NCBI RefSeq assembly: GCF_009913235.1
Contig: NZ_CP047897.1
Span: 1,569,501-1,633,500 of the forward strand
Source of the DNA: Nibribacter ruber
GTDB lineage: Bacteria > Bacteroidota > Bacteroidia > Cytophagales > Hymenobacteraceae
Direction: 5' to 3'
Length of the DNA stretch: 64,000 nucleotides
The number at the start of each line of letters is the position of its first letter. The first letter of the stretch is position 1. Shown in pieces: positions 1 to 64,000 of the stretch. The translations under genes were made by a program, and so were the position numbers. The notes below the pieces were generated by a model, which saw only the letters and a list, made by a program, of their open reading frames with translations, ran no database searches and was not told where the DNA came from.

Positions 1-1
1 C

Positions 2-715
2 CCAGAAGAAGTGGCACAACAATGCCGTCTGGTCTTTACTATGCTCTCTACGCCAGATGCGGTAGAAGAAGTAGCCACCGGCCCACAAGGTTTTCTGAAG
101 GTTTTACCCGGCAACTCTCTCTGGGTGGACTGCAGCACCGTGAACCCCTCCTTTACCGCTCGCATGGCCCAAATAGCATTGAAAATGGGACACCGTTTTG
201 TAGACGCACCCGTATCTGGCTCCCTGATGCCCGCGCAGAATGGCCAGCTGATCTTTTTGGTTGGTGGCGAGGCAAAGGACGTGGAAGAGATCAGGCCGCT
301 GCTGGACGTGATGGGCAAAGCCGTGACGCACGTGGGCGGCCACGGCCAGGGCGCCAGCATGAAGATGACCGTGAACATGCTCATGGGCCACGTAATGGCC
401 GCCTTTTCCGAAGCCTTGACCTTGGGAAGTTCGCTGGGAATCTCTGAGGAGGTGCTTTGCCAAACCTTGCTTTCTGGCCCGGCCGCAGCCCCCTTCCTGA
501 AACTGAAGGAAAACAAGCTCCTCACGCGTGATTTCTCTCCGGAGTTTCCGTTGGAATGGATGCACAAGGACCTGCATCTGGCCAGCGTGACGGCCTATGA
601 GCAAGGCGTGGCTTTACCCGGCCTGCAAACCGTCAAAGAACTCTACGCCCAAGCCAAACAAAACGGCCTAGCTGACCAGGATTTTTCCTCTATTTACAGT
701 TTCCTAAAAGGCTAA
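2..715 (+). CDS. NAD(P)-dependent oxidoreductase, 3-hydroxyisobutyrate dehydrogenase family (5' truncated)
   Basis: This is the C-terminal 237 residues or so of a beta-hydroxyacid dehydrogenase; the Rossmann GxGxxG N-terminus lies before the window. The frame is open to base 2, so the GTG at 11 is an internal valine and not a start. The family signature DAPVSGS is followed by GQL and VGG, and the catalytic lysine sits in GQGASMK with the following Asn four residues later, all intact. Family members reduce or oxidise short 3-hydroxyacids such as hydroxyisobutyrate, tartronate semialdehyde or glyoxylate; the substrate cannot be told here. It converges on the next gene across palindrome copy 1. 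Confidence 0.85.
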   Translation, partial: PEEVAQQCRLVFTMLSTPDAVEEVATGPQGFLKVLPGNSLWVDCSTVNPSFTARMAQIALKMGHRFVDAPVSGSLMPAQNGQLIFLVGGEAKDVEEIRPLLDVMGKAVTHVGGHGQGASMKMTVNMLMGHVMAAFSEALTLGSSLGISEEVLCQTLLSGPAAAPFLKLKENKLLTRDFSPEFPLEWMHKDLHLASVTAYEQGVALPGLQTVKELYAQAKQNGLADQDFSSIYSFLKG

Positions 716-761
716 GTCTGTACTGTACCTGCCAGCGAACAGACATAATTCCAAATACCAT

Positions 762-809
762 AAACCCGTTTTTGGCATCTTTTCTGGAAAAGAGGCCAAA
801 AACGGGTTT
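762..809. repeat. 38-nt palindromic unit, copy 1 (extended)
   Basis: Core 767-804 with arms CGTTTTTGG and CCAAAAACG. The dyad continues outward by AAACC/GGTTT. It lies between two convergent genes. Confidence 0.85.
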
Positions 810-888
810 TGATTTCTACCATGGCGTAAGCGTCCTTCATCAGAAATCAACTGCTTTCAAACTATTGGCAGAAAAATCAAAAAGCAGC

Positions 889-2130
889 CTAAATCACGTC
901 ACTCAGATAGAGCGTGGTTTTGATGGTGGCGGAGTCGCGTTTTACTTGGAGTTTGAGTTTGCGGCCGGGCTTGCTTTGGAACAGGCTCAGGATTTCTTCC
1001 AGGGACTTGGTGGCGCAGTTCACGCCGTCAATGGTGAGCAGGGCATCGCCCTTTATAAGGCCCGCCTTGCTGCTGGCAGAGTTGGGAAGCACATCAGAAA
1101 CAGTGTAGTAATTTAAACCTGGGATGGGCGTGACAATTTCCAGCCCGCTCAGGTTAAAGTAAAACGGCGAGCCGTACTTGTAGTTCTGGGTCAGGAACAT
1201 CTGGCCGTTCTGGTAGTCCATCACCACTTTGAACCGTTGCAGAATGTCGGCGCCCAGGTTGCCATTGCGGTTTTTGAGATTGAGCGCGTGCTGGATGGAG
1301 ATGGAATCTGGGAACGAGGCCGGAGGGCGCTTCAGCAGGAAGCTTCCCAGTTGCAGGCTTTCTACGCGGCCAATGCGACCATGGATTTCACCGTTCAGGC
1401 CGCGGCCCAGGTAAGCTTCAATGTTGGGCTGTGGTATTTTCAGGGCGGCAATGGAAGGCAGGTACAGCAACATGGTCGTGCTCAGGCCACTGTCAATGAC
1501 CAACCGGATGGGGTGCTTTATGCCGTCTTCAGAGGTAATGACCGCTTTCACGTAAGGCTTGGCGTCTTCAATGAAAATGGGCACCCGGCTGGCCTTTTTT
1601 AGCCGTTTCTTGGGGTAGGTGCCGGGTTTGAACAGCGTTAAGACCCGGTTCTGGTAGTCAATCTCAACCACAAAATTTTTAAACAGGGAGTAGCCAATGA
1701 TGCCGTGTATCTCCACCCCCAGCCGCGTAGAAAGGCTGAAGATGTTCTCCATGAGCACCAGCATCTGCTGGCCCTTGGCCTCAATCCCAGAAAAGTGGAT
1801 GCGGTTGCCCGAGGAGTTCATCGCTTTGATGCCTTCGCCCTTGCCTAGGCCGCGCAGACTCAGAGGCCGCACATTGTTAAGGGTAATGGAGTCAAACTTG
1901 CCCAGCTGCGTGAGAAGCGATGTCTCCACGCCCGTATCTACCACAAAATTGAGCGGCTTGGAGTTGTTGATGTTCACCGGAATGACCACCAGGTTGTGCA
2001 CCAGCTTGAACGGGATCTTGACGAAGTTCTTAGAAGCGGGGAATTTAAACTCCTCCACCTCTACCTGTTGGGCAAACGCCGCGGTAGTTGTCAAGAGAAA
2101 CCACAATATCCAGAAATGACGTAACCGCAT
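889..2130 (-). CDS. Secreted retropepsin-like aspartyl protease with C-terminal PDZ domain
   Basis: The protein has two aspartyl-protease half-motifs, VDTGVETS (about residue 64) and IDSGLSTT (about residue 200), each followed by a hydrophobic strand, and a C-terminal PDZ domain (about 330-410) containing SSKAGLIKGDALLTIDG. I start at 2130 because MRLRHFWILWFLLTTTAAFA is a clean signal peptide; an ATG at 2160 would put ten polar residues in front of it. Family members of Bacteroidota with this layout are envelope or periplasmic proteins of unproven substrate. Both half-sites are in one chain, so it need not dimerise as retroviral proteases do. Confidence 0.8.
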   Translation of the reverse strand: MRLRHFWILWFLLTTTAAFAQQVEVEEFKFPASKNFVKIPFKLVHNLVVIPVNINNSKPLNFVVDTGVETSLLTQLGKFDSITLNNVRPLSLRGLGKGEGIKAMNSSGNRIHFSGIEAKGQQMLVLMENIFSLSTRLGVEIHGIIGYSLFKNFVVEIDYQNRVLTLFKPGTYPKKRLKKASRVPIFIEDAKPYVKAVITSEDGIKHPIRLVIDSGLSTTMLLYLPSIAALKIPQPNIEAYLGRGLNGEIHGRIGRVESLQLGSFLLKRPPASFPDSISIQHALNLKNRNGNLGADILQRFKVVMDYQNGQMFLTQNYKYGSPFYFNLSGLEIVTPIPGLNYYTVSDVLPNSASSKAGLIKGDALLTIDGVNCATKSLEEILSLFQSKPGRKLKLQVKRDSATIKTTLYLSDVI

Positions 2131-2315
2131 GAAAATTGATCTCTTTAGACAGGAAGCCATTACTAGCCGACAGGTGTAGTAATATAATCAACTTCTGATT
2201 AATTACATACAAATCTCCCTATATTTATAAACTATGCTACGGCCGTATGTCCGTTTCTAGGGAGCCTGGCTTCCCATCTGGCGCTGTCGGGCCTGGTCAT
2301 CCTTAAAAACCAGAC

Positions 2316-2357
2316 GCCTTTTTTGGGCTGTTTTCTGGAAAACGGGCCAAAAACGGC
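2316..2357. repeat. 38-nt palindromic unit, copy 2
   Basis: Core 2318-2355. The left arm has lost its CG (reads CTTTTTTGGG). Outer GC/GC pair retained. Unusual in lying between divergent genes (2130 minus, 2420 plus), so it cannot be a terminator for either neighbour. Confidence 0.75.
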
Positions 2358-2419
2358 AGCAACAGCAAGCGCCAAAGAAGTTCTTTTGTTAACTTGCTGT
2401 TTTTAAAGAATCTTCTGCC

Positions 2420-2938
2420 ATGAGCGCCGCTATCTACCAACAGTTCCTTTCCCAGGTTTTCTCACAAGAGGCAGCCACTCTGCACACTAGACTCACGCCT
2501 TTATACCAAGAGCTGGAAGAGGCCTTGCAGCAGGCCCGTCCTGGCAGGTTAAGCCAGGAGTTGGTAAGTTTCAAATATGAGCGCCTGCGCCTGGGCATTG
2601 CCATTACCTTGTTGCAGCTGCTCACAGACCTGGGCGGCGACCAGGACAGCGCCGAAGTACGCGACCTGCTGATAGACGCCCTGGACGCGCCCAACGTGCA
2701 GGAGATTGACAAGCGCATCCAGAAAAAAGGTCACCTGTTTGAAGAACTCTACACCGATTTGTACGTGAACGCAGAGGCCGAGCACGTGCTGGCCCTATTT
2801 GAGCGTACCCTGCAAGCCTCGTCTAAAGAAGAAACAGACGAGCTCCTGGAAGAAGCCCTGGAACTAGCTCATGACTTGGAGATTCAGCCCGGCCATGATG
2901 AGGATGAGGACGATGATTCTGAGGGCAACCCTGCGTAA
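2420..2938 (+). CDS. Hypothetical acidic helical protein
   Basis: I do not recognise this 172-residue protein. It has no signal peptide or membrane segment. It is predicted mostly helical by eye (Leu/Glu/Gln-rich heptad-like stretches at 10-75 and 95-150) and ends in a strongly acidic tail of Asp/Glu around residues 158-168. It is 24 nt upstream of a DUF2721 membrane protein on the same strand, which suggests co-transcription. A cytosolic partner or adaptor role is possible but unsupported. Confidence 0.7.
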   Translation: MSAAIYQQFLSQVFSQEAATLHTRLTPLYQELEEALQQARPGRLSQELVSFKYERLRLGIAITLLQLLTDLGGDQDSAEVRDLLIDALDAPNVQEIDKRIQKKGHLFEELYTDLYVNAEAEHVLALFERTLQASSKEETDELLEEALELAHDLEIQPGHDEDEDDDSEGNPA

Positions 2939-2962
2939 CCTGCCGTTGCTTTTCTCACTGCC

Positions 2963-3382
2963 ATGGAGATAACGCTCACCACCCCCGCCCTGCTGTTCCC
3001 GGCTTTGTCTTTGTTGCTGCTGGCGTTCACCAACCGGTTCATGTCTCTGGCCAAGCTCATCAGGGATTTAAAGCACCGGTACCAGACCTCGCACAGCCAT
3101 CTGGTGTTCGGACAAATCCAGAACCTGCGTACGCGGCTCTTCTTGATCAGAAACATGCAGGCCATGGGCATTGCCAGCATGTTCTCCTGCGTGCTGTGCA
3201 TGTTTATGCTGTACAGAGGCTGGCAGACTGCCGGTGAAATCATCTTCGGTGTCAGCCTGGTGCTTTTGATGGTGTCAATGTCCCTCTCCTTCCGGGAAAT
3301 CCAGATTTCTGTAAAGGCGCTTGAACTAGAATTGAGCGACCTGGAGCAGGGAGAAGCCAGCGGACCGTTGGTGCTTCCTTAA
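2963..3382 (+). CDS. DUF2721 family membrane protein
   Basis: The 139-residue protein has a first hydrophobic segment (about 7-27, LLFPALSLLLLAF), a cytosolic basic stretch with LRTRLFLIRNMQAMGI, and two further membrane segments (about 70-90 and 95-115). The pattern TNRFMSLAKLIRDL then LRxRxxLIRxMQ matches my knowledge of DUF2721, a widely spread family of unknown function. It is the second gene of a likely two-gene unit with the acidic protein at 2420. Confidence 0.75.
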   Translation: MEITLTTPALLFPALSLLLLAFTNRFMSLAKLIRDLKHRYQTSHSHLVFGQIQNLRTRLFLIRNMQAMGIASMFSCVLCMFMLYRGWQTAGEIIFGVSLVLLMVSMSLSFREIQISVKALELELSDLEQGEASGPLVLP

Positions 3383-3421
3383 TAATCTGTCCCTGCGCCG
3401 GTTCCTGAAACGGATGCCTGC

Positions 3422-3429
3422 TAAATTTG
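3422..3429 (+). promoter_or_regulatory. Candidate Bacteroidota -7 box (TAAATTTG) upstream of queA
   Basis: It matches TAnnTTTG and ends 28 nt before the queA ATG. No clear TTTG -33 box is seen at the usual spacing. Confidence 0.3.
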
Positions 3430-3457
3430 CCATTACTTTTATCGTTTTACTACGCGC

Positions 3458-4690
3458 ATGAGTGCCTTCCATCCCCGTCAGATTTCCATCTCAGACTATA
3501 CCTATGACCTCCCGGAGGAACGCATAGCCCAGTTTCCGCTGGAGGAAAGGGACCAGTCCCGTCTGTTGCTCTACCAGCAGGGTCGCATTGCAGATGCCCG
3601 GTTTACTGATTTGCCCAACGCGTTGCCGGCCCAATCCTTGTTGGTGTTCAACAATACCAAGGTGGTGCAGGCGCGTCTGCGTTTCCAGAAAGCCACGGGT
3701 GGCATGATTGAGTTGTTCTGTCTGGAGCCGCTGGAGCCCATCAGAGAAGTGCAGCAAGCCATGCAGCAGACGCAATCTGTGGTCTGGAAATGTTTGGTGG
3801 GCAACAACAAGCGCTGGCGCGAAGGCCGTCTGGAAATGCCCCTCGGTCCTTCCCCAGAAAGCGGTGTTCTGAACGCGGAGCGCTTGGCTCCTGCCGAGGA
3901 AGGCTATGCCATCCGGTTCTCCTGGACGCAGGCAGAGCGCACCTTCGCGGAGGTGCTGGAAATTGCCGGTCTTCTGCCGCTGCCTCCGTATATGAACCGC
4001 GATGCCGCCCCAGAAGACCAGAACCGCTACCAGACCGTGTATGCCGCCGCCGCCGGTGCCGTGGCCGCACCTACCGCCGGCCTGCACTTTACGCCGCGGG
4101 TGCTGGAGCAATTGCAACAGCGAAAACACCAAGCGGCGTTTGTGACCCTGCACGTGGGCGCAGGGACATTCAAGCCAGTCAAGTCTGAGGTGATGGAGCA
4201 CCATTACATGCACCCAGAGCAGCTTTCTGTGGATAGAGAGATGGTAGAGCAGCTACTTCGGCATTTGGGCAGACCCGTCATTGCCGTGGGCACCACTTCC
4301 ATGCGCACCCTGGAAAGTCTGTATTGGCTGGGCGTAGGCTTGTCTATGGGTTCCCTGCCCACCGAAGAGGATCAGTTACTAGTGCCGCAATGGCTGCCGT
4401 ATGACCAGCGCACCTCTCTTTCTGTGCAGGAGGCGCTGGAGAGCATTATCCATTATTTAGATCAGCAAGGGCTCACTCACTTACAGGCCACCACCCGTAT
4501 TTTGATTGCCCCCGGCTACCAGTTCAAGCTCTGCACTGGCCTCATCACCAATTTCCACCAGCCTACCAGCACGCTTTTGCTTTTGGTAGCGGCTCTCATC
4601 GGCCCGGCCTGGCAGAAGGTGTACAAGCACGCCCTGGCCAACAACTACCGCTTCTTAAGCTACGGAGACAGCTCTCTGCTACTCCCTTGA
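3458..4690 (+). CDS. queA: S-adenosylmethionine:tRNA ribosyltransferase-isomerase
   Basis: QueA transfers and isomerises the ribosyl group of SAM onto 7-aminomethyl-7-deazaguanine in tRNA, making epoxyqueuosine. The 410-residue protein begins with the typical ISDYTYDLPEERIAQFPLEE, then QSRLL, a VFNNTKVVQARL segment, the GAVAAPTAGLHFT region, HVGAGTFKPV and, near the C-terminus, ITNFHQPTSTLLLLVAA. Residues about 105-150 vary from the usual family, but length is near the bacterial norm allowing for an insertion. A second queuosine-type gene, queD, is at 53.5 kb. The palindrome begins seven bases after the stop codon. Confidence 0.95.
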   Translation: MSAFHPRQISISDYTYDLPEERIAQFPLEERDQSRLLLYQQGRIADARFTDLPNALPAQSLLVFNNTKVVQARLRFQKATGGMIELFCLEPLEPIREVQQAMQQTQSVVWKCLVGNNKRWREGRLEMPLGPSPESGVLNAERLAPAEEGYAIRFSWTQAERTFAEVLEIAGLLPLPPYMNRDAAPEDQNRYQTVYAAAAGAVAAPTAGLHFTPRVLEQLQQRKHQAAFVTLHVGAGTFKPVKSEVMEHHYMHPEQLSVDREMVEQLLRHLGRPVIAVGTTSMRTLESLYWLGVGLSMGSLPTEEDQLLVPQWLPYDQRTSLSVQEALESIIHYLDQQGLTHLQATTRILIAPGYQFKLCTGLITNFHQPTSTLLLLVAALIGPAWQKVYKHALANNYRFLSYGDSSLLLP

Positions 4691-4696
4691 TCCCTT

Positions 4697-4736
4697 TCGT
4701 TTTTGGCCTCTTTGCTAGAAAAGAGGCCAAAAACGA
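4697..4736. repeat. 38-nt palindromic unit, copy 3
   Basis: Core 4698-4735, with CTC/GAG inner pairing (GGCCTCTTT and AAAGAGGCC). It follows the queA stop codon at once, between codirectional genes. Confidence 0.85.
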
Positions 4737-4826
4737 TGTTCTGCCTACGCAAAGGTTTGGTTAAGTTGCCTAATCTGAGTAAGTTCCGTTACGCAAACCT
4801 ACCTTACTAAACCCTAAACAACTTGT

Positions 4827-5792
4827 ATGGCAAACTATTACCCTTCAGAGAAAAACATTGATTTAGAATTTCAGGGAAAAGGCTCCCAGTTATTTGAGAT
4901 CCAGTTGGCCAACTGGGTGCTCACGGCCCTTACCTTAGGTCTCTACTATCCTTGGGCCAAGGCCAATATTCTCCGCTACACTTACGCCAAGACCAAACTG
5001 TCTGGCAGTTCCTTTACGTTTCACGGCACTGGCAAGGAGATGTTCATAGGCTACCTGAAGGTAATGGCCTTGGTAGTGGTCTTCTATGCCTCTCTTTTCT
5101 ATGCCGCATTCACCCAGGACCTGGATTTGATCAACTATGTAGTCTATGGATACCTGGCCGTCTTGGTGGTTTTGATTCCGATGGCTATTCATGGCCGCAT
5201 GCGGTACAGAATGTCCCGCACGTCCTGGAGAGGCATTCATTTTGGCTATCGTGGCAGTTTGAAAGAGCTTTCTCTTATGTTTTACCGTGACATATTCCTG
5301 ACCATCATCACCCTGGGCTTTTACCGGGCATGGCTGGAGGTGAATCTGCGCACTTACATTGTCAACAATTTGAGAATGGGCAATGTGCAGTTCCATTTTC
5401 AGGGCACGGGCGCAGAATTGTTCATGATTCATCTAAAAGGCATGATCCTGTCTGGCCTTACCCTGGGTATTTACCTCTTCTGGTACATGCGCGATCTGCA
5501 CTTGTTCTACCTCAACAACATGCTACTGGAGCAGAACGGCAAATATGTAAGGCTGGATTCTACGGTGTCTGGCTTCGGGTATTTTAAACTGTTGGTAGGC
5601 AACCTGCTGTTGGTCATGTTCACGTTAGGACTAGGATCACCGTGGGCCACTGTGCGCACGCTTAAATTCATTATCAACAACACAGACATCATGGGTGATT
5701 TTGACCCAGACAGCCTGGTACAGACCGAGGAAGAATACAAAGACGCGGTCATGGAAGACATGTCTGACATGATGGACTTAGGCTGGGTATAA
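4827..5792 (+). CDS. YjgN family (DUF898) multi-pass membrane protein
   Basis: The 321-residue protein is built from repeats of one unit in which a membrane segment ends in LTLGxYxxW followed by a basic stretch and then FxFxGTG: LTLGLYYPWAKANILRY, ITLGFYRAWLEVNLRTY, LTLGIYLFWYMRDLHLF and FTLGLGSPWATVRTLKF. This is the DUF898 pattern. It ends with an acidic cytosolic tail. It lies 7 nt before a membrane-anchored M48 protease; the DUF898-M48 pairing recurs in bacteria, so the two probably act together in the membrane, function unknown. Confidence 0.85.
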   Translation: MANYYPSEKNIDLEFQGKGSQLFEIQLANWVLTALTLGLYYPWAKANILRYTYAKTKLSGSSFTFHGTGKEMFIGYLKVMALVVVFYASLFYAAFTQDLDLINYVVYGYLAVLVVLIPMAIHGRMRYRMSRTSWRGIHFGYRGSLKELSLMFYRDIFLTIITLGFYRAWLEVNLRTYIVNNLRMGNVQFHFQGTGAELFMIHLKGMILSGLTLGIYLFWYMRDLHLFYLNNMLLEQNGKYVRLDSTVSGFGYFKLLVGNLLLVMFTLGLGSPWATVRTLKFIINNTDIMGDFDPDSLVQTEEEYKDAVMEDMSDMMDLGWV

Positions 5793-5799
5793 GGAATAG

Positions 5800-6906
5800 A
5801 TGGATATGCCCACGTATTCTGGCACGTACTATGACGGGCGCTCCTCCCTGGGGCAGTCCGTAGAGATCATCTTACAAGAAACCGGATTGGCGCTGTACCC
5901 TTCTTCTCTACCGGAGGAAGGGGCAGCGCCTTCTGCTGCCTTTTTCTGGGAAGCAGCCCTGCTCAAGCCCAACGCCTTCCGGGACGGGCCCAAAACGGTA
6001 CTCCGGTACGGAGATTATCCGGCACAGTCCTTAGAGGTGGTTTCTCCAGGCTTCGCAGAGACCATAAAGAAAGCGTATCCAGAGGCAGTCTTCCATAAAA
6101 ACGCCCAGCCGGTTCCCAAGGGACATCGGCCTGGATTGTATGTATTGGGTTTGCTGTTCCTGGCTGGTTTGGCTCTGTGCTATCTCTTTCTGCTGCCTGC
6201 CGTGGCTGATCTGCTGTCTAGGCAGTTGCCCAAAGAAACAGAGATTAGCCTGGGTGAGAAGATTTACACCCAACTCATGGAAAAGGAGCAGGTGGATTCT
6301 GTACGCACCCGTCATGCCCAGCGGTTTCTGAAGCAGCTTTCCATCAAGACGGACTATCCGTTACAGGTGACGGTGGTGCAAGACAAGACTGTGAATGCGT
6401 TTGCCCTGCCGGGCGGCCATCTGGTCATTTACTCGGGACTGCTCAACAAGCTGGAAACCCCTGAAGAACTTGCCGCGCTTTTAGGCCATGAGTACGCCCA
6501 CGTGCAGGAAAAACATACGCTGCGTTCCCTGGCCCGGCAACTTTCTTCTTACATTTTCCTGTCCCTGCTGTTTAATGACGTGGCCGGGCTTTCAGGTCTT
6601 ATCCTAGAGAACGCAGACAAGCTAAATTCCTTGGAGTATAGCCGCACGCTGGAGCAAGAAGCAGACACCAAGGGCTTCTTTTTACTCAAGGCCAATGCGC
6701 TCAACCCCAAAGGCATGCAACGCTTGTTTGAACGGCTGCAGGAGGAGGATTCTTCCGGTTCTCAGGTACCCACACTCCTGAGTACGCACCCGCTCACCAC
6801 AGACCGCCTCCAACACCTGAAGGAACTGATCCAACAACACCCTTACACTTCTGCTCCGGCATCTGCTCCATTGCAACAAGCCTGGCGGTCCTTGCAACAG
6901 AGATAG
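5800..6906 (+). CDS. Membrane-anchored M48 family zinc metalloprotease
   Basis: The N-terminal 105 residues form a small cytosolic beta-rich domain. One membrane segment follows (about 112-135). The M48 domain contains the zinc motif HEYAH (residues 230-234) and the downstream glutamate motif EQEADTKG (about 285) as third ligand. Family members (Oma1/BepA/HtpX-like) degrade misfolded membrane or envelope proteins. The start is 7 nt after the DUF898 gene; a second ATG at 5806 is equally possible. Confidence 0.9.
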   Translation: MDMPTYSGTYYDGRSSLGQSVEIILQETGLALYPSSLPEEGAAPSAAFFWEAALLKPNAFRDGPKTVLRYGDYPAQSLEVVSPGFAETIKKAYPEAVFHKNAQPVPKGHRPGLYVLGLLFLAGLALCYLFLLPAVADLLSRQLPKETEISLGEKIYTQLMEKEQVDSVRTRHAQRFLKQLSIKTDYPLQVTVVQDKTVNAFALPGGHLVIYSGLLNKLETPEELAALLGHEYAHVQEKHTLRSLARQLSSYIFLSLLFNDVAGLSGLILENADKLNSLEYSRTLEQEADTKGFFLLKANALNPKGMQRLFERLQEEDSSGSQVPTLLSTHPLTTDRLQHLKELIQQHPYTSAPASAPLQQAWRSLQQR

Positions 6907-6946
6907 AAACAAAACCTGGGTTTGGACAACCCTAGAAGTAAGGGCA

Positions 6947-6986
6947 AATAAAAAAGAGGAGGCGTTAGGCCTCCTCTTTTTTATTT
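6947..6986. terminator. Bidirectional intrinsic terminator
   Basis: A hairpin with stem AGAGGAGGC/GCCTCCTCT is flanked by A and T runs on both sides, between the convergent M48 and SusD genes. No 38-nt palindrome is present here. Confidence 0.9.
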
Positions 6987-7008
6987 AAGGGTAAGTTGAG
7001 ATTACAGA

Positions 7009-8385
7009 TTAATATCCAGGATTCTGCTTGCCCAAGTTAGGGTTGGTCTCAAACTGCTGGAATGGCAATGGCCATAAGTTCCGGAAGGTGTTGTCTTGCG
7101 TTTCGGCTGTTTCTGGACAGAAATTAAGGACGGCACAGGTCTGTCCAAAACGCTTCAAGTCCATGAACCGAAGACCTTCAACCGCAAACTCCAGACGGCG
7201 TTGTTTTAAAATCTCCGTCAAAGCTTCTGCGTTGGTGGCAGGATTGGCATCTGCTACCCCAGCACGGTTTCTAATCATATTAATGTCATCTACCACCTGC
7301 TGAGAAGGTGCAGCACCTGCCGCTCCCAGACGGGCGTTGGCTTCGGCTCTGATCAGGTACATTTCGGCTAACCTCAGGATGACCACGTTATCACTGCCAT
7401 TTACTACGTCATCATATTTGACAACTCTTCTTCGGGTACCCTGCTGCAAGGTAGTCTCTCCAAATCTCTCCCCCCCATCACTTGAAAGCAGGTTGAAAAG
7501 CCCGGCAGAAACATAGAATTTTTGACCTGGCACCGCGGGGTTAGAAGAACTGGCCAGTGCGTTTTGATCATCTTCATTGAAGGCAAGTTCAAAAATTGAC
7601 TCAGAAGAGGCATTGTCCGTACCAGAAGCATCAAAGATTTTTCCGAAGTTTTCTTCTAAACTAAAGGGACCGTTATCAATCACGTTAGATGCCTTATCCC
7701 GTGCCTGAGCATAATTGCCTTGTTGCAAGTATACTCTAGCCAGGAGCGCTGTAGCAGCCCAACCAGAGCCACTGAAGACATCTTCGTCATCTGCTACCAG
7801 TTTGGTTTCTGCCACAGTCAGGTCAGAGATAATCTGGGTATACACCTCCGCCTCAGTGCTTCTACCTTGGTTTTGAATACCTCCTACATCAATGGTGGGT
7901 TTGGTAACAATCGGGACGCCTCCAAATACTTTCAGCAAATCAAAATAAGCCAGGCCCCTCAAGAAATGAGCTTCGCCCACAATTCTATCCTTTTCCTCCT
8001 GCTCAATGTTGGCCAGCGCATTCACTTCCTGTATCACTACATTGGCTCTGCCAATGGCGGTATAAATAGAAGCCCAGGTGTTGGCAATCTGCAGGTTGGT
8101 AGGATTGATGTTACGGCTGGCTACTTCTCTGTGGGTGCTAAAAGTACCTGTGAACGTGAGGTTATCTGTATACAGGTCTTGGTAGTATAGGTAAGACAAC
8201 CCATAATAATCACCTGCTTGAAAGGCGCTGTAGACTCCTTGCAACGCTCTGTCTGCTGACCGGGCGTCAATGATGGCTCCTTCAAACTCTATGCTAGCGG
8301 TAGGCTCTACGTCCAGCACATCTTGGCAGGAAGTGAAAACACTCAATCCTGCACTAATAAAAAGTATATAAAGTCTCTTTTTCAT
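7009..8385 (-). CDS. SusD/RagB family nutrient-binding outer membrane lipoprotein
   Basis: A lipoprotein signal peptide ends in SVFTSC at about residue 20. Family features include the N-terminal ARSADRALQGVYSAFQ, the AEAHFLRGLAYFDLLKVFGGVPI helix (quoted in part: FLRGLAYFDLL), ILRLAEMYLIRAEA, and the C-terminal LKQRRLEFAVEG and LWPLP. SusD proteins form a lid over the SusC transporter and bind the incoming glycan or peptide. It starts 9 nt downstream of the SusC stop codon, in one operon. No glycosidase or protease is adjacent to reveal the ligand. Confidence 0.95.
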   Translation of the reverse strand: MKKRLYILFISAGLSVFTSCQDVLDVEPTASIEFEGAIIDARSADRALQGVYSAFQAGDYYGLSYLYYQDLYTDNLTFTGTFSTHREVASRNINPTNLQIANTWASIYTAIGRANVVIQEVNALANIEQEEKDRIVGEAHFLRGLAYFDLLKVFGGVPIVTKPTIDVGGIQNQGRSTEAEVYTQIISDLTVAETKLVADDEDVFSGSGWAATALLARVYLQQGNYAQARDKASNVIDNGPFSLEENFGKIFDASGTDNASSESIFELAFNEDDQNALASSSNPAVPGQKFYVSAGLFNLLSSDGGERFGETTLQQGTRRRVVKYDDVVNGSDNVVILRLAEMYLIRAEANARLGAAGAAPSQQVVDDINMIRNRAGVADANPATNAEALTEILKQRRLEFAVEGLRFMDLKRFGQTCAVLNFCPETAETQDNTFRNLWPLPFQQFETNPNLGKQNPGY

Positions 8386-8394
8386 GTCTGAAAA

Positions 8395-11300
8395 TTAAAG
8401 TCCGATGTTAACACCAAACGTGAAGGTTCTTGATTGCGGGAAGGTGTAAAAGTCAACGCCAATGGTGGTGTTAGAAGTACCTGCAAAGTTCACTTCTGGG
8501 TCAAAGCCTGGATAGTCTGTGAACGTCACCAGATTTTGGGCCTGTGCAAAAATACGTACGCTGCGCAGTTTGGCTCTCTGGCTGATGGTGCTTGGCAACG
8601 TATAGCCCAGCATCAGGTTTTTTAGACGGGCATACGACCCATCATAAATAAACCGGTCTTGGTTGCTACGGCCGTTTCCGTTCTCATCTAAGTACGTAGC
8701 CCGTGGAATGTCTGTCACGTCCCCTTCTTTTTTCCATCTTCCTTCTACTATGTCCCGCATGTTGTCATCATACACACCCAGGTGTTGCTGGTACTGCATG
8801 GCTGGGTTGGCAATGTCATTGCCTACAGAGAATTGCAGGAAAGCGGTGAGGTCAAAGCCTTTATAAGTGAAGGTGTTGGTGAAACCACCCACAAAGTCTG
8901 GTTGGGCGTTGCCAAGGATGGTCAGGTCATCATCTGTAATGAAACCGTCTCCGTTGGTGTCTACAAAGTTCACGTCGCCGGCCTGGGTGTCAATGTTCCC
9001 GTCCTGGTTGGCGTCTACATACCTGCCGGCATCCACTACCTGCTGAGTAGTAGAGAAGATGCCGTTGGTTTTGAAACCATAGAACGTTCCAATAGGCTCC
9101 CCTTCCCGCAATACCAAAGAGTTACCGCCAAACCCGTAGAAAATATCCTGGCCCTGGTACAGTTCTAACACTTTGTTTCGGTTGAAAGACAAGTTAAAAT
9201 CTGTGTTCCAGGTAAAGCCTTTGTTTTCTGAGGTGAAGTTGACGGTGCTCAAAGTAAATTCAAGGCCTTTGTTCTCTACACTACCAATGTTGGAAGAATA
9301 GCTTCTCAGACCATTCTGAGTAGGAATTGGGCGATTGTACAATAAATCATCTGTGGTCTTAATGTAGTAGTCTACCGCAACGTTCACCCGGTTGGAGAAC
9401 AGCCCCAGGTCAGCACCAATGTTGAACTGCTTGGTTTCTTCCCATTTCAAATCTGGGTTTTCTAATTGACTGTAGGCAATACCCGGTCTGTCAGCATAGC
9501 TGGCAGGGCCAAACAGTCCCAGGAAGGTGAAATCTCCAATCTCCTGGTTACCCGTGATACCATAGCTGGCCCGCAGTTTCAATTCACTAAGAGCAGCTAC
9601 TTCTGGCATGAAGCTTTCTTCCAGGATTCTCCAACCAACAGAGATGGATGGGAAATAACCGAAGCGGTTATTCTTACCGAAACGGGTTGAACCGTCTGCT
9701 CTAAAGTTTAAGCCCAGCAAATACCTGTCTGAGATATTAAAGTTGGCTCTACCAAAGTAAGACAACAAGGCAAATGGCGTGATGGAGTTAGAGCCATTGT
9801 TCACGCTGGTGGCACTGCTCAGGTAGCGGAACCGCTCACTTGGAAAGCCTTGGCCCGTTACAAAGGTTCTGTCAATATCATTCTCCTCCACAGAGGTACC
9901 CGCCAATAAGTTCACGTAACTTGTTGGCGTGAATTCCCAACGGTAATCTGCCGTAGCTTCTAAAAGTCTCTTGCTTACCAGCGTAGAAGTTTTGGTAGCC
10001 GAACCCTGGGTGGCAATGCCCACACTGCCCGGGAAGTTGTCACCGGTATAGCTGCGCTCAGAAAGGTTCAGGACGTCAGCCCCAGCTTTCAGGTTCAGGT
10101 TTAGCCTAGGAAGAAGGGTGTATCTGGCAGAAATGTTACCAATGGCACGCAGGTTTTTGCTTTCATTGTCATTCTCCTTGCCTTCTGCCACCGGGTTGGT
10201 GTAGTAGTAGTTAGGGTAGCTGTAGGTGCCGTCTGGGTAATACACCGGAAACACCGGCGAGGCAGCCAGCGAGTTGGCAAACGGCCCAATTACGGTGTTG
10301 TCACTTACAATACGCTGGTTTTCAGACAAACTTAATTGCACGCCGGCAGAGAAAGATAACTTGTCACTGTAGGAGTGATCCAAGTTCAAACGACCACTGT
10401 AGCGCTCATAGCCGCTGCCTATGATGATACCGTTCTGGTCAAAGTAGTTACCAGACACATAGTACCTGGTTTTGGCATCCCCGCCGCTGGCAGACAGCTC
10501 ATAGTTGCTGATGCGGGCATCTTTCACGGTCACCTGGTCCATCCAGTCAGTGTCTACGCCTTCGGCATCAAAGTCAAGTCCTCCGTAATAGAAATCGCCG
10601 AAATCATTTGGTCCCCATGGATCGTCTTCGCCAAGATAGCCGTCATTGATGAAGGCTTCGCGCATTACTTGCAGGTACTGGGCTGCATTCAGGTAACCCG
10701 GCTTCTTCCACATGTTCTGAATACCAGTATAGGCATTGAAGTTGATGGTGGTTTTGTTGGCCTTCCCGCGTTTGGTAGTGATCAGGATTACCCCGTTGGC
10801 AGCCCGTGAACCGTAGATAGCCGCCGCAGAGGCATCTTTCAAAATGTCCATGGACTCAATGTCTGACGGGCTCAAATCTGAGAGTGCGTTCACAGACTGG
10901 CCCCCGAAGTCTAACTGAGAGTAGTCACCGGTGGTCATGGGCACCCCGTCAATCACGTACAAAGGCTGGTTACTAGCTGAGATAGAGCTAGAACCACGCA
11001 CCCGCACGGTCACCCCGCCCCCTGGCGTACCAGAGTTCTGCGAGATTTGCACCCCGGCTGCCCGTCCCTGCAGGGCTTGGTCCACACCCGCAACGGGCAC
11101 GTTCTCAATGGCAGCAGCATTTACCTGGGTAGTAGCCCCTGTTACCTCGCGGCGCTCCTGGGTACCATATCCAATCACCACTACTTCATTCAAGCTACGC
11201 GCACCCTCAGCCAGGGCAACATTTAAGGTGGCTCCGGTGCCGGCGCTCACCTCTTTGGTATTAAATCCCAGGTAACTGAAAACCAACGTTGGAGACCCAG

Positions 11301-11496
11301 AAACGCTCAAAGAATAGCGGCCGTCTGCGTCTGTACTGGTCCCATTGGTAGTCCCTTTTACTACTACGCTTACGCCCGGCAACGCAGAGCCGTCAGCCGC
11401 AGAAGTGACCCTGCCCGACACAGTTCTTTCCTGCGCCATGGCACTTATACTCAACACGTTGAGCATGACAAACAAAATGAGGAAAAGTCTTTTCAT
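8395..11496 (-). CDS. SusC/RagA family TonB-linked outer membrane transporter
   Basis: The 1033-residue protein has a signal peptide (MKRLFLILFVMLNVLSISAMA), a carboxypeptidase-regulatory-like domain (about 25-105, with VSGRVTSAADGSALPGVSV and YSLSVSG), the SusC motif NEVVVIGYGTQ, a TonB plug (about 115-230, with VRVRGSSSI and NGVILITTKRG) and a 22-strand-type barrel ending in FTFGVNIGL. I start at the ATG at 11496; the TTG six bases earlier is unlikely. With the SusD partner it imports oligosaccharides or peptides by TonB energy. No extracytoplasmic sigma/anti-sigma pair adjoins it. Confidence 0.95.
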   Translation of the reverse strand: MKRLFLILFVMLNVLSISAMAQERTVSGRVTSAADGSALPGVSVVVKGTTNGTSTDADGRYSLSVSGSPTLVFSYLGFNTKEVSAGTGATLNVALAEGARSLNEVVVIGYGTQERREVTGATTQVNAAAIENVPVAGVDQALQGRAAGVQISQNSGTPGGGVTVRVRGSSSISASNQPLYVIDGVPMTTGDYSQLDFGGQSVNALSDLSPSDIESMDILKDASAAAIYGSRAANGVILITTKRGKANKTTINFNAYTGIQNMWKKPGYLNAAQYLQVMREAFINDGYLGEDDPWGPNDFGDFYYGGLDFDAEGVDTDWMDQVTVKDARISNYELSASGGDAKTRYYVSGNYFDQNGIIIGSGYERYSGRLNLDHSYSDKLSFSAGVQLSLSENQRIVSDNTVIGPFANSLAASPVFPVYYPDGTYSYPNYYYTNPVAEGKENDNESKNLRAIGNISARYTLLPRLNLNLKAGADVLNLSERSYTGDNFPGSVGIATQGSATKTSTLVSKRLLEATADYRWEFTPTSYVNLLAGTSVEENDIDRTFVTGQGFPSERFRYLSSATSVNNGSNSITPFALLSYFGRANFNISDRYLLGLNFRADGSTRFGKNNRFGYFPSISVGWRILEESFMPEVAALSELKLRASYGITGNQEIGDFTFLGLFGPASYADRPGIAYSQLENPDLKWEETKQFNIGADLGLFSNRVNVAVDYYIKTTDDLLYNRPIPTQNGLRSYSSNIGSVENKGLEFTLSTVNFTSENKGFTWNTDFNLSFNRNKVLELYQGQDIFYGFGGNSLVLREGEPIGTFYGFKTNGIFSTTQQVVDAGRYVDANQDGNIDTQAGDVNFVDTNGDGFITDDDLTILGNAQPDFVGGFTNTFTYKGFDLTAFLQFSVGNDIANPAMQYQQHLGVYDDNMRDIVEGRWKKEGDVTDIPRATYLDENGNGRSNQDRFIYDGSYARLKNLMLGYTLPSTISQRAKLRSVRIFAQAQNLVTFTDYPGFDPEVNFAGTSNTTIGVDFYTFPQSRTFTFGVNIGL

Positions 11497-11808
11497 ATAC
11501 AATTGTTACAGGTGTTTACTATTTACAAATCACACATCTACCAGAGAAAGAGCGCATCTTTCCTTTGTCACTTTGTCTAAGTTTTGTTCTTCATGAAAAA
11601 GTCATTGATTAGGTTTATCCTATGTACGTATATAGGGCTGGCTACGGTCTTAATTTTTTCACATATTTTCCTTATTAATATTCTATTTAACCGTAATTTA
11701 ATGATTAAAGTGAAAGATGCAAAAGATGATCTGAGCGGGTTTGTCGTTTTAGTTTTCACCGCGTTTTTGACTAGTTTTACACCCATAAGTACCATAACTA
11801 TAAGACAT
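11497..11808. other. Divergent intergenic region, susC / DUF2911
   Basis: About 310 nt of AT-rich DNA between divergent genes that must hold both promoters. The frame of the plus gene stays open upstream to 11584, but that extension is low in coding character. I found no exact TAnnTTTG box. Confidence 0.5.
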
Positions 11809-12684
11809 ATGAAAAAGCACATTCAATTAGCCTGCACGTTGGTTTGCGCCCTGGCCATGTTTCTGGTAAGCACCCAATCCTCTGCCCAGATTAAAATGCC
11901 CGCTGCCAGCCCGGCCGCTACGGTAAAACAAGCGGTTGGCTTGGGAGAGGTGACCGTTGAGTACTCCAGACCCAGCATGAAAGGCCGCAAAATAATGGGC
12001 GACATAGTTCCCTTTAATGGCAAGCTTTGGAGAACGGGAGCCAATGCATCCACTAAGATCACCTTCTCTGAAGACGTCATGTTGGAAGGCAACAAAGTGC
12101 CGGCCGGTCAATATGCCTTGTATACCATCCCTGGTGAGAAAGAATGGACCGTCATCATTCATAAAAACCTGAAACACTGGGGAGACGGTGGCGAGGAATA
12201 CAAGCAGGAAGAAGACCTGGTGCGTTTTAAAGTGAACGCCAAAGACCTGGATGACAAAGTAGAGACCTTCACCATTGGTTTCAATGACCTCACCAACAAC
12301 GGCGCTACCCTGCAAATCATGTGGGACAAAACGCTAATACCAGTTAAAATCACCACAGACGTAGACGCCAAGGTAATGGCCCAGATTCAGGAGAAGGTGA
12401 TCAACGGCACAGACGTAAAACCCGCCATGTATGCCGCCGCCGCCAACTACTACTCAGAGACCAACAAGGACCTGAAGCAGGCGCTTGCCTGGATGAAGAA
12501 AGCCAATGAAAAAGACCCGTTGTTCTACAACATGCACTACCAAGCCAAGATGCAGCTGAAGCTGAAGGACTACAAAGGTGCCAAAGCATCGGCTGAAAAG
12601 TCTTTGGAACTGTCTAAGCAGGCTAAGAACGCAGACTACGTGGCCATGAATGAGAAGCTCCTAGCCGAAATCAAAAACAAATAG
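11809..12684 (+). CDS. DUF2911 domain secreted protein
   Basis: The 291-residue protein starts at MKKHIQLACTLVCALAMFLV, a normal signal peptide; the longer in-frame extension from 11584 would bury it. The DUF2911 domain (about 30-185) shows VTVEYSRPSMKGRKI, LWRTGANAST, VPAGQYALYTIPG and WTVIIHK. The C-terminal 100 residues are helical with TPR-like spacing (ALAWMKKANEKDP, YKGAKASAEKSLEL). Function is unknown; family members are abundant secreted proteins in Cytophagales and Flavobacteriia. The stop codon directly abuts palindrome copy 4. Confidence 0.85.
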   Translation: MKKHIQLACTLVCALAMFLVSTQSSAQIKMPAASPAATVKQAVGLGEVTVEYSRPSMKGRKIMGDIVPFNGKLWRTGANASTKITFSEDVMLEGNKVPAGQYALYTIPGEKEWTVIIHKNLKHWGDGGEEYKQEEDLVRFKVNAKDLDDKVETFTIGFNDLTNNGATLQIMWDKTLIPVKITTDVDAKVMAQIQEKVINGTDVKPAMYAAAANYYSETNKDLKQALAWMKKANEKDPLFYNMHYQAKMQLKLKDYKGAKASAEKSLELSKQAKNADYVAMNEKLLAEIKNK

Positions 12685-12722
12685 CGTTTTTGGCCGCTTT
12701 TGGCCAAAACAAGCCAAAAACG
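12685..12722. repeat. 38-nt palindromic unit, copy 4
   Basis: Core begins on the base after the DUF2911 stop. The inner part differs (GGCCGCTTTTGGCC then AAAACAAGCC). It shares its last two bases with the terminator at 12721-12754. Confidence 0.8.
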
Positions 12723-12754
12723 AAGCCCCGTCAGAATGATCTGGCGGGGCTTCG
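12721..12754. terminator. GC-rich terminator hairpin abutting palindrome copy 4
   Basis: Perfect-to-near-perfect stem CGAAGCCCCG/CGGGGCTTCG with inner TCAGA/TCTGG pairing, between convergent genes. Confidence 0.8.
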
Positions 12755-12778
12755 TTGTATAGGGTGAAAAGAGGAAAA

Positions 12779-13366
12779 TTACATCCAACGCACTTTTTCC
12801 GCTAAGGGAACCACCCGCTTGCCGGCGCTCAGCACCGGTCCCTCTGCATATCCTAAGTACAAAACTCCTAGAACGGTGTCCTCTTCCCGCAGGTGCAGAA
12901 ACTCTTTCATGGCTGGCTTATAGGCCATTCCTCCAGAACCCCAATAAGTGGCTATGCCCAGCGCCGTAGCACCTAAGAGCAGGTTCTGGATGGCGCAGGA
13001 GGTGGCCGCAATTTCCTCTAACGCCGGTATCTTGGGCAAATCGCCGCGGTGCATGTAGGCTACTATCACATGCGAGGCCCTATTTCCCATGTGCAATAGC
13101 TTTTCATAGGTGGTATCCTTAAAGCTATCTGCTGGGGTGTGCGTCTTATACAACTCCGCGTGGGATTGACAAAACTCCTGCACTTTCTCTCTGGCATAGA
13201 CTACAAACCGCCAGGGCTCTGTGTGCCCGTGCGTGGGTGCCCAATCTGCCAGGTCCAAAATAGCATGAATCTGTTCATCAGGGATGAAACGACCGTTCAT
13301 TTTGGGCGGCTTGGTCGTTCTCCGGCCTTGGATGATTTCTTGTAACGTCTGAAAACTAGGATTCAT
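12779..13366 (-). CDS. Nitroreductase family FMN-dependent oxidoreductase
   Basis: The 195-residue protein carries RRTTK near the N-terminus (FMN phosphate-binding RRS-type motif), then LADWAPTHGHTEPWRFVV, a variant of the usual A-P-S-x-x-N-x-Q-P-W segment, and GIATYWGSGGMAYKP with VLGVLYLGY near the end. Such enzymes reduce nitro compounds, quinones or flavins with NAD(P)H. The YdjA-like small subclass fits the length. It starts 19 nt downstream of the symporter stop codon on the same strand and may share its transcript. Confidence 0.85.
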   Translation of the reverse strand: MNPSFQTLQEIIQGRRTTKPPKMNGRFIPDEQIHAILDLADWAPTHGHTEPWRFVVYAREKVQEFCQSHAELYKTHTPADSFKDTTYEKLLHMGNRASHVIVAYMHRGDLPKIPALEEIAATSCAIQNLLLGATALGIATYWGSGGMAYKPAMKEFLHLREEDTVLGVLYLGYAEGPVLSAGKRVVPLAEKVRWM

Positions 13367-13385
13367 GCGATGGCATTAAAGGTTT

Positions 13386-15089
13386 CTACTCGCCAATCAA
13401 GGTGTCTTGTTTCGGCAAAAGAGGCTGCAACAGATACGCAATGCTGATGACCAAGCCACAGCCTATGAGGTTGTACCAGAGGTAGGCGATGGAAGTTGTA
13501 TAGTAGAGCGTAAAGATGATTAATTGAGTAATAACCGCTGCCCAAAAAACCGCGTTGCCCCGCAAAGACTTACAGTAAAACGCCGCCAGAAAGACGCCAA
13601 GAATGGTACCGTAAAAAAGCGAACCCAATATGTTCACCGCCTGAATCAAATTCTCCAACTGTGAGGCAAACAAGGCAAACAGAATGGAAATGGCACCCCA
13701 GCCAATGGTCAGCCACCGGGAGGCGCTCACGTAATGTTCATCTGAGGCATTCTTCACAATGGACCGCTTGTACACGTCTACTACCGTGGTAGAAGCCAGA
13801 GAACTGAACGCCGAGGCCGTGCTGCCCATGGCCGCGCACAACACCACCGCCAACAACAATCCAATCAAGCCCTGGGGCAATTGCTGCGTCACAAAGGTCA
13901 GAAACACATAGTCCGTGTCTTTCAATTCCACGCCCACGTTCTGCCGGTTTACCAAGGCCTGGGCGTCTTTCCGAAGCGCTTTGCGGGTTTCCTCGGCGGT
14001 TTGAGCTTGCTGGGCAGCCTGTTCTACGCCTTGCGCATCATTGGCCTGATGGGCGGTCACCATGGCCAGGGCCGCCTCGCGCTTCTGGTTAAAAGCGGCG
14101 GTGTTCTGGGCTTCTAACTTTTGCCATTCCCCGGCCTGCGCAGAGGCTTCTACTTTAGCCACCTGCTGTTGATTGAAGTACAGCGGCGGTTGGTAAAACT
14201 GATAAAAGACAAACACCATCACGCCCACCATCAGAATCAAGAACTGCATGGGCACTTTCACCAGGCCGTTCATGAGCAGGCCCAAGCGGCTTTGAGCGAT
14301 GGTCTCGCCGCCTAAATAACGTCCCACCTGCGACTGGTCCGTCCCAAAGTACGAGAGCGCCAGAAAGAAGCCGCCAATCAAACCAGACCACAGATTGTAG
14401 CGGTCATTGGGGTTAAAGCTCAGGTCCACCAGGTTCATCTTACCCATCTTGCCCGCCACTACCAGAGCATCAGAGAAACCCACCTGGTCCGGCAACAAAC
14501 GCACCACTACAACCGCCGCCACCAGCATACCGCCCAGCATCACGGTCATTTGCAAGCGTTGCGTCTGGCTTACCGCCTTAGAGCCGCCCACCACCGTGTA
14601 AAACGTCACAATCACGCCAATGAACAGAATGGTGTAAGTCAGGTTCCAACCCAAAATAGCCGACAGGATAATGGCCGGGGCATAAATGGTGATGCCCGTA
14701 GAAAGACCGCGCTGCAACAGAAACAGAAACGCCGCCAAAGAACGGGTCTTCAGGTCAAAGCGTCCTTCCAGGTACTCATACGCCGTGTAGACTTTTAAGC
14801 GGTAATAGATGGGAATGGCCGTGGCAGACAAGACCACCATGGCCAGCGGCAACCCGAAGTAGAACTGAATGAACCGCATCCCGTCCTCAAAGGCCTGCCC
14901 CGGCGTAGAGAGAAACGTGATGGCGCTGGCCTGCGTGGCCATGATAGAAAGGCCCATCATCCACCAACGCTCGGTGTTATCCGCCTTCAGAAACGTGGAC
15001 ATGTCACGGGTCTTGCGGGTTTTCCAGACGCCGTACAAGACAATGAACGCAATGGTGCCCACCAGCACGGCCCAGTCCAGGTAACTCAT
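13386..15089 (-). CDS. Sodium:solute symporter family transporter
   Basis: The 567-residue integral protein has about 13-14 membrane segments and SSS-family signatures: a first helix MSYLDWAVLVGTIAFIVLYG, WWMMGLSIMATQASAITFL near the sodium site, TVVGGSKAVSQT, and AMGSTASAFSSLASTTVVDVY. A long Ala/Gln/Glu-rich soluble loop (about 320-385) interrupts it. I start at 15089, where the ATG overlaps the stop of an upstream 41-residue membrane protein as ATGA. The substrate is unknown; linkage to a PIG-L deacetylase hints at a sugar or amino-sugar. Confidence 0.9.
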   Translation of the reverse strand: MSYLDWAVLVGTIAFIVLYGVWKTRKTRDMSTFLKADNTERWWMMGLSIMATQASAITFLSTPGQAFEDGMRFIQFYFGLPLAMVVLSATAIPIYYRLKVYTAYEYLEGRFDLKTRSLAAFLFLLQRGLSTGITIYAPAIILSAILGWNLTYTILFIGVIVTFYTVVGGSKAVSQTQRLQMTVMLGGMLVAAVVVVRLLPDQVGFSDALVVAGKMGKMNLVDLSFNPNDRYNLWSGLIGGFFLALSYFGTDQSQVGRYLGGETIAQSRLGLLMNGLVKVPMQFLILMVGVMVFVFYQFYQPPLYFNQQQVAKVEASAQAGEWQKLEAQNTAAFNQKREAALAMVTAHQANDAQGVEQAAQQAQTAEETRKALRKDAQALVNRQNVGVELKDTDYVFLTFVTQQLPQGLIGLLLAVVLCAAMGSTASAFSSLASTTVVDVYKRSIVKNASDEHYVSASRWLTIGWGAISILFALFASQLENLIQAVNILGSLFYGTILGVFLAAFYCKSLRGNAVFWAAVITQLIIFTLYYTTSIAYLWYNLIGCGLVISIAYLLQPLLPKQDTLIGE

Positions 15090-15211
15090 GCGTAGGCCTC
15101 CGTCATAAAGTAGAACAGCACAATCAAAAACGCCAACACGCCCAGCACCAGCCAATACATGCCTTTCCAGGTCTTGAAAAACGGCGGCGGGTCAATATCT
15201 CCTTTGGTCAT
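15086..15211 (-). CDS. Small single-pass membrane protein coupled to the SSS symporter
   Basis: This 41-residue ORF begins MTKGDIDPPPFFKTWKGMYW, continues as one hydrophobic helix (LVLGVLAFLIVLFYF) and ends MTEAYA. Its TGA overlaps the ATG of the symporter gene (ATGA), a classic coupling arrangement. The basic, proline-containing N-terminus and single helix resemble small accessory subunits known for some SSS and TRAP-type transporters, but I cannot name a family. A TAnnTTTG box lies about 57 nt upstream. It is likely to be missed by length-filtered annotation. Confidence 0.75.
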   Translation of the reverse strand: MTKGDIDPPPFFKTWKGMYWLVLGVLAFLIVLFYFMTEAYA

Positions 15212-15215
15212 TTTC

Positions 15216-15246
15216 TTGATTGTTGGTTGTTGATTGCTGATTGTTG
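15216..15246. repeat. Period-7 tandem array A
   Basis: Reads on the plus strand as TTGATTG, TTGGTTG, TTGATTG, CTGATTG, then TTG: four heptamers differing at two positions. Lies 5' of the small membrane protein gene. Confidence 0.7.
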
Positions 15247-15267
15247 TTTTCAAGGATAAGAGGATTG

Positions 15268-15275
15268 CAAATCTA
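15268..15275 (-). promoter_or_regulatory. Candidate -7 box (TAGATTTG) for the symporter operon
   Basis: Minus-strand match to TAnnTTTG about 57 nt upstream of the 41-residue ORF start. No -33 box is evident because palindrome copy 5 occupies that position. Confidence 0.3.
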
Positions 15276-15291
15276 CTCCATCCCCTTCTTC

Positions 15292-15329
15292 CGTTTTTGG
15301 TCTATTTTCCGGAAAACAGGCTAAAAACG
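15292..15329. repeat. 38-nt palindromic unit, copy 5
   Basis: Core with arms CGTTTTTGGTCT and GGCTAAAAACG. First of two copies in one 546-nt intergenic region. Confidence 0.85.
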
Positions 15330-15580
15330 ACTTCAATGTGTATTGCCCTTTTTACCACTCCTGCAAGTTTAAGCGAAGCGGCAACTTGCAGGTGATATTA
15401 GGGCGAGTTTTCAAACTTGCCAGTGTCTTTTGCAGACTCACCATCTGGACGCCTGGAAAATCTAGTATGCCCGCGGACACAAGCAGACGCTTGCGCCATG
15501 CTTCCTATTTTTTCTTGTGCCTATATCCTTTACTCACTTTTTAAAATCTCTTATTGCCAAAAAGCGCTGTGTCTAAACAG
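15330..15580. other. Intergenic segment between palindromes 5 and 6
   Basis: No convincing gene. It contains an inverted repeat CCTGCAAGTT/AACTTGCAGG at 15360-15392 with a 13-nt loop, without a T-run. The short plus-strand ORFs here lack coding character. Confidence 0.5.
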
Positions 15581-15624
15581 CTTCATTTTTGGCCTGTTTT
15601 CCGGGAAATAGACCAAAAACGAAG
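15581..15624. repeat. 38-nt palindromic unit, copy 6 (extended)
   Basis: Core 15584-15621, left end CA in place of CG. Outer CTT/AAG pairing extends it. It is downstream of the PIG-L gene stop (minus strand) by about 135 nt. Confidence 0.8.
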
Positions 15625-15757
15625 GTTACTCTTAGCTGCGGCCCATTAAGCTTTCCCACAAGTTCTCCCGGCACAAGCCCGGCATGTCCCACCGTCAGGA
15701 TGACAAATGTGAGGAAGAGTGAAGCCACCGCCCTAAAATTCCTGATTCCAGATTCTA

Positions 15758-18247
15758 TTAGTTTCCCAAAGACAGCAGGTTCACAAACAATCTGTAGGCG
15801 CCGGGCACGCCGGCGGGGAGCTCCCTGAAGAACGAATATCCCGTGTACGCAAAATGCCCTTTGCCGTATTTGGCCACCAGCAAGCCACTTTCTTTGGCGC
15901 TCTCGCCGGGGTCATTGCTGGAGATGACGGTTTCATACTCGGGGGCCCATTGGTTAGGAAAATACAAGCCGCGTTCCTGCACCCAGCCAGCAAAATCCTT
16001 CTCGGAGATTTTATTGGGCGTGTTCAAGACAGGGTGATTGGGCTTCAGGAATTTGACGGGCGCGTCTTCTACCGTCACGCGGTCCTGTGACAGCTTGAGG
16101 CTGTAAGGGCCCAGTTGGTTAGTGACCAAGCCGTTGCTCACGTTGTATTGTACTACCAGGGTTCCGCCCTGGCGCACGTACTCCAGCAACTGCGGTTGCT
16201 GAAATTTAAGCCGATCCAGGGTGTTATAGGCCCGTACACCAGTCACCACGGCATCATATTTTTGCAGGTTGGTCGCAGACAAATCCTCCACGCGTAGTAA
16301 ATCTACGGTGTAGCCAATCTGTTGCAGGCTGGCGGGCACCTCGTCGCCGGCGCCCATGAGGTAGCCAATGCGTTGTCCCTTGCGCTTCAAGTCCAGTTTT
16401 ACGGCTTTAGAAACGGCTTCGGGGAACAGGGTCTGGGTAGGAATGTGGTTGTATTCAATGGATTTGAGGCCTTGAGCGTATGATTTTCCGTTCATGGACA
16501 CGTGAGCGCCAATGGTACTCTCCGTCTGAGCCTCTCCCGGAAACACCTGGAACGTAAACTGCTGCTCCTCGCCTTTCTGGCTAAGTTTCACGGGGAAAGA
16601 GGCTGGCGTGGCACGCCAGCCTTGGGGCAGTTTCAAGGTCACCTGGCCTGCTACGTTCGGCTCGCCGGCGCGAACTTTCACGGTCACTGGCTTAGAAGCG
16701 GCATCGGCAAACACGTATACTTTCTCTGTAAGGTTGACAAAAACTGGTGGCGTGATCTCAAACGGGCGGTACTGCTCTCCTTCTACCGGATCTGTGCGTT
16801 TGAACACCAGCGGAACGGTAAAGGCAAGGGGCTGGCCTTGCACCGTTACATGAATTCTCACCTGGGCGGCTGGTGGGTTTTCGGGTAGGCCAATCAGGGA
16901 GGCGTCTTCTACCTTGAACATGCCGGTAGTGCCCGGTTTTCGCAACCAGTATGGCTGAGAATAAGGCACTGTGGCCGGAAGAACCACATTGGTTTTGGAG
17001 AACCAAGGATTTCCGGCAGTCAATGTTTGTTGCAAGGTGGTATCCTTTTGCCCGAACAGGTATTCTACTTTGGTGAGGACCACGGGAACGGCAGAACGGT
17101 TCACGGATTCTACCTGCACGTTCACCTGCTCACCGGGCACGGCGGCGTATTCTCTGGCCGAAGCCTCCAGGTACAACCCAAGACAAGCCTTAACCAGCTG
17201 GTTCAATTCCTGTTGTTTCACTTCTTTCCAGGGAGTGGCCGGCAGGTTGCTTAAGGCGGTGTTTATCTTGAGAAGCGTGGGCACTATTGCGGCTGGATTG
17301 GTGACAGAGTAGTTTTTCAGTGCGTCTTGCACCAGTTGACCCACGGCTTCACCGCCTTTCACGCGGCTCCAGGTAGTGTTCACGCCTTCCAGCAAATCGG
17401 TTTTGGCAGGTTCGCCTTTGAGGAACTCAAAATATTCAAGGGCTTCGCCTCTGCTTCCGCTGCTGCCAAAGCCCTGGCTTTTGTGCATGCTGCGGCTTTC
17501 AGCGGCCACCTCATTGTAAGATTTGCCCAGCAAAGGGTTGTACACGCCGGTTTCCAGTTTTAGCTTATTGCTTTCGTCAAACTTCTGGCCCTGCCCATAG
17601 AAAAAGCTGGAGGTGTTCCAATAGACGCGCTTCACCTGCCATGGCTCCACGGTTTTGAGTTGCTCCGGAAAACGCTTGGGATCAGCGGCGGCAGTGAAGG
17701 CCTCCAGGGCAATCATAGCCGATGCCGTGTGATGACCGTGCGTGTTGCCAGGCTCTGGCGAGAACCGAGTCACAATCACATCTGGCCTGAATTTTCTGAT
17801 TACCCACACGGCGTCTGCCAGCACCTGCTCACGGTTCCAGATGGTAAAGGTCTCTGCCGGATTCTTGGAAAACCCGAAGTCATTGGCGCGGGTGAAGAAC
17901 TGCTCCCCACCGTCGGTGCGGCGGGCCTGCAACAATTCCTGCGTCCTGATGATGCCCAACTCCTCCCTAATTTCCGGCCCAATGAGGTTCTGACCGCCAT
18001 CGCCGCGGGTAAGAGACAGGTAGCCGGTGCGCAGCTTGCGCTCATTGGCCAGATAGGCAATGAGACGGGTGTTTTCATCGTCGGGGTGGGCGGCCATGTA
18101 GAGCACGCTGCCCACCACGTTCAGTTTTTCCAAGCCCAGCCGGATGTCTGCGGCGTTGGGTTTCTTGGGAGCCTGGGCCTGCGCAGCCGGAGTTGAGAGA
18201 ACCACTACCGCTAACCAGACGCCAACTAATGCACGAAGAGAGATCAT
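15758..18247 (-). CDS. Large secreted PIG-L (LmbE) family deacetylase with C-terminal glutaminase-like domain
   Basis: I start at 18247, giving the signal peptide MISLRALVGVWLAVVVLSTP. The N-terminal LmbE domain (about 40-290) has the zinc motif AHPDDE (53-58) and the later THGHH ligand segment. A middle beta-sandwich region (about 370-620) resembles NEW3-type domains. The C-terminal part (about 640-820) looks like a class-I glutamine-amidotransferase/ThuA-like Rossmann fold (IGYLMGAGDEVPASLQQIGY, VVTGVRAYN). PIG-L enzymes remove N-acetyl groups from sugars. Being about 829 residues and exported, it is not the small BshB-type enzyme. It is upstream of the symporter genes on the same strand. 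Confidence 0.85.
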   Translation of the reverse strand: MISLRALVGVWLAVVVLSTPAAQAQAPKKPNAADIRLGLEKLNVVGSVLYMAAHPDDENTRLIAYLANERKLRTGYLSLTRGDGGQNLIGPEIREELGIIRTQELLQARRTDGGEQFFTRANDFGFSKNPAETFTIWNREQVLADAVWVIRKFRPDVIVTRFSPEPGNTHGHHTASAMIALEAFTAAADPKRFPEQLKTVEPWQVKRVYWNTSSFFYGQGQKFDESNKLKLETGVYNPLLGKSYNEVAAESRSMHKSQGFGSSGSRGEALEYFEFLKGEPAKTDLLEGVNTTWSRVKGGEAVGQLVQDALKNYSVTNPAAIVPTLLKINTALSNLPATPWKEVKQQELNQLVKACLGLYLEASAREYAAVPGEQVNVQVESVNRSAVPVVLTKVEYLFGQKDTTLQQTLTAGNPWFSKTNVVLPATVPYSQPYWLRKPGTTGMFKVEDASLIGLPENPPAAQVRIHVTVQGQPLAFTVPLVFKRTDPVEGEQYRPFEITPPVFVNLTEKVYVFADAASKPVTVKVRAGEPNVAGQVTLKLPQGWRATPASFPVKLSQKGEEQQFTFQVFPGEAQTESTIGAHVSMNGKSYAQGLKSIEYNHIPTQTLFPEAVSKAVKLDLKRKGQRIGYLMGAGDEVPASLQQIGYTVDLLRVEDLSATNLQKYDAVVTGVRAYNTLDRLKFQQPQLLEYVRQGGTLVVQYNVSNGLVTNQLGPYSLKLSQDRVTVEDAPVKFLKPNHPVLNTPNKISEKDFAGWVQERGLYFPNQWAPEYETVISSNDPGESAKESGLLVAKYGKGHFAYTGYSFFRELPAGVPGAYRLFVNLLSLGN

Positions 18248-18434
18248 GAGCAAACAAGGAATGGAGAGGCGGCTTCCCGTTGCCGCACTCTGCTTTGTAA
18301 CGGTAAAGCTATTCAATTTTATATCATTCGCCACACGGAGAATGGCAGGCGATGGCCCACGCCGGGCCGCTCATAACTTTTTACCGCCTTCTCTAGTTAA
18401 GAGAACTTGAAACAGCACGTTAAACCATACTTCT

Positions 18435-18719
18435 ATGAAAAAGATACTTGTGACTTTGCTTCTGGCGGGTGCTACCGGCCTGGTTGCCTCTTGTGACGCC
18501 AACACCGGCGGAAACACCACCAACGCCACCCAGGACGCTGAGCAAATGGACGGCAACATGTCTGGCTCCACGCCTACCACGTCCAATGACACCACTGGCG
18601 CGGCAGCCACTGAGAAAACCCAGCAGAACGTAGGCAACTCCCAGACCCGCGGCGAGGCCAATACTTCTAATTCCTCCACCACCCAAAACGTGGTGGTAGG
18701 TAAAGACTCTGCGCAATAG
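18435..18719 (+). CDS. Small Thr/Asn/Ser-rich lipoprotein
   Basis: The 94-residue protein has a short lipoprotein signal (MKKILVTLLLAGATGLVASC) with Cys at position 20; the mature 75 residues are low-complexity, rich in Thr, Asn, Ser, Gly and Gln, and probably disordered. I do not recognise a family. Its role might be surface or periplasmic spacer; this is a guess. It converges on the helical secreted protein gene across the most perfect palindrome of the window. Confidence 0.7.
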   Translation: MKKILVTLLLAGATGLVASCDANTGGNTTNATQDAEQMDGNMSGSTPTTSNDTTGAAATEKTQQNVGNSQTRGEANTSNSSTTQNVVVGKDSAQ

Positions 18720-18735
18720 AAAGCCGCTTAAAACC

Positions 18736-18789
18736 ACAACGCCCGTTTTTGGTCTGTTTTCTAGAAAACAGACCAAAAACGGGCGTTGT
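18736..18789. repeat. 38-nt palindromic unit, copy 7: perfect 54-nt palindrome
   Basis: Every base of 18736-18762 pairs with 18763-18789, centred on CTAG. Core 18744-18781 plus a unique outer stem ACAACGCC/GGCGTTGT. It starts 17 nt after one stop codon and ends 22 nt before the opposing one. Confidence 0.95.
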
Positions 18790-18810
18790 GCATATTTCTA
18801 ATGATAGTCC

Positions 18811-19518
18811 TTATTTTTTCTGAGCCGGTTTGGCGGTGCTTCTGGCCTTTTGTTTCTCTTTAAATTCCTGACCGCCGCGCCACGTGTAGAACTCGCCTAT
18901 CAAGGACCTGATTTTTATCTCATCCAAAGTAGTCAGCTGGCTTTCTACGGTTGCTTTGCGTTTGCCCAGGTTCTGTAGAATGTACTCGGCATAGTCCCAG
19001 TCCCGCGGAATCCAGGTTTGGCGCTTGGCTCGCACGCTCTGCAAGAATACAATGTAGGCTTCCCGCATTTGCACCGCCTTGATGGTTTGCACGTTGCTGA
19101 ACTTGCCCAAGAGCTCTTTCTCCCGGCGGCGCACTTCCTCGGCCTGCAAGGGAATCTCATCATAGGCCGGACGGTTCTCCATCTCCTGGAAGGTGGCTTT
19201 CAAATCCAGGAAATCGCGCTTGGACTCTTCAGACAAACTTTGGAAGCCGCTTTCAATCTTGTCAGAGTGCCGGGCAAAATCGCTTTTAATGCTGGGCCAT
19301 TCGGCGCGGGTGGTGGTGGCTACCTTATCATTCTGGAGGCGCATCCAATCCTTCAGCTGTCTCAGGTCCTGTTCCACGGCAGACTCCTGAACTGGCTCCT
19401 TTTTCACCTCCTGAGTGGTTTCATTCTTCACTTCCTGGGCCAGAGCGGTCAATTGGGCGCCGCTGGTCAAGGCCACAGCCAATCCCAGGGTTCTCCAAAT
19501 CATTTTCGGCTTTTTCAT
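18811..19518 (-). CDS. Secreted helical protein, paralogue of the protein at 28337
   Basis: The mature protein is highly charged and helical. I start at 19518 (MKKPKMIWRTLGLAVALTSG, a signal peptide) and not at 19539, because a promoter -7 box at 19542-19549 would place the transcript start at about the latter. Shared landmarks with the lipoprotein at 28337 are LSEESKRDFLDLK, a PLQA segment, YIVFLQSVRAKRQTW, DWDYAEYILQNLGKRK and a final RSLIGEFYTWRG-type motif. The function is unknown; a periplasmic helical-bundle role seems reasonable. The C-terminus is Lys/Ala rich. Confidence 0.75.
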   Translation of the reverse strand: MKKPKMIWRTLGLAVALTSGAQLTALAQEVKNETTQEVKKEPVQESAVEQDLRQLKDWMRLQNDKVATTTRAEWPSIKSDFARHSDKIESGFQSLSEESKRDFLDLKATFQEMENRPAYDEIPLQAEEVRRREKELLGKFSNVQTIKAVQMREAYIVFLQSVRAKRQTWIPRDWDYAEYILQNLGKRKATVESQLTTLDEIKIRSLIGEFYTWRGGQEFKEKQKARSTAKPAQKK

Positions 19519-19541
19519 AGCTAGGGTACGCTTGTGCATCT

Positions 19542-19575
19542 CAAATATACATATTTCTAAAAACCCACCTGCAAA
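19542..19575 (-). promoter_or_regulatory. Bacteroidota-type promoter (TTTG ... TATATTTG)
   Basis: On the minus strand a TTTG box (19572-19575) is followed after 22 nt by TATATTTG (19542-19549), matching the phylum's -33/-7 pattern. The start would fall near 19535, supporting translation from 19518. Confidence 0.5.
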
Positions 19576-19602
19576 AACAACGCCAAGGCTTTTTTAAGGA
19601 AT

Positions 19603-19679
19603 AATGATTAGTGAATAGTGATTAATTACCAGTAATCAGTTAGAAGTGATTTGCAAATTGTGAATAGTGGCTAATGACG
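19603..19679. repeat. Period-7 tandem array B (degenerate)
   Basis: Eleven consecutive heptamers can be read, among them AATGATT, AGTGAAT, AGTGATT, AATTACC, AGTAATC, AGTTAGA, AGTGATT. Phase is kept although the units vary. It lies in the 455-nt gap upstream of the helical protein gene. Confidence 0.6.
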
Positions 19680-19843
19680 CGTGAAGAAGATTCATGCACA
19701 GTGCGTTATCAGTAATGGATGGCGAATTAATTATGAATGAAGAACTGGGCATGGTTACGAGTTATAGTAGATGCGTCTCCCTCCCTCTGTCCTCCTGAAA
19801 GGACCTTGTAGGCCAGATATACAGGCAAAAGCTACGCGCAATT

Positions 19844-19885
19844 TTCGTTTTTGGCTTATTTTCCAGAAAACAGGACAAAAACGAA
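19844..19885. repeat. 38-nt palindromic unit, copy 8
   Basis: Core 19846-19883 with TT/AA extension. Downstream (minus strand) of the OmpA gene and directly followed by a separate terminator hairpin. Confidence 0.85.
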
Positions 19886-19919
19886 GAGTCCCTGCCAACT
19901 TTTCCTGACAGGGACTCTT
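19884..19919. terminator. Terminator hairpin next to palindrome copy 8
   Basis: Stem AAGAGTCCCTG/CAGGGACTCTT with a 14-nt loop, serving the minus-strand OmpA gene. It shares two bases with the palindrome. Confidence 0.75.
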
Positions 19920-19994
19920 AAAATATTCTCAGCTCAATCTTAAAAGACCCGCTACTATATACTCTGAAATCAGGGCTGCAACGCTTTGGGTTGT

Positions 19995-20840
19995 TTAGTT
20001 CTGCTCCAGGATTTGGAAGAGTTCGTCCAACTTAGGCGTGAGGATGATTTCGGTGCGGCGGTTCTTTTGGCGGGCTTCTGCCGAGGTGGATGGGTCTACG
20101 GGTACGTATTTAGAACGACCCGACGGGGTTACGCGCTGAGGAGACACGCCGGCATCTGTGAGAATGCGCGTGATTTCAGTGGCGCGCAGGACGCTCAGGT
20201 CCCAGTTGTCTTGCATACCGGCCGTGCCCTTGGCAATGGGAACGTCATCTGTGTGGCCTTCCACCACCACGTTCACGTCTGGCTGGTTCTGCAACACGCT
20301 GGCCAGTTTCTTCAACGCTTCCTGCCCTTTGGCATCTACTTTGGTACTACCAGATTTGAACAGCAGTTGGTTAGACAAAGACACATATACTTTGCCGTTG
20401 CGCACGTCAATGGTCAGGTCAGAGGCTTTGAAACCTAGCAGGGCATCGCCTACGGTCTTGCGCAGGTTGTTCACCGCGCGGTCCTTCTCTGCCAAGATGC
20501 GTTCCATCTCTTTGAGGCGGGCCTCGCGGGCCTGTAGGTCTGTGGTGAGTTGGTTGACCTGTTCGCTTTTATTGTTGAGGTTGGTGCGAAGAGAGGCTTC
20601 TGTAGAGGCTTTTTCTTTGGCCAAGTCTTCTTTTTCCTGGGTGAGGCGGTCGCGGTCTTCGCGCAGCTTGGCGCGCTCGCTTTCCAGTTCCAGCTTCTGG
20701 CGGTTCAGTTCATCCTGTAAGACTACCAGAGAGCGGTTTTCTGCCAGAGCGGCTTCATATTTCTTGGTAGAGACGCAGGAACTCATAAGGCCCAGGGCCA
20801 GCAGCGCAGGTAGAGCCGTAGATAGCAATGATTTTTTCAT
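19995..20840 (-). CDS. OmpA family peptidoglycan-binding lipoprotein with coiled coil
   Basis: A lipoprotein signal ends LMSSC (about residue 22); I start at MKKSLLSTALPALL rather than six codons upstream. Residues about 30-130 are a long coiled coil rich in Glu/Arg/Leu, and the C-terminal OmpA domain (about 155-275) contains VVVEGHTDDVP, NWDLSVLRATEI and the peptidoglycan-contacting arginine region ARQKNRRTEI. The layout resembles MotB/TolR-like or Pal-like linkers that hold the outer membrane to the cell wall. It is probably a structural envelope protein. Confidence 0.9.
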   Translation of the reverse strand: MKKSLLSTALPALLALGLMSSCVSTKKYEAALAENRSLVVLQDELNRQKLELESERAKLREDRDRLTQEKEDLAKEKASTEASLRTNLNNKSEQVNQLTTDLQAREARLKEMERILAEKDRAVNNLRKTVGDALLGFKASDLTIDVRNGKVYVSLSNQLLFKSGSTKVDAKGQEALKKLASVLQNQPDVNVVVEGHTDDVPIAKGTAGMQDNWDLSVLRATEITRILTDAGVSPQRVTPSGRSKYVPVDPSTSAEARQKNRRTEIILTPKLDELFQILEQN

Positions 20841-20975
20841 AGGTTGGGTACTTGTCAATTATCCGTAAAAGACGCAATACTTGCGATAGTACCCTTACGC
20901 AAGGAAGTAGGCAGAAGTTAAAACCTTAACTGAACTCGGCTTACCTTGTGCCCTTACCTCCTTCCCTGGCCAGGT

Positions 20976-21287
20976 TTATTCTGAGGAAGAAGTCACCAGA
21001 TCTGTCTGCTCCAAAAACTCCTGAATGGTCTGCACGGCTAGGTGAATACCATCCATGCTTTCCAGCTCTGCGGGTTCTTTGCGCAACTGTTCCAATTGAT
21101 CAGCGGTGGTTTCTACCAACCTAAGCTGTTTGGTTTTGCACCGCATAGAAATCTCATGCAGGTAGATGCGGGCATCTGCTATATAGGCAGCTAATTGTTG
21201 GGCGTTGGCCTGTTCTGTTTGTCTCAACTGCTCTAACTGGTCAGCAATGACCTTCAATCTCTCTATCTGCAGGGCGCAAGTCTTCAT
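20976..21287 (-). CDS. Hypothetical small helical protein
   Basis: The 103-residue protein is not recognised. It is helical with a heptad-like run of Leu and Gln (LKVIADQLEQLRQTEQANA) and a repeated DQLEQLR phrase at about 16-22 and 62-68, so an internal duplication or antiparallel coiled coil is plausible. There is no signal peptide or membrane segment. It stands alone, upstream of the OmpA gene by 135 nt on the same strand. Confidence 0.6.
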   Translation of the reverse strand: MKTCALQIERLKVIADQLEQLRQTEQANAQQLAAYIADARIYLHEISMRCKTKQLRLVETTADQLEQLRKEPAELESMDGIHLAVQTIQEFLEQTDLVTSSSE

Positions 21288-21414
21288 AGGTCCAAAAATT
21301 TAAGTAGATGTACTATACGTACTTATCTCAAAAAGTAAACCAATTTTATGTAATTATCTAAATTCTGGCGGTCAGGAAAAAAGTTTGAGACGCCTGCGCT
21401 TTGGTCAAAAAGAC

Positions 21415-21422
21415 TATCTTTG
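21415..21422 (+). promoter_or_regulatory. Candidate -7 box (TATCTTTG) upstream of the CDGSH gene
   Basis: Exact TAnnTTTG match ending 97 nt before the ATG at 21520. A TTTG occurs at 21384-21387 but at a longer than usual spacing (27 nt). Confidence 0.35.
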
Positions 21423-21519
21423 GAACCTGTCAAATCCGCTTACCGCCCATTGGGCCTATAAATGGACAGACACGCTTTCTAACCAGTCATCGATTTTAGC
21501 CTCTTTTTCTTAAAACACC

Positions 21520-21741
21520 ATGAAAACAAAAATCACCGTGAACAGCAACGGCTCTCTCAAAGTAGAAGGCGATTTTATAGTAGTAGACGCCCAGGGCAAC
21601 GAGTACAACCTGCAGGGCCGCGAGGTGGTGTCGTTCTGCCGCTGCGGTCTTTCCAACAACAAACCCTTCTGCGACGGTGCCCACCGTGGTCACTTTGAGC
21701 ACAACGCCGTGGCTTTTGACCTGCCACCAAGGAAAGTATAG
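21520..21741 (+). CDS. CDGSH-type iron-sulfur protein
   Basis: The 73-residue protein carries the complete [2Fe-2S] ligand set of the mitoNEET/CDGSH family: Cys40 and Cys42 in FCRCGLS, Cys51 and His55 in FCDGAH. The N-terminal half is a beta-rich cap; no membrane anchor is present. These proteins are involved in redox or Fe-S cluster handling; small bacterial members are cytosolic. It is followed by a cluster of 7-nt repeats and then the APC permease. Confidence 0.92.
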   Translation: MKTKITVNSNGSLKVEGDFIVVDAQGNEYNLQGREVVSFCRCGLSNNKPFCDGAHRGHFEHNAVAFDLPPRKV

Positions 21742-21748
21742 CTTTTTT

Positions 21749-21881
21749 GAGTCTTGAGTCGCGAGTTCTGAGTCTTGAGTCAAAATTGTTGATTGTCAAT
21801 TGTTGATTGTTGGCCTCTGTTCATTTCCGATCACTGATCACTCCTCCCCATTTCTAATTTCTAATTCGTAATTTCTAATTA
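21749..21881. repeat. Period-7 array cluster C: four different heptamer families in tandem
   Basis: Five units of GAGTCTT type (21749-21783), four of ATTGTTG type (21785-21812), two of GATCACT (21829-21842) and four of AATTTCT type (21849-21876). Each block keeps a 7-nt step while its sequence is unrelated to the next. Confidence 0.75.
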
Positions 21882-21892
21882 CACAAAAGTGT

Positions 21893-23359
21893 ATGTCTGA
21901 AACTTCTACAGGGTTTAAGCGCGAAATAAAGCTGTTTGATGCCGTCATGCTGGTGGCAGGGTCCATGATTGGGTCTGGTATTTTCATTGTGAGCGCAGAC
22001 ATTGCCCGCAGCGTGGGCAGTCCGGGGTACTTGCTGCTGGTGTGGGCGCTTACGGGCCTCATGACATTGGCCGGGGCCCTCAGCTACGGAGAACTCACCA
22101 GCCTCATGCCACGCGCCGGCGGGCAGTATGTGTACCTGCGGGAATCATATGGTCCCATGGTGGCATTTTTATATGGCTGGACCCTGTTTCTGGTCATCCA
22201 GAGCGGAACCATTGCCGCCGTGGCCGTGGCTTTTGCCAAATTCACGGGCGTGCTGGTACCTTGGTTCTCTGAAGACCATATTCTGCTAGACCTGGGTTTC
22301 CTGAAACTCACCACGGTGCAGTTGCTGGCCATTTCCTCCATCATTCTGCTCACGTTGGTCAACCAGCAGGGCGTAAGAAACGGGAAGTTCATCCAGAACA
22401 TCTTCGGCTCTACCAAAATCATTGCCTTGTTTGCCTTGATTGGATTTGGTTTGCTGCTGGGCACCAACGCCGAGGTAATGGAGCTCAACTTCACAGACAT
22501 GTGGAATGCGCAGACCGTGTCTACAGAACCGGTGTCTGGAACGCCCTTCCGGACGCCGCTGCAGGGTTGGGCCCTGATGGTGGGCATTGGCACGGCCATG
22601 ATCGGGTCGCTGTTCTCCTCAGATGCCTGGAACAACATTGGCTTTTCTGGAGACGAGATTGTGAACCCTAAGCGCACCATCGTGTTGAGCATGGCCATAG
22701 GCACCGCCGTGGTGACCTTGTTGTATATTCTGATCAACGTGGTGTACCTGACCATTCTTCCGCTGGAAGGTTACAAAGCCGGCGCCGATGTGATGGCCCG
22801 CGGTATTCAGTTTGCCAGCAATGACCGCGTAGCCACCGCCGTGGCCGAAGTCATTGGCGGCTCCACTGCTACCATTGCCATTGCCGTTTTGATCATGATC
22901 TCCACGTTTGGCTGTAACAACGGGGTTATTCTGTCTGCCCCGCGCGTATACTACACCATGGCCAAAGACGGTCTGTTCTTCACCAACATGGCCAAGCTGA
23001 ACAAGAATGCCGTGCCCGGAGTTGCCTTGACCTTCCAGTGCGTGTGGGCCTGTATTCTGTGCATGTCGGGTAAGTACGGTGATCTGTTGGATTACGTGAT
23101 TTTTGCCGTACTGCTGTTCTACATCTTGACCATTGCCGGTATCTTTATTTTGCGCCGCACCATGCCAGACGCACCAAGACCGTACAAAGCCATCGGTTAC
23201 CCGGTGCTACCGGCCTTGTACATTGCCATGGCCTCGTTCATCTGCATCATCCTGCTCATTTACAAGCCCGCCTATTCTTGGCCAGGTTTGATTTTAGTGG
23301 GCGTGGGCATACCGGTGTACTACTTCTTCAAGAACAAATTCCAGAAGATAGCAGACTAG
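21893..23359 (+). CDS. APC superfamily amino acid permease
   Basis: The 488-residue protein has 12 predicted membrane segments. The first helix has GSMIGSGIFIVSADIAR, the unwound substrate-binding GxG motif of the APC family; later are SYGELTSLMPRAGGQYVYL and FSGDEIVNPKRTI, also typical of LAT/CAT-like permeases. It probably imports or exchanges a neutral amino acid at the inner membrane. It is monocistronic by spacing, with a heptamer array upstream and palindrome copy 9 downstream. Confidence 0.92.
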   Translation: MSETSTGFKREIKLFDAVMLVAGSMIGSGIFIVSADIARSVGSPGYLLLVWALTGLMTLAGALSYGELTSLMPRAGGQYVYLRESYGPMVAFLYGWTLFLVIQSGTIAAVAVAFAKFTGVLVPWFSEDHILLDLGFLKLTTVQLLAISSIILLTLVNQQGVRNGKFIQNIFGSTKIIALFALIGFGLLLGTNAEVMELNFTDMWNAQTVSTEPVSGTPFRTPLQGWALMVGIGTAMIGSLFSSDAWNNIGFSGDEIVNPKRTIVLSMAIGTAVVTLLYILINVVYLTILPLEGYKAGADVMARGIQFASNDRVATAVAEVIGGSTATIAIAVLIMISTFGCNNGVILSAPRVYYTMAKDGLFFTNMAKLNKNAVPGVALTFQCVWACILCMSGKYGDLLDYVIFAVLLFYILTIAGIFILRRTMPDAPRPYKAIGYPVLPALYIAMASFICIILLIYKPAYSWPGLILVGVGIPVYYFFKNKFQKIAD

Positions 23360-23380
23360 CGCCGCTACCTTCTATTTTAA

Positions 23381-23440
23381 GAACCGCCCTTCGTTTTTGG
23401 CTTGTTTTCTACAAAACAGACCAAAAACGAAGGGCGGTTC
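23381..23440. repeat. 38-nt palindromic unit, copy 9 (60-nt extended dyad)
   Basis: Core 23392-23429 with an 11-bp perfect outer stem GAACCGCCCTT/AAGGGCGGTTC followed by TTTT. It acts plausibly as the permease gene's terminator. Confidence 0.9.
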
Positions 23441-23557
23441 TTTTATACTATCTCCTTCTAGACCAACGCTGCCTTCTTTCCTGAGGGCCGTATAGCGCTG
23501 GCAATCAAACTTTCAGTATTTTAGAAACTCCAAACCTACTCTACAAACAACCTCTAT

Positions 23558-24847
23558 ATGAAGAAACACTTTTACGCGGTGGCCGCCCTGGTTTTGCTTG
23601 CGTTCACTTCTTCCCAAACCCTGGCCCAGAAAACGTATTTGCATTGCGGCACACTGATAGACGGCATAGGAGACAAAGCCCAAACGGAGATGACCGTGAT
23701 TGTAAGCGGCAATCAGATTCTGGCCGTGGAGAAAGGCTATGCTACCCCAGAGGCCGGCGCCCAGGTCATTGACCTGAAGAACAAGACCGTACTTCCCGGC
23801 TTCATGGACATGCACGTGCACTTTGAGAGCGAAACCAGTCCCAACGCCTACGCAGAGAAACTGTCTTTAAACCAAGGCACCATGGCGTTCAGGGCGGGAA
23901 ATTACGCAGAAAGAACGCTCATGGCCGGCTTTACCACCGTGCGGGATTTGGGCGGCAGCGGTATCAACATCCAATTGCGCAACGCCATCAACCAGGGCCT
24001 CATGCGCGGCCCCAGAATGTTTGTGGTGGGCAAGGCCATTTCGGGCACCGGCGGACACATGGACCCTACCAACGGCTACAATGACCAACTAATGGGAGAC
24101 CCGGGGCCGGCAGACGGCGTAGCCAACGGCGTGGACGAGTGCCGGAAGGCCGTACGCCAGCAGTACAAAAACGGGGCTGACTTGATCAAGATTGCTGCCA
24201 CCGGCGGCGTGTTGAGCGTGGCCAAAGACGGATCAGGCCCGCAGTACTCTGAAGAAGAAATAAGAGCCATTGTAGAAACCGCCCATGACCTGGGTATGAA
24301 AGTGGCCGTGCACGCCCACGGCGCCGAAGGCATGAAACGCGCCATCCGGGCCGGGGTGACCTCCATTGAGCACGGCACCCTCATGGACGAGGAAACCATG
24401 AAACTCATGAAGAAGAACGGCACTTGGTACGTACCCACCCTCACTGCGGGTAAATCTGTGGCAGATTCGGCTAAGATTCCTAACTATTACCCGCCGCTGG
24501 TCACGCCCAAAGCCTTAGCCATTGGTCCGCAGTTGCAGGGCACGTTTGCCAAAGCTTATAAGGCTGGGGTGAAAATCGCCTTCGGGACGGACGCCGGAGT
24601 CTTCAAGCACGGCAAGAACGCCAAGGAGTTTGAGTACATGGTAGAGGCCGGCATGCCCGCCATGGAAGCCATCAAAGCAGCTACCCTACACGCCGCTGAA
24701 CTGGTGGGCGCCTCAGACAAATTGGGCTCTGTACAGAAAGGCAAGCTAGCCGACCTTATTGCCGTAGACGGTGATCCTTTACAGGACATCAAAACGCTGC
24801 AGCAGGTGTCCTTTGTCATGAAAGACGGAAAAGTGTACAAGCAGTAG
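23558..24847 (+). CDS. Secreted metal-dependent amidohydrolase (imidazolonepropionase-like)
   Basis: After a signal peptide (MKKHFYAVAALVLLAFTSSQ) comes an amidohydrolase barrel with the metal motif HVH (residues 86-88), a lysine-bearing strand DLIKIAATGG, VAVHAHG, SIEHGTLMD and the terminal aspartate in FGTDAG. These are the ligands of the prolidase/imidazolonepropionase-like branch; several exported members hydrolyse Xaa-Pro or Xaa-Arg dipeptides. The substrate here cannot be read. Upstream are the palindrome and about 115 nt of leader; downstream is a beta-barrel protein gene at 99 nt. Confidence 0.9.
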   Translation: MKKHFYAVAALVLLAFTSSQTLAQKTYLHCGTLIDGIGDKAQTEMTVIVSGNQILAVEKGYATPEAGAQVIDLKNKTVLPGFMDMHVHFESETSPNAYAEKLSLNQGTMAFRAGNYAERTLMAGFTTVRDLGGSGINIQLRNAINQGLMRGPRMFVVGKAISGTGGHMDPTNGYNDQLMGDPGPADGVANGVDECRKAVRQQYKNGADLIKIAATGGVLSVAKDGSGPQYSEEEIRAIVETAHDLGMKVAVHAHGAEGMKRAIRAGVTSIEHGTLMDEETMKLMKKNGTWYVPTLTAGKSVADSAKIPNYYPPLVTPKALAIGPQLQGTFAKAYKAGVKIAFGTDAGVFKHGKNAKEFEYMVEAGMPAMEAIKAATLHAAELVGASDKLGSVQKGKLADLIAVDGDPLQDIKTLQQVSFVMKDGKVYKQ

Positions 24848-24914
24848 CCTGACACCAAGTTAGTTCCCCTAAAAAATCCAAGAAAAAAGCGGAATGAGAT
24901 AGGGTCAATTCCCT

Positions 24915-24922
24915 TATCTTTG
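24915..24922 (+). promoter_or_regulatory. Candidate -7 box (TATCTTTG) upstream of the barrel gene
   Basis: Exact TAnnTTTG match 23 nt before the ATG at 24946, the expected distance for a short leader. No clear -33 box. Confidence 0.4.
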
Positions 24923-24945
24923 CCCTCTTATTAGCGTAATAAAAC

Positions 24946-25500
24946 ATGAAAAGAATGATCCTCTTGGGCGCTTTCGCCCTTATAAGCGTAGTGGGCGCCC
25001 AGGCGCAGACCAACTTTGGTATTAAAGTAGGGTTGAACGTGGCCAACATTGGCGGCGACGCTAAAAATACAGATCCGCGTACGGGCGTACATGCCGGCTT
25101 CTTTGCCACCGCTCCCATTTCAGACCGGTTTGCCATTCAGCCGGAGGTCTTATATTCTCAGCAGGGGTACAAGTCTGGCAAGAGCACGTTCACGCTCCAC
25201 TACCTCAACATTCCCTTGATTTTCAAAGGCACCATCTCTGGCGGCTTTCATTTACAGGTAGGACCGCAGTTTGGGATTCTTCTGGATGCCAAGCAGAAAG
25301 TAGGCAACACCACCTATGACATCTCTGACAATCTAAACAAATATGACGGCGCCGTTGCCTTAGGCTTGGGCTATGACCTTTCCCGCTTACAAGTATCGGC
25401 TAGGTACAACCTGGGCTTATCTGACATTGCAGACGGCAACATTAAAGGAGAGTCTTATCCCAACAACGTGTTCCAGTTATCTGTGGGCGTAAAGATGTAA
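24946..25500 (+). CDS. Outer membrane beta-barrel protein (porin-like)
   Basis: The 184-residue protein has a signal peptide (MKRMILLGAFALISVVGAQA) followed by alternating amphipathic strands: FGIKVGLNVANIGG, HAGFFATAPIS, AIQPEVLYSQQGYKSG, FHLQVGPQFGILLDA, and a terminal FQLSVGVKM. This is the pattern of the Bacteroidota 'outer membrane protein beta-barrel domain' proteins, about eight strands. Such proteins have no known transport substrate. It has its own promoter box and terminator. Confidence 0.85.
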   Translation: MKRMILLGAFALISVVGAQAQTNFGIKVGLNVANIGGDAKNTDPRTGVHAGFFATAPISDRFAIQPEVLYSQQGYKSGKSTFTLHYLNIPLIFKGTISGGFHLQVGPQFGILLDAKQKVGNTTYDISDNLNKYDGAVALGLGYDLSRLQVSARYNLGLSDIADGNIKGESYPNNVFQLSVGVKM

Positions 25501-25501
25501 G

Positions 25502-25539
25502 CGTTTTTTGCCTGTTTTCCTCAAAAGCCCCGAAAAACG
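25502..25539. repeat. 38-nt palindromic unit, copy 10 (degenerate)
   Basis: Begins one base after the barrel gene stop. The right half (AGCCCCGAAAAACG) has diverged and is shared with the left side of the terminator at 25523-25554. Confidence 0.6.
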
Positions 25540-25554
25540 ATCGGGGCTTTTTTT
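25523..25554 (+). terminator. Intrinsic terminator after the barrel gene
   Basis: Stem AAAAGCCCCG/CGGGGCTTTT with a T-run, overlapping palindrome copy 10. Confidence 0.85.
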
Positions 25555-25883
25555 ATGCCTAAGTTTTTCAGTTGAACCGTTGGTAAAGCTTTTTTCCTAA
25601 CGCATTCACTGACTCTGATTGTTTGAATTTCAGCCCGATTGATTTTAATCATATTACCAGTTTAACCTAAAGCCTTCAATTTGACTATAGCATCAGAAGT
25701 AGTTTGCCCGAAGATTCATCCTATCTCGGGTGCCCGCAAAATCACACTTGAAGGAGTCTATTTCTTTCTCATTCAGGTGAGCCAGTCTTCTGGTCAAAAA
25801 TCCTGGCTGGCGTAAAGTGGATAAGATGGCTGCGTGAATTTCTGCCGTTTAAGCGGTACCTTGCGGGTGTTTTTATATTTCGT
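25555..25883. other. Intergenic, no gene seen
   Basis: About 330 nt, moderately AT-rich, between the terminator and the GNAT gene. No long ORF, RNA or repeat was recognised; it presumably includes the GNAT promoter. Confidence 0.5.
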
Positions 25884-26432
25884 ATGTCAGGCTTACCTAT
25901 TTTCTCCAATCCTATGGCTTCCCCTACTTTGCATGCGCAAGGCGTAACGCTAGAAGAAACCACAGACACGCTGGCCATTCATCATCTGGCGCACCAGACC
26001 TGGCAGCCTACCTACAAAGACATTCTGGCCCCAGACCAAATCCAGTACATGCTGGACATGTTCTACACGCCGGCCTCATTGCAACAGCAAATGGAAGAAG
26101 GACAGACCTTTTTGTTGGTAAAAAACCAGGGAGAACCAGCGGCTTTTGCCTCCTACTCACTGCTTTACCCAGAAGAAAAGGTGTACAAGCTGAACAAGCT
26201 CTACATCCACCCCGGGCAGCAAGGCAAAGGCTTCGGGAAGCTGCTGCTGCAGGAAATTGTGCGCCGCATTCAACCGTTGGGCGCTACCGCCCTGGACCTG
26301 AACGTGCACCGTCAGAACCCAGCGCTCCAATTCTACCTGAAACACGGGTTCCATATCCATCAAACCCTGGACATTCCGCTGGGGCCTTACACCTTAAATG
26401 ACCACATCCTGCGCTTGCCGCTCACGGTTTAG
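25884..26432 (+). CDS. GNAT family N-acetyltransferase
   Basis: The 182-residue protein has the acetyl-CoA-binding motif A LYIHPGQQGKGFGKLLL (Q/R-x-x-G-x-G) at about 110-125 and the following helix, then ALDLNVHRQNPALQFYLKHG, the usual motif B region. The start is uncertain: ATG at 25884 or at 25914 (MASPTLHAQGVTL). The substrate (amine, peptide N-terminus or small molecule) is not evident. Confidence 0.88.
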   Translation: MSGLPIFSNPMASPTLHAQGVTLEETTDTLAIHHLAHQTWQPTYKDILAPDQIQYMLDMFYTPASLQQQMEEGQTFLLVKNQGEPAAFASYSLLYPEEKVYKLNKLYIHPGQQGKGFGKLLLQEIVRRIQPLGATALDLNVHRQNPALQFYLKHGFHIHQTLDIPLGPYTLNDHILRLPLTV

Positions 26433-26500
26433 TCCTTGCTCGTGCGTTTGAGGTTACTCTATTACTTGAATGCACCCTCCACTTCGTTTTACCTGTTTTT

Positions 26501-27481
26501 ATGCGAAAGATCCTCTTCACCCTCAGTCTGATTCTTGCCTGTTCTGCCATGAGCATGGGCTGGGGTTTCTATGGCCATAAAGTCATTCAGCAACTTTCTG
26601 TGTACGCCCTGCCTAAAGACATGCAGGCATTTTACCATAGACATATGAAGTATCTGGTAGATGCTGCCGTGCGTCCAGATGAGCGTAGAAACACAGACTC
26701 TGCTGAGGCCGTCCGCCATTTCATTGACGTGGATTATTTTGGACCTAACGCCGTGAATGAAATGCCAGAGAGTTGGGCCGCCGCCTCTGCCAAATATCCG
26801 GTAGACACTCTCACCAAGTATGGTCTGGTGCCGTGGCACGTGGTGGTCATGCAGCAGCGCCTTACCCGTGCCTTCCAGCAGAAAAGCGTGGACAGTATCT
26901 TGTTCTACTCGGCAGATCTGGGCCATTACATCCAAGACGCGCACGTTCCGTTGCATACCACCTTGAACTATGACGGCCAGTTAACAGACCAGCACGGCCT
27001 GCACAGCCTTTGGGAGTCTAAACTGCCGGAGCAGAATCTGCCAGGCTATTCCCTCAAGCACAAACAAGCCCAGTACCTGGCCAATCCAGAACATGCCATC
27101 TGGGAAGTGGTGCGCGGCTCGCACAAAGAACTGCCCAACCTGCTGGCCCTGGAGAAACAAGTAACCAAGCAGTTCACAGACCAGACCAAGTTTGTGGTTA
27201 CAGAACGAAACGGTAGAACCCGCAAAAACTACTCAGACGCTTTTGCCAAAGCCTATCAAGAAGCCCTGGGACCTATGGTAGAACAGCGCATGCAGGCCGC
27301 CGCCCACATGACGGCCAGCTTCTGGTTCACCTGCTGGGTAGATGGCGGCCGGCCCAACCTGAAGAACCTGCTTGCTACCCCTTACACCAAGGCCCAGGCC
27401 AAACAATTCAAGCAGGAAAGGAAAGCCTGGAAAAAAGGACAGCTCCAGAAAAAAGATTTGCTCCTCACCAAAGGCCGCTAA
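26501..27481 (+). CDS. Secreted zinc-dependent phospholipase C / S1-P1 nuclease-like hydrolase
   Basis: A signal peptide is cleaved just before WGFYGHK, so the mature N-terminal Trp and an early His can bind zinc as in the S1/P1-PLC superfamily. The internal metal cluster is seen in DLGHYIQDAHVPLHT (H-x3-D-x-H-x3-H pattern) and HGLHSLWE. Another His is in RHFIDVDYF. The overall length, 326, fits the Bacteroidota 'zinc dependent phospholipase C family' proteins. It may hydrolyse extracellular phosphoesters or nucleic acid; which one cannot be decided from sequence alone. Confidence 0.85.
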   Translation: MRKILFTLSLILACSAMSMGWGFYGHKVIQQLSVYALPKDMQAFYHRHMKYLVDAAVRPDERRNTDSAEAVRHFIDVDYFGPNAVNEMPESWAAASAKYPVDTLTKYGLVPWHVVVMQQRLTRAFQQKSVDSILFYSADLGHYIQDAHVPLHTTLNYDGQLTDQHGLHSLWESKLPEQNLPGYSLKHKQAQYLANPEHAIWEVVRGSHKELPNLLALEKQVTKQFTDQTKFVVTERNGRTRKNYSDAFAKAYQEALGPMVEQRMQAAAHMTASFWFTCWVDGGRPNLKNLLATPYTKAQAKQFKQERKAWKKGQLQKKDLLLTKGR

Positions 27482-27494
27482 GCCGTTCCCTTGT

Positions 27495-27557
27495 AAAACA
27501 GGAGGCGTTTTTGGCTTGTTTCTGAGAAAACAGCCCAAAAACGCCTCCTGTTTTTTT
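27495..27557. repeat. 38-nt palindromic unit, copy 11 (60-nt extended, T-tailed)
   Basis: Core 27506-27543; outer stem AAAACAGGAGG/CCTCCTGTTTT, then three more Ts. The clearest case where the palindrome has all the parts of an intrinsic terminator. It follows the hydrolase stop by 13 nt. Confidence 0.9.
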
Positions 27558-27601
27558 AGCACCCACCGCGGGTTCCCTGCTGATAATCTGCCCGAAACCC
27601 T

Positions 27602-27609
27602 TATTTTTG
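27602..27609 (+). promoter_or_regulatory. Candidate -7 box (TATTTTTG) upstream of the kinase gene
   Basis: TAnnTTTG match 32 nt before the ATG at 27642, and another reason to prefer that start. Confidence 0.4.
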
Positions 27610-27641
27610 TCATCCGCACTTTTTTAAGCACCAACCACATC

Positions 27642-28256
27642 ATGCATATTGCCATCGTCGGGAACATAGGAGCCGGCAAAACCACGCTGGCCACCAAGCT
27701 GGCCCAGCACTTTCAATGGGAAGTCTTTCTGGAAGCCGTAGATGACAATCCCTACCTCAAAGATTTTTATGACGACATGCCGCGCTGGGCGTTCCACCTG
27801 CAGGTCTTCTTCCTGAACAGCCGCTTTAACCAGGTGCTGCAGATCAATGAGCGCACCAACGGCGTGGTACAGGACCGCACCATCTACGAGGACGCGTACA
27901 TCTTCGCCAAAAACCTGCACCAGTCCGGCATGATGAGCGAGCGCGACTACCAGAACTACTTCAACCTGTTTCTGTCCATGACCAAGATGGTGAAGGCCCC
28001 AGACCTCTTGGTCTACCTCAAAGCCGACTTGCCCAAACTGATTGGCCAGATACAGAAGCGCGGGCGCGACTATGAAGAGAACATAGCCCTGTCTTACCTC
28101 AAGAACCTGAACGAACACTATGACCAGTGGATCAGCGGCTACACGCACGGCAAGCTGCTGGTGGTAGACGTCAACAACATGGACTTCGTGCAGAACCCAG
28201 AAGACCTGGGCACCATCATTGAGCGCATCAACATTGAGCTGTTTGGCTTGTTTTAG
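27642..28256 (+). CDS. Deoxynucleoside kinase
   Basis: The 204-residue protein starts MHIAIVGNIGAGKTTLATKL, with the P-loop GNIGAGKT at residues 7-14. The family's ERS/DRT-type motif (QDRTIYEDAYIFA) and the lid arginines in IQKRGRDYEENI are present. It phosphorylates deoxynucleosides for salvage (dAdo/dGuo/dCyd type in Gram-positive and Bacteroidota relatives). The frame is open back to 27372 through palindrome copy 11, but the P-loop must lie near the N-terminus and a promoter box sits at 27602, so the long form is an artefact. Confidence 0.93.
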   Translation: MHIAIVGNIGAGKTTLATKLAQHFQWEVFLEAVDDNPYLKDFYDDMPRWAFHLQVFFLNSRFNQVLQINERTNGVVQDRTIYEDAYIFAKNLHQSGMMSERDYQNYFNLFLSMTKMVKAPDLLVYLKADLPKLIGQIQKRGRDYEENIALSYLKNLNEHYDQWISGYTHGKLLVVDVNNMDFVQNPEDLGTIIERINIELFGLF

Positions 28257-28336
28257 GCTGTAGCCACGCACAAGTATAGCAAAACCTTTATCTTTCAGGG
28301 CCGGGATTGCGTATGTACCAGAAAAACATTGGTCAT

Positions 28337-29014
28337 ATGAAATCCCGGTTTTCTTTTCCCTTCCTGCCGCTGCTGGCCGCAGGACTATTGCTTGCAAGTA
28401 CAGGTTGCAACAAAACCTCCTCAGAGGCAGAAGCAGACGCCCATAGAGCCGGCAGCAAAGCCGAACAGGAACTAGCCGAGCTCAGAGAATGGGCCAAAGA
28501 CAAGGCCAATGACGCGGACAGCACCGCAGACCGCAAGGGCCCAGAGATCAAGGAGGAGTTCAAGCAGCGCTCAGCGGCCTTAGAAGCCAACCTGGACAGT
28601 CTTTCTGAAGAATCAAAGGAAGAATACAAGGAGCTCAAGCGCCGGTTTGAGAACTGGCAGTCGCATACCACCCAGCGCAGCCAGATGCCCTTGCGCGCTA
28701 GCAAACTAGACAGCATCACGGTATTACTAATGGGCTCAAAGACGGCCATGGACAGTACCTGGGCACCTACCAAAGTACGCGACAAGTATGAAATCTTCAT
28801 CAGAAATGTGCGCCAGCACCGCGGCAACTGGACGGCATCAGACTGGGACTACGTAGACGCGGTCTACCGCCAGCTCAATGAAAAGAAAGATCCCCTGGAA
28901 GATAATTTGAGCCCCGCAGACCGCCTGCGCATAAAAGGCCTGCAGGCAGAATACCTGGCCTTGGAAGCCAAGAAAGACATCACAGACCTTCATCAACAGT
29001 TAAAGGACAGGTAA
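28337..29014 (+). CDS. Helical lipoprotein, paralogue of the protein at 18811
   Basis: A signal peptide with lipobox (LLLASTGC, Cys at about 24) starts at the ATG at 28337. The mature part is highly charged and helical. Landmarks shared in order with the 18811 protein are LDSLSEESKEEYKELKRRF, MPLRASKLD, YEIFIRNVRQHRGNW, DWDYVDAVYRQLNEKK, LSPADRLRIKGLQAEYLAL. One paralogue is a lipoprotein and the other apparently soluble, suggesting the same domain used at two envelope locations. I do not recognise a named family. Confidence 0.75.
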   Translation: MKSRFSFPFLPLLAAGLLLASTGCNKTSSEAEADAHRAGSKAEQELAELREWAKDKANDADSTADRKGPEIKEEFKQRSAALEANLDSLSEESKEEYKELKRRFENWQSHTTQRSQMPLRASKLDSITVLLMGSKTAMDSTWAPTKVRDKYEIFIRNVRQHRGNWTASDWDYVDAVYRQLNEKKDPLEDNLSPADRLRIKGLQAEYLALEAKKDITDLHQQLKDR

Positions 29015-29021
29015 GGCAGAA

Positions 29022-29067
29022 AGGTCGTTTTTGGCTTATTTTCTGAAAAACAGGCCAAAAACGACCT
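29022..29067. repeat. 38-nt palindromic unit, copy 12
   Basis: Core 29026-29063, outer AGGT/ACCT. It occupies the whole gap between convergent genes and its last bases overlap the stop codon (minus strand) of the STAS-like gene. Confidence 0.9.
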
Positions 29068-29518
29068 AGCTGGCTTGCTCCGCGTCCTCAGAAGAAGGTT
29101 GGGGTGGGGAAAGCAGCGGTCGGCAGAGCCATTCTTCCGCTAATGCAGGATCCCAGAACATGGAGGCCTCACAATGCTGGGCAAACCGGGCGATCATGTC
29201 TTTGGCCGAGACCACCTGCTGAAAGTTAGGAGAAAGCACATGGGCAAACTTGCGCATGCCCAGACGCACCGCATCAGGGAGCCACTCATACTCCAGCCAG
29301 TTGTTGGCTTCTTCCCAGTCTCCGGTTACTTCGCTTTTGTCATTGAGAAGACGGGGGCACTTCCACTTCTCCTGCAGGGCCAGATAGGCCTTGGCGGCCA
29401 GAAGCACGTCTTCGGCGTTTATGTGTCCTTTCCATTTTACCAAGACAACTTCTTTTGCCTGGTCATAGAAAATAGAGACGTGGGCATGGGCATGGGAAAG
29501 GTGCCAGGTAGATTCCAT
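29066..29518 (-). CDS. STAS/SpoIIAA-like small protein, member 1
   Basis: The 150-residue cytosolic protein has the pattern seen in two others of this window (31426, 37451): an N-terminal strand pair (SIFYDQAKEVVLVKWKGHI), a helix (EDVLLAAKAYLALQEK), a strand ending LLNDKSEVTGDWEEANNW, then a Pro-x-Ala-containing LPDAVRLGMRKFAHVLS and a final strand before a helix with EWL. This alternation suits a STAS/SEC14-like fold. Function is unknown; such proteins may be regulatory. The Ser/Pro-rich tail is extra. Confidence 0.65.
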   Translation of the reverse strand: MESTWHLSHAHAHVSIFYDQAKEVVLVKWKGHINAEDVLLAAKAYLALQEKWKCPRLLNDKSEVTGDWEEANNWLEYEWLPDAVRLGMRKFAHVLSPNFQQVVSAKDMIARFAQHCEASMFWDPALAEEWLCRPLLSPPQPSSEDAEQAS

Positions 29519-29666
29519 ATACGCACTGGGTCTAACATGAATAATAGGTCAAGCGGGAAAGAGGCGTCTGGAAAGAGGACTCTGAAATGTACGCAGCCTT
29601 ACACCCGAATGTTGGTACAAATACTTAATTAAATTAAGTACATATACGTATTTTCCTATCTATTGA

Positions 29667-31046
29667 CTACCGGCCAGGGCTGGATGGGGTGTTTGGGGCC
29701 TCCAGCCAACCAGTGGTGCCACCGGCCACACGCACCAGCCAGAAGTCTTCCATTCTGGCTAAGACCTGCACGCTGGTATCTGCCGGAAGGGTGCGTTTGG
29801 CGGCGGCCTGCGCATGGGACGTTTCCAGGAGCGAGGCCGTCTGGCGCAGCCTTACGGTTTGCAGCGGCTTGTCCAGGGGTTCTACCAAAGAGGAAGCCAT
29901 GAAGCCCTGTTGCCCATTGGCCAACACCACCCGGTACCAGTCAGAAGTGCCAGCCACCACCTGCACGGGCGTATTCTTTTCCAACGTAGTCACAATGCTG
30001 GCCTTGGTGTCTGGAGACTGCCGTACCGTGCCCTTGGCTTTGGCTACCCGGGTCCATTGGCCCAACTGCTTCTCACTCACGTTCAACGGGGCCGGCTTCT
30101 CTTTGCTTTGGAAGACATAGGGAAAGGGATCTACGGCGCCTCGGCCAAACTTATAAATCCCAAAGTGCAGGTGCGGGGCCGTGGTTTTGGCGTTGCCCGT
30201 GTTGCCCATCAGGCCCAGAGTGTCGCCAATGGCAACGCGCTGACCGGGCTGCACCAGTTGGCTGTCCAGATGCGCATAATACAGGCTTTGGTTGCGGCCG
30301 GGGTCTTGCAACCAAACCACCTTCCCGCCAATAGGCGTAGTACTCACCCTGGATACCACTCCTTCTGTGGAGGCAATTACAGGGGTGTTTCTGGGCGCAA
30401 AAATGTCAATGCCTTCATGTTTTCTAGCGCCAGCGTCGCGGTCCTGCCCCCAGAAACTCTGGATGGCGCGCCCGTCTTTGCCCTGCACCGGAAACGCCAG
30501 CACTGGCTGCGCCTCAATGGTCACCGTGTACTGACCGCTGCGCAGCAGTTCTGGCTGCACCCGCAGCACATGCGCTACGCTCTCCTCAATTTCATACTCC
30601 AATTCCTGCGCGGTAGAGTCTGCGTTGGCCACCTGTTTGGGCGCCGTGGGCTCCTCTGGTCGGGTTTCAAAAAGATCCAGGAACACCTGGGGCACGGCCG
30701 TACCTTTGGTTTGCACCTTCACAGCCACCTTCTGCCCTTGCTGCACGGTAAACTGGTAACCAGCCGCCATGGGCTTGTCTGCCGGAAAGTAGCCGGTTTC
30801 TTTAAAAGGCAGCGTGACGGGCACCGGTTTTTGCAGGGCATTCTTTCCTGCGGCCAGCCACTGCTGGCCCAGCGCGGTTTGGTCTAGCTTGGCCTCTTCC
30901 AGACCTTTCTGGTATTTCTCATAGGGTGTCTGTTTCTTGAACACGCCGCGCAGCGTGTTCTGCGGACTACATGCCTGTAGGCAGACAAAAAAGACTAACC
31001 CACAAATTAACCGGGAGTGCTTGCTGAAATACTGGGGAAGGTTCAT
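29667..31046 (-). CDS. M23 family peptidoglycan metallopeptidase with SH3-like repeats, lipoprotein
   Basis: The signal peptide ends in the lipobox LQAC; I use the ATG at 31046 and not the TTG twelve bases upstream. A family-unusual N-terminal domain (about 30-205) precedes the LytM/M23 domain (about 205-325), which retains the zinc residues in HEGIDIFAP and HLHFGIY. Two bacterial-SH3-like domains follow (about 330-395, 400-455), with VRQSPDTKASIV and VRLRQTASLL. It probably cleaves cell-wall cross-links at the outer membrane side. Confidence 0.9.
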   Translation of the reverse strand: MNLPQYFSKHSRLICGLVFFVCLQACSPQNTLRGVFKKQTPYEKYQKGLEEAKLDQTALGQQWLAAGKNALQKPVPVTLPFKETGYFPADKPMAAGYQFTVQQGQKVAVKVQTKGTAVPQVFLDLFETRPEEPTAPKQVANADSTAQELEYEIEESVAHVLRVQPELLRSGQYTVTIEAQPVLAFPVQGKDGRAIQSFWGQDRDAGARKHEGIDIFAPRNTPVIASTEGVVSRVSTTPIGGKVVWLQDPGRNQSLYYAHLDSQLVQPGQRVAIGDTLGLMGNTGNAKTTAPHLHFGIYKFGRGAVDPFPYVFQSKEKPAPLNVSEKQLGQWTRVAKAKGTVRQSPDTKASIVTTLEKNTPVQVVAGTSDWYRVVLANGQQGFMASSLVEPLDKPLQTVRLRQTASLLETSHAQAAAKRTLPADTSVQVLARMEDFWLVRVAGGTTGWLEAPNTPSSPGR

Positions 31047-31146
31047 ACGCAGATTCAAAAAAATACCCGCTACCCGGGCATACTATAACGCGGGTAACGG
31101 GTAAAATGTACGAACCAGAAGAAGTTTTGGCTTCACAGCCAGCAGA

Positions 31147-31404
31147 TTACTCTTCTTCTATGCGGCGGTGCGGGTGCTGGTAGGCATGCGCTTCTGCCTC
31201 AGAGATCTCGTCATACTGGTCAAGCATCAGCTGCAGGGTACCCGAGTTGGTGGCCTTAACAAAAGCTCCCTCTGGGGTGGCGTAAATGGCGTAGTTGTGC
31301 AACCCAAAAGGATACAGGTTGTTGCTGCGTATCTCTTTGGCGAAGGTGAGGTCATGCTGGGCTCCGTTAGAGGTAGTCACCAGGTATAAAGTATGCTGCG
31401 TCAT
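31147..31404 (-). CDS. Hypothetical 85-residue protein
   Basis: The protein is not recognised. It has an N-terminal TLYLVTTSNGAQHDLTF strand pair and an aromatic NLYPFGLHNYAIYAT stretch, and a polar, His/Glu-rich C-terminus. It lies 21 nt downstream of a STAS-like gene on the same strand, so the two are likely co-expressed. No membrane segment or signal peptide. Confidence 0.55.
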   Translation of the reverse strand: MTQHTLYLVTTSNGAQHDLTFAKEIRSNNLYPFGLHNYAIYATPEGAFVKATNSGTLQLMLDQYDEISEAEAHAYQHPHRRIEEE

Positions 31405-31425
31405 GCTCAGAAATAAGTAAAAGGA

Positions 31426-31848
31426 TTAGGCTCTTACGCCGGAAGGCTGTTGAAAAAGCCACTGCTTGGCTTCCACCAGGTTAGGAAACTGGCAGTGCTG
31501 GCAGATGCCGCTGGCGTTGGCCATATCTTCAATGGCTTTCACGGCCAGTTTGGTAAAAGCGCTCTCCGGAACCACCACTGCAATATACAGATAATTGTTT
31601 GGTGCTAAATCGGCTAGCCGGGGAATAATGGCAGTGGCCATCCAGCGCTGGTCTTCCGGTGACACCAGGCCCAACGCCAGCACGTCCAGGTTCACCCGCT
31701 GGGTGGGGTACAACCGCATGGTCTGCAGCAGCCGCTGGTTGGCTTCCTTGAACTCCTCTGAGGTGCATTTGCGGCCATACCGCAAAAACACGCCCTGCAG
31801 CAACTCATCATACCCGGTAGTGGCGTAATCAGTTCTGGTATGAATCAT
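31426..31848 (-). CDS. STAS/SpoIIAA-like small protein, member 2
   Basis: The 140-residue protein follows the same layout as the proteins at 29066 and 37451: LLQGVFLRYGRKCTSEEFKE, a helix with LLQTMRLYP, a strand RVNLDVLALGLVSPEDQRW, then PRLADLAPNNYLYIAVVVP, and a final EAKQWLFQ. It diverges most from the other two. It is followed closely by the 85-residue gene at 31147. Any regulatory role is inferred only. Confidence 0.6.
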   Translation of the reverse strand: MIHTRTDYATTGYDELLQGVFLRYGRKCTSEEFKEANQRLLQTMRLYPTQRVNLDVLALGLVSPEDQRWMATAIIPRLADLAPNNYLYIAVVVPESAFTKLAVKAIEDMANASGICQHCQFPNLVEAKQWLFQQPSGVRA

Positions 31849-32056
31849 ATGATAAGAAGCGTAAGCGGTTGGGGGAATGAATTACTAGATTTTTAACGCG
31901 GAAACATCGCAGCGGTTTCCTGTCTGGCAGCCCGCTTTTCCTTCTGATTGATGGTGAGAGACTTACATTTTTCCCTACCACAACTGGCTAGCATCATCAG
32001 GCAAATCCCTTGCTTACCGCAGAGAAACCGCCAATTGGAACTCCGTTGCCGGAAGG

Positions 32057-32094
32057 CGTTTTTGGGCTGTTTTCTGGAAAAGAGGCGAAAAACG
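32057..32094. repeat. 38-nt palindromic unit, copy 13
   Basis: Arms CGTTTTTGGGC and GGCGAAAAACG. Nine bases past the MOSC gene stop (minus strand). Confidence 0.85.
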
Positions 32095-32102
32095 GACAGG
32101 TT

Positions 32103-32924
32103 CTATTCTACCGGACCAGCTTCCATGACCTGAATTTTGTCTCCTACCTGCACGGTGCCGGTAGACAGGCCAATCAGGTTCATCCCGAAGGAGACATTGC
32201 TGCCCTGCTTGCGGTAGGTAGACAGCGTTTGCAGCGGCTCCTGGCTGGCAGCGCCGGTGGCCTGGTCAATGGTAGACATGGCGCAGTGGCCGCAGGGCTT
32301 GGCGCCGTAAAAGAGTACATCCCCAATTTTAAAGGTCTTCCAGTTGTCTTCGTCATGAGGCAGGCCGCCCGTGAACACAAACGTGGGCCTGAACCGGTTC
32401 ATGGGCAAAGACTGCTCCAGCCGGTTGTTCAAATCATTCAAAGATTCCTGGCCAATGATCAGGAAAGGAAAGGCATCTGCAAAGTTCAGCTTCTCATTGT
32501 GCTTGGCGTAGTTGGGATCAATGAGCCTGATGGAGTTGTCTGGCATGTACACCAGACGGCAGTCTACGCCCAGGGCTTCGGTGAACCACGTACTGGCTTC
32601 TGAACTCACCACGTAGGCAAAGCAGATATCGTCCCAGACGGTTACCAGCAGGGAGCGGGTGCTGTTGGTTTCTAAAGGCACGCGCAGCGGGGTCAGGTTT
32701 TTGGTGCGGTGGGTCACTTCCAAATGGTCTGGGTGCAGGGCCACCTGCAAGAGGGCCATCTCGGGAAGTTTGCGCTGGGTCAGGAACAGGCCACTCTCGT
32801 CAATCAGCATCCAGCGCCGGTCATACTGCAGTCCGCGCTCCTCTACCTGGGCAGACGTGAGCGAGATGCCGCCTAATGACTTAATGGGATATACATTGAT
32901 TTCGCTGAGTACCAAGTGTGACAT
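32103..32924 (-). CDS. MOSC domain-containing protein (N-terminal beta-barrel plus MOSC)
   Basis: The 273-residue protein starts with the MOSC-N hallmark YPIKSLGGI and GLQYDRRWMLID. The C-terminal MOSC domain has GQESLNDLNNRL, MNRFRPTFVFTG and the conserved cysteine in KPCGHCAMSTID. These proteins bind molybdenum cofactor and, in mARC/YcbX relatives, reduce N-hydroxylated compounds. It starts divergently from xseA across 217 nt. Confidence 0.92.
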   Translation of the reverse strand: MSHLVLSEINVYPIKSLGGISLTSAQVEERGLQYDRRWMLIDESGLFLTQRKLPEMALLQVALHPDHLEVTHRTKNLTPLRVPLETNSTRSLLVTVWDDICFAYVVSSEASTWFTEALGVDCRLVYMPDNSIRLIDPNYAKHNEKLNFADAFPFLIIGQESLNDLNNRLEQSLPMNRFRPTFVFTGGLPHDEDNWKTFKIGDVLFYGAKPCGHCAMSTIDQATGAASQEPLQTLSTYRKQGSNVSFGMNLIGLSTGTVQVGDKIQVMEAGPVE

Positions 32925-33141
32925 ATAAATCTATGTGCGGTGACGTGCCTATTCTCCTAAAAGCTAAAGGTAGGAATGATTCCTAAAACGCAGAGAAGCT
33001 CTGCAAAGATTTGCACTTTCACAACAAATTATCTTCACTAACCCCTATATTTAGCTAACATGATAATTTTTTTAGCAGACAATTGACCGCAAAGACAAAA
33101 AGCGTAATTTTAGGAGATTGAAAATAAGAGGAGCGCACGGA

Positions 33142-34722
33142 ATGGGGACATATTTTCAGAGTTACCGCGAAGAGATTTCGCTGACGGTTAGCACCAACCG
33201 CCCGCTCACCCTGTATGAGTTCAACCACCGCCTGCGCGAGGAGATTGAGAACGCCCTGCCCCACCGGTATTGGATTATTGCCGAAATCTCTGAAGCCCGC
33301 GTGCACCACGGCAGCGGCCACTGCTACCTCACCCTCACCGACAAAGAACCCGGCCCCAAAGCCACGCTCACAGCCCAGGCCCGGGCCACCATCTGGAAAC
33401 GACAGTACCAGGAAATCGCCACTTTCTTTGAGGAGCAGACGGGGCATCCGTTAAAGGGGGGCCTTAAGATTCTGTTCAACGCCAGCCCGCGGTTTCATGA
33501 GCTGTACGGCTTCAGCCTGGACATTCATGACATTGATCCCACCTACACCCTGGGAGATCTGGCCCGCCAGCGGCAGGAAACCATTCTCAGGCTGCAGAAA
33601 GAAGGGCTGTTAGACCTCAACAAGCAACAGCTCTTACCCGAAGTACCGCAGCGTCTGGCCGTCATCTCGTCGCCTACTGCTGCCGGCTACCAAGACTTCG
33701 TCTCGCAGTTGGAGCACAATCCGTTTGGTTATTCGTTCCAGTTGACCTTGTTTGAAGCCAGCGTGCAAGGCGCCGAAGCCGTCTCTTCCATCAGAGCGGC
33801 CTTAAACCGCGTGGCCTTGCAGCGCCCGGCCTTTGATGCCGTGATCATCATTCGCGGCGGAGGTTCGCAGACAGACTTGTTGTGCTTTGACCGGTATGAA
33901 CTGGCCGCCACCGTGGCCCAGATGCCTTTGCCTGTGTTGACGGGTATTGGGCATGAGCGTGATGAGTCTATCACCGATTTAGTGGCCCACACGCCTTTAA
34001 AAACGCCCACGGCCGTAGCCGCTTATCTGGTAGACCGCTGCAATGAGTATGAGGCCAAAATAGAAACCATCTTCCTACAGATCAAAGACGCAGCCACGGC
34101 ATTGGCCGTGGTAGAAGAACGAAGAATTACCCAACTCACCAACCAATTGCAGCAGCGCACCAACGGCTTCCTGCAGACGCGCCAGTTCCAGTTGGAGTGC
34201 CAGACCCGCACGCTCTCAGACAAACCCAAGAACTACCTCACTCAGGAACAGCGCCACGTTATGTGCGAAGAACTGCGCCTCACCCATTCTGTGGAGCAAC
34301 TTTTAAGGGCCAAAGAAGCGAAACAACACCAGTACCTGCAAACCCTGGAGCATGAGAGCACGCAAAAGGTAACGGCTGGCCAGCGCAAACTCACCCACAT
34401 AGAGCACTGCGTGCAGCACGGTTCAGAACTTCGGCTTCAGAAAGCCAAATTGGCGTTCCAGAAAAACCAGCAGCGGTTGCTTTACGGCGCCAAAGACCAT
34501 CTGCAAACCAAAAGCCACCAGCTGCAGATCGTGGCCATGGACATCCGGTCCCATGACCCCGAGGTGATGCTGATGCGCGGCTACACCCTTACCTACGTCA
34601 ACGGAAAGCTGCTGCGCTCCATAGAGCAACTCTCTCCCGGCGACGAACTCAAAACCCGACTGCTCGTGGGCTCCCTCACCAGCACCGTCACCAACATTCA
34701 AGAACCAGACCTGTTTAATTAA
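33142..34722 (+). CDS. xseA: Exodeoxyribonuclease VII large subunit
   Basis: XseA and XseB degrade single-stranded DNA from both ends. The protein shows an N-terminal OB-fold (YWIIAEISEARVHHGSGHCYLTL), then PQRLAVISSPTAAGYQDF, VIIIRGGGSQTDL, TGIGHERDESITD and HTPLKTPTAVA, all typical catalytic-domain segments, and a long coiled C-terminal half ending GYTLTYVNGK. The ATG at 33142 (MGTYFQSYREE) has an upstream GAGGAG, better than the TTG at 33118. xseB follows after an unusual 108-nt gap filled with heptamer arrays. Confidence 0.93.
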   Translation: MGTYFQSYREEISLTVSTNRPLTLYEFNHRLREEIENALPHRYWIIAEISEARVHHGSGHCYLTLTDKEPGPKATLTAQARATIWKRQYQEIATFFEEQTGHPLKGGLKILFNASPRFHELYGFSLDIHDIDPTYTLGDLARQRQETILRLQKEGLLDLNKQQLLPEVPQRLAVISSPTAAGYQDFVSQLEHNPFGYSFQLTLFEASVQGAEAVSSIRAALNRVALQRPAFDAVIIIRGGGSQTDLLCFDRYELAATVAQMPLPVLTGIGHERDESITDLVAHTPLKTPTAVAAYLVDRCNEYEAKIETIFLQIKDAATALAVVEERRITQLTNQLQQRTNGFLQTRQFQLECQTRTLSDKPKNYLTQEQRHVMCEELRLTHSVEQLLRAKEAKQHQYLQTLEHESTQKVTAGQRKLTHIEHCVQHGSELRLQKAKLAFQKNQQRLLYGAKDHLQTKSHQLQIVAMDIRSHDPEVMLMRGYTLTYVNGKLLRSIEQLSPGDELKTRLLVGSLTSTVTNIQEPDLFN

Positions 34723-34823
34723 AAATTAGAAATTAAAAATTAGAAATGGTGATTTGCACTCTGCCCAATAACCCAAACCATCGTTCTTAATTTCTAATTT
34801 CTAATTAATAATTTCTAATTAGA
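34717..34823. repeat. Period-7 arrays D, inverted pair between xseA and xseB
   Basis: Left block of AATTAAA/AATTAGA heptamers (34717-34744) and right block of AATTTCT types (34789-34823); the right is largely the reverse complement of the left, so a long AU-rich hairpin with a 44-nt loop can form in the xseAB transcript. Confidence 0.7.
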
Positions 34824-34830
34824 AAAAGCC

Positions 34831-35043
34831 ATGAGCACCCTCACGTATAAGCAAGCCACCCAGGAGTTAGAGGCCATTTTAAAGGCCATTGAGAATGATG
34901 ATGTAGACGTGGATGAACTGACCCAGAAGGTACAGCGCTCCTCTGAACTCATAAAACTGTGCAAGCAGAAACTCCGCTCCGCCGAAGACGCCATCAACCA
35001 AGTCTTCAAAGACATCAACTGCGATACTCCAGAAACGGAGTAA
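34831..35043 (+). CDS. xseB: Exodeoxyribonuclease VII small subunit
   Basis: The 70-residue protein starts MSTLTYKQATQELEAILKAI and contains the family's DVDELTQKVQRSSELIKLCKQKL pattern (in part VDELTQKVQRSSELIKLC), a helical hairpin that binds the XseA coiled coil. Length is normal. The gene is downstream of xseA on the same strand, as usual in Bacteroidota. Confidence 0.93.
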   Translation: MSTLTYKQATQELEAILKAIENDDVDVDELTQKVQRSSELIKLCKQKLRSAEDAINQVFKDINCDTPETE

Positions 35044-35046
35044 GCC

Positions 35047-35087
35047 TTCGTTTTTGCTTGTTTTCACCAAAACAGGCTAAAAACGAA
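35047..35087. repeat. 38-nt palindromic unit, copy 14 (37-nt core)
   Basis: Core 35049-35085, one base short of the usual length; outer TT/AA. Adjoins the separate terminator. Confidence 0.8.
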
Positions 35088-35118
35088 AAGGGCAGCTACT
35101 TGCGTAGCTGCCCTTTTT
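35086..35118. terminator. Bidirectional terminator between xseB and the subtilisin gene
   Basis: Stem AAAAGGGCAGCTAC/GTAGCTGCCCTTTT with a 4-nt loop, flanked by A and T runs. Confidence 0.92.
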
Positions 35119-35140
35119 ATGCGGTAAGCTTTTTGATCTT

Positions 35141-36352
35141 CTACAAATGGATGATAGGATCAGCTTTGCCGTCTGGGTCGCCTTTCACATAGCCACTGAT
35201 GGTAGGCTTGCCACCGGTCACCAGCATAACGCCCGCAGCATGCGGGGTAGCCATTGAAGTACCACTGATGGTATTGTAGCCACCGGCTTTCCAGGTAGAT
35301 TTAATGCTCACACCGGGTGCACACCAGTCCACGTGGGTACCGTAGTTAGAAAACGAAGCCCATGTATCTGTGTTGTTCATGGCAGAGATGGTGTAGATGT
35401 TGGCACCTTCGGCGCGGGCCGGAGAGTGGTTGTCTGCATCATCAGTCTCATTGCCAGCGGCCAGGCAGAAGATAACACCGCCTTTAGCTGCGTTTACTAC
35501 TGCATTGTCCAGGGTGGTAGACACGCCACCGCCCAGGCTCATGTTGGCCACGTCGCCAGGCTTGCCGTTGGTGCCCACGTAATCAATACCAGCAATCACG
35601 CCTGAAGTAGACCCGCTGCCTCTGGAGTTCAATACTTTCACTGCTACTACGGTAGCATTGTAAGCCACGCCGATGACGCCAATTGTGTTGTTCTTGGCGG
35701 CAATGGTACCTGCTACGTGAGAGCCGTGTCCGTTGCCGTCATCTGCGCTGTTGGCATCTGTACCAGAAGTGATAAACGTACGGCTGCGGTTTACATCTAC
35801 GTTCAGGTCTGGATGGTCCAGGTCAATGCCAGAGTCAATCACCCAGGCAGTCTTGCCAGTGCCGTCTGCAGAACCCACGCGGGTAATGCCGTACGGCTTC
35901 TCCTGAATTGGTTGTGTAGTTCCGCCGCCGCCCGGTTTGCCCAGGCTGATCACTTTATCTTGTTCAATATAGGCAACGCGTGGGTCGCGGCGCAGCTTTT
36001 CTACCTCGGCCTCAGAAAGGTCGGCAGAGAAGCCTTCCAATACTTTGCCATAGGCATGGCCCAGAGCCTGTTCAGCAATACCACGCTCCCGCAGAATCTG
36101 CTGGCCGCGGCTGCGAGCCTGGCTTTGGCGCTGGGCATACGTAGCCTGCTCTGGCATACGACGGTTGTTGTCCTTTTTCAAAACCACAATGTACTTACCG
36201 GCAATAGGCGTACCCTGTACTGCGGCACTGGCCGTAGCGTCTAGAGGGGTAACGGCTTCTTCAGGGCTTTCGCAGCTTTGGAACGTGCATGCAAGAAGGG
36301 CGGCACCCAACATCATTTTGGTGGGGGACACAAAAGAGAAGTTCTTTTTCAT
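35141..36352 (-). CDS. S8 family subtilisin-like serine protease, lipoprotein
   Basis: A lipoprotein signal ends FQSC (Cys27). A propeptide of I9 type (about 50-135, GKYIVVLKK to YIEQDKV) precedes the proteinase K-like domain with Asp173 (VIDSGIDLDHP), His209 (GNGHGSHVAG), oxyanion Asn301 (AAGNET) and Ser366 (SGTSMATPHAAG), all intact. It is likely a secreted or surface protease with autocatalytic removal of the propeptide. The tail with GDPDGKADP is short; no C-terminal sorting domain is visible. Confidence 0.95.
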   Translation of the reverse strand: MKKNFSFVSPTKMMLGAALLACTFQSCESPEEAVTPLDATASAAVQGTPIAGKYIVVLKKDNNRRMPEQATYAQRQSQARSRGQQILRERGIAEQALGHAYGKVLEGFSADLSEAEVEKLRRDPRVAYIEQDKVISLGKPGGGGTTQPIQEKPYGITRVGSADGTGKTAWVIDSGIDLDHPDLNVDVNRSRTFITSGTDANSADDGNGHGSHVAGTIAAKNNTIGVIGVAYNATVVAVKVLNSRGSGSTSGVIAGIDYVGTNGKPGDVANMSLGGGVSTTLDNAVVNAAKGGVIFCLAAGNETDDADNHSPARAEGANIYTISAMNNTDTWASFSNYGTHVDWCAPGVSIKSTWKAGGYNTISGTSMATPHAAGVMLVTGGKPTISGYVKGDPDGKADPIIHL

Positions 36353-36614
36353 ACAATAGAGTGTTTGTTAGAAAGATGGATGAATGAAAGCGTTGCCCTG
36401 ATAAAGAGCAGCTCCAAATTATGTAAAACAAACTTTAATAGACACCCCAAAAACATGTATCTTTAAATTATTTAACTCGTACACAACCTGTTACACTTCA
36501 TCATTACCGTCTACAGCCATTTTTCAAGACGATTTTCTCCCCTGCTTTTTCTTGCCTAAGAGTACCGCAATGGCTAGTTTTGACTTACCAGTACCCTTAG
36601 CTACGCTCAAAAAT

Positions 36615-37373
36615 ATGCGCACTTCTTTTCTGAGGTTTGTCTTAGCCTTCACGCTTGCGGGCGTAAGCGCCTTCTCGTTTTCTGCCTGCCACCGCAAAGT
36701 CCCAGAAACGCCGGCCCCGGTGAAAGCAGAGCCACCTACCCCTACCCTGCTCACCCAGGAAACGGTGGTAGACACCCTCACGGCCTACGGGCAGGCACAC
36801 CCGCAGGACAGTCTGGTTCTAATTAGTACTTCAAAAGGTGACATCACCATCAGACTGTTCAAGGACACGCCGCTGCACCGGGCCAACTTCCTGAGGCTGG
36901 CAGATTTTGGGTTCTTTGACAAGACCGTGTTCTTTAGAGTAGAAAAGGATTTCATGATCCAGGGCGGCCGCACTGATCAACCTAATATTAAGATTGGCGG
37001 TTACAACATCCCTCAGGAGATACGTCCGCATTATTACCACAAGCGCGGCATGGTGGGCATGGCCCGCTACGGCGATAAAGAAAACCCAGAGCGCATGTCC
37101 TCGCCGCGCGATTTCTACATTGTGCAAGGGCACCCGTTATCTCCAGAGGAACTGGCGGCCAACATTCAGGAATTCAACCTCAAGCTGAGCCCGGCCCAGA
37201 AAAAAGTGTACAGAACCCTGGGCGGCGCGCCCAACCTAGACCAGCAATACACCATTTTTGGCGAAGTAGTGGAAGGCATGAGCGTGGTAGACAGCATTGC
37301 CGCCGTGCCGGTAGACCCGCAGCAGCACTGGCCCTTAAAAGACGTGACCATGAAGGTACGGGTGCTTCGTTAA
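36615..37373 (+). CDS. Cyclophilin-type peptidyl-prolyl isomerase, lipoprotein
   Basis: The ATG at 36615 gives a signal peptide with lipobox FSAC; longer ORF extension to 36552 adds a polar stretch and is unlikely. The cyclophilin domain (about 70-250) has VLISTSKGDITIRLF, RANFLRLADFGFFDKTVFFRV, and a GEVVEGMSVVDSIA end. The region DKENPERMSSPRDFYIVQG replaces the usual NxxxSQFFI with an S-x-x-DFYI, as in other Bacteroidota members. It probably assists folding in the periplasm. Confidence 0.88.
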   Translation: MRTSFLRFVLAFTLAGVSAFSFSACHRKVPETPAPVKAEPPTPTLLTQETVVDTLTAYGQAHPQDSLVLISTSKGDITIRLFKDTPLHRANFLRLADFGFFDKTVFFRVEKDFMIQGGRTDQPNIKIGGYNIPQEIRPHYYHKRGMVGMARYGDKENPERMSSPRDFYIVQGHPLSPEELAANIQEFNLKLSPAQKKVYRTLGGAPNLDQQYTIFGEVVEGMSVVDSIAAVPVDPQQHWPLKDVTMKVRVLR

Positions 37374-37381
37374 AAGAAGCC

Positions 37382-37389
37382 TACCTTTG
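37382..37389 (+). promoter_or_regulatory. Candidate -7 box (TACCTTTG)
   Basis: TAnnTTTG match 61 nt upstream of the STAS-like gene at 37451 and eight bases after the cyclophilin stop. Confidence 0.3.
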
Positions 37390-37450
37390 CAAAAGCATCC
37401 TCCCGCCCATTCCTTTCAAACGTTGACCTACCTCTCTAGCAGAAACTTGC

Positions 37451-37846
37451 ATGAAGCACATACCACTCCACAGCACGGACTACCTGACCATTGAATACAA
37501 CGCCATTGATGACATCCTTATCAGTACCTGGCGGGGCACGCTTTCCAATGAACAGATAAAGAAAGGCTATGAGGCCATTGCGCTTCAGCTGAGAAAGCAG
37601 TTCTGCCACAAACTGCTGGACAATCACATAGAGGTGCGGGGCCTGTGGGCAGACCTAGCCGAATGGGTGGCCTTTGACTGGCACCCGCGCGCCGAAGCCT
37701 TTGGCCTGCACTACCACGCCTGCGTCTACTCCACCAGCACGTTCAGTCAACTCTCCACAGAAAAAGCCATCAGCCTCATTAAGACCAGCATTGTGCAAGG
37801 TTTTGAACACCTAGACGCCGCAGAGAACTGGCTTAAGTCCTTTTAG
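37451..37846 (+). CDS. STAS/SpoIIAA-like small protein, member 3
   Basis: The 131-residue protein has YLTIEYNAIDDILISTWRGT, a helix QIKKGYEAIALQLRK, HKLLDNHIEVRGLWADLAEW, HPRAEAFGLHYHACVYS and a final AAENWLKSF. It aligns by eye with the proteins at 29066 (WKGHI, LLNDKSEVTGDW, PDAVRLGMRKFAHVLS) and, less so, at 31426. It lacks membrane or export signals. Function unknown. Confidence 0.65.
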   Translation: MKHIPLHSTDYLTIEYNAIDDILISTWRGTLSNEQIKKGYEAIALQLRKQFCHKLLDNHIEVRGLWADLAEWVAFDWHPRAEAFGLHYHACVYSTSTFSQLSTEKAISLIKTSIVQGFEHLDAAENWLKSF

Positions 37847-37897
37847 ATTCTTTATTTGCTATGCAGAAAAATTAAAACGTCCCACTTTAGAGAAACC

Positions 37898-37934
37898 AAT
37901 TTTTGCCTGTTTTCCAGAAAATAGCCCAAAAACG
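37898..37934. repeat. 38-nt palindromic unit, copy 15 (37-nt)
   Basis: The left end has decayed (AATTTTTGCC) while the right arm ends CCCAAAAACG. An outer inverted pair GTCCCA / TGGGAC with AACCAAT / ATTGGTT lies 15-30 nt away on each side, so a larger, interrupted stem is possible. Confidence 0.7.
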
Positions 37935-38030
37935 TAAAACGAAACTTCTCCTATTGGTTTGGGACAATAGTAACCTCATTGGAAGGGTGCCCAAGATCAG
38001 AACTTCTTGATTTCAAACAAATCTTCTTAC

Positions 38031-38768
38031 ATGCCTTTCACATTTGCCCATCCCGCTATACTACTTCCATGGAGAAATTGGTCAGGTAGGTGGGTTTCCT
38101 GGACGGGCCTTATCTTGGGGAGCATGTCTCCTGATTTTGAGTATTTCTTGAGAATGCGGGTAGAAAGCAACTACAGTCACACGCTGTCGGGGCTATTGTG
38201 GTTTAACCTTCCGCTGCCATTTATCCTGGCCGTGCTGTTCCATATCCTTATTAGAAACCCAACCATAGACCACCTGCCTCACGGGCTTGGTGAAAGGCTA
38301 AATAGCTATAAAGACTTCCAGTTTGTACACTACCTAAAAAAGCACTGGCACATTTTTGCTTTGTCAGTAGTGATGGGCAGTTTTTCGCATTTGGCATGGG
38401 ATGCCTTCACGCACCAACAAGGTTTCTTTGTAGAGCGGTTACCCGTATTGCAATACCATTTCAGTTTCAGGGGTTTCCACTTTCCCGTTTACAAAGTCTT
38501 GCAGCACCTGAGCACCGTAGTGGGTTTTGTCTGCATAGGTTATTTTACATGGAAGATGCCTACCAAACCAGTGGAGCCAAGCTTTAGGAAGTTCAGATTC
38601 TGGGTTTCTATCGCGGTACTGATGACAGCCATCTTGGTCATCAGGCTCTTAACGGGACTTGCCTTGGAGCAGACGGGGCATTGGATTGCAACCGGCATTT
38701 CGGGTGGATGTATTGCTTTGCTAGTCACTTGCTTGTTTGCCAAGGACAAACCTTCACAAAGTACATAA
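38031..38768 (+). CDS. DUF4184 family membrane protein
   Basis: The start at 38031 gives MPFTFAHPAILLPW, the family's own N-terminus; the upstream extension to 38007 is poor. The 245-residue protein has about six membrane segments and polar family motifs GSMSPDFEYFL, YSHTLSGLLWFNLPL and SHLAWDAFTH. DUF4184 resembles membrane-bound metal-dependent hydrolases (His and Asp motifs facing the membrane surface), but activity is unproven. Confidence 0.85.
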   Translation: MPFTFAHPAILLPWRNWSGRWVSWTGLILGSMSPDFEYFLRMRVESNYSHTLSGLLWFNLPLPFILAVLFHILIRNPTIDHLPHGLGERLNSYKDFQFVHYLKKHWHIFALSVVMGSFSHLAWDAFTHQQGFFVERLPVLQYHFSFRGFHFPVYKVLQHLSTVVGFVCIGYFTWKMPTKPVEPSFRKFRFWVSIAVLMTAILVIRLLTGLALEQTGHWIATGISGGCIALLVTCLFAKDKPSQST

Positions 38769-38769
38769 A

Positions 38770-38807
38770 GCAAAAAACGCCCCTCAGGACTGAGGGGCGT
38801 TTTTTGC
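38770..38807. terminator. Bidirectional terminator overlapping palindrome copy 16
   Basis: Perfect stem GCAAAAAACGCCCCTCA/TGAGGGGCGTTTTTTGC with a 4-nt loop, starting a base after the DUF4184 stop. Its right arm doubles as the left arm of palindrome 16. Confidence 0.9.
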
Positions 38808-38835
38808 TAGTTTTCTGGGAAATAGCCCAAAAACG
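38798..38835. repeat. 38-nt palindromic unit, copy 16
   Basis: Left arm CGTTTTTTGC is shared with the terminator, so the two hairpins exclude each other. Two bases from the M13 gene stop. Confidence 0.8.
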
Positions 38836-38837
38836 GC

Positions 38838-40946
38838 TTACCAGATGTGCACGCGTTCAGCGTCTGGGCGGTACATCTTGTTACCCGGTCCGCAGTTGAA
38901 CGCCTTGTAGAACTGAGGCATGTTGGACAACGGACCATTGATTCTGAACGAGGCAGGTGAATGCGGATCTGTCTGCACTTGTTGACGCAGGAAGTTCTCG
39001 GTGGCGTTGGTTCTCCAGATTTGGGCCCAGGCCAGGAAGAACCGCTGCTCTGGCGTGAAGCCGTCAATCTTGTCCACGTTCTTGTTGGCAATGGCTTTCT
39101 GCAAGGCCGTGAAGGCAATGTTCAAGCCACCAATATCAGCTATGTTTTCACCCATGGTGAGTTTGCCGTTCACGTAGACGCTATCCAGGGGCTGCATGGC
39201 GCTGTACTGGCGGTCTACCATGTCGGTGCGCTGTTTGAACTTGGCCTTGTCCTCGGCGGTCCACCAGTCGCGCAGGTTGCCTTGCGGGTCATACTGGCTG
39301 CCCTGGTCGTCAAAGCCGTGGGTAAGTTCATGGCCAATCACGGCGCCCATGCCGCCGTAGTTCACGGCATCATCTGCCTTAGGGTCAAAGAAGGGAGGTT
39401 GCAGAATTCCCGCCGGGAACACAATTTCGTTCATGCTGGGGTTGTAGTAAGCGTTCACGGTAGGCGGCGTCATGCCCCATTCCATGCGGTCTACAGGTTT
39501 GCCCAGCTTAGAGGTATTCTCCTGGAAGCGCCATTGTGCGGCGTTCATCACGTTGCGCACAAAAGAGGTACGGTCCACTTTCAGGCCTTTGTAGTCTTTC
39601 CACTTGTCTGGGTAGCCAATCTTGACGGCAAATGCGTTTAGCTTGCCCATGGCCTGCTGCTTGGTGGCCTCGCTCATCCAGTCAAGGTTCTTCACGTGCT
39701 CCTGGAAGGCGGCGCGCAGGTTGTTCACCATCTCCAGAGCCTTGGCCTTGGCCTCAGGACTGAACGTTTTGTCTACGTACGCCTGTCCCAGCGCCTCGCC
39801 AATGTTACGGTCGGTTACACCCAAAACGCGTTTCCAGCGGGGCTGCATGGTTTTGGCACCACTCAGGAATTTGTTATAGAAGTTGAAGTTCTCCTGCACG
39901 AAGGCCTGCGGCAGGTAAGTAGAGTAGCTTCGGGCAAGGTTCCAGCGCAGATAGTTCTTCCAGTCTTGGGTAGGCACCGAGGCCAGCATGGCGCTGGTTT
40001 CCTTTAAATATTCCGGCTGCCCTACCACCACTTCGGTAGCGCTGCCCACGCTCAGGTTCTTTAACAAGGTAGACCAGTTGTAGTTGGGTGCCAGCTTCTG
40101 AAGCTGCGCAATGGTCATTTTATTGTAGGTGGCATACGGATCACGTTGCTGCACCCGGGTCATGGACGCCTTGGCCATGCGCGTTTCCAGAGCCATGATG
40201 GTGGCGGCGTTTTTAGCGGCAGTGGCGGCGTTGTCACCCATGAGCTGCAGCATGTTGGCAATGTGCTTCTGGTACTCCTCCCGGATGGTTTTAGAACGGG
40301 CATCTGTGTTCAGGTAATAGTCACGGTCTGGCAGGCCCAGGCCGCCCTGGTTCAGGTTAACCACGTTCTGGGTGCTGTTCTTGTCGTCTTGTCCCACGTA
40401 CAGATTGAACAAGCCACCCGTGCCAATGGTCTTCAGGTAAGCAAAAGTCTGCAACAAGCTGGCTCTATCTTTAATGCCGTTGATGCGGGTGAGTTCCATG
40501 CGCAGCGGTGACAGACCAGCTTTCTCAATAGCGGCGGAGTCCATGCCGGCGGCGTAGAAATCACCTACCAGTTGCACGCTGGAGCCCTGGGGGGCATTGG
40601 TACTGGCCACGGCGGCATTCACTACAGAACGCAAGGCCGCGTTGTTCTGATCACCTAGCTCATTAAAACTACCCCAGCGGCTTTCTGAAGCCGGAATAGG
40701 ATTGTTCTTGAGCCAACCACCGTTGGCAAACTTGTTGAAGTCCTCGCACGGAGAAACCGAGCGGTCCAGGTTTTCCATCTTGAGACCAATGCCGGCCACG
40801 CTGGCCTCCATCTCTGTCTCTGTGGTAGCCGAAGCAGTGGTTGTTTGCGTTGTGGACGTCTGCTGCACCGCTGCCGGTTTGCTGCAGCCCACGGCCATGA
40901 CCCCGGTAAGGGCGGTGGCCAGCCAAAGCGTATTGGTTTTTTTCAT
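38838..40946 (-). CDS. M13 family (neprilysin-like) zinc metallopeptidase, lipoprotein
   Basis: A lipoprotein signal ends VMAVGC. The 702-residue protein has the M13 N-terminal domain (about 65-440) and catalytic domain with HELTHGFDDQG (zinc motif HExxH), GENIADIGG (third ligand Glu), and the substrate-binding NAYYNPSMNEIVFPAGI-type segment, ending CxPGxxMYRPDxxRVHIW. Activity on peptides up to about 40 residues is known for the family; location here is outer or inner membrane, periplasmic face. Confidence 0.95.
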   Translation of the reverse strand: MKKTNTLWLATALTGVMAVGCSKPAAVQQTSTTQTTTASATTETEMEASVAGIGLKMENLDRSVSPCEDFNKFANGGWLKNNPIPASESRWGSFNELGDQNNAALRSVVNAAVASTNAPQGSSVQLVGDFYAAGMDSAAIEKAGLSPLRMELTRINGIKDRASLLQTFAYLKTIGTGGLFNLYVGQDDKNSTQNVVNLNQGGLGLPDRDYYLNTDARSKTIREEYQKHIANMLQLMGDNAATAAKNAATIMALETRMAKASMTRVQQRDPYATYNKMTIAQLQKLAPNYNWSTLLKNLSVGSATEVVVGQPEYLKETSAMLASVPTQDWKNYLRWNLARSYSTYLPQAFVQENFNFYNKFLSGAKTMQPRWKRVLGVTDRNIGEALGQAYVDKTFSPEAKAKALEMVNNLRAAFQEHVKNLDWMSEATKQQAMGKLNAFAVKIGYPDKWKDYKGLKVDRTSFVRNVMNAAQWRFQENTSKLGKPVDRMEWGMTPPTVNAYYNPSMNEIVFPAGILQPPFFDPKADDAVNYGGMGAVIGHELTHGFDDQGSQYDPQGNLRDWWTAEDKAKFKQRTDMVDRQYSAMQPLDSVYVNGKLTMGENIADIGGLNIAFTALQKAIANKNVDKIDGFTPEQRFFLAWAQIWRTNATENFLRQQVQTDPHSPASFRINGPLSNMPQFYKAFNCGPGNKMYRPDAERVHIW

Positions 40947-41043
40947 ATAAGTAGGTTGTATGGTGTGAATACTACACGGGAGACGTGCGCCTCCTTTACA
41001 TGTAAAGAAGTATACGTAGAACTGTCCGTTGTGTAATGATAAC

Positions 41044-41081
41044 CGTTTTTAGCCTGTTTTTCAGGAATTAGCCCTAAAAGG
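41044..41081. repeat. 38-nt palindromic unit, copy 17 (degenerate)
   Basis: CGTTTTTAGCC left, CCCTAAAAGG right. It overlaps the last codons of the YihY gene (stop at 41074). Confidence 0.6.
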
Positions 41082-42009
41082 GTGCGTGGTCCGTTTCCCG
41101 CACCTCATAGAAGGTGGCAAAATGCTTGGGAAAGAAGGGCAGCCCCTGCGCCTGGGCGTACACTTTGGTGAAGGCCGCGCCAAAAAACAGAATCATGGCA
41201 GAATAGAAAATGAACAGCAGCAGTACCACCACAGACCCAGACGTGGAATACAAAGACCCCAGACCGCTTTTCACCAACACCTGCCCCAGAATGAGTTTCC
41301 CAATCAGGAAGAGCACGGCCGTCACCACGGCCCCAAGGCCAATGGCGCGGCGGTCAATGTACGCGTAGGGCAGAAACTTGAAGATGATGGCAAACCACAT
41401 CGTCTCAATGAGCAGACCCACCAGCCGGTTGGCGCCCTGTACCAGATGCAGCTGCGTGCTCTCATCCAGAAGGGAGTAATGGTCATTTAAAAACGCAAAA
41501 GCCGTCTCCACGGATAGGGTAGCCAGAAACAAAAGCCCGCTGGAAAAGATGATGAGCAGCGCCCTGAACCGGTTCCGGACGGCGGCCCGCAAATGCTGCT
41601 GCCCCTTGGCGCGCACGCTCCAGAGCTGGTTGATGGAATTCTGGATGACGCCAAAGAGCGTAGTGGCCACAAACGTCAGGAACAAGAAACTGAAGGCCGC
41701 CGCCCAGCCGTTGCCCTGCAAATTCAGGAAGTTGATGAGAATGAGCTCCACCTGCCCTGCCACGTTCTCACCCATGATGTTGGCCATTTTCTGGAAAAGC
41801 TCCCCGGTGATGAGTGCGTTGTTGAACATCATGCCCAGCACCGAGATGAGCAGAATCAAAATAGGAGGCAGCGCAAACAACGTAAAAAAGGCCGCCGAAG
41901 AAGCCAGCCGCAACGGATCATTGCGTCTAAACAGCAGAAAAGCTTCCTTTAAAAGCCGCAAAAACGGCTGTACTCTTTTGGCAAGCGGCAACGGGGAAGG
42001 TGCAATCAT
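41074..42009 (-). CDS. YihY/virulence factor BrkB family membrane protein
   Basis: The start is the ATG at 42009 (MIAPSPLPLAKRVQPFL). An in-frame extension to 42132 is open only because it reads through palindrome copy 18. The protein has about six membrane segments and YihY motifs such as LASSAAFFTLFALPPILIL, a NQLW followed by basic residues, and LPYAYIDRRAIGLGAVVTAV. Function of the family is not settled (once mislabelled RNase BN). A second member is at 61442. Confidence 0.9.
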   Translation of the reverse strand: MIAPSPLPLAKRVQPFLRLLKEAFLLFRRNDPLRLASSAAFFTLFALPPILILLISVLGMMFNNALITGELFQKMANIMGENVAGQVELILINFLNLQGNGWAAAFSFLFLTFVATTLFGVIQNSINQLWSVRAKGQQHLRAAVRNRFRALLIIFSSGLLFLATLSVETAFAFLNDHYSLLDESTQLHLVQGANRLVGLLIETMWFAIIFKFLPYAYIDRRAIGLGAVVTAVLFLIGKLILGQVLVKSGLGSLYSTSGSVVVLLLFIFYSAMILFFGAAFTKVYAQAQGLPFFPKHFATFYEVRETDHAPF

Positions 42010-42032
42010 GAAGGGGAAATACGTAATAAAAT

Positions 42033-42070
42033 CGTTTTTAGGCTGATTTCTGGAAAATACGGCAAAAACG
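42033..42070. repeat. 38-nt palindromic unit, copy 18
   Basis: CGTTTTTAGGC and CGGCAAAAACG arms. One base beyond the stop of the gene at 42072 and 24 nt upstream of the YihY start. Confidence 0.8.
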
Positions 42071-42071
42071 G

Positions 42072-43118
42072 CTACCGGTGGCGGGCCATGACTTTCAGTT
42101 GCAGACGCACAATGTCGCCCATGGATTGGCATTGCAGAAAAGCCTTGTTTTGGTGGTGCTTAGCCAGTTCTTTCTTCAGCTGGCTTATTTTCTCTGGCGT
42201 GGAGATGGTGTCTTTGCGCATGCAGTCCACCAGGTCTTTAAGCCGATAGCGGTCTGAGCGTAGACGCCGGAAAAGCAGGGTGCGTTCTTCATTCTGGTAT
42301 TGCTTGATGGTCTCGGCGGGCAGCCACTCAGTGCACAGGGCCACAATGGGATTGTTTTCTTTGAAGAACTGCGGCAGGTACATGGTCTTGCGGCCTTCGT
42401 AACATTCCTGGTCAAAGTCAATGGGCCGCACACGGTACTGCTCCTCTTCAAAGTCTGGGGTGATGTCAATGACGTAGTTGTAGGAGCGCATATCGCCTAA
42501 CAAAACAGAGAAGCAGCGTTCATTGAACTTCACAAACTCTTTGGCAATGCGCACTTTGTTGAGTGTGGGCCGGTCCAGGTAATGCTTGATGAACTCGTCG
42601 CCGGGAATGCCCGCAATGTGCTCTTCAATCAAAGAATCCCCGTGCACCAAATAACTGATGCGGTTAGGCGACAGAATATGCTCCAGTTCCAGGCCGTAGA
42701 CGCGGGAGGCATCTGCTTTTTTGAAGTAAAAATAGTCAAAGTTGTCATTGAGCAAATTCACCACCCGTATTCTGAAGGGGTTGGAATTCCCGAAGGAACA
42801 GTAATCTACCCGCTCCACAGAGAGGTGCTCCATTACGCTCAGGTCACCGTCGGTTTTGAGTTGCACGTAGATGCGGGTGAGGCCGTCAAAGATCTCCTGC
42901 ATCTGGCTCTGGTCATAGATGACAGACTCCCAGAGCGTGTCCTGGCCATGGCGGTCGTAGAGCGGGAAGGAGTCTACGTAGCGCATCATGTCCTGGTACG
43001 TGACGGGCAGCGGGGCCTCGCGGTCATATTCCCGCAGGTATTTGCGCAGGCCTTCCTGTATGGGATAGAAATGCTTTTTCTTGGAGATGTTGTTGAGGTT
43101 GTTGCTATCTACTTCCAT
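42072..43118 (-). CDS. Orphan protein with protein-kinase/phosphotransferase-like motifs
   Basis: I do not recognise a named family. Motifs in the right order for the kinase/APH fold are seen: a lysine in YFYFKKADA (133-134), a glutamate in GLELEHIL (about 145), a hinge-like LIEEHIAGIPGDEF (163-176), a catalytic-loop-like LLGDMRSYNYVID with Asp209 and Asn214, and a metal-site-like RPIDFDQE (Asp234, Asp236). The spacing resembles aminoglycoside phosphotransferase-type enzymes. It starts two bases after the stop of the alkyltransferase-like gene, so the pair is one operon. The kinase assignment is my inference. Confidence 0.6.
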   Translation of the reverse strand: MEVDSNNLNNISKKKHFYPIQEGLRKYLREYDREAPLPVTYQDMMRYVDSFPLYDRHGQDTLWESVIYDQSQMQEIFDGLTRIYVQLKTDGDLSVMEHLSVERVDYCSFGNSNPFRIRVVNLLNDNFDYFYFKKADASRVYGLELEHILSPNRISYLVHGDSLIEEHIAGIPGDEFIKHYLDRPTLNKVRIAKEFVKFNERCFSVLLGDMRSYNYVIDITPDFEEEQYRVRPIDFDQECYEGRKTMYLPQFFKENNPIVALCTEWLPAETIKQYQNEERTLLFRRLRSDRYRLKDLVDCMRKDTISTPEKISQLKKELAKHHQNKAFLQCQSMGDIVRLQLKVMARHR

Positions 43119-43120
43119 GG

Positions 43121-43471
43121 TTACAGCAGTTCTTTGGCGGGGTCCCAGAAACGCTTGGCAAAGTCCACCACCTGATCGTCTTTCACTTCTACGCCCTCCT
43201 TCTCCAGGTTCTCTTGCATGGCGTTGGCGTGTGCAAAGTGTTGTTTGCCGGTGAGCATGCCGTTTCTGTTCACTACCCGGTAGGCGGGTATGCCGTGCTG
43301 GGCGTGCGAGGCAATGAGCGCCCAGCCCACCATTCTGGCAGAACCTTTAGCCCCCAGATACGCCGCAATGGCGCCGTAAGACGTGACCCGGCCCGGCGGA
43401 ATGAGTTTGACCACTTCATGCACGTCTTTGAAGAAATTAGTTTTGCGTTGCTCAGCGTCTGTTTTTGGCAT
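43121..43471 (-). CDS. Alkyltransferase-like protein (MGMT family, active-site Cys missing)
   Basis: The 116-residue protein has the DNA-binding and alkyl-pocket features of O6-alkylguanine transferases: IPPGRVTSYGAIAAYLG, the Arg-finger helix SARMVGWAL and NRNGMLTG. In place of the catalytic PCHRV it has PAYRVV (residues 62-67), so it cannot accept alkyl groups. Alkyltransferase-like proteins flag O6-alkylguanine for nucleotide excision repair. Start at 43471 is supported by length. Confidence 0.88.
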   Translation of the reverse strand: MPKTDAEQRKTNFFKDVHEVVKLIPPGRVTSYGAIAAYLGAKGSARMVGWALIASHAQHGIPAYRVVNRNGMLTGKQHFAHANAMQENLEKEGVEVKDDQVVDFAKRFWDPAKELL

Positions 43472-43997
43472 GGCAGATGAGTTATGAGGCCTAAGTACGT
43501 AAATTTCAAGACACAGGAGAACCAGAATTATTTCTCTAGGCGGTTTAAACCTTGCGCGCCTATTGTTGTCTATACAATATTACCAGGCCGTGACACAATA
43601 ATTTACCATGCGCCCGTTGAACGTGTAGGAGTTTTTTCTCTTGCCACCATTGTAACTGTACGCAATAAGACTGCCCCCATCTCTGCGCCATGAAAAAAAT
43701 CAGGTTCCTTTCCTCTTCTACCCTGCCAGAAAGCGCTTGCCGCGTTTCTTCCGTCGGCTTGGCCGGCTTTTCTGTTTTGCTGGTAGCCTTCAAAGAAATT
43801 TTCCTGTTTTCTTTGCACCGCAGAGAGGTAACCCAGACGCATGGATCACTTTCTTAACCGGTAATGCCCTGGGGCCGGGAACCTGATGATTTTATTCAGG
43901 TGTTACCGCTCCATTGCCCGCTGCCTTAGAAGTATTTAAAACCTAAACTACCTCAGTGCTCCGGCCCTGACACACCTATCACACTCTATTACAGTAT
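43472..43997. other. Intergenic region upstream of the efflux operon
   Basis: Over 500 nt between divergent genes, with no heptamer array or 38-nt palindrome. One small plus ORF (43690-43857) is listed separately. It may hold the efflux operon promoter and regulator sites, but I see no dyad good enough to name. Confidence 0.5.
43690..43857 (+). CDS. Possible 55-residue small membrane ORF
   Basis: It starts MKKIRFLSSSTLPESACRVS and then has a moderately hydrophobic stretch (VGLAGFSVLLVAF), ending at a TAA. The MKKIRF start looks natural, but the rest has weak coding character and there is no ribosome-binding or homology evidence. The opposite strand is also open here. Confidence 0.2.
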   Translation: MKKIRFLSSSTLPESACRVSSVGLAGFSVLLVAFKEIFLFSLHRREVTQTHGSLS

Positions 43998-45119
43998 ATG
44001 AAAATCAAGCACATCGTTTACACTCTCCTGATTCTGGGTTTTGGAGCCTTGGTATATTATAGAATTTCGGCAAACAAAGAATTGGCAGGTGCAGGCGGCG
44101 GCCCAGGTGGCAGTGGAAAACCGGGTGCCGGCGGTCCCGGAGGTGGGAAAGGCGGCCCAGGTGGCGGTGGCGGAATGCCCATGCGCGTGAGCGGCATAGT
44201 GGTAGCCCCGCAGCAATTCGCCAACTCCCTGCAAGTGACCGGTTCCATTGAAGCCAATGAGCAAGTAGAGATCAGAGGCCAGGTTTCTGGTTTGGTGCGC
44301 AGCATCTCGTTCCAGGAGGGCAGCAATGTGAGCAAGGGCCAGACTCTGGTGAAAATTGACGACTCTGAACTACGTGCCCAACTGGCCCAGGCACAGACTA
44401 AACGCTCACTTACCGCAGAAAATGAGCGCAGAGCCCGCCTCTTGTTGGAAAAAGAAGCCATCAGCCGGGAAGAATATGACGTAGCCCGCGCCGACCTCAG
44501 AACTGCCCAGGCTCAGATTCAACTCATTCAGGCCCAGATTGCCAAAACCACCATCAAAGCGCCTTTCTCAGGTAAAGTAGGTTTACGCTCTATTTCGGTG
44601 GGTTCTTTCCTGTCGCCAGAGACGGTAGTCGCCAATTTGGTGAGCATCAATCCTATAAAAATCTCGTTCTCAGTGCCTGAAAAATACGCCAACTCTGTGC
44701 GTACCAACACGCAGATTCAATTCACGGTGGCGGGTTCTAATGAGAAATACACGGCTACGGTATACGCCATTGAGCCCGGCATTGAAGCCACCACCCGCAC
44801 ATTGCAGTTGCGCGCCCGGGCCAACAACGCCAACGGCGAGCTACGTCCAGGTTCCTTTGCCAACGTAGTGCTGCCCCTTACCACTATCAATGACGCCATC
44901 TTAATCCCTACGGAGGCCGTGGTACCGGTACAGAACGGCAAGAAGGTGTTTGTCTCTGAAGGCGGCAAGGCCAAGGAAGTCATGATTGAAACCACCACCC
45001 GTACAGAAAAAGAACTTCTGGTTACCTCTGGTTTAAGCGCCGGCGACACCGTGCTCACCACCGGGGTCATGTCCTTGAAAGCGGGAAGCCCCGTGCGTGT
45101 AGCCATAGCCAAGAACTAA
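43998..45119 (+). CDS. RND efflux periplasmic adaptor (membrane fusion protein)
   Basis: The 373-residue protein has an N-terminal membrane anchor (IVYTLLILGFGALVYY), then a striking Gly/Pro-rich linker (about 31-58), then the lipoyl half-motifs (VEIRGQVSGLVRSISFQEGSNVSKGQTLVKID and IKAPFSGKVGLRS, quoted in parts) around a coiled-coil hairpin rich in Ala/Gln/Arg, and the beta-barrel and membrane-proximal domains. It bridges the RND pump and TolC channel. It begins a three-gene operon with gaps of 13 and 8 nt. Confidence 0.95.
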   Translation: MKIKHIVYTLLILGFGALVYYRISANKELAGAGGGPGGSGKPGAGGPGGGKGGPGGGGGMPMRVSGIVVAPQQFANSLQVTGSIEANEQVEIRGQVSGLVRSISFQEGSNVSKGQTLVKIDDSELRAQLAQAQTKRSLTAENERRARLLLEKEAISREEYDVARADLRTAQAQIQLIQAQIAKTTIKAPFSGKVGLRSISVGSFLSPETVVANLVSINPIKISFSVPEKYANSVRTNTQIQFTVAGSNEKYTATVYAIEPGIEATTRTLQLRARANNANGELRPGSFANVVLPLTTINDAILIPTEAVVPVQNGKKVFVSEGGKAKEVMIETTTRTEKELLVTSGLSAGDTVLTTGVMSLKAGSPVRVAIAKN

Positions 45120-45132
45120 ATCATTTCAGCAT

Positions 45133-48100
45133 ATGAGTTTATCCACCACCAGTATTAAACGGCCGGTTTTTACCATCGTGCTCAACTTGCTCCTCATGCT
45201 GTTTGGGGTGATTGGGTACACGTTTCTGGGCGTACGCGAGTATCCGTCCATTGACCCGGCCATTGTGTCTGTGCGTACCAGCTACTCTGGTGCCAACTCA
45301 GACATCATTGAATCCCAGATCACCGAACCCCTGGAGAAAGCCATCAACTCCATTGACGGTATCCGTAACATTTCCTCTACCAGTAACCAGGGTTCCAGCA
45401 ACATCAACATTGAGTTCAACCTGGAGAAAAACCTGGAAGAGGCTGCCAATGACGTGCGGGACAAGGTATCACAGGCCGTAAGAAGCTTGCCAGATGACTT
45501 GGACTCGCCGCCGGTGGTGTCCAAAGCCGATGCCGACTCTGAGCCCATCATCACCATGACCGTGCGCAGTGCCACCCGTGACGCTCTGCAACTGTCAGAC
45601 TACGCAGAAAACGTAATTTCCCAGCGTCTGCAGACCATACCCGGCGTGAGTAGCGTCCAGATCTGGGGGCAGAAACGCTATGCCATGCGCCTGTGGCTGG
45701 ACCCTATGAAACTGGCTTCTTATGGCTTAACGGTGTCTGACGTACGCACGGCCCTCAACCGCCAGAACGTAGAATTGCCCACCGGTAAGGTAAGCGGCAG
45801 CAACACAGAATTAACGGTAAGAACTCTGGGCAACTTGTCCAATCAGGAACAGTTCAACAACCTGATCATTGCCTCTGAAGGAGAAAAAATCACCCGTTTC
45901 AGTGACATTGGCCGCGCTGAGTTAGGACCAGAGAACCTGGAAACCAAGATGACCGAATCTGGCACGCCCATGGTGGGCATGGCCATCATTCCGCAGCCGG
46001 GAACCAACTACCTGGAGATTGCCGGCAACTTCTATGAGCAATTTGAAAAACTGAAGACTGAACTGCCCAAAGACCTGGAGCTGGACATTGTCATGGACAA
46101 CACCGTCTTCATCAAGAAATCAGTGACTGAGGTGGCCGAGACCATTTTGATCGCTTTGATTCTGGTAATTTTAATCATCTACCTGTTCTTCCGGGACTGG
46201 GGCATCGCGTTCCGACCTTTGATTGATATTCCGGTGTCTTTGATTGCCACCTTCTTTATTATGTACCTGGCGGGCTTCTCCATCAACGTACTCACGCTTT
46301 TGGCCATCGTGCTAGCTACCGGTCTGGTAGTGGATGACGGTATTGTGGTCACGGAAAACATCTACAAAAAGGTAGAGGAAGGGATGTCTCCTATTGAGGC
46401 GGCCATCAAAGGTTCCAATGAAATTTTCATGGCGGTTATCTCCATCTCCATCACGCTGGCGGCGGTGTTCTTGCCCGTGATTTTCCTGGAAGGCTTTGTA
46501 GGCCGACTGTTCAGGGAATTTGGCGTGGTGATTGGGGCGGCGGTATTGATCTCTGCCTTCGTGTCTTTGACCTTGACCCCTATGCTGAACGCCTACCTGA
46601 TGAAAGGCGGCGAGCAGAAGAAATCCAGGTTCTACAACTGGACCGAGCCTATGTTCCAGCGCATGAACTCTGGCTACGCCGAGGCGCTGGCTGGTTTCAT
46701 GAAACGCAAGTGGTTGAGCTTCCCTATTATTCTGGCGTGTCTGGGCATGACGGTGCTGTTCTATAACGTCCTGCAAAAAGAAACCGCTCCCTATGATGAC
46801 CGAAGCATGCTACGCGTGTCTGCCACTGCCCCAGAAGGTGCCTCTTATGAGTACATGGACCGTTTCATGACCGAATTATCTGCCCTGGTAGATGACTCTA
46901 TTCCGGAGAAGCAGGTGAACCTGGTGATTACTTCGCCGGGCTTTGGTTCCAGCTCTGTGAACAGCGGTATGATGCGCATTGCCTTAAAACAACCAGAAGA
47001 ACGGGAGCGCACTCAGAAAGAGATAGCAGACCACCTGTCTAAGCTTACCAGAAAATACCCTGAGGCCCGAACCAACGTCATTCAGCAGCCTACCATCTCA
47101 GTGAACCGCCGCGGAGGCCAGCCTATCCAGTACATCATTCAGGCGCCTAACTTTGAGAAACTGCAGGAGAAAATCCCGTTGTTCATGGAAGCGGTGAGCC
47201 AGGATCCCATCTTCACGCAGGCAGATGTCAACCTCAAGTTCAACAAGCCTGAGATCAACATCACCATTGACCGGGAGAAGGCGCAAAGCCTGGGCATCTC
47301 GGTGATTGACATTGCCCAGACCTTGCAATTATCTTTGAGCGGACAGCGCTTCGGGTATTTCTTGATGAACGGCCGTCAGTACCAGGTCATGGGTCAGTTT
47401 GACCGCCAGGACCGCGATGACCCCATGGATTTGACGTCTTTGTTTGTGCGCAGTTCTACTGGCCAGTTGATTCAGTTGGACAACCTGGTAACCATGGAAG
47501 AACGCAGCAGCCCGCCCCAGTTGTATCACAACAATCGCTACCTCTCAGCCACGGTGTCAGCGGGACTGGCGCCGGGTAAAAGCATTGGGGATGGCATTGA
47601 GGCCATGGATGCCATCAAAGAAAAAGTGTTAGATGAGAGCTTCTCCACAGATTTGGGCGGTGAGTCCCGTGACTTCGTGGAAAGTGGGTCCAATACGTCC
47701 TTCGCCTTCGGCCTGGCTTTGCTGTTGATCTACCTGATTCTGGCGGCGCAGTTTGAGAGCTTCATAGATCCGTTCATCATCATCTTGACGGTTCCTATGG
47801 CGGTGGCCGGAGCCATGCTGTCCTTGTGGCTGTTTGGCCAGACCTGGAACATCTTCAGCCAGATTGGCACCATCATGCTCATTGGCCTGGTGACCAAGAA
47901 TGGTATTTTGATTGTGGAATTCGCTAACCAGCTCAGGGAGGAAGGCAAGCCTAGAATGGAAGCCATCTTAGAAGCCTCTGAAGCCCGTCTGCGCCCTATT
48001 TTAATGACGTCGCTGGCCATTGCCCTGGGTGCTTTGCCTATTGCCCTGGCCTTGGGAGCAGCGGCGCAGAGCCGGATGGGCATGGGGATTGTGATTGTGG

Positions 48101-48231
48101 GCGGTACCATCTTCTCCCTCATCCTTACCTTGTTCATCATTCCGGCTATCTATTCCATGTGGTCTAAGGAGCGCAAGCACCATCCAGAGTTTGACCATAT
48201 TGAAGAGTACGAGCAAGCCGTGGCCCATTAA
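45133..48231 (+). CDS. RND family efflux pump, inner membrane permease
   Basis: The 1032-residue protein has the AcrB layout: 12 membrane helices and two large periplasmic loops. Helix 4 holds the proton-relay aspartates in ATGLVVDDGIVVTENI, and helix 10 the lysine in GLVTKNGILIVEFAN. The start MSLSTTSIKRPVFTIVLNLL is family-typical. Hydrophobe/amphiphile (HAE1) class by length and loop pattern; it exports drugs, bile salts, dyes or lipids using proton influx. Middle gene of the operon. Confidence 0.96.
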   Translation: MSLSTTSIKRPVFTIVLNLLLMLFGVIGYTFLGVREYPSIDPAIVSVRTSYSGANSDIIESQITEPLEKAINSIDGIRNISSTSNQGSSNINIEFNLEKNLEEAANDVRDKVSQAVRSLPDDLDSPPVVSKADADSEPIITMTVRSATRDALQLSDYAENVISQRLQTIPGVSSVQIWGQKRYAMRLWLDPMKLASYGLTVSDVRTALNRQNVELPTGKVSGSNTELTVRTLGNLSNQEQFNNLIIASEGEKITRFSDIGRAELGPENLETKMTESGTPMVGMAIIPQPGTNYLEIAGNFYEQFEKLKTELPKDLELDIVMDNTVFIKKSVTEVAETILIALILVILIIYLFFRDWGIAFRPLIDIPVSLIATFFIMYLAGFSINVLTLLAIVLATGLVVDDGIVVTENIYKKVEEGMSPIEAAIKGSNEIFMAVISISITLAAVFLPVIFLEGFVGRLFREFGVVIGAAVLISAFVSLTLTPMLNAYLMKGGEQKKSRFYNWTEPMFQRMNSGYAEALAGFMKRKWLSFPIILACLGMTVLFYNVLQKETAPYDDRSMLRVSATAPEGASYEYMDRFMTELSALVDDSIPEKQVNLVITSPGFGSSSVNSGMMRIALKQPEERERTQKEIADHLSKLTRKYPEARTNVIQQPTISVNRRGGQPIQYIIQAPNFEKLQEKIPLFMEAVSQDPIFTQADVNLKFNKPEINITIDREKAQSLGISVIDIAQTLQLSLSGQRFGYFLMNGRQYQVMGQFDRQDRDDPMDLTSLFVRSSTGQLIQLDNLVTMEERSSPPQLYHNNRYLSATVSAGLAPGKSIGDGIEAMDAIKEKVLDESFSTDLGGESRDFVESGSNTSFAFGLALLLIYLILAAQFESFIDPFIIILTVPMAVAGAMLSLWLFGQTWNIFSQIGTIMLIGLVTKNGILIVEFANQLREEGKPRMEAILEASEARLRPILMTSLAIALGALPIALALGAAAQSRMGMGIVIVGGTIFSLILTLFIIPAIYSMWSKERKHHPEFDHIEEYEQAVAH

Positions 48232-48239
48232 TTTTCTGC

Positions 48240-49574
48240 ATGATATCTCATTCAATGACACTATATAAAAAAGGGGTCTTTGCCTTGGCGCTGCTTCTCG
48301 GTTTTCTGGGAGCAGGCCAAGCCGAAGCCCAGGAACTACTCACGCTGGAAGACGCGGTAAAGATTGCCCTGGAGCGCAACTACAACATCAAGCTGTCTGC
48401 CAATGACACAGAGATTGCCAAAAATAACGTAAGCCGGGGCAATGCGGGCATGTTGCCGGCGGTGACGGGTACCATCACCAACAACAACACCCTCCAGAAC
48501 AGCTCCCAGACCCGGGCAGACGGGCAGGTGAATGAAGTGAACTGGGGCCGCGGCTCCACCCTGAACTACGGCGTAGGCCTGACCTGGACCGTGTTTGATG
48601 GTTTTGCCATGTTTGCCCGCTATGAGCAGCTGCAGGAACTACAGAAACTCGGCGAAGCCAATCTGCAGCAGGCGGTTCTTACCACCGTAGGCGATGTGAT
48701 GGGCACTTACTTTGAACTGACCCAGCAACAGGCTCAGCTACAGGCCTATGACACCGCCATTGTCATCTCCAGACTACGCGTAGAAACCGCCCGAAACCGT
48801 TTTGAGATTGGCAAGGCCGCCCGCTTGGAGCTGCTCAACGCCCAGGTAGACTTTAACACAGACACCACCAACCTGTTACGCCAGAAGAACCTGTACAGGA
48901 ACACCCAGATACGTTTGAACCAGATCATGGCCCGCGATGTAAATGCTACCTTTAGGGTCACGGATAATTTTGACATTGACGGCAACCTAACATTGGGGCA
49001 ACTGTCTAACCAGGCGCAAGAGCAAAACCCCAGCGTAAAAGCGGCCATCCTGAACAGGCGCATTGCTGAACTGCAAGCCGACCAGGTACGGGCAGCCCGT
49101 CTCCCTACCGTTAACCTGAACACGGGCTACAACTTCAACCGAAACAGATCTGCCCTGGGCTTTAGTACTTTGTCTACAGGCAACGGACTCAACTATGGCG
49201 CTTCGGCTTCAGTGAACATCTTCAATGGGTTTAACCAACGCAGAAACGAGCAAAATGCCAGCATTCAGGTACAGAGCGCGCAGCTGCAGATTGAACAGGT
49301 GAACCAAGAGATATCAGCGCAGCTGGCAGCGGCCTATCAGACGTATTTGACCAACCTGACGCTGGTGCGCCTGGAAGAGAACAACCGCCGCATAGCCCGC
49401 CAGAACCTGGACATTACCCTGGAGAAGTACCGCCTGGGCAGCATTACCACGGTAGAAGTGCGCGATGCCCAACTCAACTACGTAAACGCCACCGTGCGCT
49501 ACAGCAATGCCCAATACCAGGCCAAGCTAGGTGAAATTGGCCTACGGGAGATCGCCGGCAACCTGACCTTGTAA
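48240..49574 (+). CDS. TolC family outer membrane efflux protein
   Basis: After a signal peptide the 444-residue protein shows the duplicated OEP pattern: LTLEDAVKIALERNYNIKLS, NDTEIAKNNVSRGNAGMLPA, then the second repeat PSVKAAILNRRIAELQADQVRAARLP (quoted in part). Helical barrel segments are rich in Gln and Asn. It provides the exit duct for the pump. Start may be ATG 48240 or ATG 48255 (MTLYKKGVFALAL); the second gives a better signal peptide. Confidence 0.94.
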   Translation: MISHSMTLYKKGVFALALLLGFLGAGQAEAQELLTLEDAVKIALERNYNIKLSANDTEIAKNNVSRGNAGMLPAVTGTITNNNTLQNSSQTRADGQVNEVNWGRGSTLNYGVGLTWTVFDGFAMFARYEQLQELQKLGEANLQQAVLTTVGDVMGTYFELTQQQAQLQAYDTAIVISRLRVETARNRFEIGKAARLELLNAQVDFNTDTTNLLRQKNLYRNTQIRLNQIMARDVNATFRVTDNFDIDGNLTLGQLSNQAQEQNPSVKAAILNRRIAELQADQVRAARLPTVNLNTGYNFNRNRSALGFSTLSTGNGLNYGASASVNIFNGFNQRRNEQNASIQVQSAQLQIEQVNQEISAQLAAAYQTYLTNLTLVRLEENNRRIARQNLDITLEKYRLGSITTVEVRDAQLNYVNATVRYSNAQYQAKLGEIGLREIAGNLTL

Positions 49575-49595
49575 AACCGTCTACATTCTGAAAAC

Positions 49596-49633
49596 CGTTT
49601 TTAGGCTATTTCCAAGAAAACAACCCAAAAACG
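49596..49633. repeat. 38-nt palindromic unit, copy 19
   Basis: CGTTTTTAGGC and ACCCAAAAACG arms, 21 nt after the TolC stop and just before a separate terminator. Confidence 0.8.
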
Positions 49634-49640
49634 ATAAACC

Positions 49641-49680
49641 AAATAAAAAGCCCCAGCGAAAACGTTGGGGCTTTTTATTT
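49641..49680. terminator. Bidirectional terminator between tolC-like and thioesterase genes
   Basis: Stem AAATAAAAAGCCCCA/TGGGGCTTTTTATTT with a 10-nt loop. Confidence 0.92.
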
Positions 49681-50191
49681 ACGCTATGGCCTTGTGAGCT
49701 TCTCTTAGTTGCTTCACACGTTCTTCAAACAGCGGCGGAGTTTCTTCCTTGGCCGCCACTTCATCAAACAGCTCCATAAGTTCTGGCTCATGCGTGGCAC
49801 GCGCGGTCTTGCGCACGTCTATGTACACAAACTTCGTCCAGAGGACGGCCTTCAGCTTTTCCTTTTTCTCATCCAACATCACGTGCTCCACTAACATGCT
49901 GGAATCTGACACCGCTCTGATGCTGGTTTGAATGGTCACCAACTCCCGTACCATTGCAGGGTGCAGGTACACGATCTGGTTCTGGCCCACCACCCAGGCG
50001 CGACCGGTCTTCCGGAAGAAGGCGTGAATGTCCAATCCATAGGCTTCCTCTACCTGGTCTTCGCGGGCGTTCTGGAAGTAGTTGAGAAAGGCGCTGTTGT
50101 TCAGGTGCCCAAACGGATCACAATGGTCAAACCTTATGCGGGTCTGGCTTTCTAAGACCACAGGTCTGGGGGAAGTGGCTGATTCTATCAT
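49679..50191 (-). CDS. Hotdog-fold acyl-CoA thioesterase
   Basis: The 170-residue protein has the 4HBT pattern TRIRFDHCDPFGHLNNSAFLNYF, with a His/Asp catalytic environment and the hotdog helix, then QNQIVYLHPAMVRELVTIQT and WTKFVYIDV. It has a C-terminal extension (about 130-170) beyond the minimal domain. It probably hydrolyses fatty or other acyl-CoA. It starts 35 nt after the TetR gene stop, possibly co-transcribed. Confidence 0.88.
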   Translation of the reverse strand: MIESATSPRPVVLESQTRIRFDHCDPFGHLNNSAFLNYFQNAREDQVEEAYGLDIHAFFRKTGRAWVVGQNQIVYLHPAMVRELVTIQTSIRAVSDSSMLVEHVMLDEKKEKLKAVLWTKFVYIDVRKTARATHEPELMELFDEVAAKEETPPLFEERVKQLREAHKAIA

Positions 50192-50226
50192 AGTTCAAAG
50201 GATAAGGCTAATTATAATTATATTGA

Positions 50227-50838
50227 TTAAAAATCTCCTAGTTCTTGCTGCAGCCAGCGCTCCAGCTGTTGCAATACCGTTTGCAGCGGTCCTGAGTCAT
50301 TGTAGGCTTTCCCTAACAGGATACCCCCTTCTACCGTGGCCACCACAAACGTGGCAATGTGCTGCGCATTGGCCGCTGAGGCGAAAACACCCTGCGCCTG
50401 ACCCAGTTCAATGAGTTTGTACACGCCCTTGTGCAATCGGTTCAGCACCACTACCACGCGCGCATGCAAGGCCGGCTGGTTGTCATCTGCCTCTACCACC
50501 GTGTTGAGCACGGGGCAGCCACCCGCCAGAATTGGATGGGACAGGTACGTACGGTAAAAGTCAAGGAGGGCTCTTAGGCGGTTGCTGGCCAAGTCATGCG
50601 GCGCCATGGCCTCGCCCAACCGGTCAATGATGATTTGCGCAGCATATTCAAAAGCCTCTACTGCCAGTTCTTCTTTACTGGCAAAATGCCCATACAAGCA
50701 GCCCTTGGTCACGCCTGTGGCCTCTATCAAGTCCTGGTACGAGGTGCCAGCAAAGCCCTTTTGGTTAAACAACACTGCTGCCTGCTCTATGATGTGCTGG
50801 CGGGTTTGTTCTGCTTTGGGGGTTAATGGCGCTTTCAT
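50227..50838 (-). CDS. TetR/AcrR family transcriptional regulator
   Basis: The start at 50838 (MKAPLTPKAEQTRQHIIEQA) is preferred since the longer form from 50874 would run through the likely operator. The HTH is seen in NQKGFAGTSYQDLIEATGVTKGCLYGHFASKEEL (quoted in part: GVTKGCLYGHFASKEEL). The C-terminal ligand domain has family VLNTVVEADDNQPA, as in the AcuR/TetR_C_33-like group. It may regulate the adjacent thioesterase and/or the efflux operon; the sequence only shows a candidate self-operator. Confidence 0.92.
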   Translation of the reverse strand: MKAPLTPKAEQTRQHIIEQAAVLFNQKGFAGTSYQDLIEATGVTKGCLYGHFASKEELAVEAFEYAAQIIIDRLGEAMAPHDLASNRLRALLDFYRTYLSHPILAGGCPVLNTVVEADDNQPALHARVVVVLNRLHKGVYKLIELGQAQGVFASAANAQHIATFVVATVEGGILLGKAYNDSGPLQTVLQQLERWLQQELGDF

Positions 50839-50854
50839 GGATACAAAATAAACC

Positions 50855-50876
50855 ATTTGGTATATTTTATCCAAAT
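50855..50876. promoter_or_regulatory. Candidate TetR autoregulatory operator
   Basis: Dyad ATTTGG (50855-50860) and CCAAAT (50871-50876) with a 10-nt AT-only spacer, 17 nt upstream of the TetR ATG. Position and symmetry suit autoregulation; binding is not shown. Confidence 0.4.
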
Positions 50877-50929
50877 CGATTTATAAATGTATTCAAGGCA
50901 TGAGTAGGCTTTTGAAGAACCTTTCCTTT

Positions 50930-51345
50930 TGCGTCCCCCTTCGGAGGGGGGCAGGGGAGGATGGCGGGGCCCGCGCCTTGAGTCAAAGTGCCGTCTATGG
51001 CGTGGATTTGCTTCCCTGGTCTTCTGCCGTGCGCTTCCGTTGGCCGTTCCTGAGCTATGCCGCTTGTTCCGGTGCCCTTATGCTGTCTTGTTGCATTTTA
51101 TCTGCTAAGCGCTCGCGGCCGCGAGGCCCCGTCTTGCCCCCTCGCGCTGTACCAGCTTGCCTCCTCTGCGTGGATGCTCCTTTGGTGGCCAAGCTGCTTC
51201 TGCCTTGTAGTGGTCGCCGTTCTAACCCGAGGCGGCAACCTGCTTAGGCGACTCGACGGAAAGACTGGAACTGGTACGTTTAGTAAAGGCCTTGGCCTAA
51301 CGCACCAATTCCCCCCTTGAGGGGGGCGAAGGGGGGGGTTACAAA
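50930..51345. mobile_element. GC-rich non-coding repeat unit with palindromic, mutually inverted ends
   Basis: About 415 nt, clearly richer in G and C than its AT-rich flanks. The left end holds CCCCCTTCGGAGGGGG and the right end CCCCCCTTGAGGGGGG followed by GCGAAGGGGGGG, which is partly the inverse of the left end. The interior has no believable gene (short ORFs with Pro/Arg/Cys-rich translations) and carries small stems such as CTCGCGGCCGCGAG (51112-51125). The layout suggests a MITE-like or structured dispersed element without its own transposase, but no second copy is in the window, so the mobile call is inference. Confidence 0.45.
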
Positions 51346-51354
51346 AGCAGATGA

Positions 51355-51389
51355 AATCAATTGACAATCAGCAATTGATAATCAACAAT
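51355..51389. repeat. Period-7 tandem array E
   Basis: Five heptamers AATCAAT, TGACAAT, CAGCAAT, TGATAAT, CAACAAT, directly after the GC-rich unit and four bases before palindrome copy 20. Confidence 0.65.
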
Positions 51390-51393
51390 CCTT

Positions 51394-51431
51394 CATTTTT
51401 GGGCTGATTTCTGGGAAATAGGCTAAAAACG
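51394..51431. repeat. 38-nt palindromic unit, copy 20
   Basis: CATTTTTGGGC and GGCTAAAAACG arms. It is 5' of a gene and not after a stop codon, an exception to the rule. Confidence 0.8.
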
Positions 51432-51662
51432 AGTGGTGCAGTTGAAGCGTTCCCTTCATCCATATAAATACTGGACGCAGCTGCATCTGATAACATCTCC
51501 CTGCTTAACAACGCAAGCCAGAAGCCTTAGCAGAATCATGGTCTTGTGCAATGACCAGCGTCATCCACCATAAAGCAGTTGCTCATTCATCTGGTCAAGG
51601 AGGTCGCCTACCTTGTGCGCAGTTTCAGGAAACCTGAGGCCTTACCAAGTAATTTGAACACC
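51432..51662. other. Leader region of the 604-residue gene
   Basis: About 230 nt without a convincing ORF, although the frame of the gene is open back to 51579. It contains no recognised riboswitch, hairpin or promoter box. Confidence 0.4.
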
Positions 51663-53477
51663 ATGGCAACTCCTTCTCCGCATTCCTTCCACATCCCGGT
51701 TATGGGACTGGCTTTTTCCATAGATTCTCCTTTAAAAGTAGCGCGGTACGGCATTTCTTCGGTGCTGTCTCTGGCAGATGACCGCCTGCTGGAAGAAATG
51801 CGGCAGTACTATGCCGCGCTGTACCAAAAAACCTTTACTCCCATTTCTGATAAAACAGAAGACTACCGCGCCAAACGTGTCACAGCCTACTTAAACCTGG
51901 TAGACATGCTGGTGCAGGAGCAGCTGGAAAAAGTAAAGGCCGAAGAATTTGCCCCCGGCACGCAGCTCACCAAGTACTTTGAGATGCTGCCAAACGCTTC
52001 TCCCCTGCGCGTGCTGTATGACCAGATGCTGCAGACCACAGACGAGCCCTACCGCCAATACCTGCAAGACCAGCTGCGCGAGGCCCTGGTACCGGGGAGC
52101 ATAGACGTGAACATCATGACCAAGGTGGACAAGACCAACTATGCCGCAGACGGTTCAGCGCTTCCTTCAGAATACTCAGACGCACTGGCGGCCCTACGAG
52201 GCTTTGCCAACAGCACCTTGCGTTCCTCTATCGTGTTTTCGGCGGGCATGAACCCAAGGCTGTTTGGCTATTTGGAACAGTTTGCGTGTTTTCAGCCGGA
52301 TGCTCAGGGAAATTTGGAGAAGCAGGTCATCATCAAAGTCAGCGATTACCGGTCTGCGGCGGTGCAGGGAAAACTATTGGCCAAGAAAGGCATCTGGGTT
52401 TCTGAGTTCAGGATTGAGTCTGGCTTGAACTGCGGCGGCCACGCCTTCGCTACTGACGGCTTGCTGATGGGCCCCATTCTAGAGGAATTCAAGACCAACC
52501 GCGACAACCTAGCCACTGAGCTTTGGACGATGTGCCAACAGGCGCTCCAGACCAAGGGCGTGGCGACACCTACGCACGCACCTCAGCAGCGCATCACGGC
52601 GCAGGGCGGCATTGGCACAGCTGCCGAGCATAAATTCTTATTAGAACATTACGGATTAAACGCCACCGGCTGGGGCACCCCGTTCCTGCTGGTGCCAGAG
52701 GCCAGCACCGTAGACGCGCTCACCTTGACCCAACTGGTGAATGCCACGGCCAAAGACCTGTACCTGAGCCCCATTTCACCGCTGGGTGTGCCATTCAACG
52801 CTTTGCGCAGTACCACCAGCGAACAGCTTACCCAGGCGCGCATCGCTAAAGACAAACCTGGCAGCCCTTGCATCAAAAAGCACTTGGTTTCCAACACAGA
52901 GTTCGGCGAAGAGCCGCTGTGCACGGCTTCCAGAAAATACCAGCGCCGCAAACTTGACCAATTACAACAGCAGGACCTGGCCCCGGCGGTGTTAGAGGCA
53001 GAAAAAACCAAGGTTCTGGCCAAGGAATGTCTCTGTGAAGGACTGGCCAACTCGGCTACATTGCTGTACAACCTGGGCAAGAAAGCGCTTAGTCGGCCCG
53101 TGGCCATTTGCCCTGGGCCCAACCTGGCGTTCTTCTCCGGTATCTTTAAGCTACAGGAAATGGTAGACCATATCTATGGCCGGTTCAACGCTCTTAACCA
53201 GACCTACCGGCCGCATATGTTCATCAATGAGCTAAAGCTGTACATAGACTACTGGACGAATAAAAAGGCCGAACAGCTGGAAACCCTCACCGACAAGCAG
53301 GAAAAATACCTCCAGACCTTCTGGCAGAACCTGCGCCAGGGCATACAATACTACAAGGAGCAGCTGCCCACCCTTTTCAGCAAAGATGAACTGGAGCGCC
53401 GCGTGCTCATGCTGGAAGAACTACTGCAAGCCGAAGACCAATTGCTGGATGCCGCCCTGGTACGCGTTCGCTCATAA
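51663..53477 (+). CDS. Unknown enzyme, possibly FMN-type TIM barrel, coupled to QueD
   Basis: I do not recognise a named family for these 604 residues. The N-terminus (HIPVMGLAFSIDSPLKVARY then GISSVLSLADD) resembles the first strands of nitronate-monooxygenase-like barrels. Later come ITAQGGIGTAAEH, GWGTPFLLVPEAS and LSPISPLGVPFN, which look like the phosphate-binding GGIG loop and rim of such barrels. Cysteines at NCGGHAF, SPCIKKH, EPLCTASRK, KECLCEG and ICPGPN could hold a metal or Fe-S cluster. The C-terminus is helical. Its TAA overlaps the queD ATG as TAATG, a strong sign of coupled translation. Confidence 0.7.
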   Translation: MATPSPHSFHIPVMGLAFSIDSPLKVARYGISSVLSLADDRLLEEMRQYYAALYQKTFTPISDKTEDYRAKRVTAYLNLVDMLVQEQLEKVKAEEFAPGTQLTKYFEMLPNASPLRVLYDQMLQTTDEPYRQYLQDQLREALVPGSIDVNIMTKVDKTNYAADGSALPSEYSDALAALRGFANSTLRSSIVFSAGMNPRLFGYLEQFACFQPDAQGNLEKQVIIKVSDYRSAAVQGKLLAKKGIWVSEFRIESGLNCGGHAFATDGLLMGPILEEFKTNRDNLATELWTMCQQALQTKGVATPTHAPQQRITAQGGIGTAAEHKFLLEHYGLNATGWGTPFLLVPEASTVDALTLTQLVNATAKDLYLSPISPLGVPFNALRSTTSEQLTQARIAKDKPGSPCIKKHLVSNTEFGEEPLCTASRKYQRRKLDQLQQQDLAPAVLEAEKTKVLAKECLCEGLANSATLLYNLGKKALSRPVAICPGPNLAFFSGIFKLQEMVDHIYGRFNALNQTYRPHMFINELKLYIDYWTNKKAEQLETLTDKQEKYLQTFWQNLRQGIQYYKEQLPTLFSKDELERRVLMLEELLQAEDQLLDAALVRVRS

Positions 53478-53926
53478 TGGACAAGATACGACTCACCCGC
53501 CGCTTCACGTTTGAAGCCGCGCACGCCCTGGCCCATTATGACGGTGCCTGTCGGCACGTTCACGGCCATTCTTATAAGCTGGAGGTGACCGTGCTGGGCC
53601 AGCCGTTGCAGGAAGAGCAGCATCCCAAAAACGGCATGGTCCTGGACTTCGGGGATTTGAAGAAACTGGTGACGACGCACGTACTGGAGAAGTTTGACCA
53701 TGCCCTGGTTTTGCTCCAGGACAGCGCCCCTGCCCTGATTGAGGTACTCCAGCACCAGGGGCATAAACTCCTGCTTACTCCCTGGCAACCCACTTGTGAG
53801 CACATGTTGCTGTATATAAAGGAACAGCTGTTGCCGCATCTGCCCCAAAACGTTTCCTTGCACAGCCTAAAACTCTGGGAAACAGAAAACGCCTATGGTG
53901 AATGGCACGCCGCTGACAATCTCTAA
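53477..53926 (+). CDS. queD: 6-pyruvoyl-tetrahydropterin synthase / 6-carboxytetrahydropterin synthase family
   Basis: The 149-residue protein has zinc ligands His16 (FEAAH), His29 and His31 (CRHVHGHSY), with Cys25 in the CxxxHGH arrangement typical of QueD. A downstream His is in FDHALVL and a Glu in PTCEHM. QueD converts 7,8-dihydroneopterin triphosphate to 6-carboxy-tetrahydropterin early in queuosine synthesis. Residues HQGHKLLLTPWQPTCEH form an insertion-like variant. The start overlaps the stop of the 604-residue gene, so whether it serves queuosine or another pterin route is open. Confidence 0.85.
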   Translation: MDKIRLTRRFTFEAAHALAHYDGACRHVHGHSYKLEVTVLGQPLQEEQHPKNGMVLDFGDLKKLVTTHVLEKFDHALVLLQDSAPALIEVLQHQGHKLLLTPWQPTCEHMLLYIKEQLLPHLPQNVSLHSLKLWETENAYGEWHAADNL

Positions 53927-53939
53927 GGCAGCTCATAAA

Positions 53940-54001
53940 ATAAATCCCGTCCGTTTTTGGGTTGTTTTCCAGAAAACAGGCCAAAAACGGACGGGATTTA
54001 T
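53940..54001. repeat. 38-nt palindromic unit, copy 21 (62-nt extended dyad)
   Basis: Core 53952-53989 with a perfect 12-bp outer stem ATAAATCCCGTC/GACGGGATTTAT. It is 13 nt after the queD stop, between convergent genes. Confidence 0.92.
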
Positions 54002-54110
54002 CTTGAACTGATGAAATAGAAAATTGCGCTTGAATTAGGCCTGCACTGGCTGAGAGGATTTTAAACGAAAAGGTAAAGTCAAATTCATTCAAACAATCGC
54101 TCAGGTTTGC

Positions 54111-55253
54111 TTAGTCTAAATGCAGCGTGAAGGTTGTGCCCACATTCAATGCACTGTCTATTTCAATGTGGCCCCCCAAAGATTCTACGTGAGTTTTCAC
54201 GAGGAAGAGACCAATGCCCCGCCCTTCAATATTTCTATGGAAGCGTTTGTACAGCGTAAAGACGTCATCCCTCACCTTGTTTAAGTCCATGCCAGAGCCG
54301 TTGTCCGCGAATTGGATGATGGTACCGCCCGAGGCAGCGGCCTCGCAGAAAATGGAGACTTCCAGCGGCCTTTCCTTTGACCGGTACTTGATAGCATTGG
54401 ACAGCAGGTTGTAGACAATGCTGTAGAGATACGCCTTCTTGGCAGCCAAAGTATAATTTTGGGGAATCTGCACCTGCACCGTACCGCCGCAATTCTGCAA
54501 AGACTCTTGCAAGCTGGAGATGACCTGCTGGCATACGTCTGCTAAGCGCACAGGCTCCTTTTCTACCGTGTCCTGGTTGTCTTTGATGGAGAGAATCAGG
54601 TTGATGTCTTTGATGATGGTGTCCAGTTGAAACACAGAAGACTTTACCTGGCTTACCAAAGGATCAAAACCAGCATCTTCTTTCTTCAGGCGGCTCAAAA
54701 GGTTGGAAAGGCCCAGCGCATTGGCCACCGGCCCCCGTAGGTTATGGGACACGATGTAGGTGAACTGCTGCAGGTCGCGGGTTTGGCGGTAGAGGTCTTC
54801 GGTGAGTTTTACCAGGTCCAGTTCCTCTTTTTTCTTGGAAGTGATGTCTTTGGCAGATAGGGCATACTGTTCTACCGGGCCGTTTGCGTTGGGAACGGGC
54901 ACTATCTCCAGCGCCCACCAGTGGTTGCCTAGCACTTGCACCTCTTCTGAGACCGGCTTGCCCGCCTCTAATTGCTGCTGCAGTTTTTCCAGTTCAGCAG
55001 AGGCAGCCCCTAGTTCCTGCCAAAGGGCAGCCAACGGTTGACCGGGCACGGCAGTGTCTGCCATCTGCCGGAAGGCCTCATTGGCCCACTGCACCTGAAA
55101 CTGCCCGTCCAATAACAGAAAGCCTTGCGCCAAGTGGGCCAAGACGATGGCTTCAGGGGATTCAGATTTCTTATAAGACTCAAGGTCTGCCCCTCCTTCT
55201 TCTTCAGGAAGTAAAGGCAAGCCAGAGGGTATGGGGGATGGTTTAATAATCAT
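54111..55253 (-). CDS. PAS-containing soluble sensor histidine kinase
   Basis: The 380-residue protein has no membrane segment or signal peptide. A PAS-like domain (about 35-140, FLLLDGQFQVQWANEAFRQM) is followed by the dimerisation helix with the H-box IVSHNLRGPVANALG (His170) and the ATPase domain with N-box YNLLSNAIKYR, G1 DNGSGMD and G2 GRGIGLFLVK. The kinase part is closely similar to that of the protein at 56617, so the two probably arose by duplication. No response regulator adjoins; the one at 58831 may be shared. Confidence 0.92.
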   Translation of the reverse strand: MIIKPSPIPSGLPLLPEEEGGADLESYKKSESPEAIVLAHLAQGFLLLDGQFQVQWANEAFRQMADTAVPGQPLAALWQELGAASAELEKLQQQLEAGKPVSEEVQVLGNHWWALEIVPVPNANGPVEQYALSAKDITSKKKEELDLVKLTEDLYRQTRDLQQFTYIVSHNLRGPVANALGLSNLLSRLKKEDAGFDPLVSQVKSSVFQLDTIIKDINLILSIKDNQDTVEKEPVRLADVCQQVISSLQESLQNCGGTVQVQIPQNYTLAAKKAYLYSIVYNLLSNAIKYRSKERPLEVSIFCEAAASGGTIIQFADNGSGMDLNKVRDDVFTLYKRFHRNIEGRGIGLFLVKTHVESLGGHIEIDSALNVGTTFTLHLD

Positions 55254-56103
55254 GTGTACGAGTGTATCCTATATGCCCATTAAAGGCAAGCAGTTTGCCT
55301 ACTCCCTATACAGCCGCTTCGTTTCTGGCTCTTTAGCAAGTCAAGATAAGGTCTACCAAAAGGAGGCAGCGCCAACACCATCACTTTGAAAAAAATGCCA
55401 CTATTACCGTAATTGCTGCAGACAAAGCAGCCATTACCAGCTAAAATCTTCCTGGGCTCAACGGCATACGCTTGGCTAATTACCTAAATAAAACTTTTAC
55501 AACAAACCTTCTTTCGCTTTTCATACTTAATTACAAGTTTTATAAAACAAAATACACCTCAAAACACCTATCACCCTATAATTTTGGATTGCAATACAAA
55601 TCATTCAGTTTATATACTTGCATTTTAACCACATCCACTTATCACCGCCTTTACTATGTCATGAAAGCTAGGCACCCAGCCTTTTACCACCTTCCATACT
55701 GGTTGCATCCAATTTTAATAATCCATACTGCGCTAATGTAAACTACAGAAGCAAAACTAACCAGAGACCATCTTCTCGTTTTTGGCCTATTTTCAGCAAA
55801 ACATGCTAAAAACGCACGTACCAGTTATAACTGATACTATTGATTGAAAGGCAGAATGCAACACATGAAAGAAATCAATTTTAAAGCCCCTATTAGACAA
55901 ATTACCGCATTCACTCTATGAATTTGCCTATTAATTGCACTTAGTGGTTTTTGTATTTGACACTTCAAACAATTACCAATTAGGGCAATGCATTATGAAC
56001 TAATCTAGCTAGCTTTACATTTCACTACATTAACTATTACCTATATCGGATTCCATACTTTTACTTTTATCTCTCATTAGTATCCAATTTTTAATACCAG
56101 AGA
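55254..56103. other. 850-nt AT-rich divergent intergenic region
   Basis: A large gap between divergent signalling genes, markedly more AT-rich than the rest of the window. It contains palindrome copy 22 at 55777-55814. The ORF at 55472-55741 (89 residues, Tyr/Lys/Phe/Leu-rich) follows the base composition and I do not accept it as a gene. Confidence 0.5.
55777..55814. repeat. 38-nt palindromic unit, copy 22
   Basis: CGTTTTTGGCC and TGCTAAAAACG arms, in the middle of the AT-rich region, more than 280 nt from either gene. Confidence 0.8.
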
Positions 56104-56436
56104 ATGCTTCTGACGCTAGGACAGAAGAAAATCCCCGTGAAAGAAGAATCTATACTTGAAGCTTTATACCAGCTGTTTTCTGAATGCAGAGAGGCTTATG
56201 ATGCGCACCATTACCCTGTAAGTGACATAGAGCTGTACGTGGAGGAGGCGGTGAAACTTTTGGAAAACTGGCTCTTGCTCAAACCGCAGGATGCCAAGCT
56301 TACCCGGCGTACCTGGGCCCTCCTAAAACTGGCTCAGCAACAAGGCAAAGCCCTTCCTCAGGAAGAAGCAAAGGAACATTTGGCAAGGGAGGCCAGTGTT
56401 TCGCTGGAGCTTTTCCTGCAGTTAAAGAGCGGGTAA
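56104..56436 (+). CDS. Hypothetical 110-residue helical protein
   Basis: The protein is not recognised. It is helical with an acidic-hydrophobic pattern (SILEALYQLFSECREAYDAHH, VEEAVKLLENWLLLKP) and no export signal. It lies 180 nt upstream of the multi-PAS histidine kinase on the same strand, separated by AT-rich DNA. A signalling partner is possible only by position. Confidence 0.6.
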   Translation: MLLTLGQKKIPVKEESILEALYQLFSECREAYDAHHYPVSDIELYVEEAVKLLENWLLLKPQDAKLTRRTWALLKLAQQQGKALPQEEAKEHLAREASVSLELFLQLKSG

Positions 56437-56616
56437 TTCCAGCATTTGCCTGGAAACCTGCCCGCCAGAAGGACTACCTGTTTGACAGAACATCATTATG
56501 AAACTTGAATTACCCTATAGCAATTAAGCGGCTAATTTTTACCTTGTATGGCACTACTTACTTGCTTTACCCATATCAAACATTTTATACTACTTTTTTC
56601 ATAACCAAGTACCTAC

Positions 56617-58824
56617 ATGCAGCACCCCCCTTCAAGTAGTCAATTGGCCCAACTTAGCAAACTTACCAGAGACCTCTTCTGCAGCATTGACCAGGACGGA
56701 CAAATTATTTTTGTCAACGAGGCCTGCTTTCCTATGCTTGGTTACAAGCAAGCAGAGATGCTGGGAAAAACCTATTGCTCCTTTCTGGCGCCTCAACAGG
56801 CAGCAGATACCATAGAAATTGTGCAAGGCCTTCTGTCAGGCAAAGACATGGCTTCTTCGTCCAGCCCTTTCTTAAAAAATCATTTACTCCATCAATCAGG
56901 GAGGCCGGTTCCAGTAGAATGGACCTTGGTTTGGTCAGCCCAGGATAGCGCCTTGTACTGCGTAGGACGTGACATTTCCCTGCAGCAGGAAGTCAAAGAG
57001 CAGTTACGCCGGCAGAACCAGATGCATCAGGTTCTGGCCCAGCAAGGCGCAGACCTATTGGCCCTGCTAGACCAGAATGCTATTTTCACGTACAGCGGTG
57101 GCTCCACAGACAAAATACTGGGCTATGCGCCAGAAGACCTAGTAGGCAAAAGTGTGTTTGACATTCTGCACCACCAGGACGTGCCCATAGCCCAAGAAGC
57201 CCTGCAGCAGTTAAGCCAAAACAAGCAAGTTCATATTTCTGACATAAGGATTAAAACCAGCACCGGGGAGTACAAATGGCTGGAAGCCACTGCTACCAAC
57301 TACCTGGATCACCCGTATCTGAATAGCCTGGTGCTCACCTCCCGTGACGTGACGGAGCGTGTCATGAGCAAGCAGCGGCTTCAGGAAAGAGAGCAGCATT
57401 TCAGGTCATTGTTTGACAACAGCCCAGATATGATTGTCTTTGAAAGCAAGGATGGGAAGATTCTGGACGCCAATCCCGCTTTTCTGCAATATTTTAACCT
57501 TACCAAGGAAGAAATCCTGCATTGTACGTTCTCCCAGTTTTTACCTGTAGAGGCAGCTGCGCAATGCCAGGGCTTTCTACAGCAAGCCGCAGGTGGTCAG
57601 AACGTATCCTTTACCTTAGAGGCAGACATTCCACCGTTTGGCTTGAAAGTGTTTGAAGTATCCAAGCTTCCGGTAGTGCAGCCAACGGGTATTACCGGGG
57701 TATACTCTGTTTTGAAAGACGTCACAGATAGGGATTTGGCCCGTCAAGAGCTGGAGAAACTTTCATTGGTGGCTAGCAAAACCACCAATGGCGTGGTCAT
57801 CATGAATGCTGAGGGATTAACAGAGTGGGTGAATGGCGGCTTCACCTACCTCACCGGGTACACGGCAGAAGACATCCTTGGTCAGCGGCCGGGCAACCTG
57901 TTGCTTGGCAAGGACACAGATGCCGTTACGGTTTTCCATATGAGGGAGAAAATGACGCAGCCGGTGCCGTTCTCCGTGGAAATCCTCAACTACAAGAAGA
58001 CTGGTGAATCTATTTGGTTCAACATTGATTTCACGCCCGTCCTCAATGACAAAGGCGAGATCATCAAGCACATTGCCATCCAAACGGATATCACCTACCG
58101 GAAGGAAGTAGAGAAGGAACAGATGCTGCTCACGCGTGAGTTGTATGAACAGAACCGCGATCTGCAGCAGTTCACCTACATTGTGTCACACAACCTGCGG
58201 GCGCCGGTGGCCAATGCGCTGGGGCTGGCGGCGCTGCTGCTCAATCTGGAGAAAGACACAGCCATCTTCAATGAATCCCTGGCCAAGCTCAAAACCAGCG
58301 TGATTCAGATAGACAGCGTGTTAAAAGACCTCAACCTGATTCTTTCCATTCGGGACCACAAAAACACCAGCGAGCAGCAGAAGGTGAACCTGGCCCGGCA
58401 ATGCCAGCAGATGGCAACGGCCTTACGGGAACCGCTAGAATCCAGCCAGGCCACCTTGATTACTCAGGTGCCAGAAGACCTGTGCGTAAATGGCAATGAG
58501 GCTTACCTGTTCAGCATTTTCTACAACCTGCTGTCCAATGCTATCAAGTACCGATCGCCAGACCGGGCCCTGCAGATTGAGGTGAAGGCAGAACAGAAGG
58601 AAGGTGGTCAGACTACGGTCTCTTTTACAGACAACGGGCTGGGTTTTGACGTGAAAAGAGTGGAGCCGCATCTCTTCAAGCTGTACAAGCGTTTCCATAA
58701 AAACGCAGAAGGCAAAGGCATTGGCCTCTTTCTTGTGAAAACTCACGTAGAATCCATGGGCGGCCAGATAGAAGTCTTTAGCGAAGTGAACAAAGGCACC
58801 ACCTTTCTTATTCACCTTAAATAG
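56617..58824 (+). CDS. Multi-PAS soluble sensor histidine kinase
   Basis: The 735-residue protein contains four PAS domains in tandem (about 12-125, 135-255, 260-380, 385-500; recognisable as FVNEACFPMLGYKQAEMLGK, GYAPEDLVGKS, ILDANPAFLQYF, TYLTGYTAEDILGQRP), then a HisKA with H-box IVSHNLRAPVANALG (His525) and an ATPase domain with YNLLSNAIKYR, DNGLGFD and GKGIGLFLVK. No membrane helices, so it senses cytosolic or diffusible signals. Six bases downstream is its probable response regulator. Confidence 0.94.
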   Translation: MQHPPSSSQLAQLSKLTRDLFCSIDQDGQIIFVNEACFPMLGYKQAEMLGKTYCSFLAPQQAADTIEIVQGLLSGKDMASSSSPFLKNHLLHQSGRPVPVEWTLVWSAQDSALYCVGRDISLQQEVKEQLRRQNQMHQVLAQQGADLLALLDQNAIFTYSGGSTDKILGYAPEDLVGKSVFDILHHQDVPIAQEALQQLSQNKQVHISDIRIKTSTGEYKWLEATATNYLDHPYLNSLVLTSRDVTERVMSKQRLQEREQHFRSLFDNSPDMIVFESKDGKILDANPAFLQYFNLTKEEILHCTFSQFLPVEAAAQCQGFLQQAAGGQNVSFTLEADIPPFGLKVFEVSKLPVVQPTGITGVYSVLKDVTDRDLARQELEKLSLVASKTTNGVVIMNAEGLTEWVNGGFTYLTGYTAEDILGQRPGNLLLGKDTDAVTVFHMREKMTQPVPFSVEILNYKKTGESIWFNIDFTPVLNDKGEIIKHIAIQTDITYRKEVEKEQMLLTRELYEQNRDLQQFTYIVSHNLRAPVANALGLAALLLNLEKDTAIFNESLAKLKTSVIQIDSVLKDLNLILSIRDHKNTSEQQKVNLARQCQQMATALREPLESSQATLITQVPEDLCVNGNEAYLFSIFYNLLSNAIKYRSPDRALQIEVKAEQKEGGQTTVSFTDNGLGFDVKRVEPHLFKLYKRFHKNAEGKGIGLFLVKTHVESMGGQIEVFSEVNKGTTFLIHLK

Positions 58825-58830
58825 CCTGAT

Positions 58831-59214
58831 ATGAAATTTTGCATCATAGATGATGATCCTATCAGTATTTTCCTGACACAGCATTTGATTGCGGCCAAAG
58901 GCGTCACAGACACAGAAACGTTCCAGTTTGCCGAAGAAGCCGTCCACTCCCTCCTACACCGCCCGGTGGCCCAAGCCCCGGACATCATACTGCTGGACCT
59001 GAACATGCCCGTCATGAATGGCTGGGAAGTGATGGACGCCCTGGCCCCGCTGGTGGAGGAATACGACCACCATTGCCGGATTTACATTCTCACTTCCTCA
59101 TTGGACCTCTCTGACTCTACCCGGGCAGAGCGCCACCCGCTGGTGAGCGGTTTTCTACACAAGCCCATTACCGAAGATGACATTGAAGTGCTGCTGGCAG
59201 AGAAAGTAGAGTAA
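58831..59214 (+). CDS. Single-domain response regulator (REC only)
   Basis: The 127-residue CheY-like receiver has the acidic pocket Asp7-9 (CIIDDDP), phospho-acceptor Asp56 (LLDLNMP), switch Thr88 (ILTSS) and Lys111 (HKP). There is no output domain, so it acts by phosphotransfer or protein contact. The short 6-nt gap after the histidine kinase gene points to the cognate pair. Bacteroidota often use such REC proteins in phosphorelays. Confidence 0.94.
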   Translation: MKFCIIDDDPISIFLTQHLIAAKGVTDTETFQFAEEAVHSLLHRPVAQAPDIILLDLNMPVMNGWEVMDALAPLVEEYDHHCRIYILTSSLDLSDSTRAERHPLVSGFLHKPITEDDIEVLLAEKVE

Positions 59215-59360
59215 AGCTTTGCTTCTTTACTAGGTACCATTGTCCAATGATGAAGGCAGTCGTTCTTTCTGGGGAGGATTCGTGAACGCCTGCGCGCCGT
59301 CTTTAAAATAACAATGGACGTTCTCATTGGGGACGGCACCTACCTGACTGGTGTAAAACA

Positions 59361-59394
59361 AGAAAGCCCCGTTGTTTCCAACGAGGCTTTTGTT
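59361..59394 (-). terminator. Terminator of the tRNA-Ser gene
   Basis: On the minus strand a stem AAAGCC-CGTTG / CAACG-GGCTTT immediately follows the tRNA 3' end, with a T-run. Confidence 0.7.
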
Positions 59395-59395
59395 G

Positions 59396-59480
59396 CAGAG
59401 AGAGAGGGATTCGAACCCCCGGACCCGCAAAGGTCAACGGTTTTCAAGACCGCCGCATTCGACCACTCTGCCATCTCTCT
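59396..59480 (-). tRNA. tRNA-Ser (anticodon TGA)
   Basis: The minus strand folds as a class II tRNA of 85 nt: acceptor AGAGAGA/TCTCTCT, D-loop with AGTGGTCGAATG, anticodon arm GGTCT-TGAAA-ACC giving anticodon TGA, a long variable arm (GTTGACCTTTGCGGGTC region) and T-arm GGGGGTTCGAATCCCTC. The CCA end is not encoded. It sits alone between convergent protein genes. Confidence 0.93.
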
Positions 59481-59560
59481 AAATGTGATACAAAAGTAAG
59501 CCTTGCACCGGTATGAGTCAAGAGCTAGACAAAAAAAATCTCACTTTTTTACGTACCACC

Positions 59561-61384
59561 TCACTTTTTAAGCCGCAACAAGAGTCTGCCCTGCAGATTG
59601 CTCAAGTAAAACTTGCCCTTCTTTTTCTCGGCCTGGAGGCTGGTAATTTGCAGCGCCCAGGCCACCCGCTCTCCTTCCTCCCTGAAGAACAACTCGTTAG
59701 CCGGCAATTGCCTGGGCGCACCATATTGTTTGGCTTGTCCTTTGTGCACCTGCACTAGGCTGTCCAATGAAAAACGCGCGGTCTCCTGCCTAAACATAAA
59801 CTGCACTTCATTGGCCTTCTCGGTCACCACCATCTTGAGAACTTCCTGCCCAATTTTAAATTCTTCCTCCCGTTGGTCTCTTATGAAGGAGTAATCGTCT
59901 AAGCTGACCAGGTAGTCATAGCCTTGAATGAGCTGCACTTCTGCTTTGTTGGCATTGAGAGAGAAATAATTGGCATCCATCGCCTCGGTGCCCTGGGGCA
60001 TACGCGTGTATTCCAGTCCCATGAGGGCCAGCACATCAGTGGTGAACGGTGCGCGTAATCCATATTGGGGCCTGTCTTCAAACAAGGAGTCCAAGGGGGC
60101 GCCAAACCAGGACCGCACAGAGGCGTATTGGTGCATCTCGCCTAGGTATTCTACAATGGAGGTGATCTCAGCGGCCGCTGAATCTGGAACGGGGGTCTTC
60201 ACTTTCTGTACCTGGCCGTTTACCAGCAATTGGTGGCGGGTCATGATCGTTTCCAACCGGCTGGTCTGGCTGCGCTGCGAGACGGAGAACGCGCCCCAGG
60301 GCCCAAAAGCGGCTAGAAAGGCAATGGCACCCAAAGTCATGGGAATGAACTTGATGTTTTTCTGCCGGCTCCACAAAAAGTACACGGCCACCGCCAACAA
60401 CCAAAGCGCCAGTGCCAGCACAATGTACCTTTTCTCCGTGATGCCATAGTCGCGCACGCGGCGCCAGATAGCCAGCAGCAGGAGAATCAGAAGCGGAAAC
60501 AGGGCCCGGTAAAACCATTTGGCGAAGGTCCTGATCCAGCGGTTGCCTTCTGTCTCCCGCACGGGATGAATCAACAGCAAGGAGAAAATGCCTGCCGTAG
60601 AGAAGCCCAGCACCAGGTAGCTCACCCAGCCGCGCGGCCATTCCCACTGCACCAGAATTTTGCCCATGTACGCGTACAAAATCACCAGGTATAGGGTCAC
60701 CAACGGCAGGAGCACAAACTGCGTGAACAGCTTTAAGCCTTTGGGGTAATCAGTGACGCGCTCCAGGTCATTGGGGTTGGGCACGCCAGCCAAGAAGAAC
60801 CAGGTATTGAAAACGCCCACCATGAAGATCCACAGCCTAGAATATACCTTAGAGCTGATTTCTATGTCAAACAGTTGGTCAAAGGCCAGAATAGCCAGCA
60901 CCAGCCCTAAATACAGCACGGCAGAATAGAGCGCCGCCGTGAGCAGCCGCAGGAAAAGGCTTTTGTTGAACTGCCAGAAACCGTTTTCTATGCCTCGGTT
61001 CAGGAAGGCGGCAAAGGAAGCCGCCAGGTGCAGGGCAATCATCAGGAGCATGTACCGCATGACCTCTTTAAAGGCAGGCTCCGGCGGCAGAAACAGATAA
61101 TACCCCGTTAACAGCGCAACTCCCAGCGCCATGAGCAACCAGCGCAGCCTGGGGTGGTTGCCCTTTCTTTCTGAGTACAACTCCAGCACGAAGAACAGTA
61201 TCAACCCCAGCGCCGAGACGATGGCCAGCTTAGGCAGAATGCTCTCCTGCCGGCTATTCCGTTCTATGATGAGCCAAACCACGGTGGTGCCCGTAAGGGC
61301 AGACAACAGCGTGAACGGAAAGCGCAGGAAGGTCTGGTACGCGGCTAAGGCAATTTCTTTGAGGGGCAAACGGGGCAGGGCCAT
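59561..61384 (-). CDS. DUF4153 family membrane protein
   Basis: The start is the ATG at 61384 (MALPRLPLKEIALAAYQTFL); in-frame extension to 61429 merely translates palindrome copy 23. The N-terminal 400 residues contain roughly ten to twelve membrane helices, including WLLMALGVALLTGYYLFL and VTLYLVILYAYMGKILVQW. The C-terminal 200 residues are soluble with a PDSAAAEITSIVEYL motif. DUF4153 proteins have unknown function. It starts 57 nt downstream of the YihY stop. Confidence 0.85.
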   Translation of the reverse strand: MALPRLPLKEIALAAYQTFLRFPFTLLSALTGTTVVWLIIERNSRQESILPKLAIVSALGLILFFVLELYSERKGNHPRLRWLLMALGVALLTGYYLFLPPEPAFKEVMRYMLLMIALHLAASFAAFLNRGIENGFWQFNKSLFLRLLTAALYSAVLYLGLVLAILAFDQLFDIEISSKVYSRLWIFMVGVFNTWFFLAGVPNPNDLERVTDYPKGLKLFTQFVLLPLVTLYLVILYAYMGKILVQWEWPRGWVSYLVLGFSTAGIFSLLLIHPVRETEGNRWIRTFAKWFYRALFPLLILLLLAIWRRVRDYGITEKRYIVLALALWLLAVAVYFLWSRQKNIKFIPMTLGAIAFLAAFGPWGAFSVSQRSQTSRLETIMTRHQLLVNGQVQKVKTPVPDSAAAEITSIVEYLGEMHQYASVRSWFGAPLDSLFEDRPQYGLRAPFTTDVLALMGLEYTRMPQGTEAMDANYFSLNANKAEVQLIQGYDYLVSLDDYSFIRDQREEEFKIGQEVLKMVVTEKANEVQFMFRQETARFSLDSLVQVHKGQAKQYGAPRQLPANELFFREEGERVAWALQITSLQAEKKKGKFYLSNLQGRLLLRLKK

Positions 61385-61396
61385 GCAGGGAAAATC

Positions 61397-61434
61397 TGTT
61401 TTTGCCCTGATTTCAGGAAAATAGCCCAAAAACG
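61397..61434. repeat. 38-nt palindromic unit, copy 23
   Basis: TGTTTTTGCCC and GCCCAAAAACG arms; left CG replaced by TG. Seven bases past the YihY stop (minus strand) and 12 nt before the DUF4153 start. Confidence 0.75.
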
Positions 61435-61441
61435 CAAATCC

Positions 61442-62371
61442 CTAGCGTTTCTCTTTCTCCAGCCGCTTGGTAATGGTGTCAATGCTGATGTTCACCTCAA
61501 AGCCCAGAATGAGGATCATGCAGACAAAGTCCAGCCAGATCATCAGACCAATGAGGGCGCCAATGGAGCCGTAGAACTTGTTGTAGGTATCAAACTTACT
61601 GATGTAGAGCGAGAACAGCATGGACACCAGAAAGATGAGCAACGTGGCCACCACAGAACCCGCGCTCACAAACGGCCACTTGTCATGAATGGCCGGCACG
61701 TAGTAATAAATCATGGACGTGGCCAGGAAGAACAGCAGAATCACGGCCACGTATTTGAGCACCACAATCAAGGTATAGGTAAAAGACTCTGTGACGATCT
61801 CATAGAACACCAGAATGTCCAGAATGTACGTCCCGAAGAAGATGGCACTGATACTGATGAGCAAGATCACCGCCAGGGCCACAGTCAACAAAGTGGCAAT
61901 CACGCGCTTGCGCAGATAGGTCCTGCGTCTAAAGGTCTTGTATTTCTTATCAAAGGCGTCCATGAGGCTCATGATGCCGTTGGTGGACAAGACCAGCGCA
62001 AACAGAAAACCGAAGGAAAGCAAGCCCCCGCGCGGCGTGTTCACAATGTCTTCAATGGTCTCGGCGGCAGCCAGGTAAATCTCCTGGGGCATCACGTCGC
62101 CTAAAAACTGCAGAATGTCCTGGTCCAGGTGCCCTACCGGAATGTAGGGAATGAGCGTAAACAAAAAGATGATGGTAGGAAAGATGGCCAGCGTAAAGTT
62201 GAACGCCATATATGATGCCCGCTTGGTGAGAGAGTCCAGCTTGAGCTCGTCTATCATCACCTTGATGACATGGTAGACGCTTACCCTGCCCTCCATAAAG
62301 CGCAGTTGCTTTAAGAAGACGATGAACCTGCGGTAAGGTCTGGATCTGAGAACGGTCTGGGACAGGTTCAT
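61442..62371 (-). CDS. YihY/virulence factor BrkB family membrane protein (second copy)
   Basis: The 309-residue protein has six membrane helices and the family segments RASYMAFNFTLAIFPTIIF, NGIMSLMDAFDKKY then RTYLRKR, and YGSIGALIGLMIWLDFVC. It is only distantly like the one at 41074. It begins two bases after the stop of the thioesterase gene, so the two are co-transcribed. Function is unsettled. Confidence 0.9.
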   Translation of the reverse strand: MNLSQTVLRSRPYRRFIVFLKQLRFMEGRVSVYHVIKVMIDELKLDSLTKRASYMAFNFTLAIFPTIIFLFTLIPYIPVGHLDQDILQFLGDVMPQEIYLAAAETIEDIVNTPRGGLLSFGFLFALVLSTNGIMSLMDAFDKKYKTFRRRTYLRKRVIATLLTVALAVILLISISAIFFGTYILDILVFYEIVTESFTYTLIVVLKYVAVILLFFLATSMIYYYVPAIHDKWPFVSAGSVVATLLIFLVSMLFSLYISKFDTYNKFYGSIGALIGLMIWLDFVCMILILGFEVNISIDTITKRLEKEKR

Positions 62372-62373
62372 GC

Positions 62374-62781
62374 TTAAAAATGTCCGTCCAGTTTCGCGTG
62401 AATCCCCTCTGGGATGGCCGTGGGCCTGCCGGTTTTCATGTCCACGAACACCATGGTGGTCTCCCCTATGTTCAGGAGCTCCTGCGCCTCATTGTAGACC
62501 TCGTACTCAAACTTGATGCGCGTGCCCTTGGGCTTTTCCTTGACCAGCAGTTTGATGGTGAGCATGTCATCATAGCGTGCCGGACGTATGTACTTGCAAC
62601 GCATCTCCAGCACGGGCATCATCACGCCGTCGGCCTCCATCTCTTTGTAATGGATGCCCAGCCGCCGGAACGTCTCGGTGCGGGCTACTTCATAATACGC
62701 GCCGTAGTTGCCATAGTAGACGTAGCCCATCTGGTCGGTCTCGGCGTAGCGCACCCTTATCTGTACCTCTGATTCAAACAC
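62374..62781 (-). CDS. YbgC/FadM-type acyl-CoA thioesterase
   Basis: The 135-residue hotdog protein shows RVRYAETDQMGYVYYGNYGAYYEVARTE (in part AETDQMGYVYYGNY), with the catalytic Asp, then RRLGIHYKEMEADGV and VFVDMKTGRP. The start codon is GTG at 62781 (FESEVQIRV follows). No upstream ATG is available. It hydrolyses acyl-CoA, likely supporting lipid metabolism; its fusion into an operon with YihY is a minor oddity. Confidence 0.9.
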   Translation of the reverse strand: MFESEVQIRVRYAETDQMGYVYYGNYGAYYEVARTETFRRLGIHYKEMEADGVMMPVLEMRCKYIRPARYDDMLTIKLLVKEKPKGTRIKFEYEVYNEAQELLNIGETTMVFVDMKTGRPTAIPEGIHAKLDGHF

Positions 62782-62812
62782 GTTCCTGTCTTCTTAAGCG
62801 GTGAGTTACTGT

Positions 62813-62852
62813 CCGTTTTTAGCATGTTTTGGGTAAAACTGCCCAAAAACGG
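62813..62852. repeat. 38-nt palindromic unit, copy 24
   Basis: Core 62814-62851; CGTTTTTAGC and GCCCAAAAACG arms, C/G extension. In the 118-nt gap between two minus-strand genes. Confidence 0.85.
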
Positions 62853-62899
62853 GGTTGGTGATTACAAGTATACTAGAAAGAATGGAAATGCGATATTGT

Positions 62900-63547
62900 T
62901 TACTGGAACCTATGCGGGTTGGCGGGCAATTCTTCCTTTGGGTTATAGGCGGCCTTCAAGAGGCGGGCATATTCTTCTACCGTCTCTGAGAACCCGATGG
63001 TTTTGCGCCGCTCGTTCACTTTCTCTGGGTTTTCAATGGGCCAGATGGCCATAGTCCCGTCTTTAGTGACCATTGTGTTGGCCTGGGTGCCGTAGATTTG
63101 TTTTTTGCCCTGGAACATGAGCAACCGGTCTTCCATCATGGCAGCCAAGGTCTTGCTGGCCTCGCCTTCTTGCGCCAGTTTCTTCATCTGCGGAAGGTAG
63201 GTTTCAATCACCTTCAGGGGCGAATGCTGGATGACGAAGAAAATGCCTTCGGCGGCCTTCTGCCCTACCTTGCTCTGCGGCAGCCAACCGTACTGCTTTA
63301 AGATGGTGAGCACTTTGGCCTGGTTCACAGAATCTACTTTTTGCATTTTCTGAAAGAACGCATTTCTATCCTCTTCCTTCACCTCAGAAAATCCCTCACG
63401 CACGGCCTGGTCAGAATCTAGTATCTGCTCCAACTCCACCCGCAACACCTCATACGGAATCTGTTTTTCTGACTTGGTCTGGGCACACCCGGCGCTCACT
63501 AGCAACACGCCTACACAAAACAAAAACGCACGGTAAAGATGCTGCAT
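62900..63547 (-). CDS. DUF6624 family lipoprotein
   Basis: A lipobox VSAGC is near residue 20. The family core has SDQAVRE, YGWLPQSKVGQKAAEGIFFVIQH (in part), and then LAAMMEDRLLMFQGKKQIYGTQ, the region typical of DUF6624 (DR-x-L-x-x-x-G-x-x-Q-x-YGTQ). No enzymatic role is known. It is downstream of the MltG gene on the same strand, across palindrome 25. Confidence 0.82.
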   Translation of the reverse strand: MQHLYRAFLFCVGVLLVSAGCAQTKSEKQIPYEVLRVELEQILDSDQAVREGFSEVKEEDRNAFFQKMQKVDSVNQAKVLTILKQYGWLPQSKVGQKAAEGIFFVIQHSPLKVIETYLPQMKKLAQEGEASKTLAAMMEDRLLMFQGKKQIYGTQANTMVTKDGTMAIWPIENPEKVNERRKTIGFSETVEEYARLLKAAYNPKEELPANPHRFQ

Positions 63548-63575
63548 GCAAATGGGTTTGAAGGAAACAAAAAAT

Positions 63576-63614
63576 CCGTTTTGGGCTGTTTTCCAGAAAA
63601 CAGCCCAAAAACGG
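63576..63614. repeat. 38-nt palindromic unit, copy 25
   Basis: Core 63577-63613, one T short in the left arm. Inner stem GGGCTGTTTTC/GAAAACAGCCC is perfect. Nine bases after the MltG stop. Confidence 0.9.
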
Positions 63615-63622
63615 GAAATACC

Positions 63623-64000
63623 TTATTTCATGATGTTGCGCTGGGTAAGGGCGGCCTGGTAGCGACGGGCGTTGCGCAAGTGCTCTTCCATGGTGGTGGC
63701 AAAAGCGTGGTAGCCAGAGAAATCCTCCTTCGCGCAGAAGTACAGATACTCTGTTTCTTCTGGGTTTAGAACGGCCTCTAAAGAAGAGATGGCCGGTAGG
63801 TTGATGGGGCCCGGCGGCAGGCCTTTGTACATGTACGTGTTGTACGGCGAGTCTTTTTTCAAATGCACGTTCAAGACGCGGCGTATGCTAAAATCGCCGT
63901 TGGCGTACACCACCGTTGGGTCTGCCTGCAAGGCTATGCCACGCTCCAGACGGTTCAAATACACACCGGCAATCTTAGGGCGCTCATCTGCGTGAATGCT
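63623..64000 (-). CDS. mltG: Endolytic transglycosylase MltG, C-terminal part (truncated by window end)
   Basis: These 125 residues are the end of a YceG/MltG domain: [30 protein letters not shown] (in part) and [19 protein letters not shown], then [16 protein letters not shown]. MltG cleaves nascent peptidoglycan strands to set glycan chain length at the inner membrane. The catalytic glutamate lies upstream, outside the window. The frame is open to base 64000. Confidence 0.92.

What the first reader, a model, noticed from the sequence alone, without database searches (positions are those of the whole stretch)
762..63614. A 25-copy family of fixed-length (38-nt) intergenic near-palindromes
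Reading the gaps between genes shows about 25 copies of one unit, roughly one per 2.6 kb. The ends are nearly invariant (CGTTTTTGG...CCAAAAACG), the middle keeps TTTTC...GAAAA, and the interior varies. Nearly every copy is exactly 38 nt from CG to CG; three are 37. No copy lies inside a confident coding region beyond the last codons of a gene. Fixed ends and length with diverged interiors suggest either a mobile REP-like unit moved by an unseen enzyme or a structural element under length selection. I know of no described element with this consensus; that is recall, not a search.
Basis: partly seen in the sequence, partly recalled or inferred. Interest (0 to 1): 0.88.

Follow-up and report, generated by a model that had tools for sequence, protein, structure and literature searches.

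The report
Genus-wide 38-bp DNA site at gene ends
Bacteria of the genus Rufibacter carry a 38-letter, two-fold symmetric DNA word between their genes, roughly 400 to 1,800 times per genome, kept in place between close relatives and written in a local dialect in some species, which suggests that an unknown protein reads it on the double helix.

Summary
The window holds 26 copies, its genome (a Rufibacter, named by syntenic relatives) about 1,600. All 16 genus genomes carry 399-1,794 copies; 23 outgroup genomes have 0-24, like the reversed control.

Recent mobility is not supported for this genome: its relative G007 agrees in 39 of 39 comparable window gaps. An older REP-like origin stays open. 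RAYT linkage depends on the distance cut-off (inconclusive), and two species hold more identical copies.

The element is constrained position by position. In 64 G000/G007 pairs, positions 4-6 and 15-16 are 97-100% identical, against 65-80% for the variable positions and flanks. In this genome the halves vary independently, and G-U is not preferred over A-C on the transcribed strand (168 vs 167). I read it as a duplex-DNA protein site made of four GTTTT-like boxes in mirror order. In other species the outer positions and flanks do covary. Dialects differ between species, even at orthologous spots. A minority (44 of 265 in transcribed gaps) sits in intrinsic-terminator stems. An island-like region and a plasmid-like contig carry few copies.

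Most likely it is the site of an unidentified chromosomal DNA-binding protein marking gene ends; protein and role are inferred. A DNA-uptake mark is less likely: a type IV pilus platform family is missing.

The parts
767..804 (.). 38-bp element, convergent gap
   Evidence: G007 orthologue
2318..2355 (.). 38-bp element, divergent gap
4698..4735 (.). 38-bp element, 7 nt after a stop codon
12685..12722 (.). 38-bp element, directly after a stop codon
15292..15329 (.). 38-bp element
15584..15621 (.). 38-bp element, same gap as the previous one (G007 has one copy in this gap)
18735..18743 (.). left arm of a 9-bp stem abutting the element at 18744 (terminator-like)
   Evidence: stem sequence differs but pairing is kept in G007 and G013
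18744..18781 (.). 38-bp element inside a terminator-like hairpin, convergent gap
18782..18790 (.). right arm of the stem around 18744-18781
19846..19883 (.). 38-bp element; copies in the same gap of G007, G013 and R. roseus
21491..21528 (.). weak copy, overlaps a called gene start by 9 nt; copy in G007
23379..23391 (.). left arm of a 13-bp stem abutting the element at 23392
23392..23429 (.). 38-bp element inside a terminator-like hairpin followed by a T-tract
23430..23442 (.). right arm of the stem around 23392-23429
25502..25539 (.). degenerate 38-bp element 1 nt after a stop codon; found in G007, not in G013 or R. roseus
27495..27505 (.). left arm of an 11-bp stem abutting the element at 27506
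27506..27543 (.). 38-bp element inside a terminator-like hairpin followed by a T-tract
27544..27554 (.). right arm of the stem around 27506-27543
29026..29063 (.). 38-bp element, convergent gap of 51 bp
32057..32094 (.). 38-bp element
35048..35085 (.). element one base short (37-nt reading 35049-35085), convergent gap
37897..37934 (.). 38-bp element with a degenerate left end
38798..38835 (.). 38-bp element 2 nt beyond a stop codon
41044..41081 (.). 38-bp element overlapping the end of the minus-strand gene at 41074; same place in G007 and, in its own dialect, in G013
42033..42070 (.). 38-bp element
49596..49633 (.). 38-bp element
51394..51431 (.). 38-bp element, divergent gap
53940..53951 (.). 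left arm of a 12-bp stem abutting the element at 53952
53952..53989 (.). 38-bp element inside a terminator-like hairpin, convergent gap
53990..54001 (.). right arm of the stem around 53952-53989
55777..55814 (.). 38-bp element
61397..61434 (.). 38-bp element
62814..62851 (.). 38-bp element
63576..63613 (.). 38-bp element (or 37 nt from 63577)

Best explanation
It is a genus-wide set of recognition sites on duplex DNA for a sequence-specific, two-fold symmetric DNA-binding protein that has not been identified. Each half-site carries two GTTTT-like boxes about one helical turn apart (positions 2-6 and 13-17, mirrored at 22-26 and 33-37), so a dimer with two contact modules per subunit, or a tetramer, would fit. 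Shown by sequence: position-specific constraint with independent halves in this genome; near-complete retention between G000 and G007; species dialects; scarcity on an island-like region and a plasmid-like contig. Inferred: that a protein binds, and that its job is chromosomal (boundary or architecture at gene ends). About one site in six in transcribed gaps also sits on an intrinsic-terminator stem; I take that as a secondary use.
For: Two-fold symmetric, position-specific conservation in 315 G000 copies, with pairing close to independence at the interior pairs and below it at 13:26 and the centre. On the transcribed strand of 186 co-directional copies, pairs 1-17, G-U 168 and A-C 167. G000/G007 pairs (64 gapless): identity 0.97-1.00 at positions 4-6 and 15-16, 0.87-0.95 at 1-3, 7, 9 and 12, 0.65-0.80 at 8, 10, 11, 13, 14 and 17-19, 0.68-0.80 in flanks. 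Retention: 85 of 89 mapped copies, 39 of 39 window gaps. 399-1,794 copies in 16 of 16 genus genomes (reversed control 0-6), 0-24 in 23 others (control 0-21). Dialects, including one spot at a gene end. 47 of 196 co-directional copies start 0-9 nt after a stop; convergent gaps 71 of 93 occupied, co-directional 167 of 341, divergent 43 of 102. 539 half-sites in full elements, 0 isolated, in 864 kb.
Against: No binding protein found; the one nucleoid family tested (HU, PF00216) is not genus-specific. In 598 copies pooled from 13 other genomes positions 1 and 6-8 and the flanks covary (z 3 to 7), though 10-18 do not, and G-U 460 against A-C 402 is borderline (p 0.052). Identical nearest neighbours: 7 of 26 in G005, 8 of 52 in G013, 4 of 78 in G000. 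G013 agrees with G000 in 15 of 22 gaps (both 5, neither 10, one only 7), so sites are gained and lost over longer times. Y1 genes may be flanked more often than chance at 300-500 bp, which favours a REP-like origin. 43 divergent gaps, which have no gene end, are occupied.
Confidence: 0.47

Rival explanations
1. A relic or slow form of a REP-like mobile palindrome that spread into gene ends and terminators at the base of the genus, perhaps through RAYT-type enzymes, with lineage bursts in G005 and G013.
For: Short, extragenic, high copy, genus-specific. Y1 loci have sites on both sides in 5, 6 and 8 of 15 within 300, 400 and 500 bp against 23, 25 and 26 of 200 genes (P 0.022, 0.007, below 0.001); 11 sites within 700 bp of 8 Y1 matches against 5.8 expected from local density; 4 of 5 usable loci both-sided against 1.8 expected with gap length allowed for (P 0.06). 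Consensus-like copies sit more often between paired flanks (run of 5 or more: 27% of the top quintile, 0% of the bottom in G000; G005 0.69 of the top half against 0; not significant in G007, G009, G014). More identical copies in G005 and G013. G013-only copies in 4 of 22 gaps.
Against: No clean empty site between G000 and G007: of 4 missing copies two fall in one larger deletion and one is opposite a 42-nt element-like stretch. Within 250 bp Y1 linkage is not above chance (3 of 15, P 0.17), genes with both gaps of 150 bp or more are both-sided in 34 of 106 anyway, and G007 has 0 Y1 matches but 1,342 copies. None of 10 copies in 100 kb of G013 contig C2 has the G013 dialect. Neutral relics would not keep core positions at 97-100%.
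Confidence: 0.22
2. A DNA-uptake or self-recognition mark, working like the DNA uptake sequence of Neisseriaceae: marked DNA is preferentially taken in, and repeated recombination spreads and homogenises the species dialect.
For: Species dialects, hundreds to thousands of copies, positional retention, terminator association of a subset, few copies on an island-like region and on G013 contig C2, where they lack the host dialect; ComEC family in 16 of 16 genus genomes. Neisseriaceae dialects and terminator-associated inverted pairs: PMC3630211, passages.
Against: The type IV pilus/type II platform family T2SSF has no match in 16 of 16 genus genomes. The mark is a 38-bp palindrome, not a short oriented word, and is rare inside genes (10 of 315). 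ComEC is also in 8 of 9 non-genus relatives.
Confidence: 0.17
3. An RNA hairpin, that is an intrinsic terminator or 3'-end stabiliser, acting in the transcript.
For: 44 of 265 copies in transcribed gaps (1 of 40 in divergent gaps) have flank stems of 4 bp or more, followed by T-tracts (4.28 of 9 against 2.67, p 1.4e-10). At 18720-18810 three species keep pairing with different stems. Outer positions covary outside G000. Copies lie near stop codons.
Against: No covariation at positions 10-18 in 315 + 598 copies; no G-U preference in G000. T-tract after the element 36 of 147 and 28 of 126 (co, conv) against 21% at random positions, and classical terminators are not replaced (40 of 147 and 57 of 126 with, 44 of 198 and 22 of 64 without).
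Confidence: 0.1

Closest known systems
REP sequences (GTAG- and CGTC-tagged superfamilies, RAYT systems; PMC3733652, passages)
   Same: Short (20-40 bp) palindromes, extragenic, up to thousands of copies, lineage-specific consensus; RAYT-type genes occur in 15 of 16 genomes of the genus
   Different: No one-sided GTAG or CGTC tag seen, symmetric to the edge, RAYT linkage inconclusive, position-specific constraint with independent halves, near-complete positional retention between G000 and G007
DNA uptake sequence dialects of Neisseriaceae (PMC3630211, passages)
   Same: Species dialects, very high copy number, association with terminators, foreign-dialect copies on transferred DNA
   Different: 38 bp and self-symmetric rather than a short oriented word, nearly all intergenic, T2SSF platform absent, no uptake data
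Intrinsic terminators
   Same: About one in six copies in transcribed gaps sits on a stem with a T-tract
   Different: Most copies have neither paired flanks nor a T-tract; inner half not selected for pairing
Sites of chromosome-organising proteins such as MatP or Noc (recalled)
   Same: Symmetric duplex sites dispersed on the chromosome
   Different: As recalled those sites are shorter and far fewer; I did not search for this comparison

Membership tests
REP/RAYT | 20-40 bp palindrome, high copy, extragenic | tested here: met
REP/RAYT | unpaired terminal GTAG or CGTC tag | tested here: not met
   conserved edge is symmetric YCG...CGR, no one-sided tag; untagged REP-like families are known to exist
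REP/RAYT | flanks a Y1/RAYT gene | tested here: inconclusive
   both sides in 3 of 15 loci within 250 bp (P 0.17), 5 to 8 of 15 within 300-500 bp (P 0.022 to below 0.001), 34 of 106 genes with roomy gaps; G007 has 0 Y1 matches
REP/RAYT | head-to-head or tail-to-tail dimers (REPIN) | not tested
   window gaps mostly hold one copy, but dimers were not searched for
DNA uptake sequence | abundant word with species dialects | tested here: met
DNA uptake sequence | short oriented word, also common inside genes | tested here: not met
   0 isolated half-sites; 10 of 315 inside genes
DNA uptake sequence | type IV pilus-based receptor and uptake | tested here: not met
   T2SSF in 0 of 16 genus genomes; other uptake routes not tested
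DNA uptake sequence | biased uptake of marked DNA | not testable with these tools
   needs a transformation assay
Intrinsic terminator | stem followed by T-tract | tested here: not met
   met only by a subset (44 of 265 with flank stems); overall T-tract rate near random
Intrinsic terminator | compensatory pairing in the stem | tested here: inconclusive
   present in flanks and, outside G000, at 1 and 6-8; absent at 10-18
Duplex DNA-binding site of a dimeric protein | mirror-symmetric, position-specific conservation with independent halves | tested here: met
   for G000; only partly so in other species (outer positions covary)
Duplex DNA-binding site of a dimeric protein | a protein that binds it | not testable with these tools
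   only HU was looked at, as a family

The most novel reading that the evidence does not exclude
A bacterial genus in which an unknown protein reads a 38-bp duplex code at, in the denser genomes, roughly every second gene boundary, with sites retained one by one between close relatives and the code rewritten into species dialects at orthologous positions: either a gene-boundary (insulator-like) system or a self-DNA mark that works without a type IV pilus.
Probability: 0.38. Interest if true: 0.85.

Novelty: new variant of a known kind. Interest (0 to 1): 0.62.

Why it matters
High-copy bacterial palindromes are usually put down to mobile REPs or RNA hairpins. Here sequence statistics separate three layers: duplex-type constraint in the inner half, terminator use in a minority, and drift of the consensus between species. 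If a protein is found, Rufibacter would give a test case for how a DNA-binding protein and over a thousand sites change specificity together, and what a bacterium gains by marking its gene ends.

Tried and rejected
Rfam scan of the window at gathering scores: only a tRNA. HU as a clue to the binder: one strong copy in each genus genome, weak second matches in G005, G007 and G013, no genus-specific paralogue. Half-site-flanked parent element: no isolated half-site in 864 kb, about a fifth of the genome. Viral contigs: strict pattern 0. Plasmid collection with one 251-bp query: only weak matches, none covering 80% of it. Regular spacing: region A not different from a gap-based null; region B irregular because of site-free stretches. 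A similar-looking repeat in G025 of another family: part of a repeat conserved over more than 80 bp, in 1 of 118 order genomes, judged unrelated. Roadblock termination: not preferred, because many sites start within 10 nt of the stop codon and, with a polymerase footprint of about 18 nt (recalled), a hard block would stop transcripts before the stop codon. The G006 stretch 2940001-3000000 gave no comparable gaps.

Rows dropped and limits: rows as told in the observation check. In one search, 13 of 102 copies could not be mapped. In one search, 64 of the 89 mapped pairs were gapless and used. In some searches only 5 of 15 relative stretches gave comparable gaps, and the 43 rows are gap-relative pairs, some G000 gaps counted with two relatives, so the Fisher p is too small. 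In one search G000 and G013 contig C2 were left out by design. In one search only 5 of 15 Y1 loci had a called gene with neighbours. Copies were selected on positions 1-9 and 30-38, which inflates conservation there. Gene calls are from my own script, not a published caller. R. roseus gaps are the same as.

For that reason the REP-like rival went from 0.17 to 0.22, the best explanation from 0.50 to 0.47, and the novel case from 0.40 to 0.38. One search was this report sent in a wrong format and not filed.

Literature: searches. Rufibacter with 'repeat' gave 13 papers, seen as a listing only, none with a title about repeats in that genus; Rufibacter with 'genome' and 'intergenic' gave 0. I read passages only, of PMC3733652, PMC6006769 and PMC3630211. 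That nothing is in print rests on these searches alone.


Full report
WHAT IS THERE. The window holds 26 copies of the element; the exact-arm form occurs 8 times against 0 in shuffles. The window's genome has 4,352,178 bases in one contig; the strict core occurs 700 times there against 2 for the reversed control, and a four-box pattern with up to one mismatch 1,632 times against 2. In the window plus 800 kb of the same genome I collected 315 copies of exactly 38 bp with at most 3 mismatches in the 18 arm positions; among rows with at most 2 arm mismatches, lengths 33-43 scanned, 278 of 292 are 38 bp. Syntenic loci name the genus: the best matches of the window's amidohydrolase are in six Rufibacter genomes and Sabulibacter ruber. 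By equal contig length G004 is R. hautae, G008 R. roseus and G015 R. glacialis.

WHO HAS IT. With the four-box pattern all 16 genomes of the genus carry 399 to 1,794 copies (reversed control 0-6), and 23 genomes outside the genus carry 0 to 24 (reversed control 0-21). With a sequence-only model 16 of 16 genus genomes match at least 84 times, the count being capped at 150. In a family-wide sample 45 of 46 non-genus genomes have no match at E 1e-4 and one has two.

ANATOMY. The extended consensus is Y-CGTTTTTGGCCTGTTTTC-NN-GAAAACAGGCCAAAAACG-R. Four GTTTT-like boxes stand at positions 2-6, 13-17, 22-26 and 33-37, in mirror order, about one helical turn apart within each half. Positions 15, 16, 23 and 24, which were not used to select copies, are 97-99% conserved, while position 13 is 55%. 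The central dinucleotide is mostly CA or TG, in part because CTAG is rare in this genome. All 539 good half-sites lie in full elements; none is isolated in the 864 kb.

THE INNER HALF IS NOT SELECTED AS RNA. In 315 G000 copies Watson-Crick pairing across the dyad is close to what independent columns give (for example pair 10:29 0.467 against 0.480) and is lower at 13:26 and at the centre. In 186 co-directional copies read in the direction of transcription, G-U and A-C combinations at pairs 1-17 are equal, 168 and 167. In 598 copies pooled from 13 other genomes there is again no covariation at positions 10-18, but there is at positions 1 and 6-8 and in the flanks (z 3 to 7), and G-U 460 against A-C 402 is borderline, p 0.052. 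So the inner half looks like a duplex DNA site, while the outer edge also takes part in something paired.

THE TERMINATOR SUBSET. Bases just outside the element pair above expectation in co-directional and convergent gaps. Copies with a flank stem of 4 bp or more are 44 of 265 in transcribed gaps and 1 of 40 in divergent gaps, and T-tracts follow these stems (mean 4.28 T in 9 against 2.67, p 1.4e-10). In the gap 18720-18810, G000, G007 and G013 each have the element on top of a stem although the stem sequences differ. Overall, however, T-tracts follow the element at 36 of 147 co-directional and 28 of 126 convergent gene ends against 21% at random positions, and classical terminators are not rarer where the element is present (40 of 147 and 57 of 126 with, 44 of 198 and 22 of 64 without). 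Terminator use looks real but secondary.

KEPT IN PLACE. G007 is syntenic with the window at about 79% nucleotide identity and with part of region B at about 83%. In the window 39 of 39 comparable gaps agree: 19 occupied in both, 20 empty in both; two gaps hold two copies in G000 and one in G007. Of 102 G000 copies examined, 89 could be mapped and 85 have a copy in the aligned G007 segment. In 64 gapless pairs positions 4-6 and 15-16 are 0.97-1.00 identical, positions 1-3, 7, 9 and 12 are 0.87-0.95, positions 8, 10, 11, 13, 14 and 17-19 are 0.65-0.80, flanks 0.68-0.80. Over five more distant relatives 17 gap-relative pairs are occupied in both, 3 only in G000, 4 only in the relative, 19 in neither (Fisher p 1.2e-5, pairs not fully independent). 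Of these, R. roseus gives both 4, G000 only 1, neither 7. Retention fades with distance: G013 in the window gives both 5, G000 only 3, G013 only 4, neither 10.

DIALECTS. Species differ in consensus, for example G013 CGTTTTCGGGCTCATTTC and G005 CGTTTAGGGGCTGTTTTT, while T4, T5, T15 and T16 stay at 0.90 or more in the sampled chromosomes. The change is seen at orthologous spots: the element at the end of the minus-strand gene at 41074 reaches 8 nt into the gene with its stop codon in G000, and 5 nt from the end of the protein match (stop codon not counted) in G007 and G013, that is the same place, and in G013 it has the G013 dialect. G004, G009, G014 and G015 have much more diverged copies. Identical nearest neighbours are 7 of 26 in G005, 8 of 52 in G013 and 4 of 78 in G000, a point for a burst or a homogenising process in the first two.

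WHERE IT SITS. In G000 71 of 93 convergent, 167 of 341 co-directional and 43 of 102 divergent gaps of at least 45 bp are occupied; 47 of 196 co-directional copies start 0-9 nt after the stop codon. In 315 copies 10 lie inside called genes. Two stretches of 42 and 38 kb in region B are site-free (GC 0.463 and 0.509, region 0.504); ten proteins sampled from that 87-kb region include a multicopper oxidase, RND efflux parts, a P-type ATPase and a serine recombinase, which suggests an acquired island. In the 100 kb fetched of the 155-kb contig C2 of G013 there are 8-10 copies, against 52 in 100 kb of its main contig, and none of the 10 printed has the G013 dialect.

THE REP QUESTION. Y1/RAYT-type genes occur in 15 of 16 genomes but not in G007. 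Around 15 of them sites stand on both sides within 250 bp in 3 (19 of 200 genes of like size, P 0.17), within 300, 400 and 500 bp in 5, 6 and 8 (P 0.022, 0.007 and below 0.001). Around 8 Y1 matches 11 sites lie within 700 bp against 5.8 expected. Genes of that size with both gaps of 150 bp or more are both-sided in 34 of 106, and with gap length allowed for 4 of 5 usable Y1 loci are both-sided against 1.8 expected (P 0.06). I count this as inconclusive, leaning towards a weak association. It leaves a REP-like origin open without making the element mobile today.

WHAT REMAINS. The uptake-sequence comparison is close in behaviour (PMC3630211, passages), but T2SSF has no match in 16 of 16 genus genomes. 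My best reading is a site for an unidentified chromosomal DNA-binding protein; the protein, and a role at gene boundaries, are inference. That most sites are retained one by one between G000 and G007 speaks for a local role or for a biased replacement process rather than for a redundant pool of sites.

Noticed in passing
L233-L250 (G025, another family of the order): A different repeat family, conserved over more than 80 bp, whose core TTTTGCCAGTTWTTTGACAAAATAGGCTAAAA occurs 56-57 times in one genome and in none of 117 others searched.
   Followed up: partly
G000 C1:2630146-2717532 (L039-L043): An island-like region with very few copies of the element, with metal-resistance and efflux genes and a serine recombinase.
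   Followed up: partly
G013 contig C2 (L205-L209) position 50653 and G000 C1 about 2672404: The element at these two places has similar flanks, and the copy on the G013 contig keeps a G000-like dialect, as if carried by horizontal transfer.
   Followed up: no
G049 (a non-Rufibacter genome of the family): Two matches to the sequence model at E down to 2e-10, the only ones among 46 non-genus family genomes.
   Followed up: no
genus-wide, loci: Y1 transposase-like genes, mostly about 180-200 aa, are present in 15 of 16 Rufibacter genomes (1 to 6 matches each) but not in G007; their flanking by the 38-mer is cut-off dependent.
   Followed up: partly
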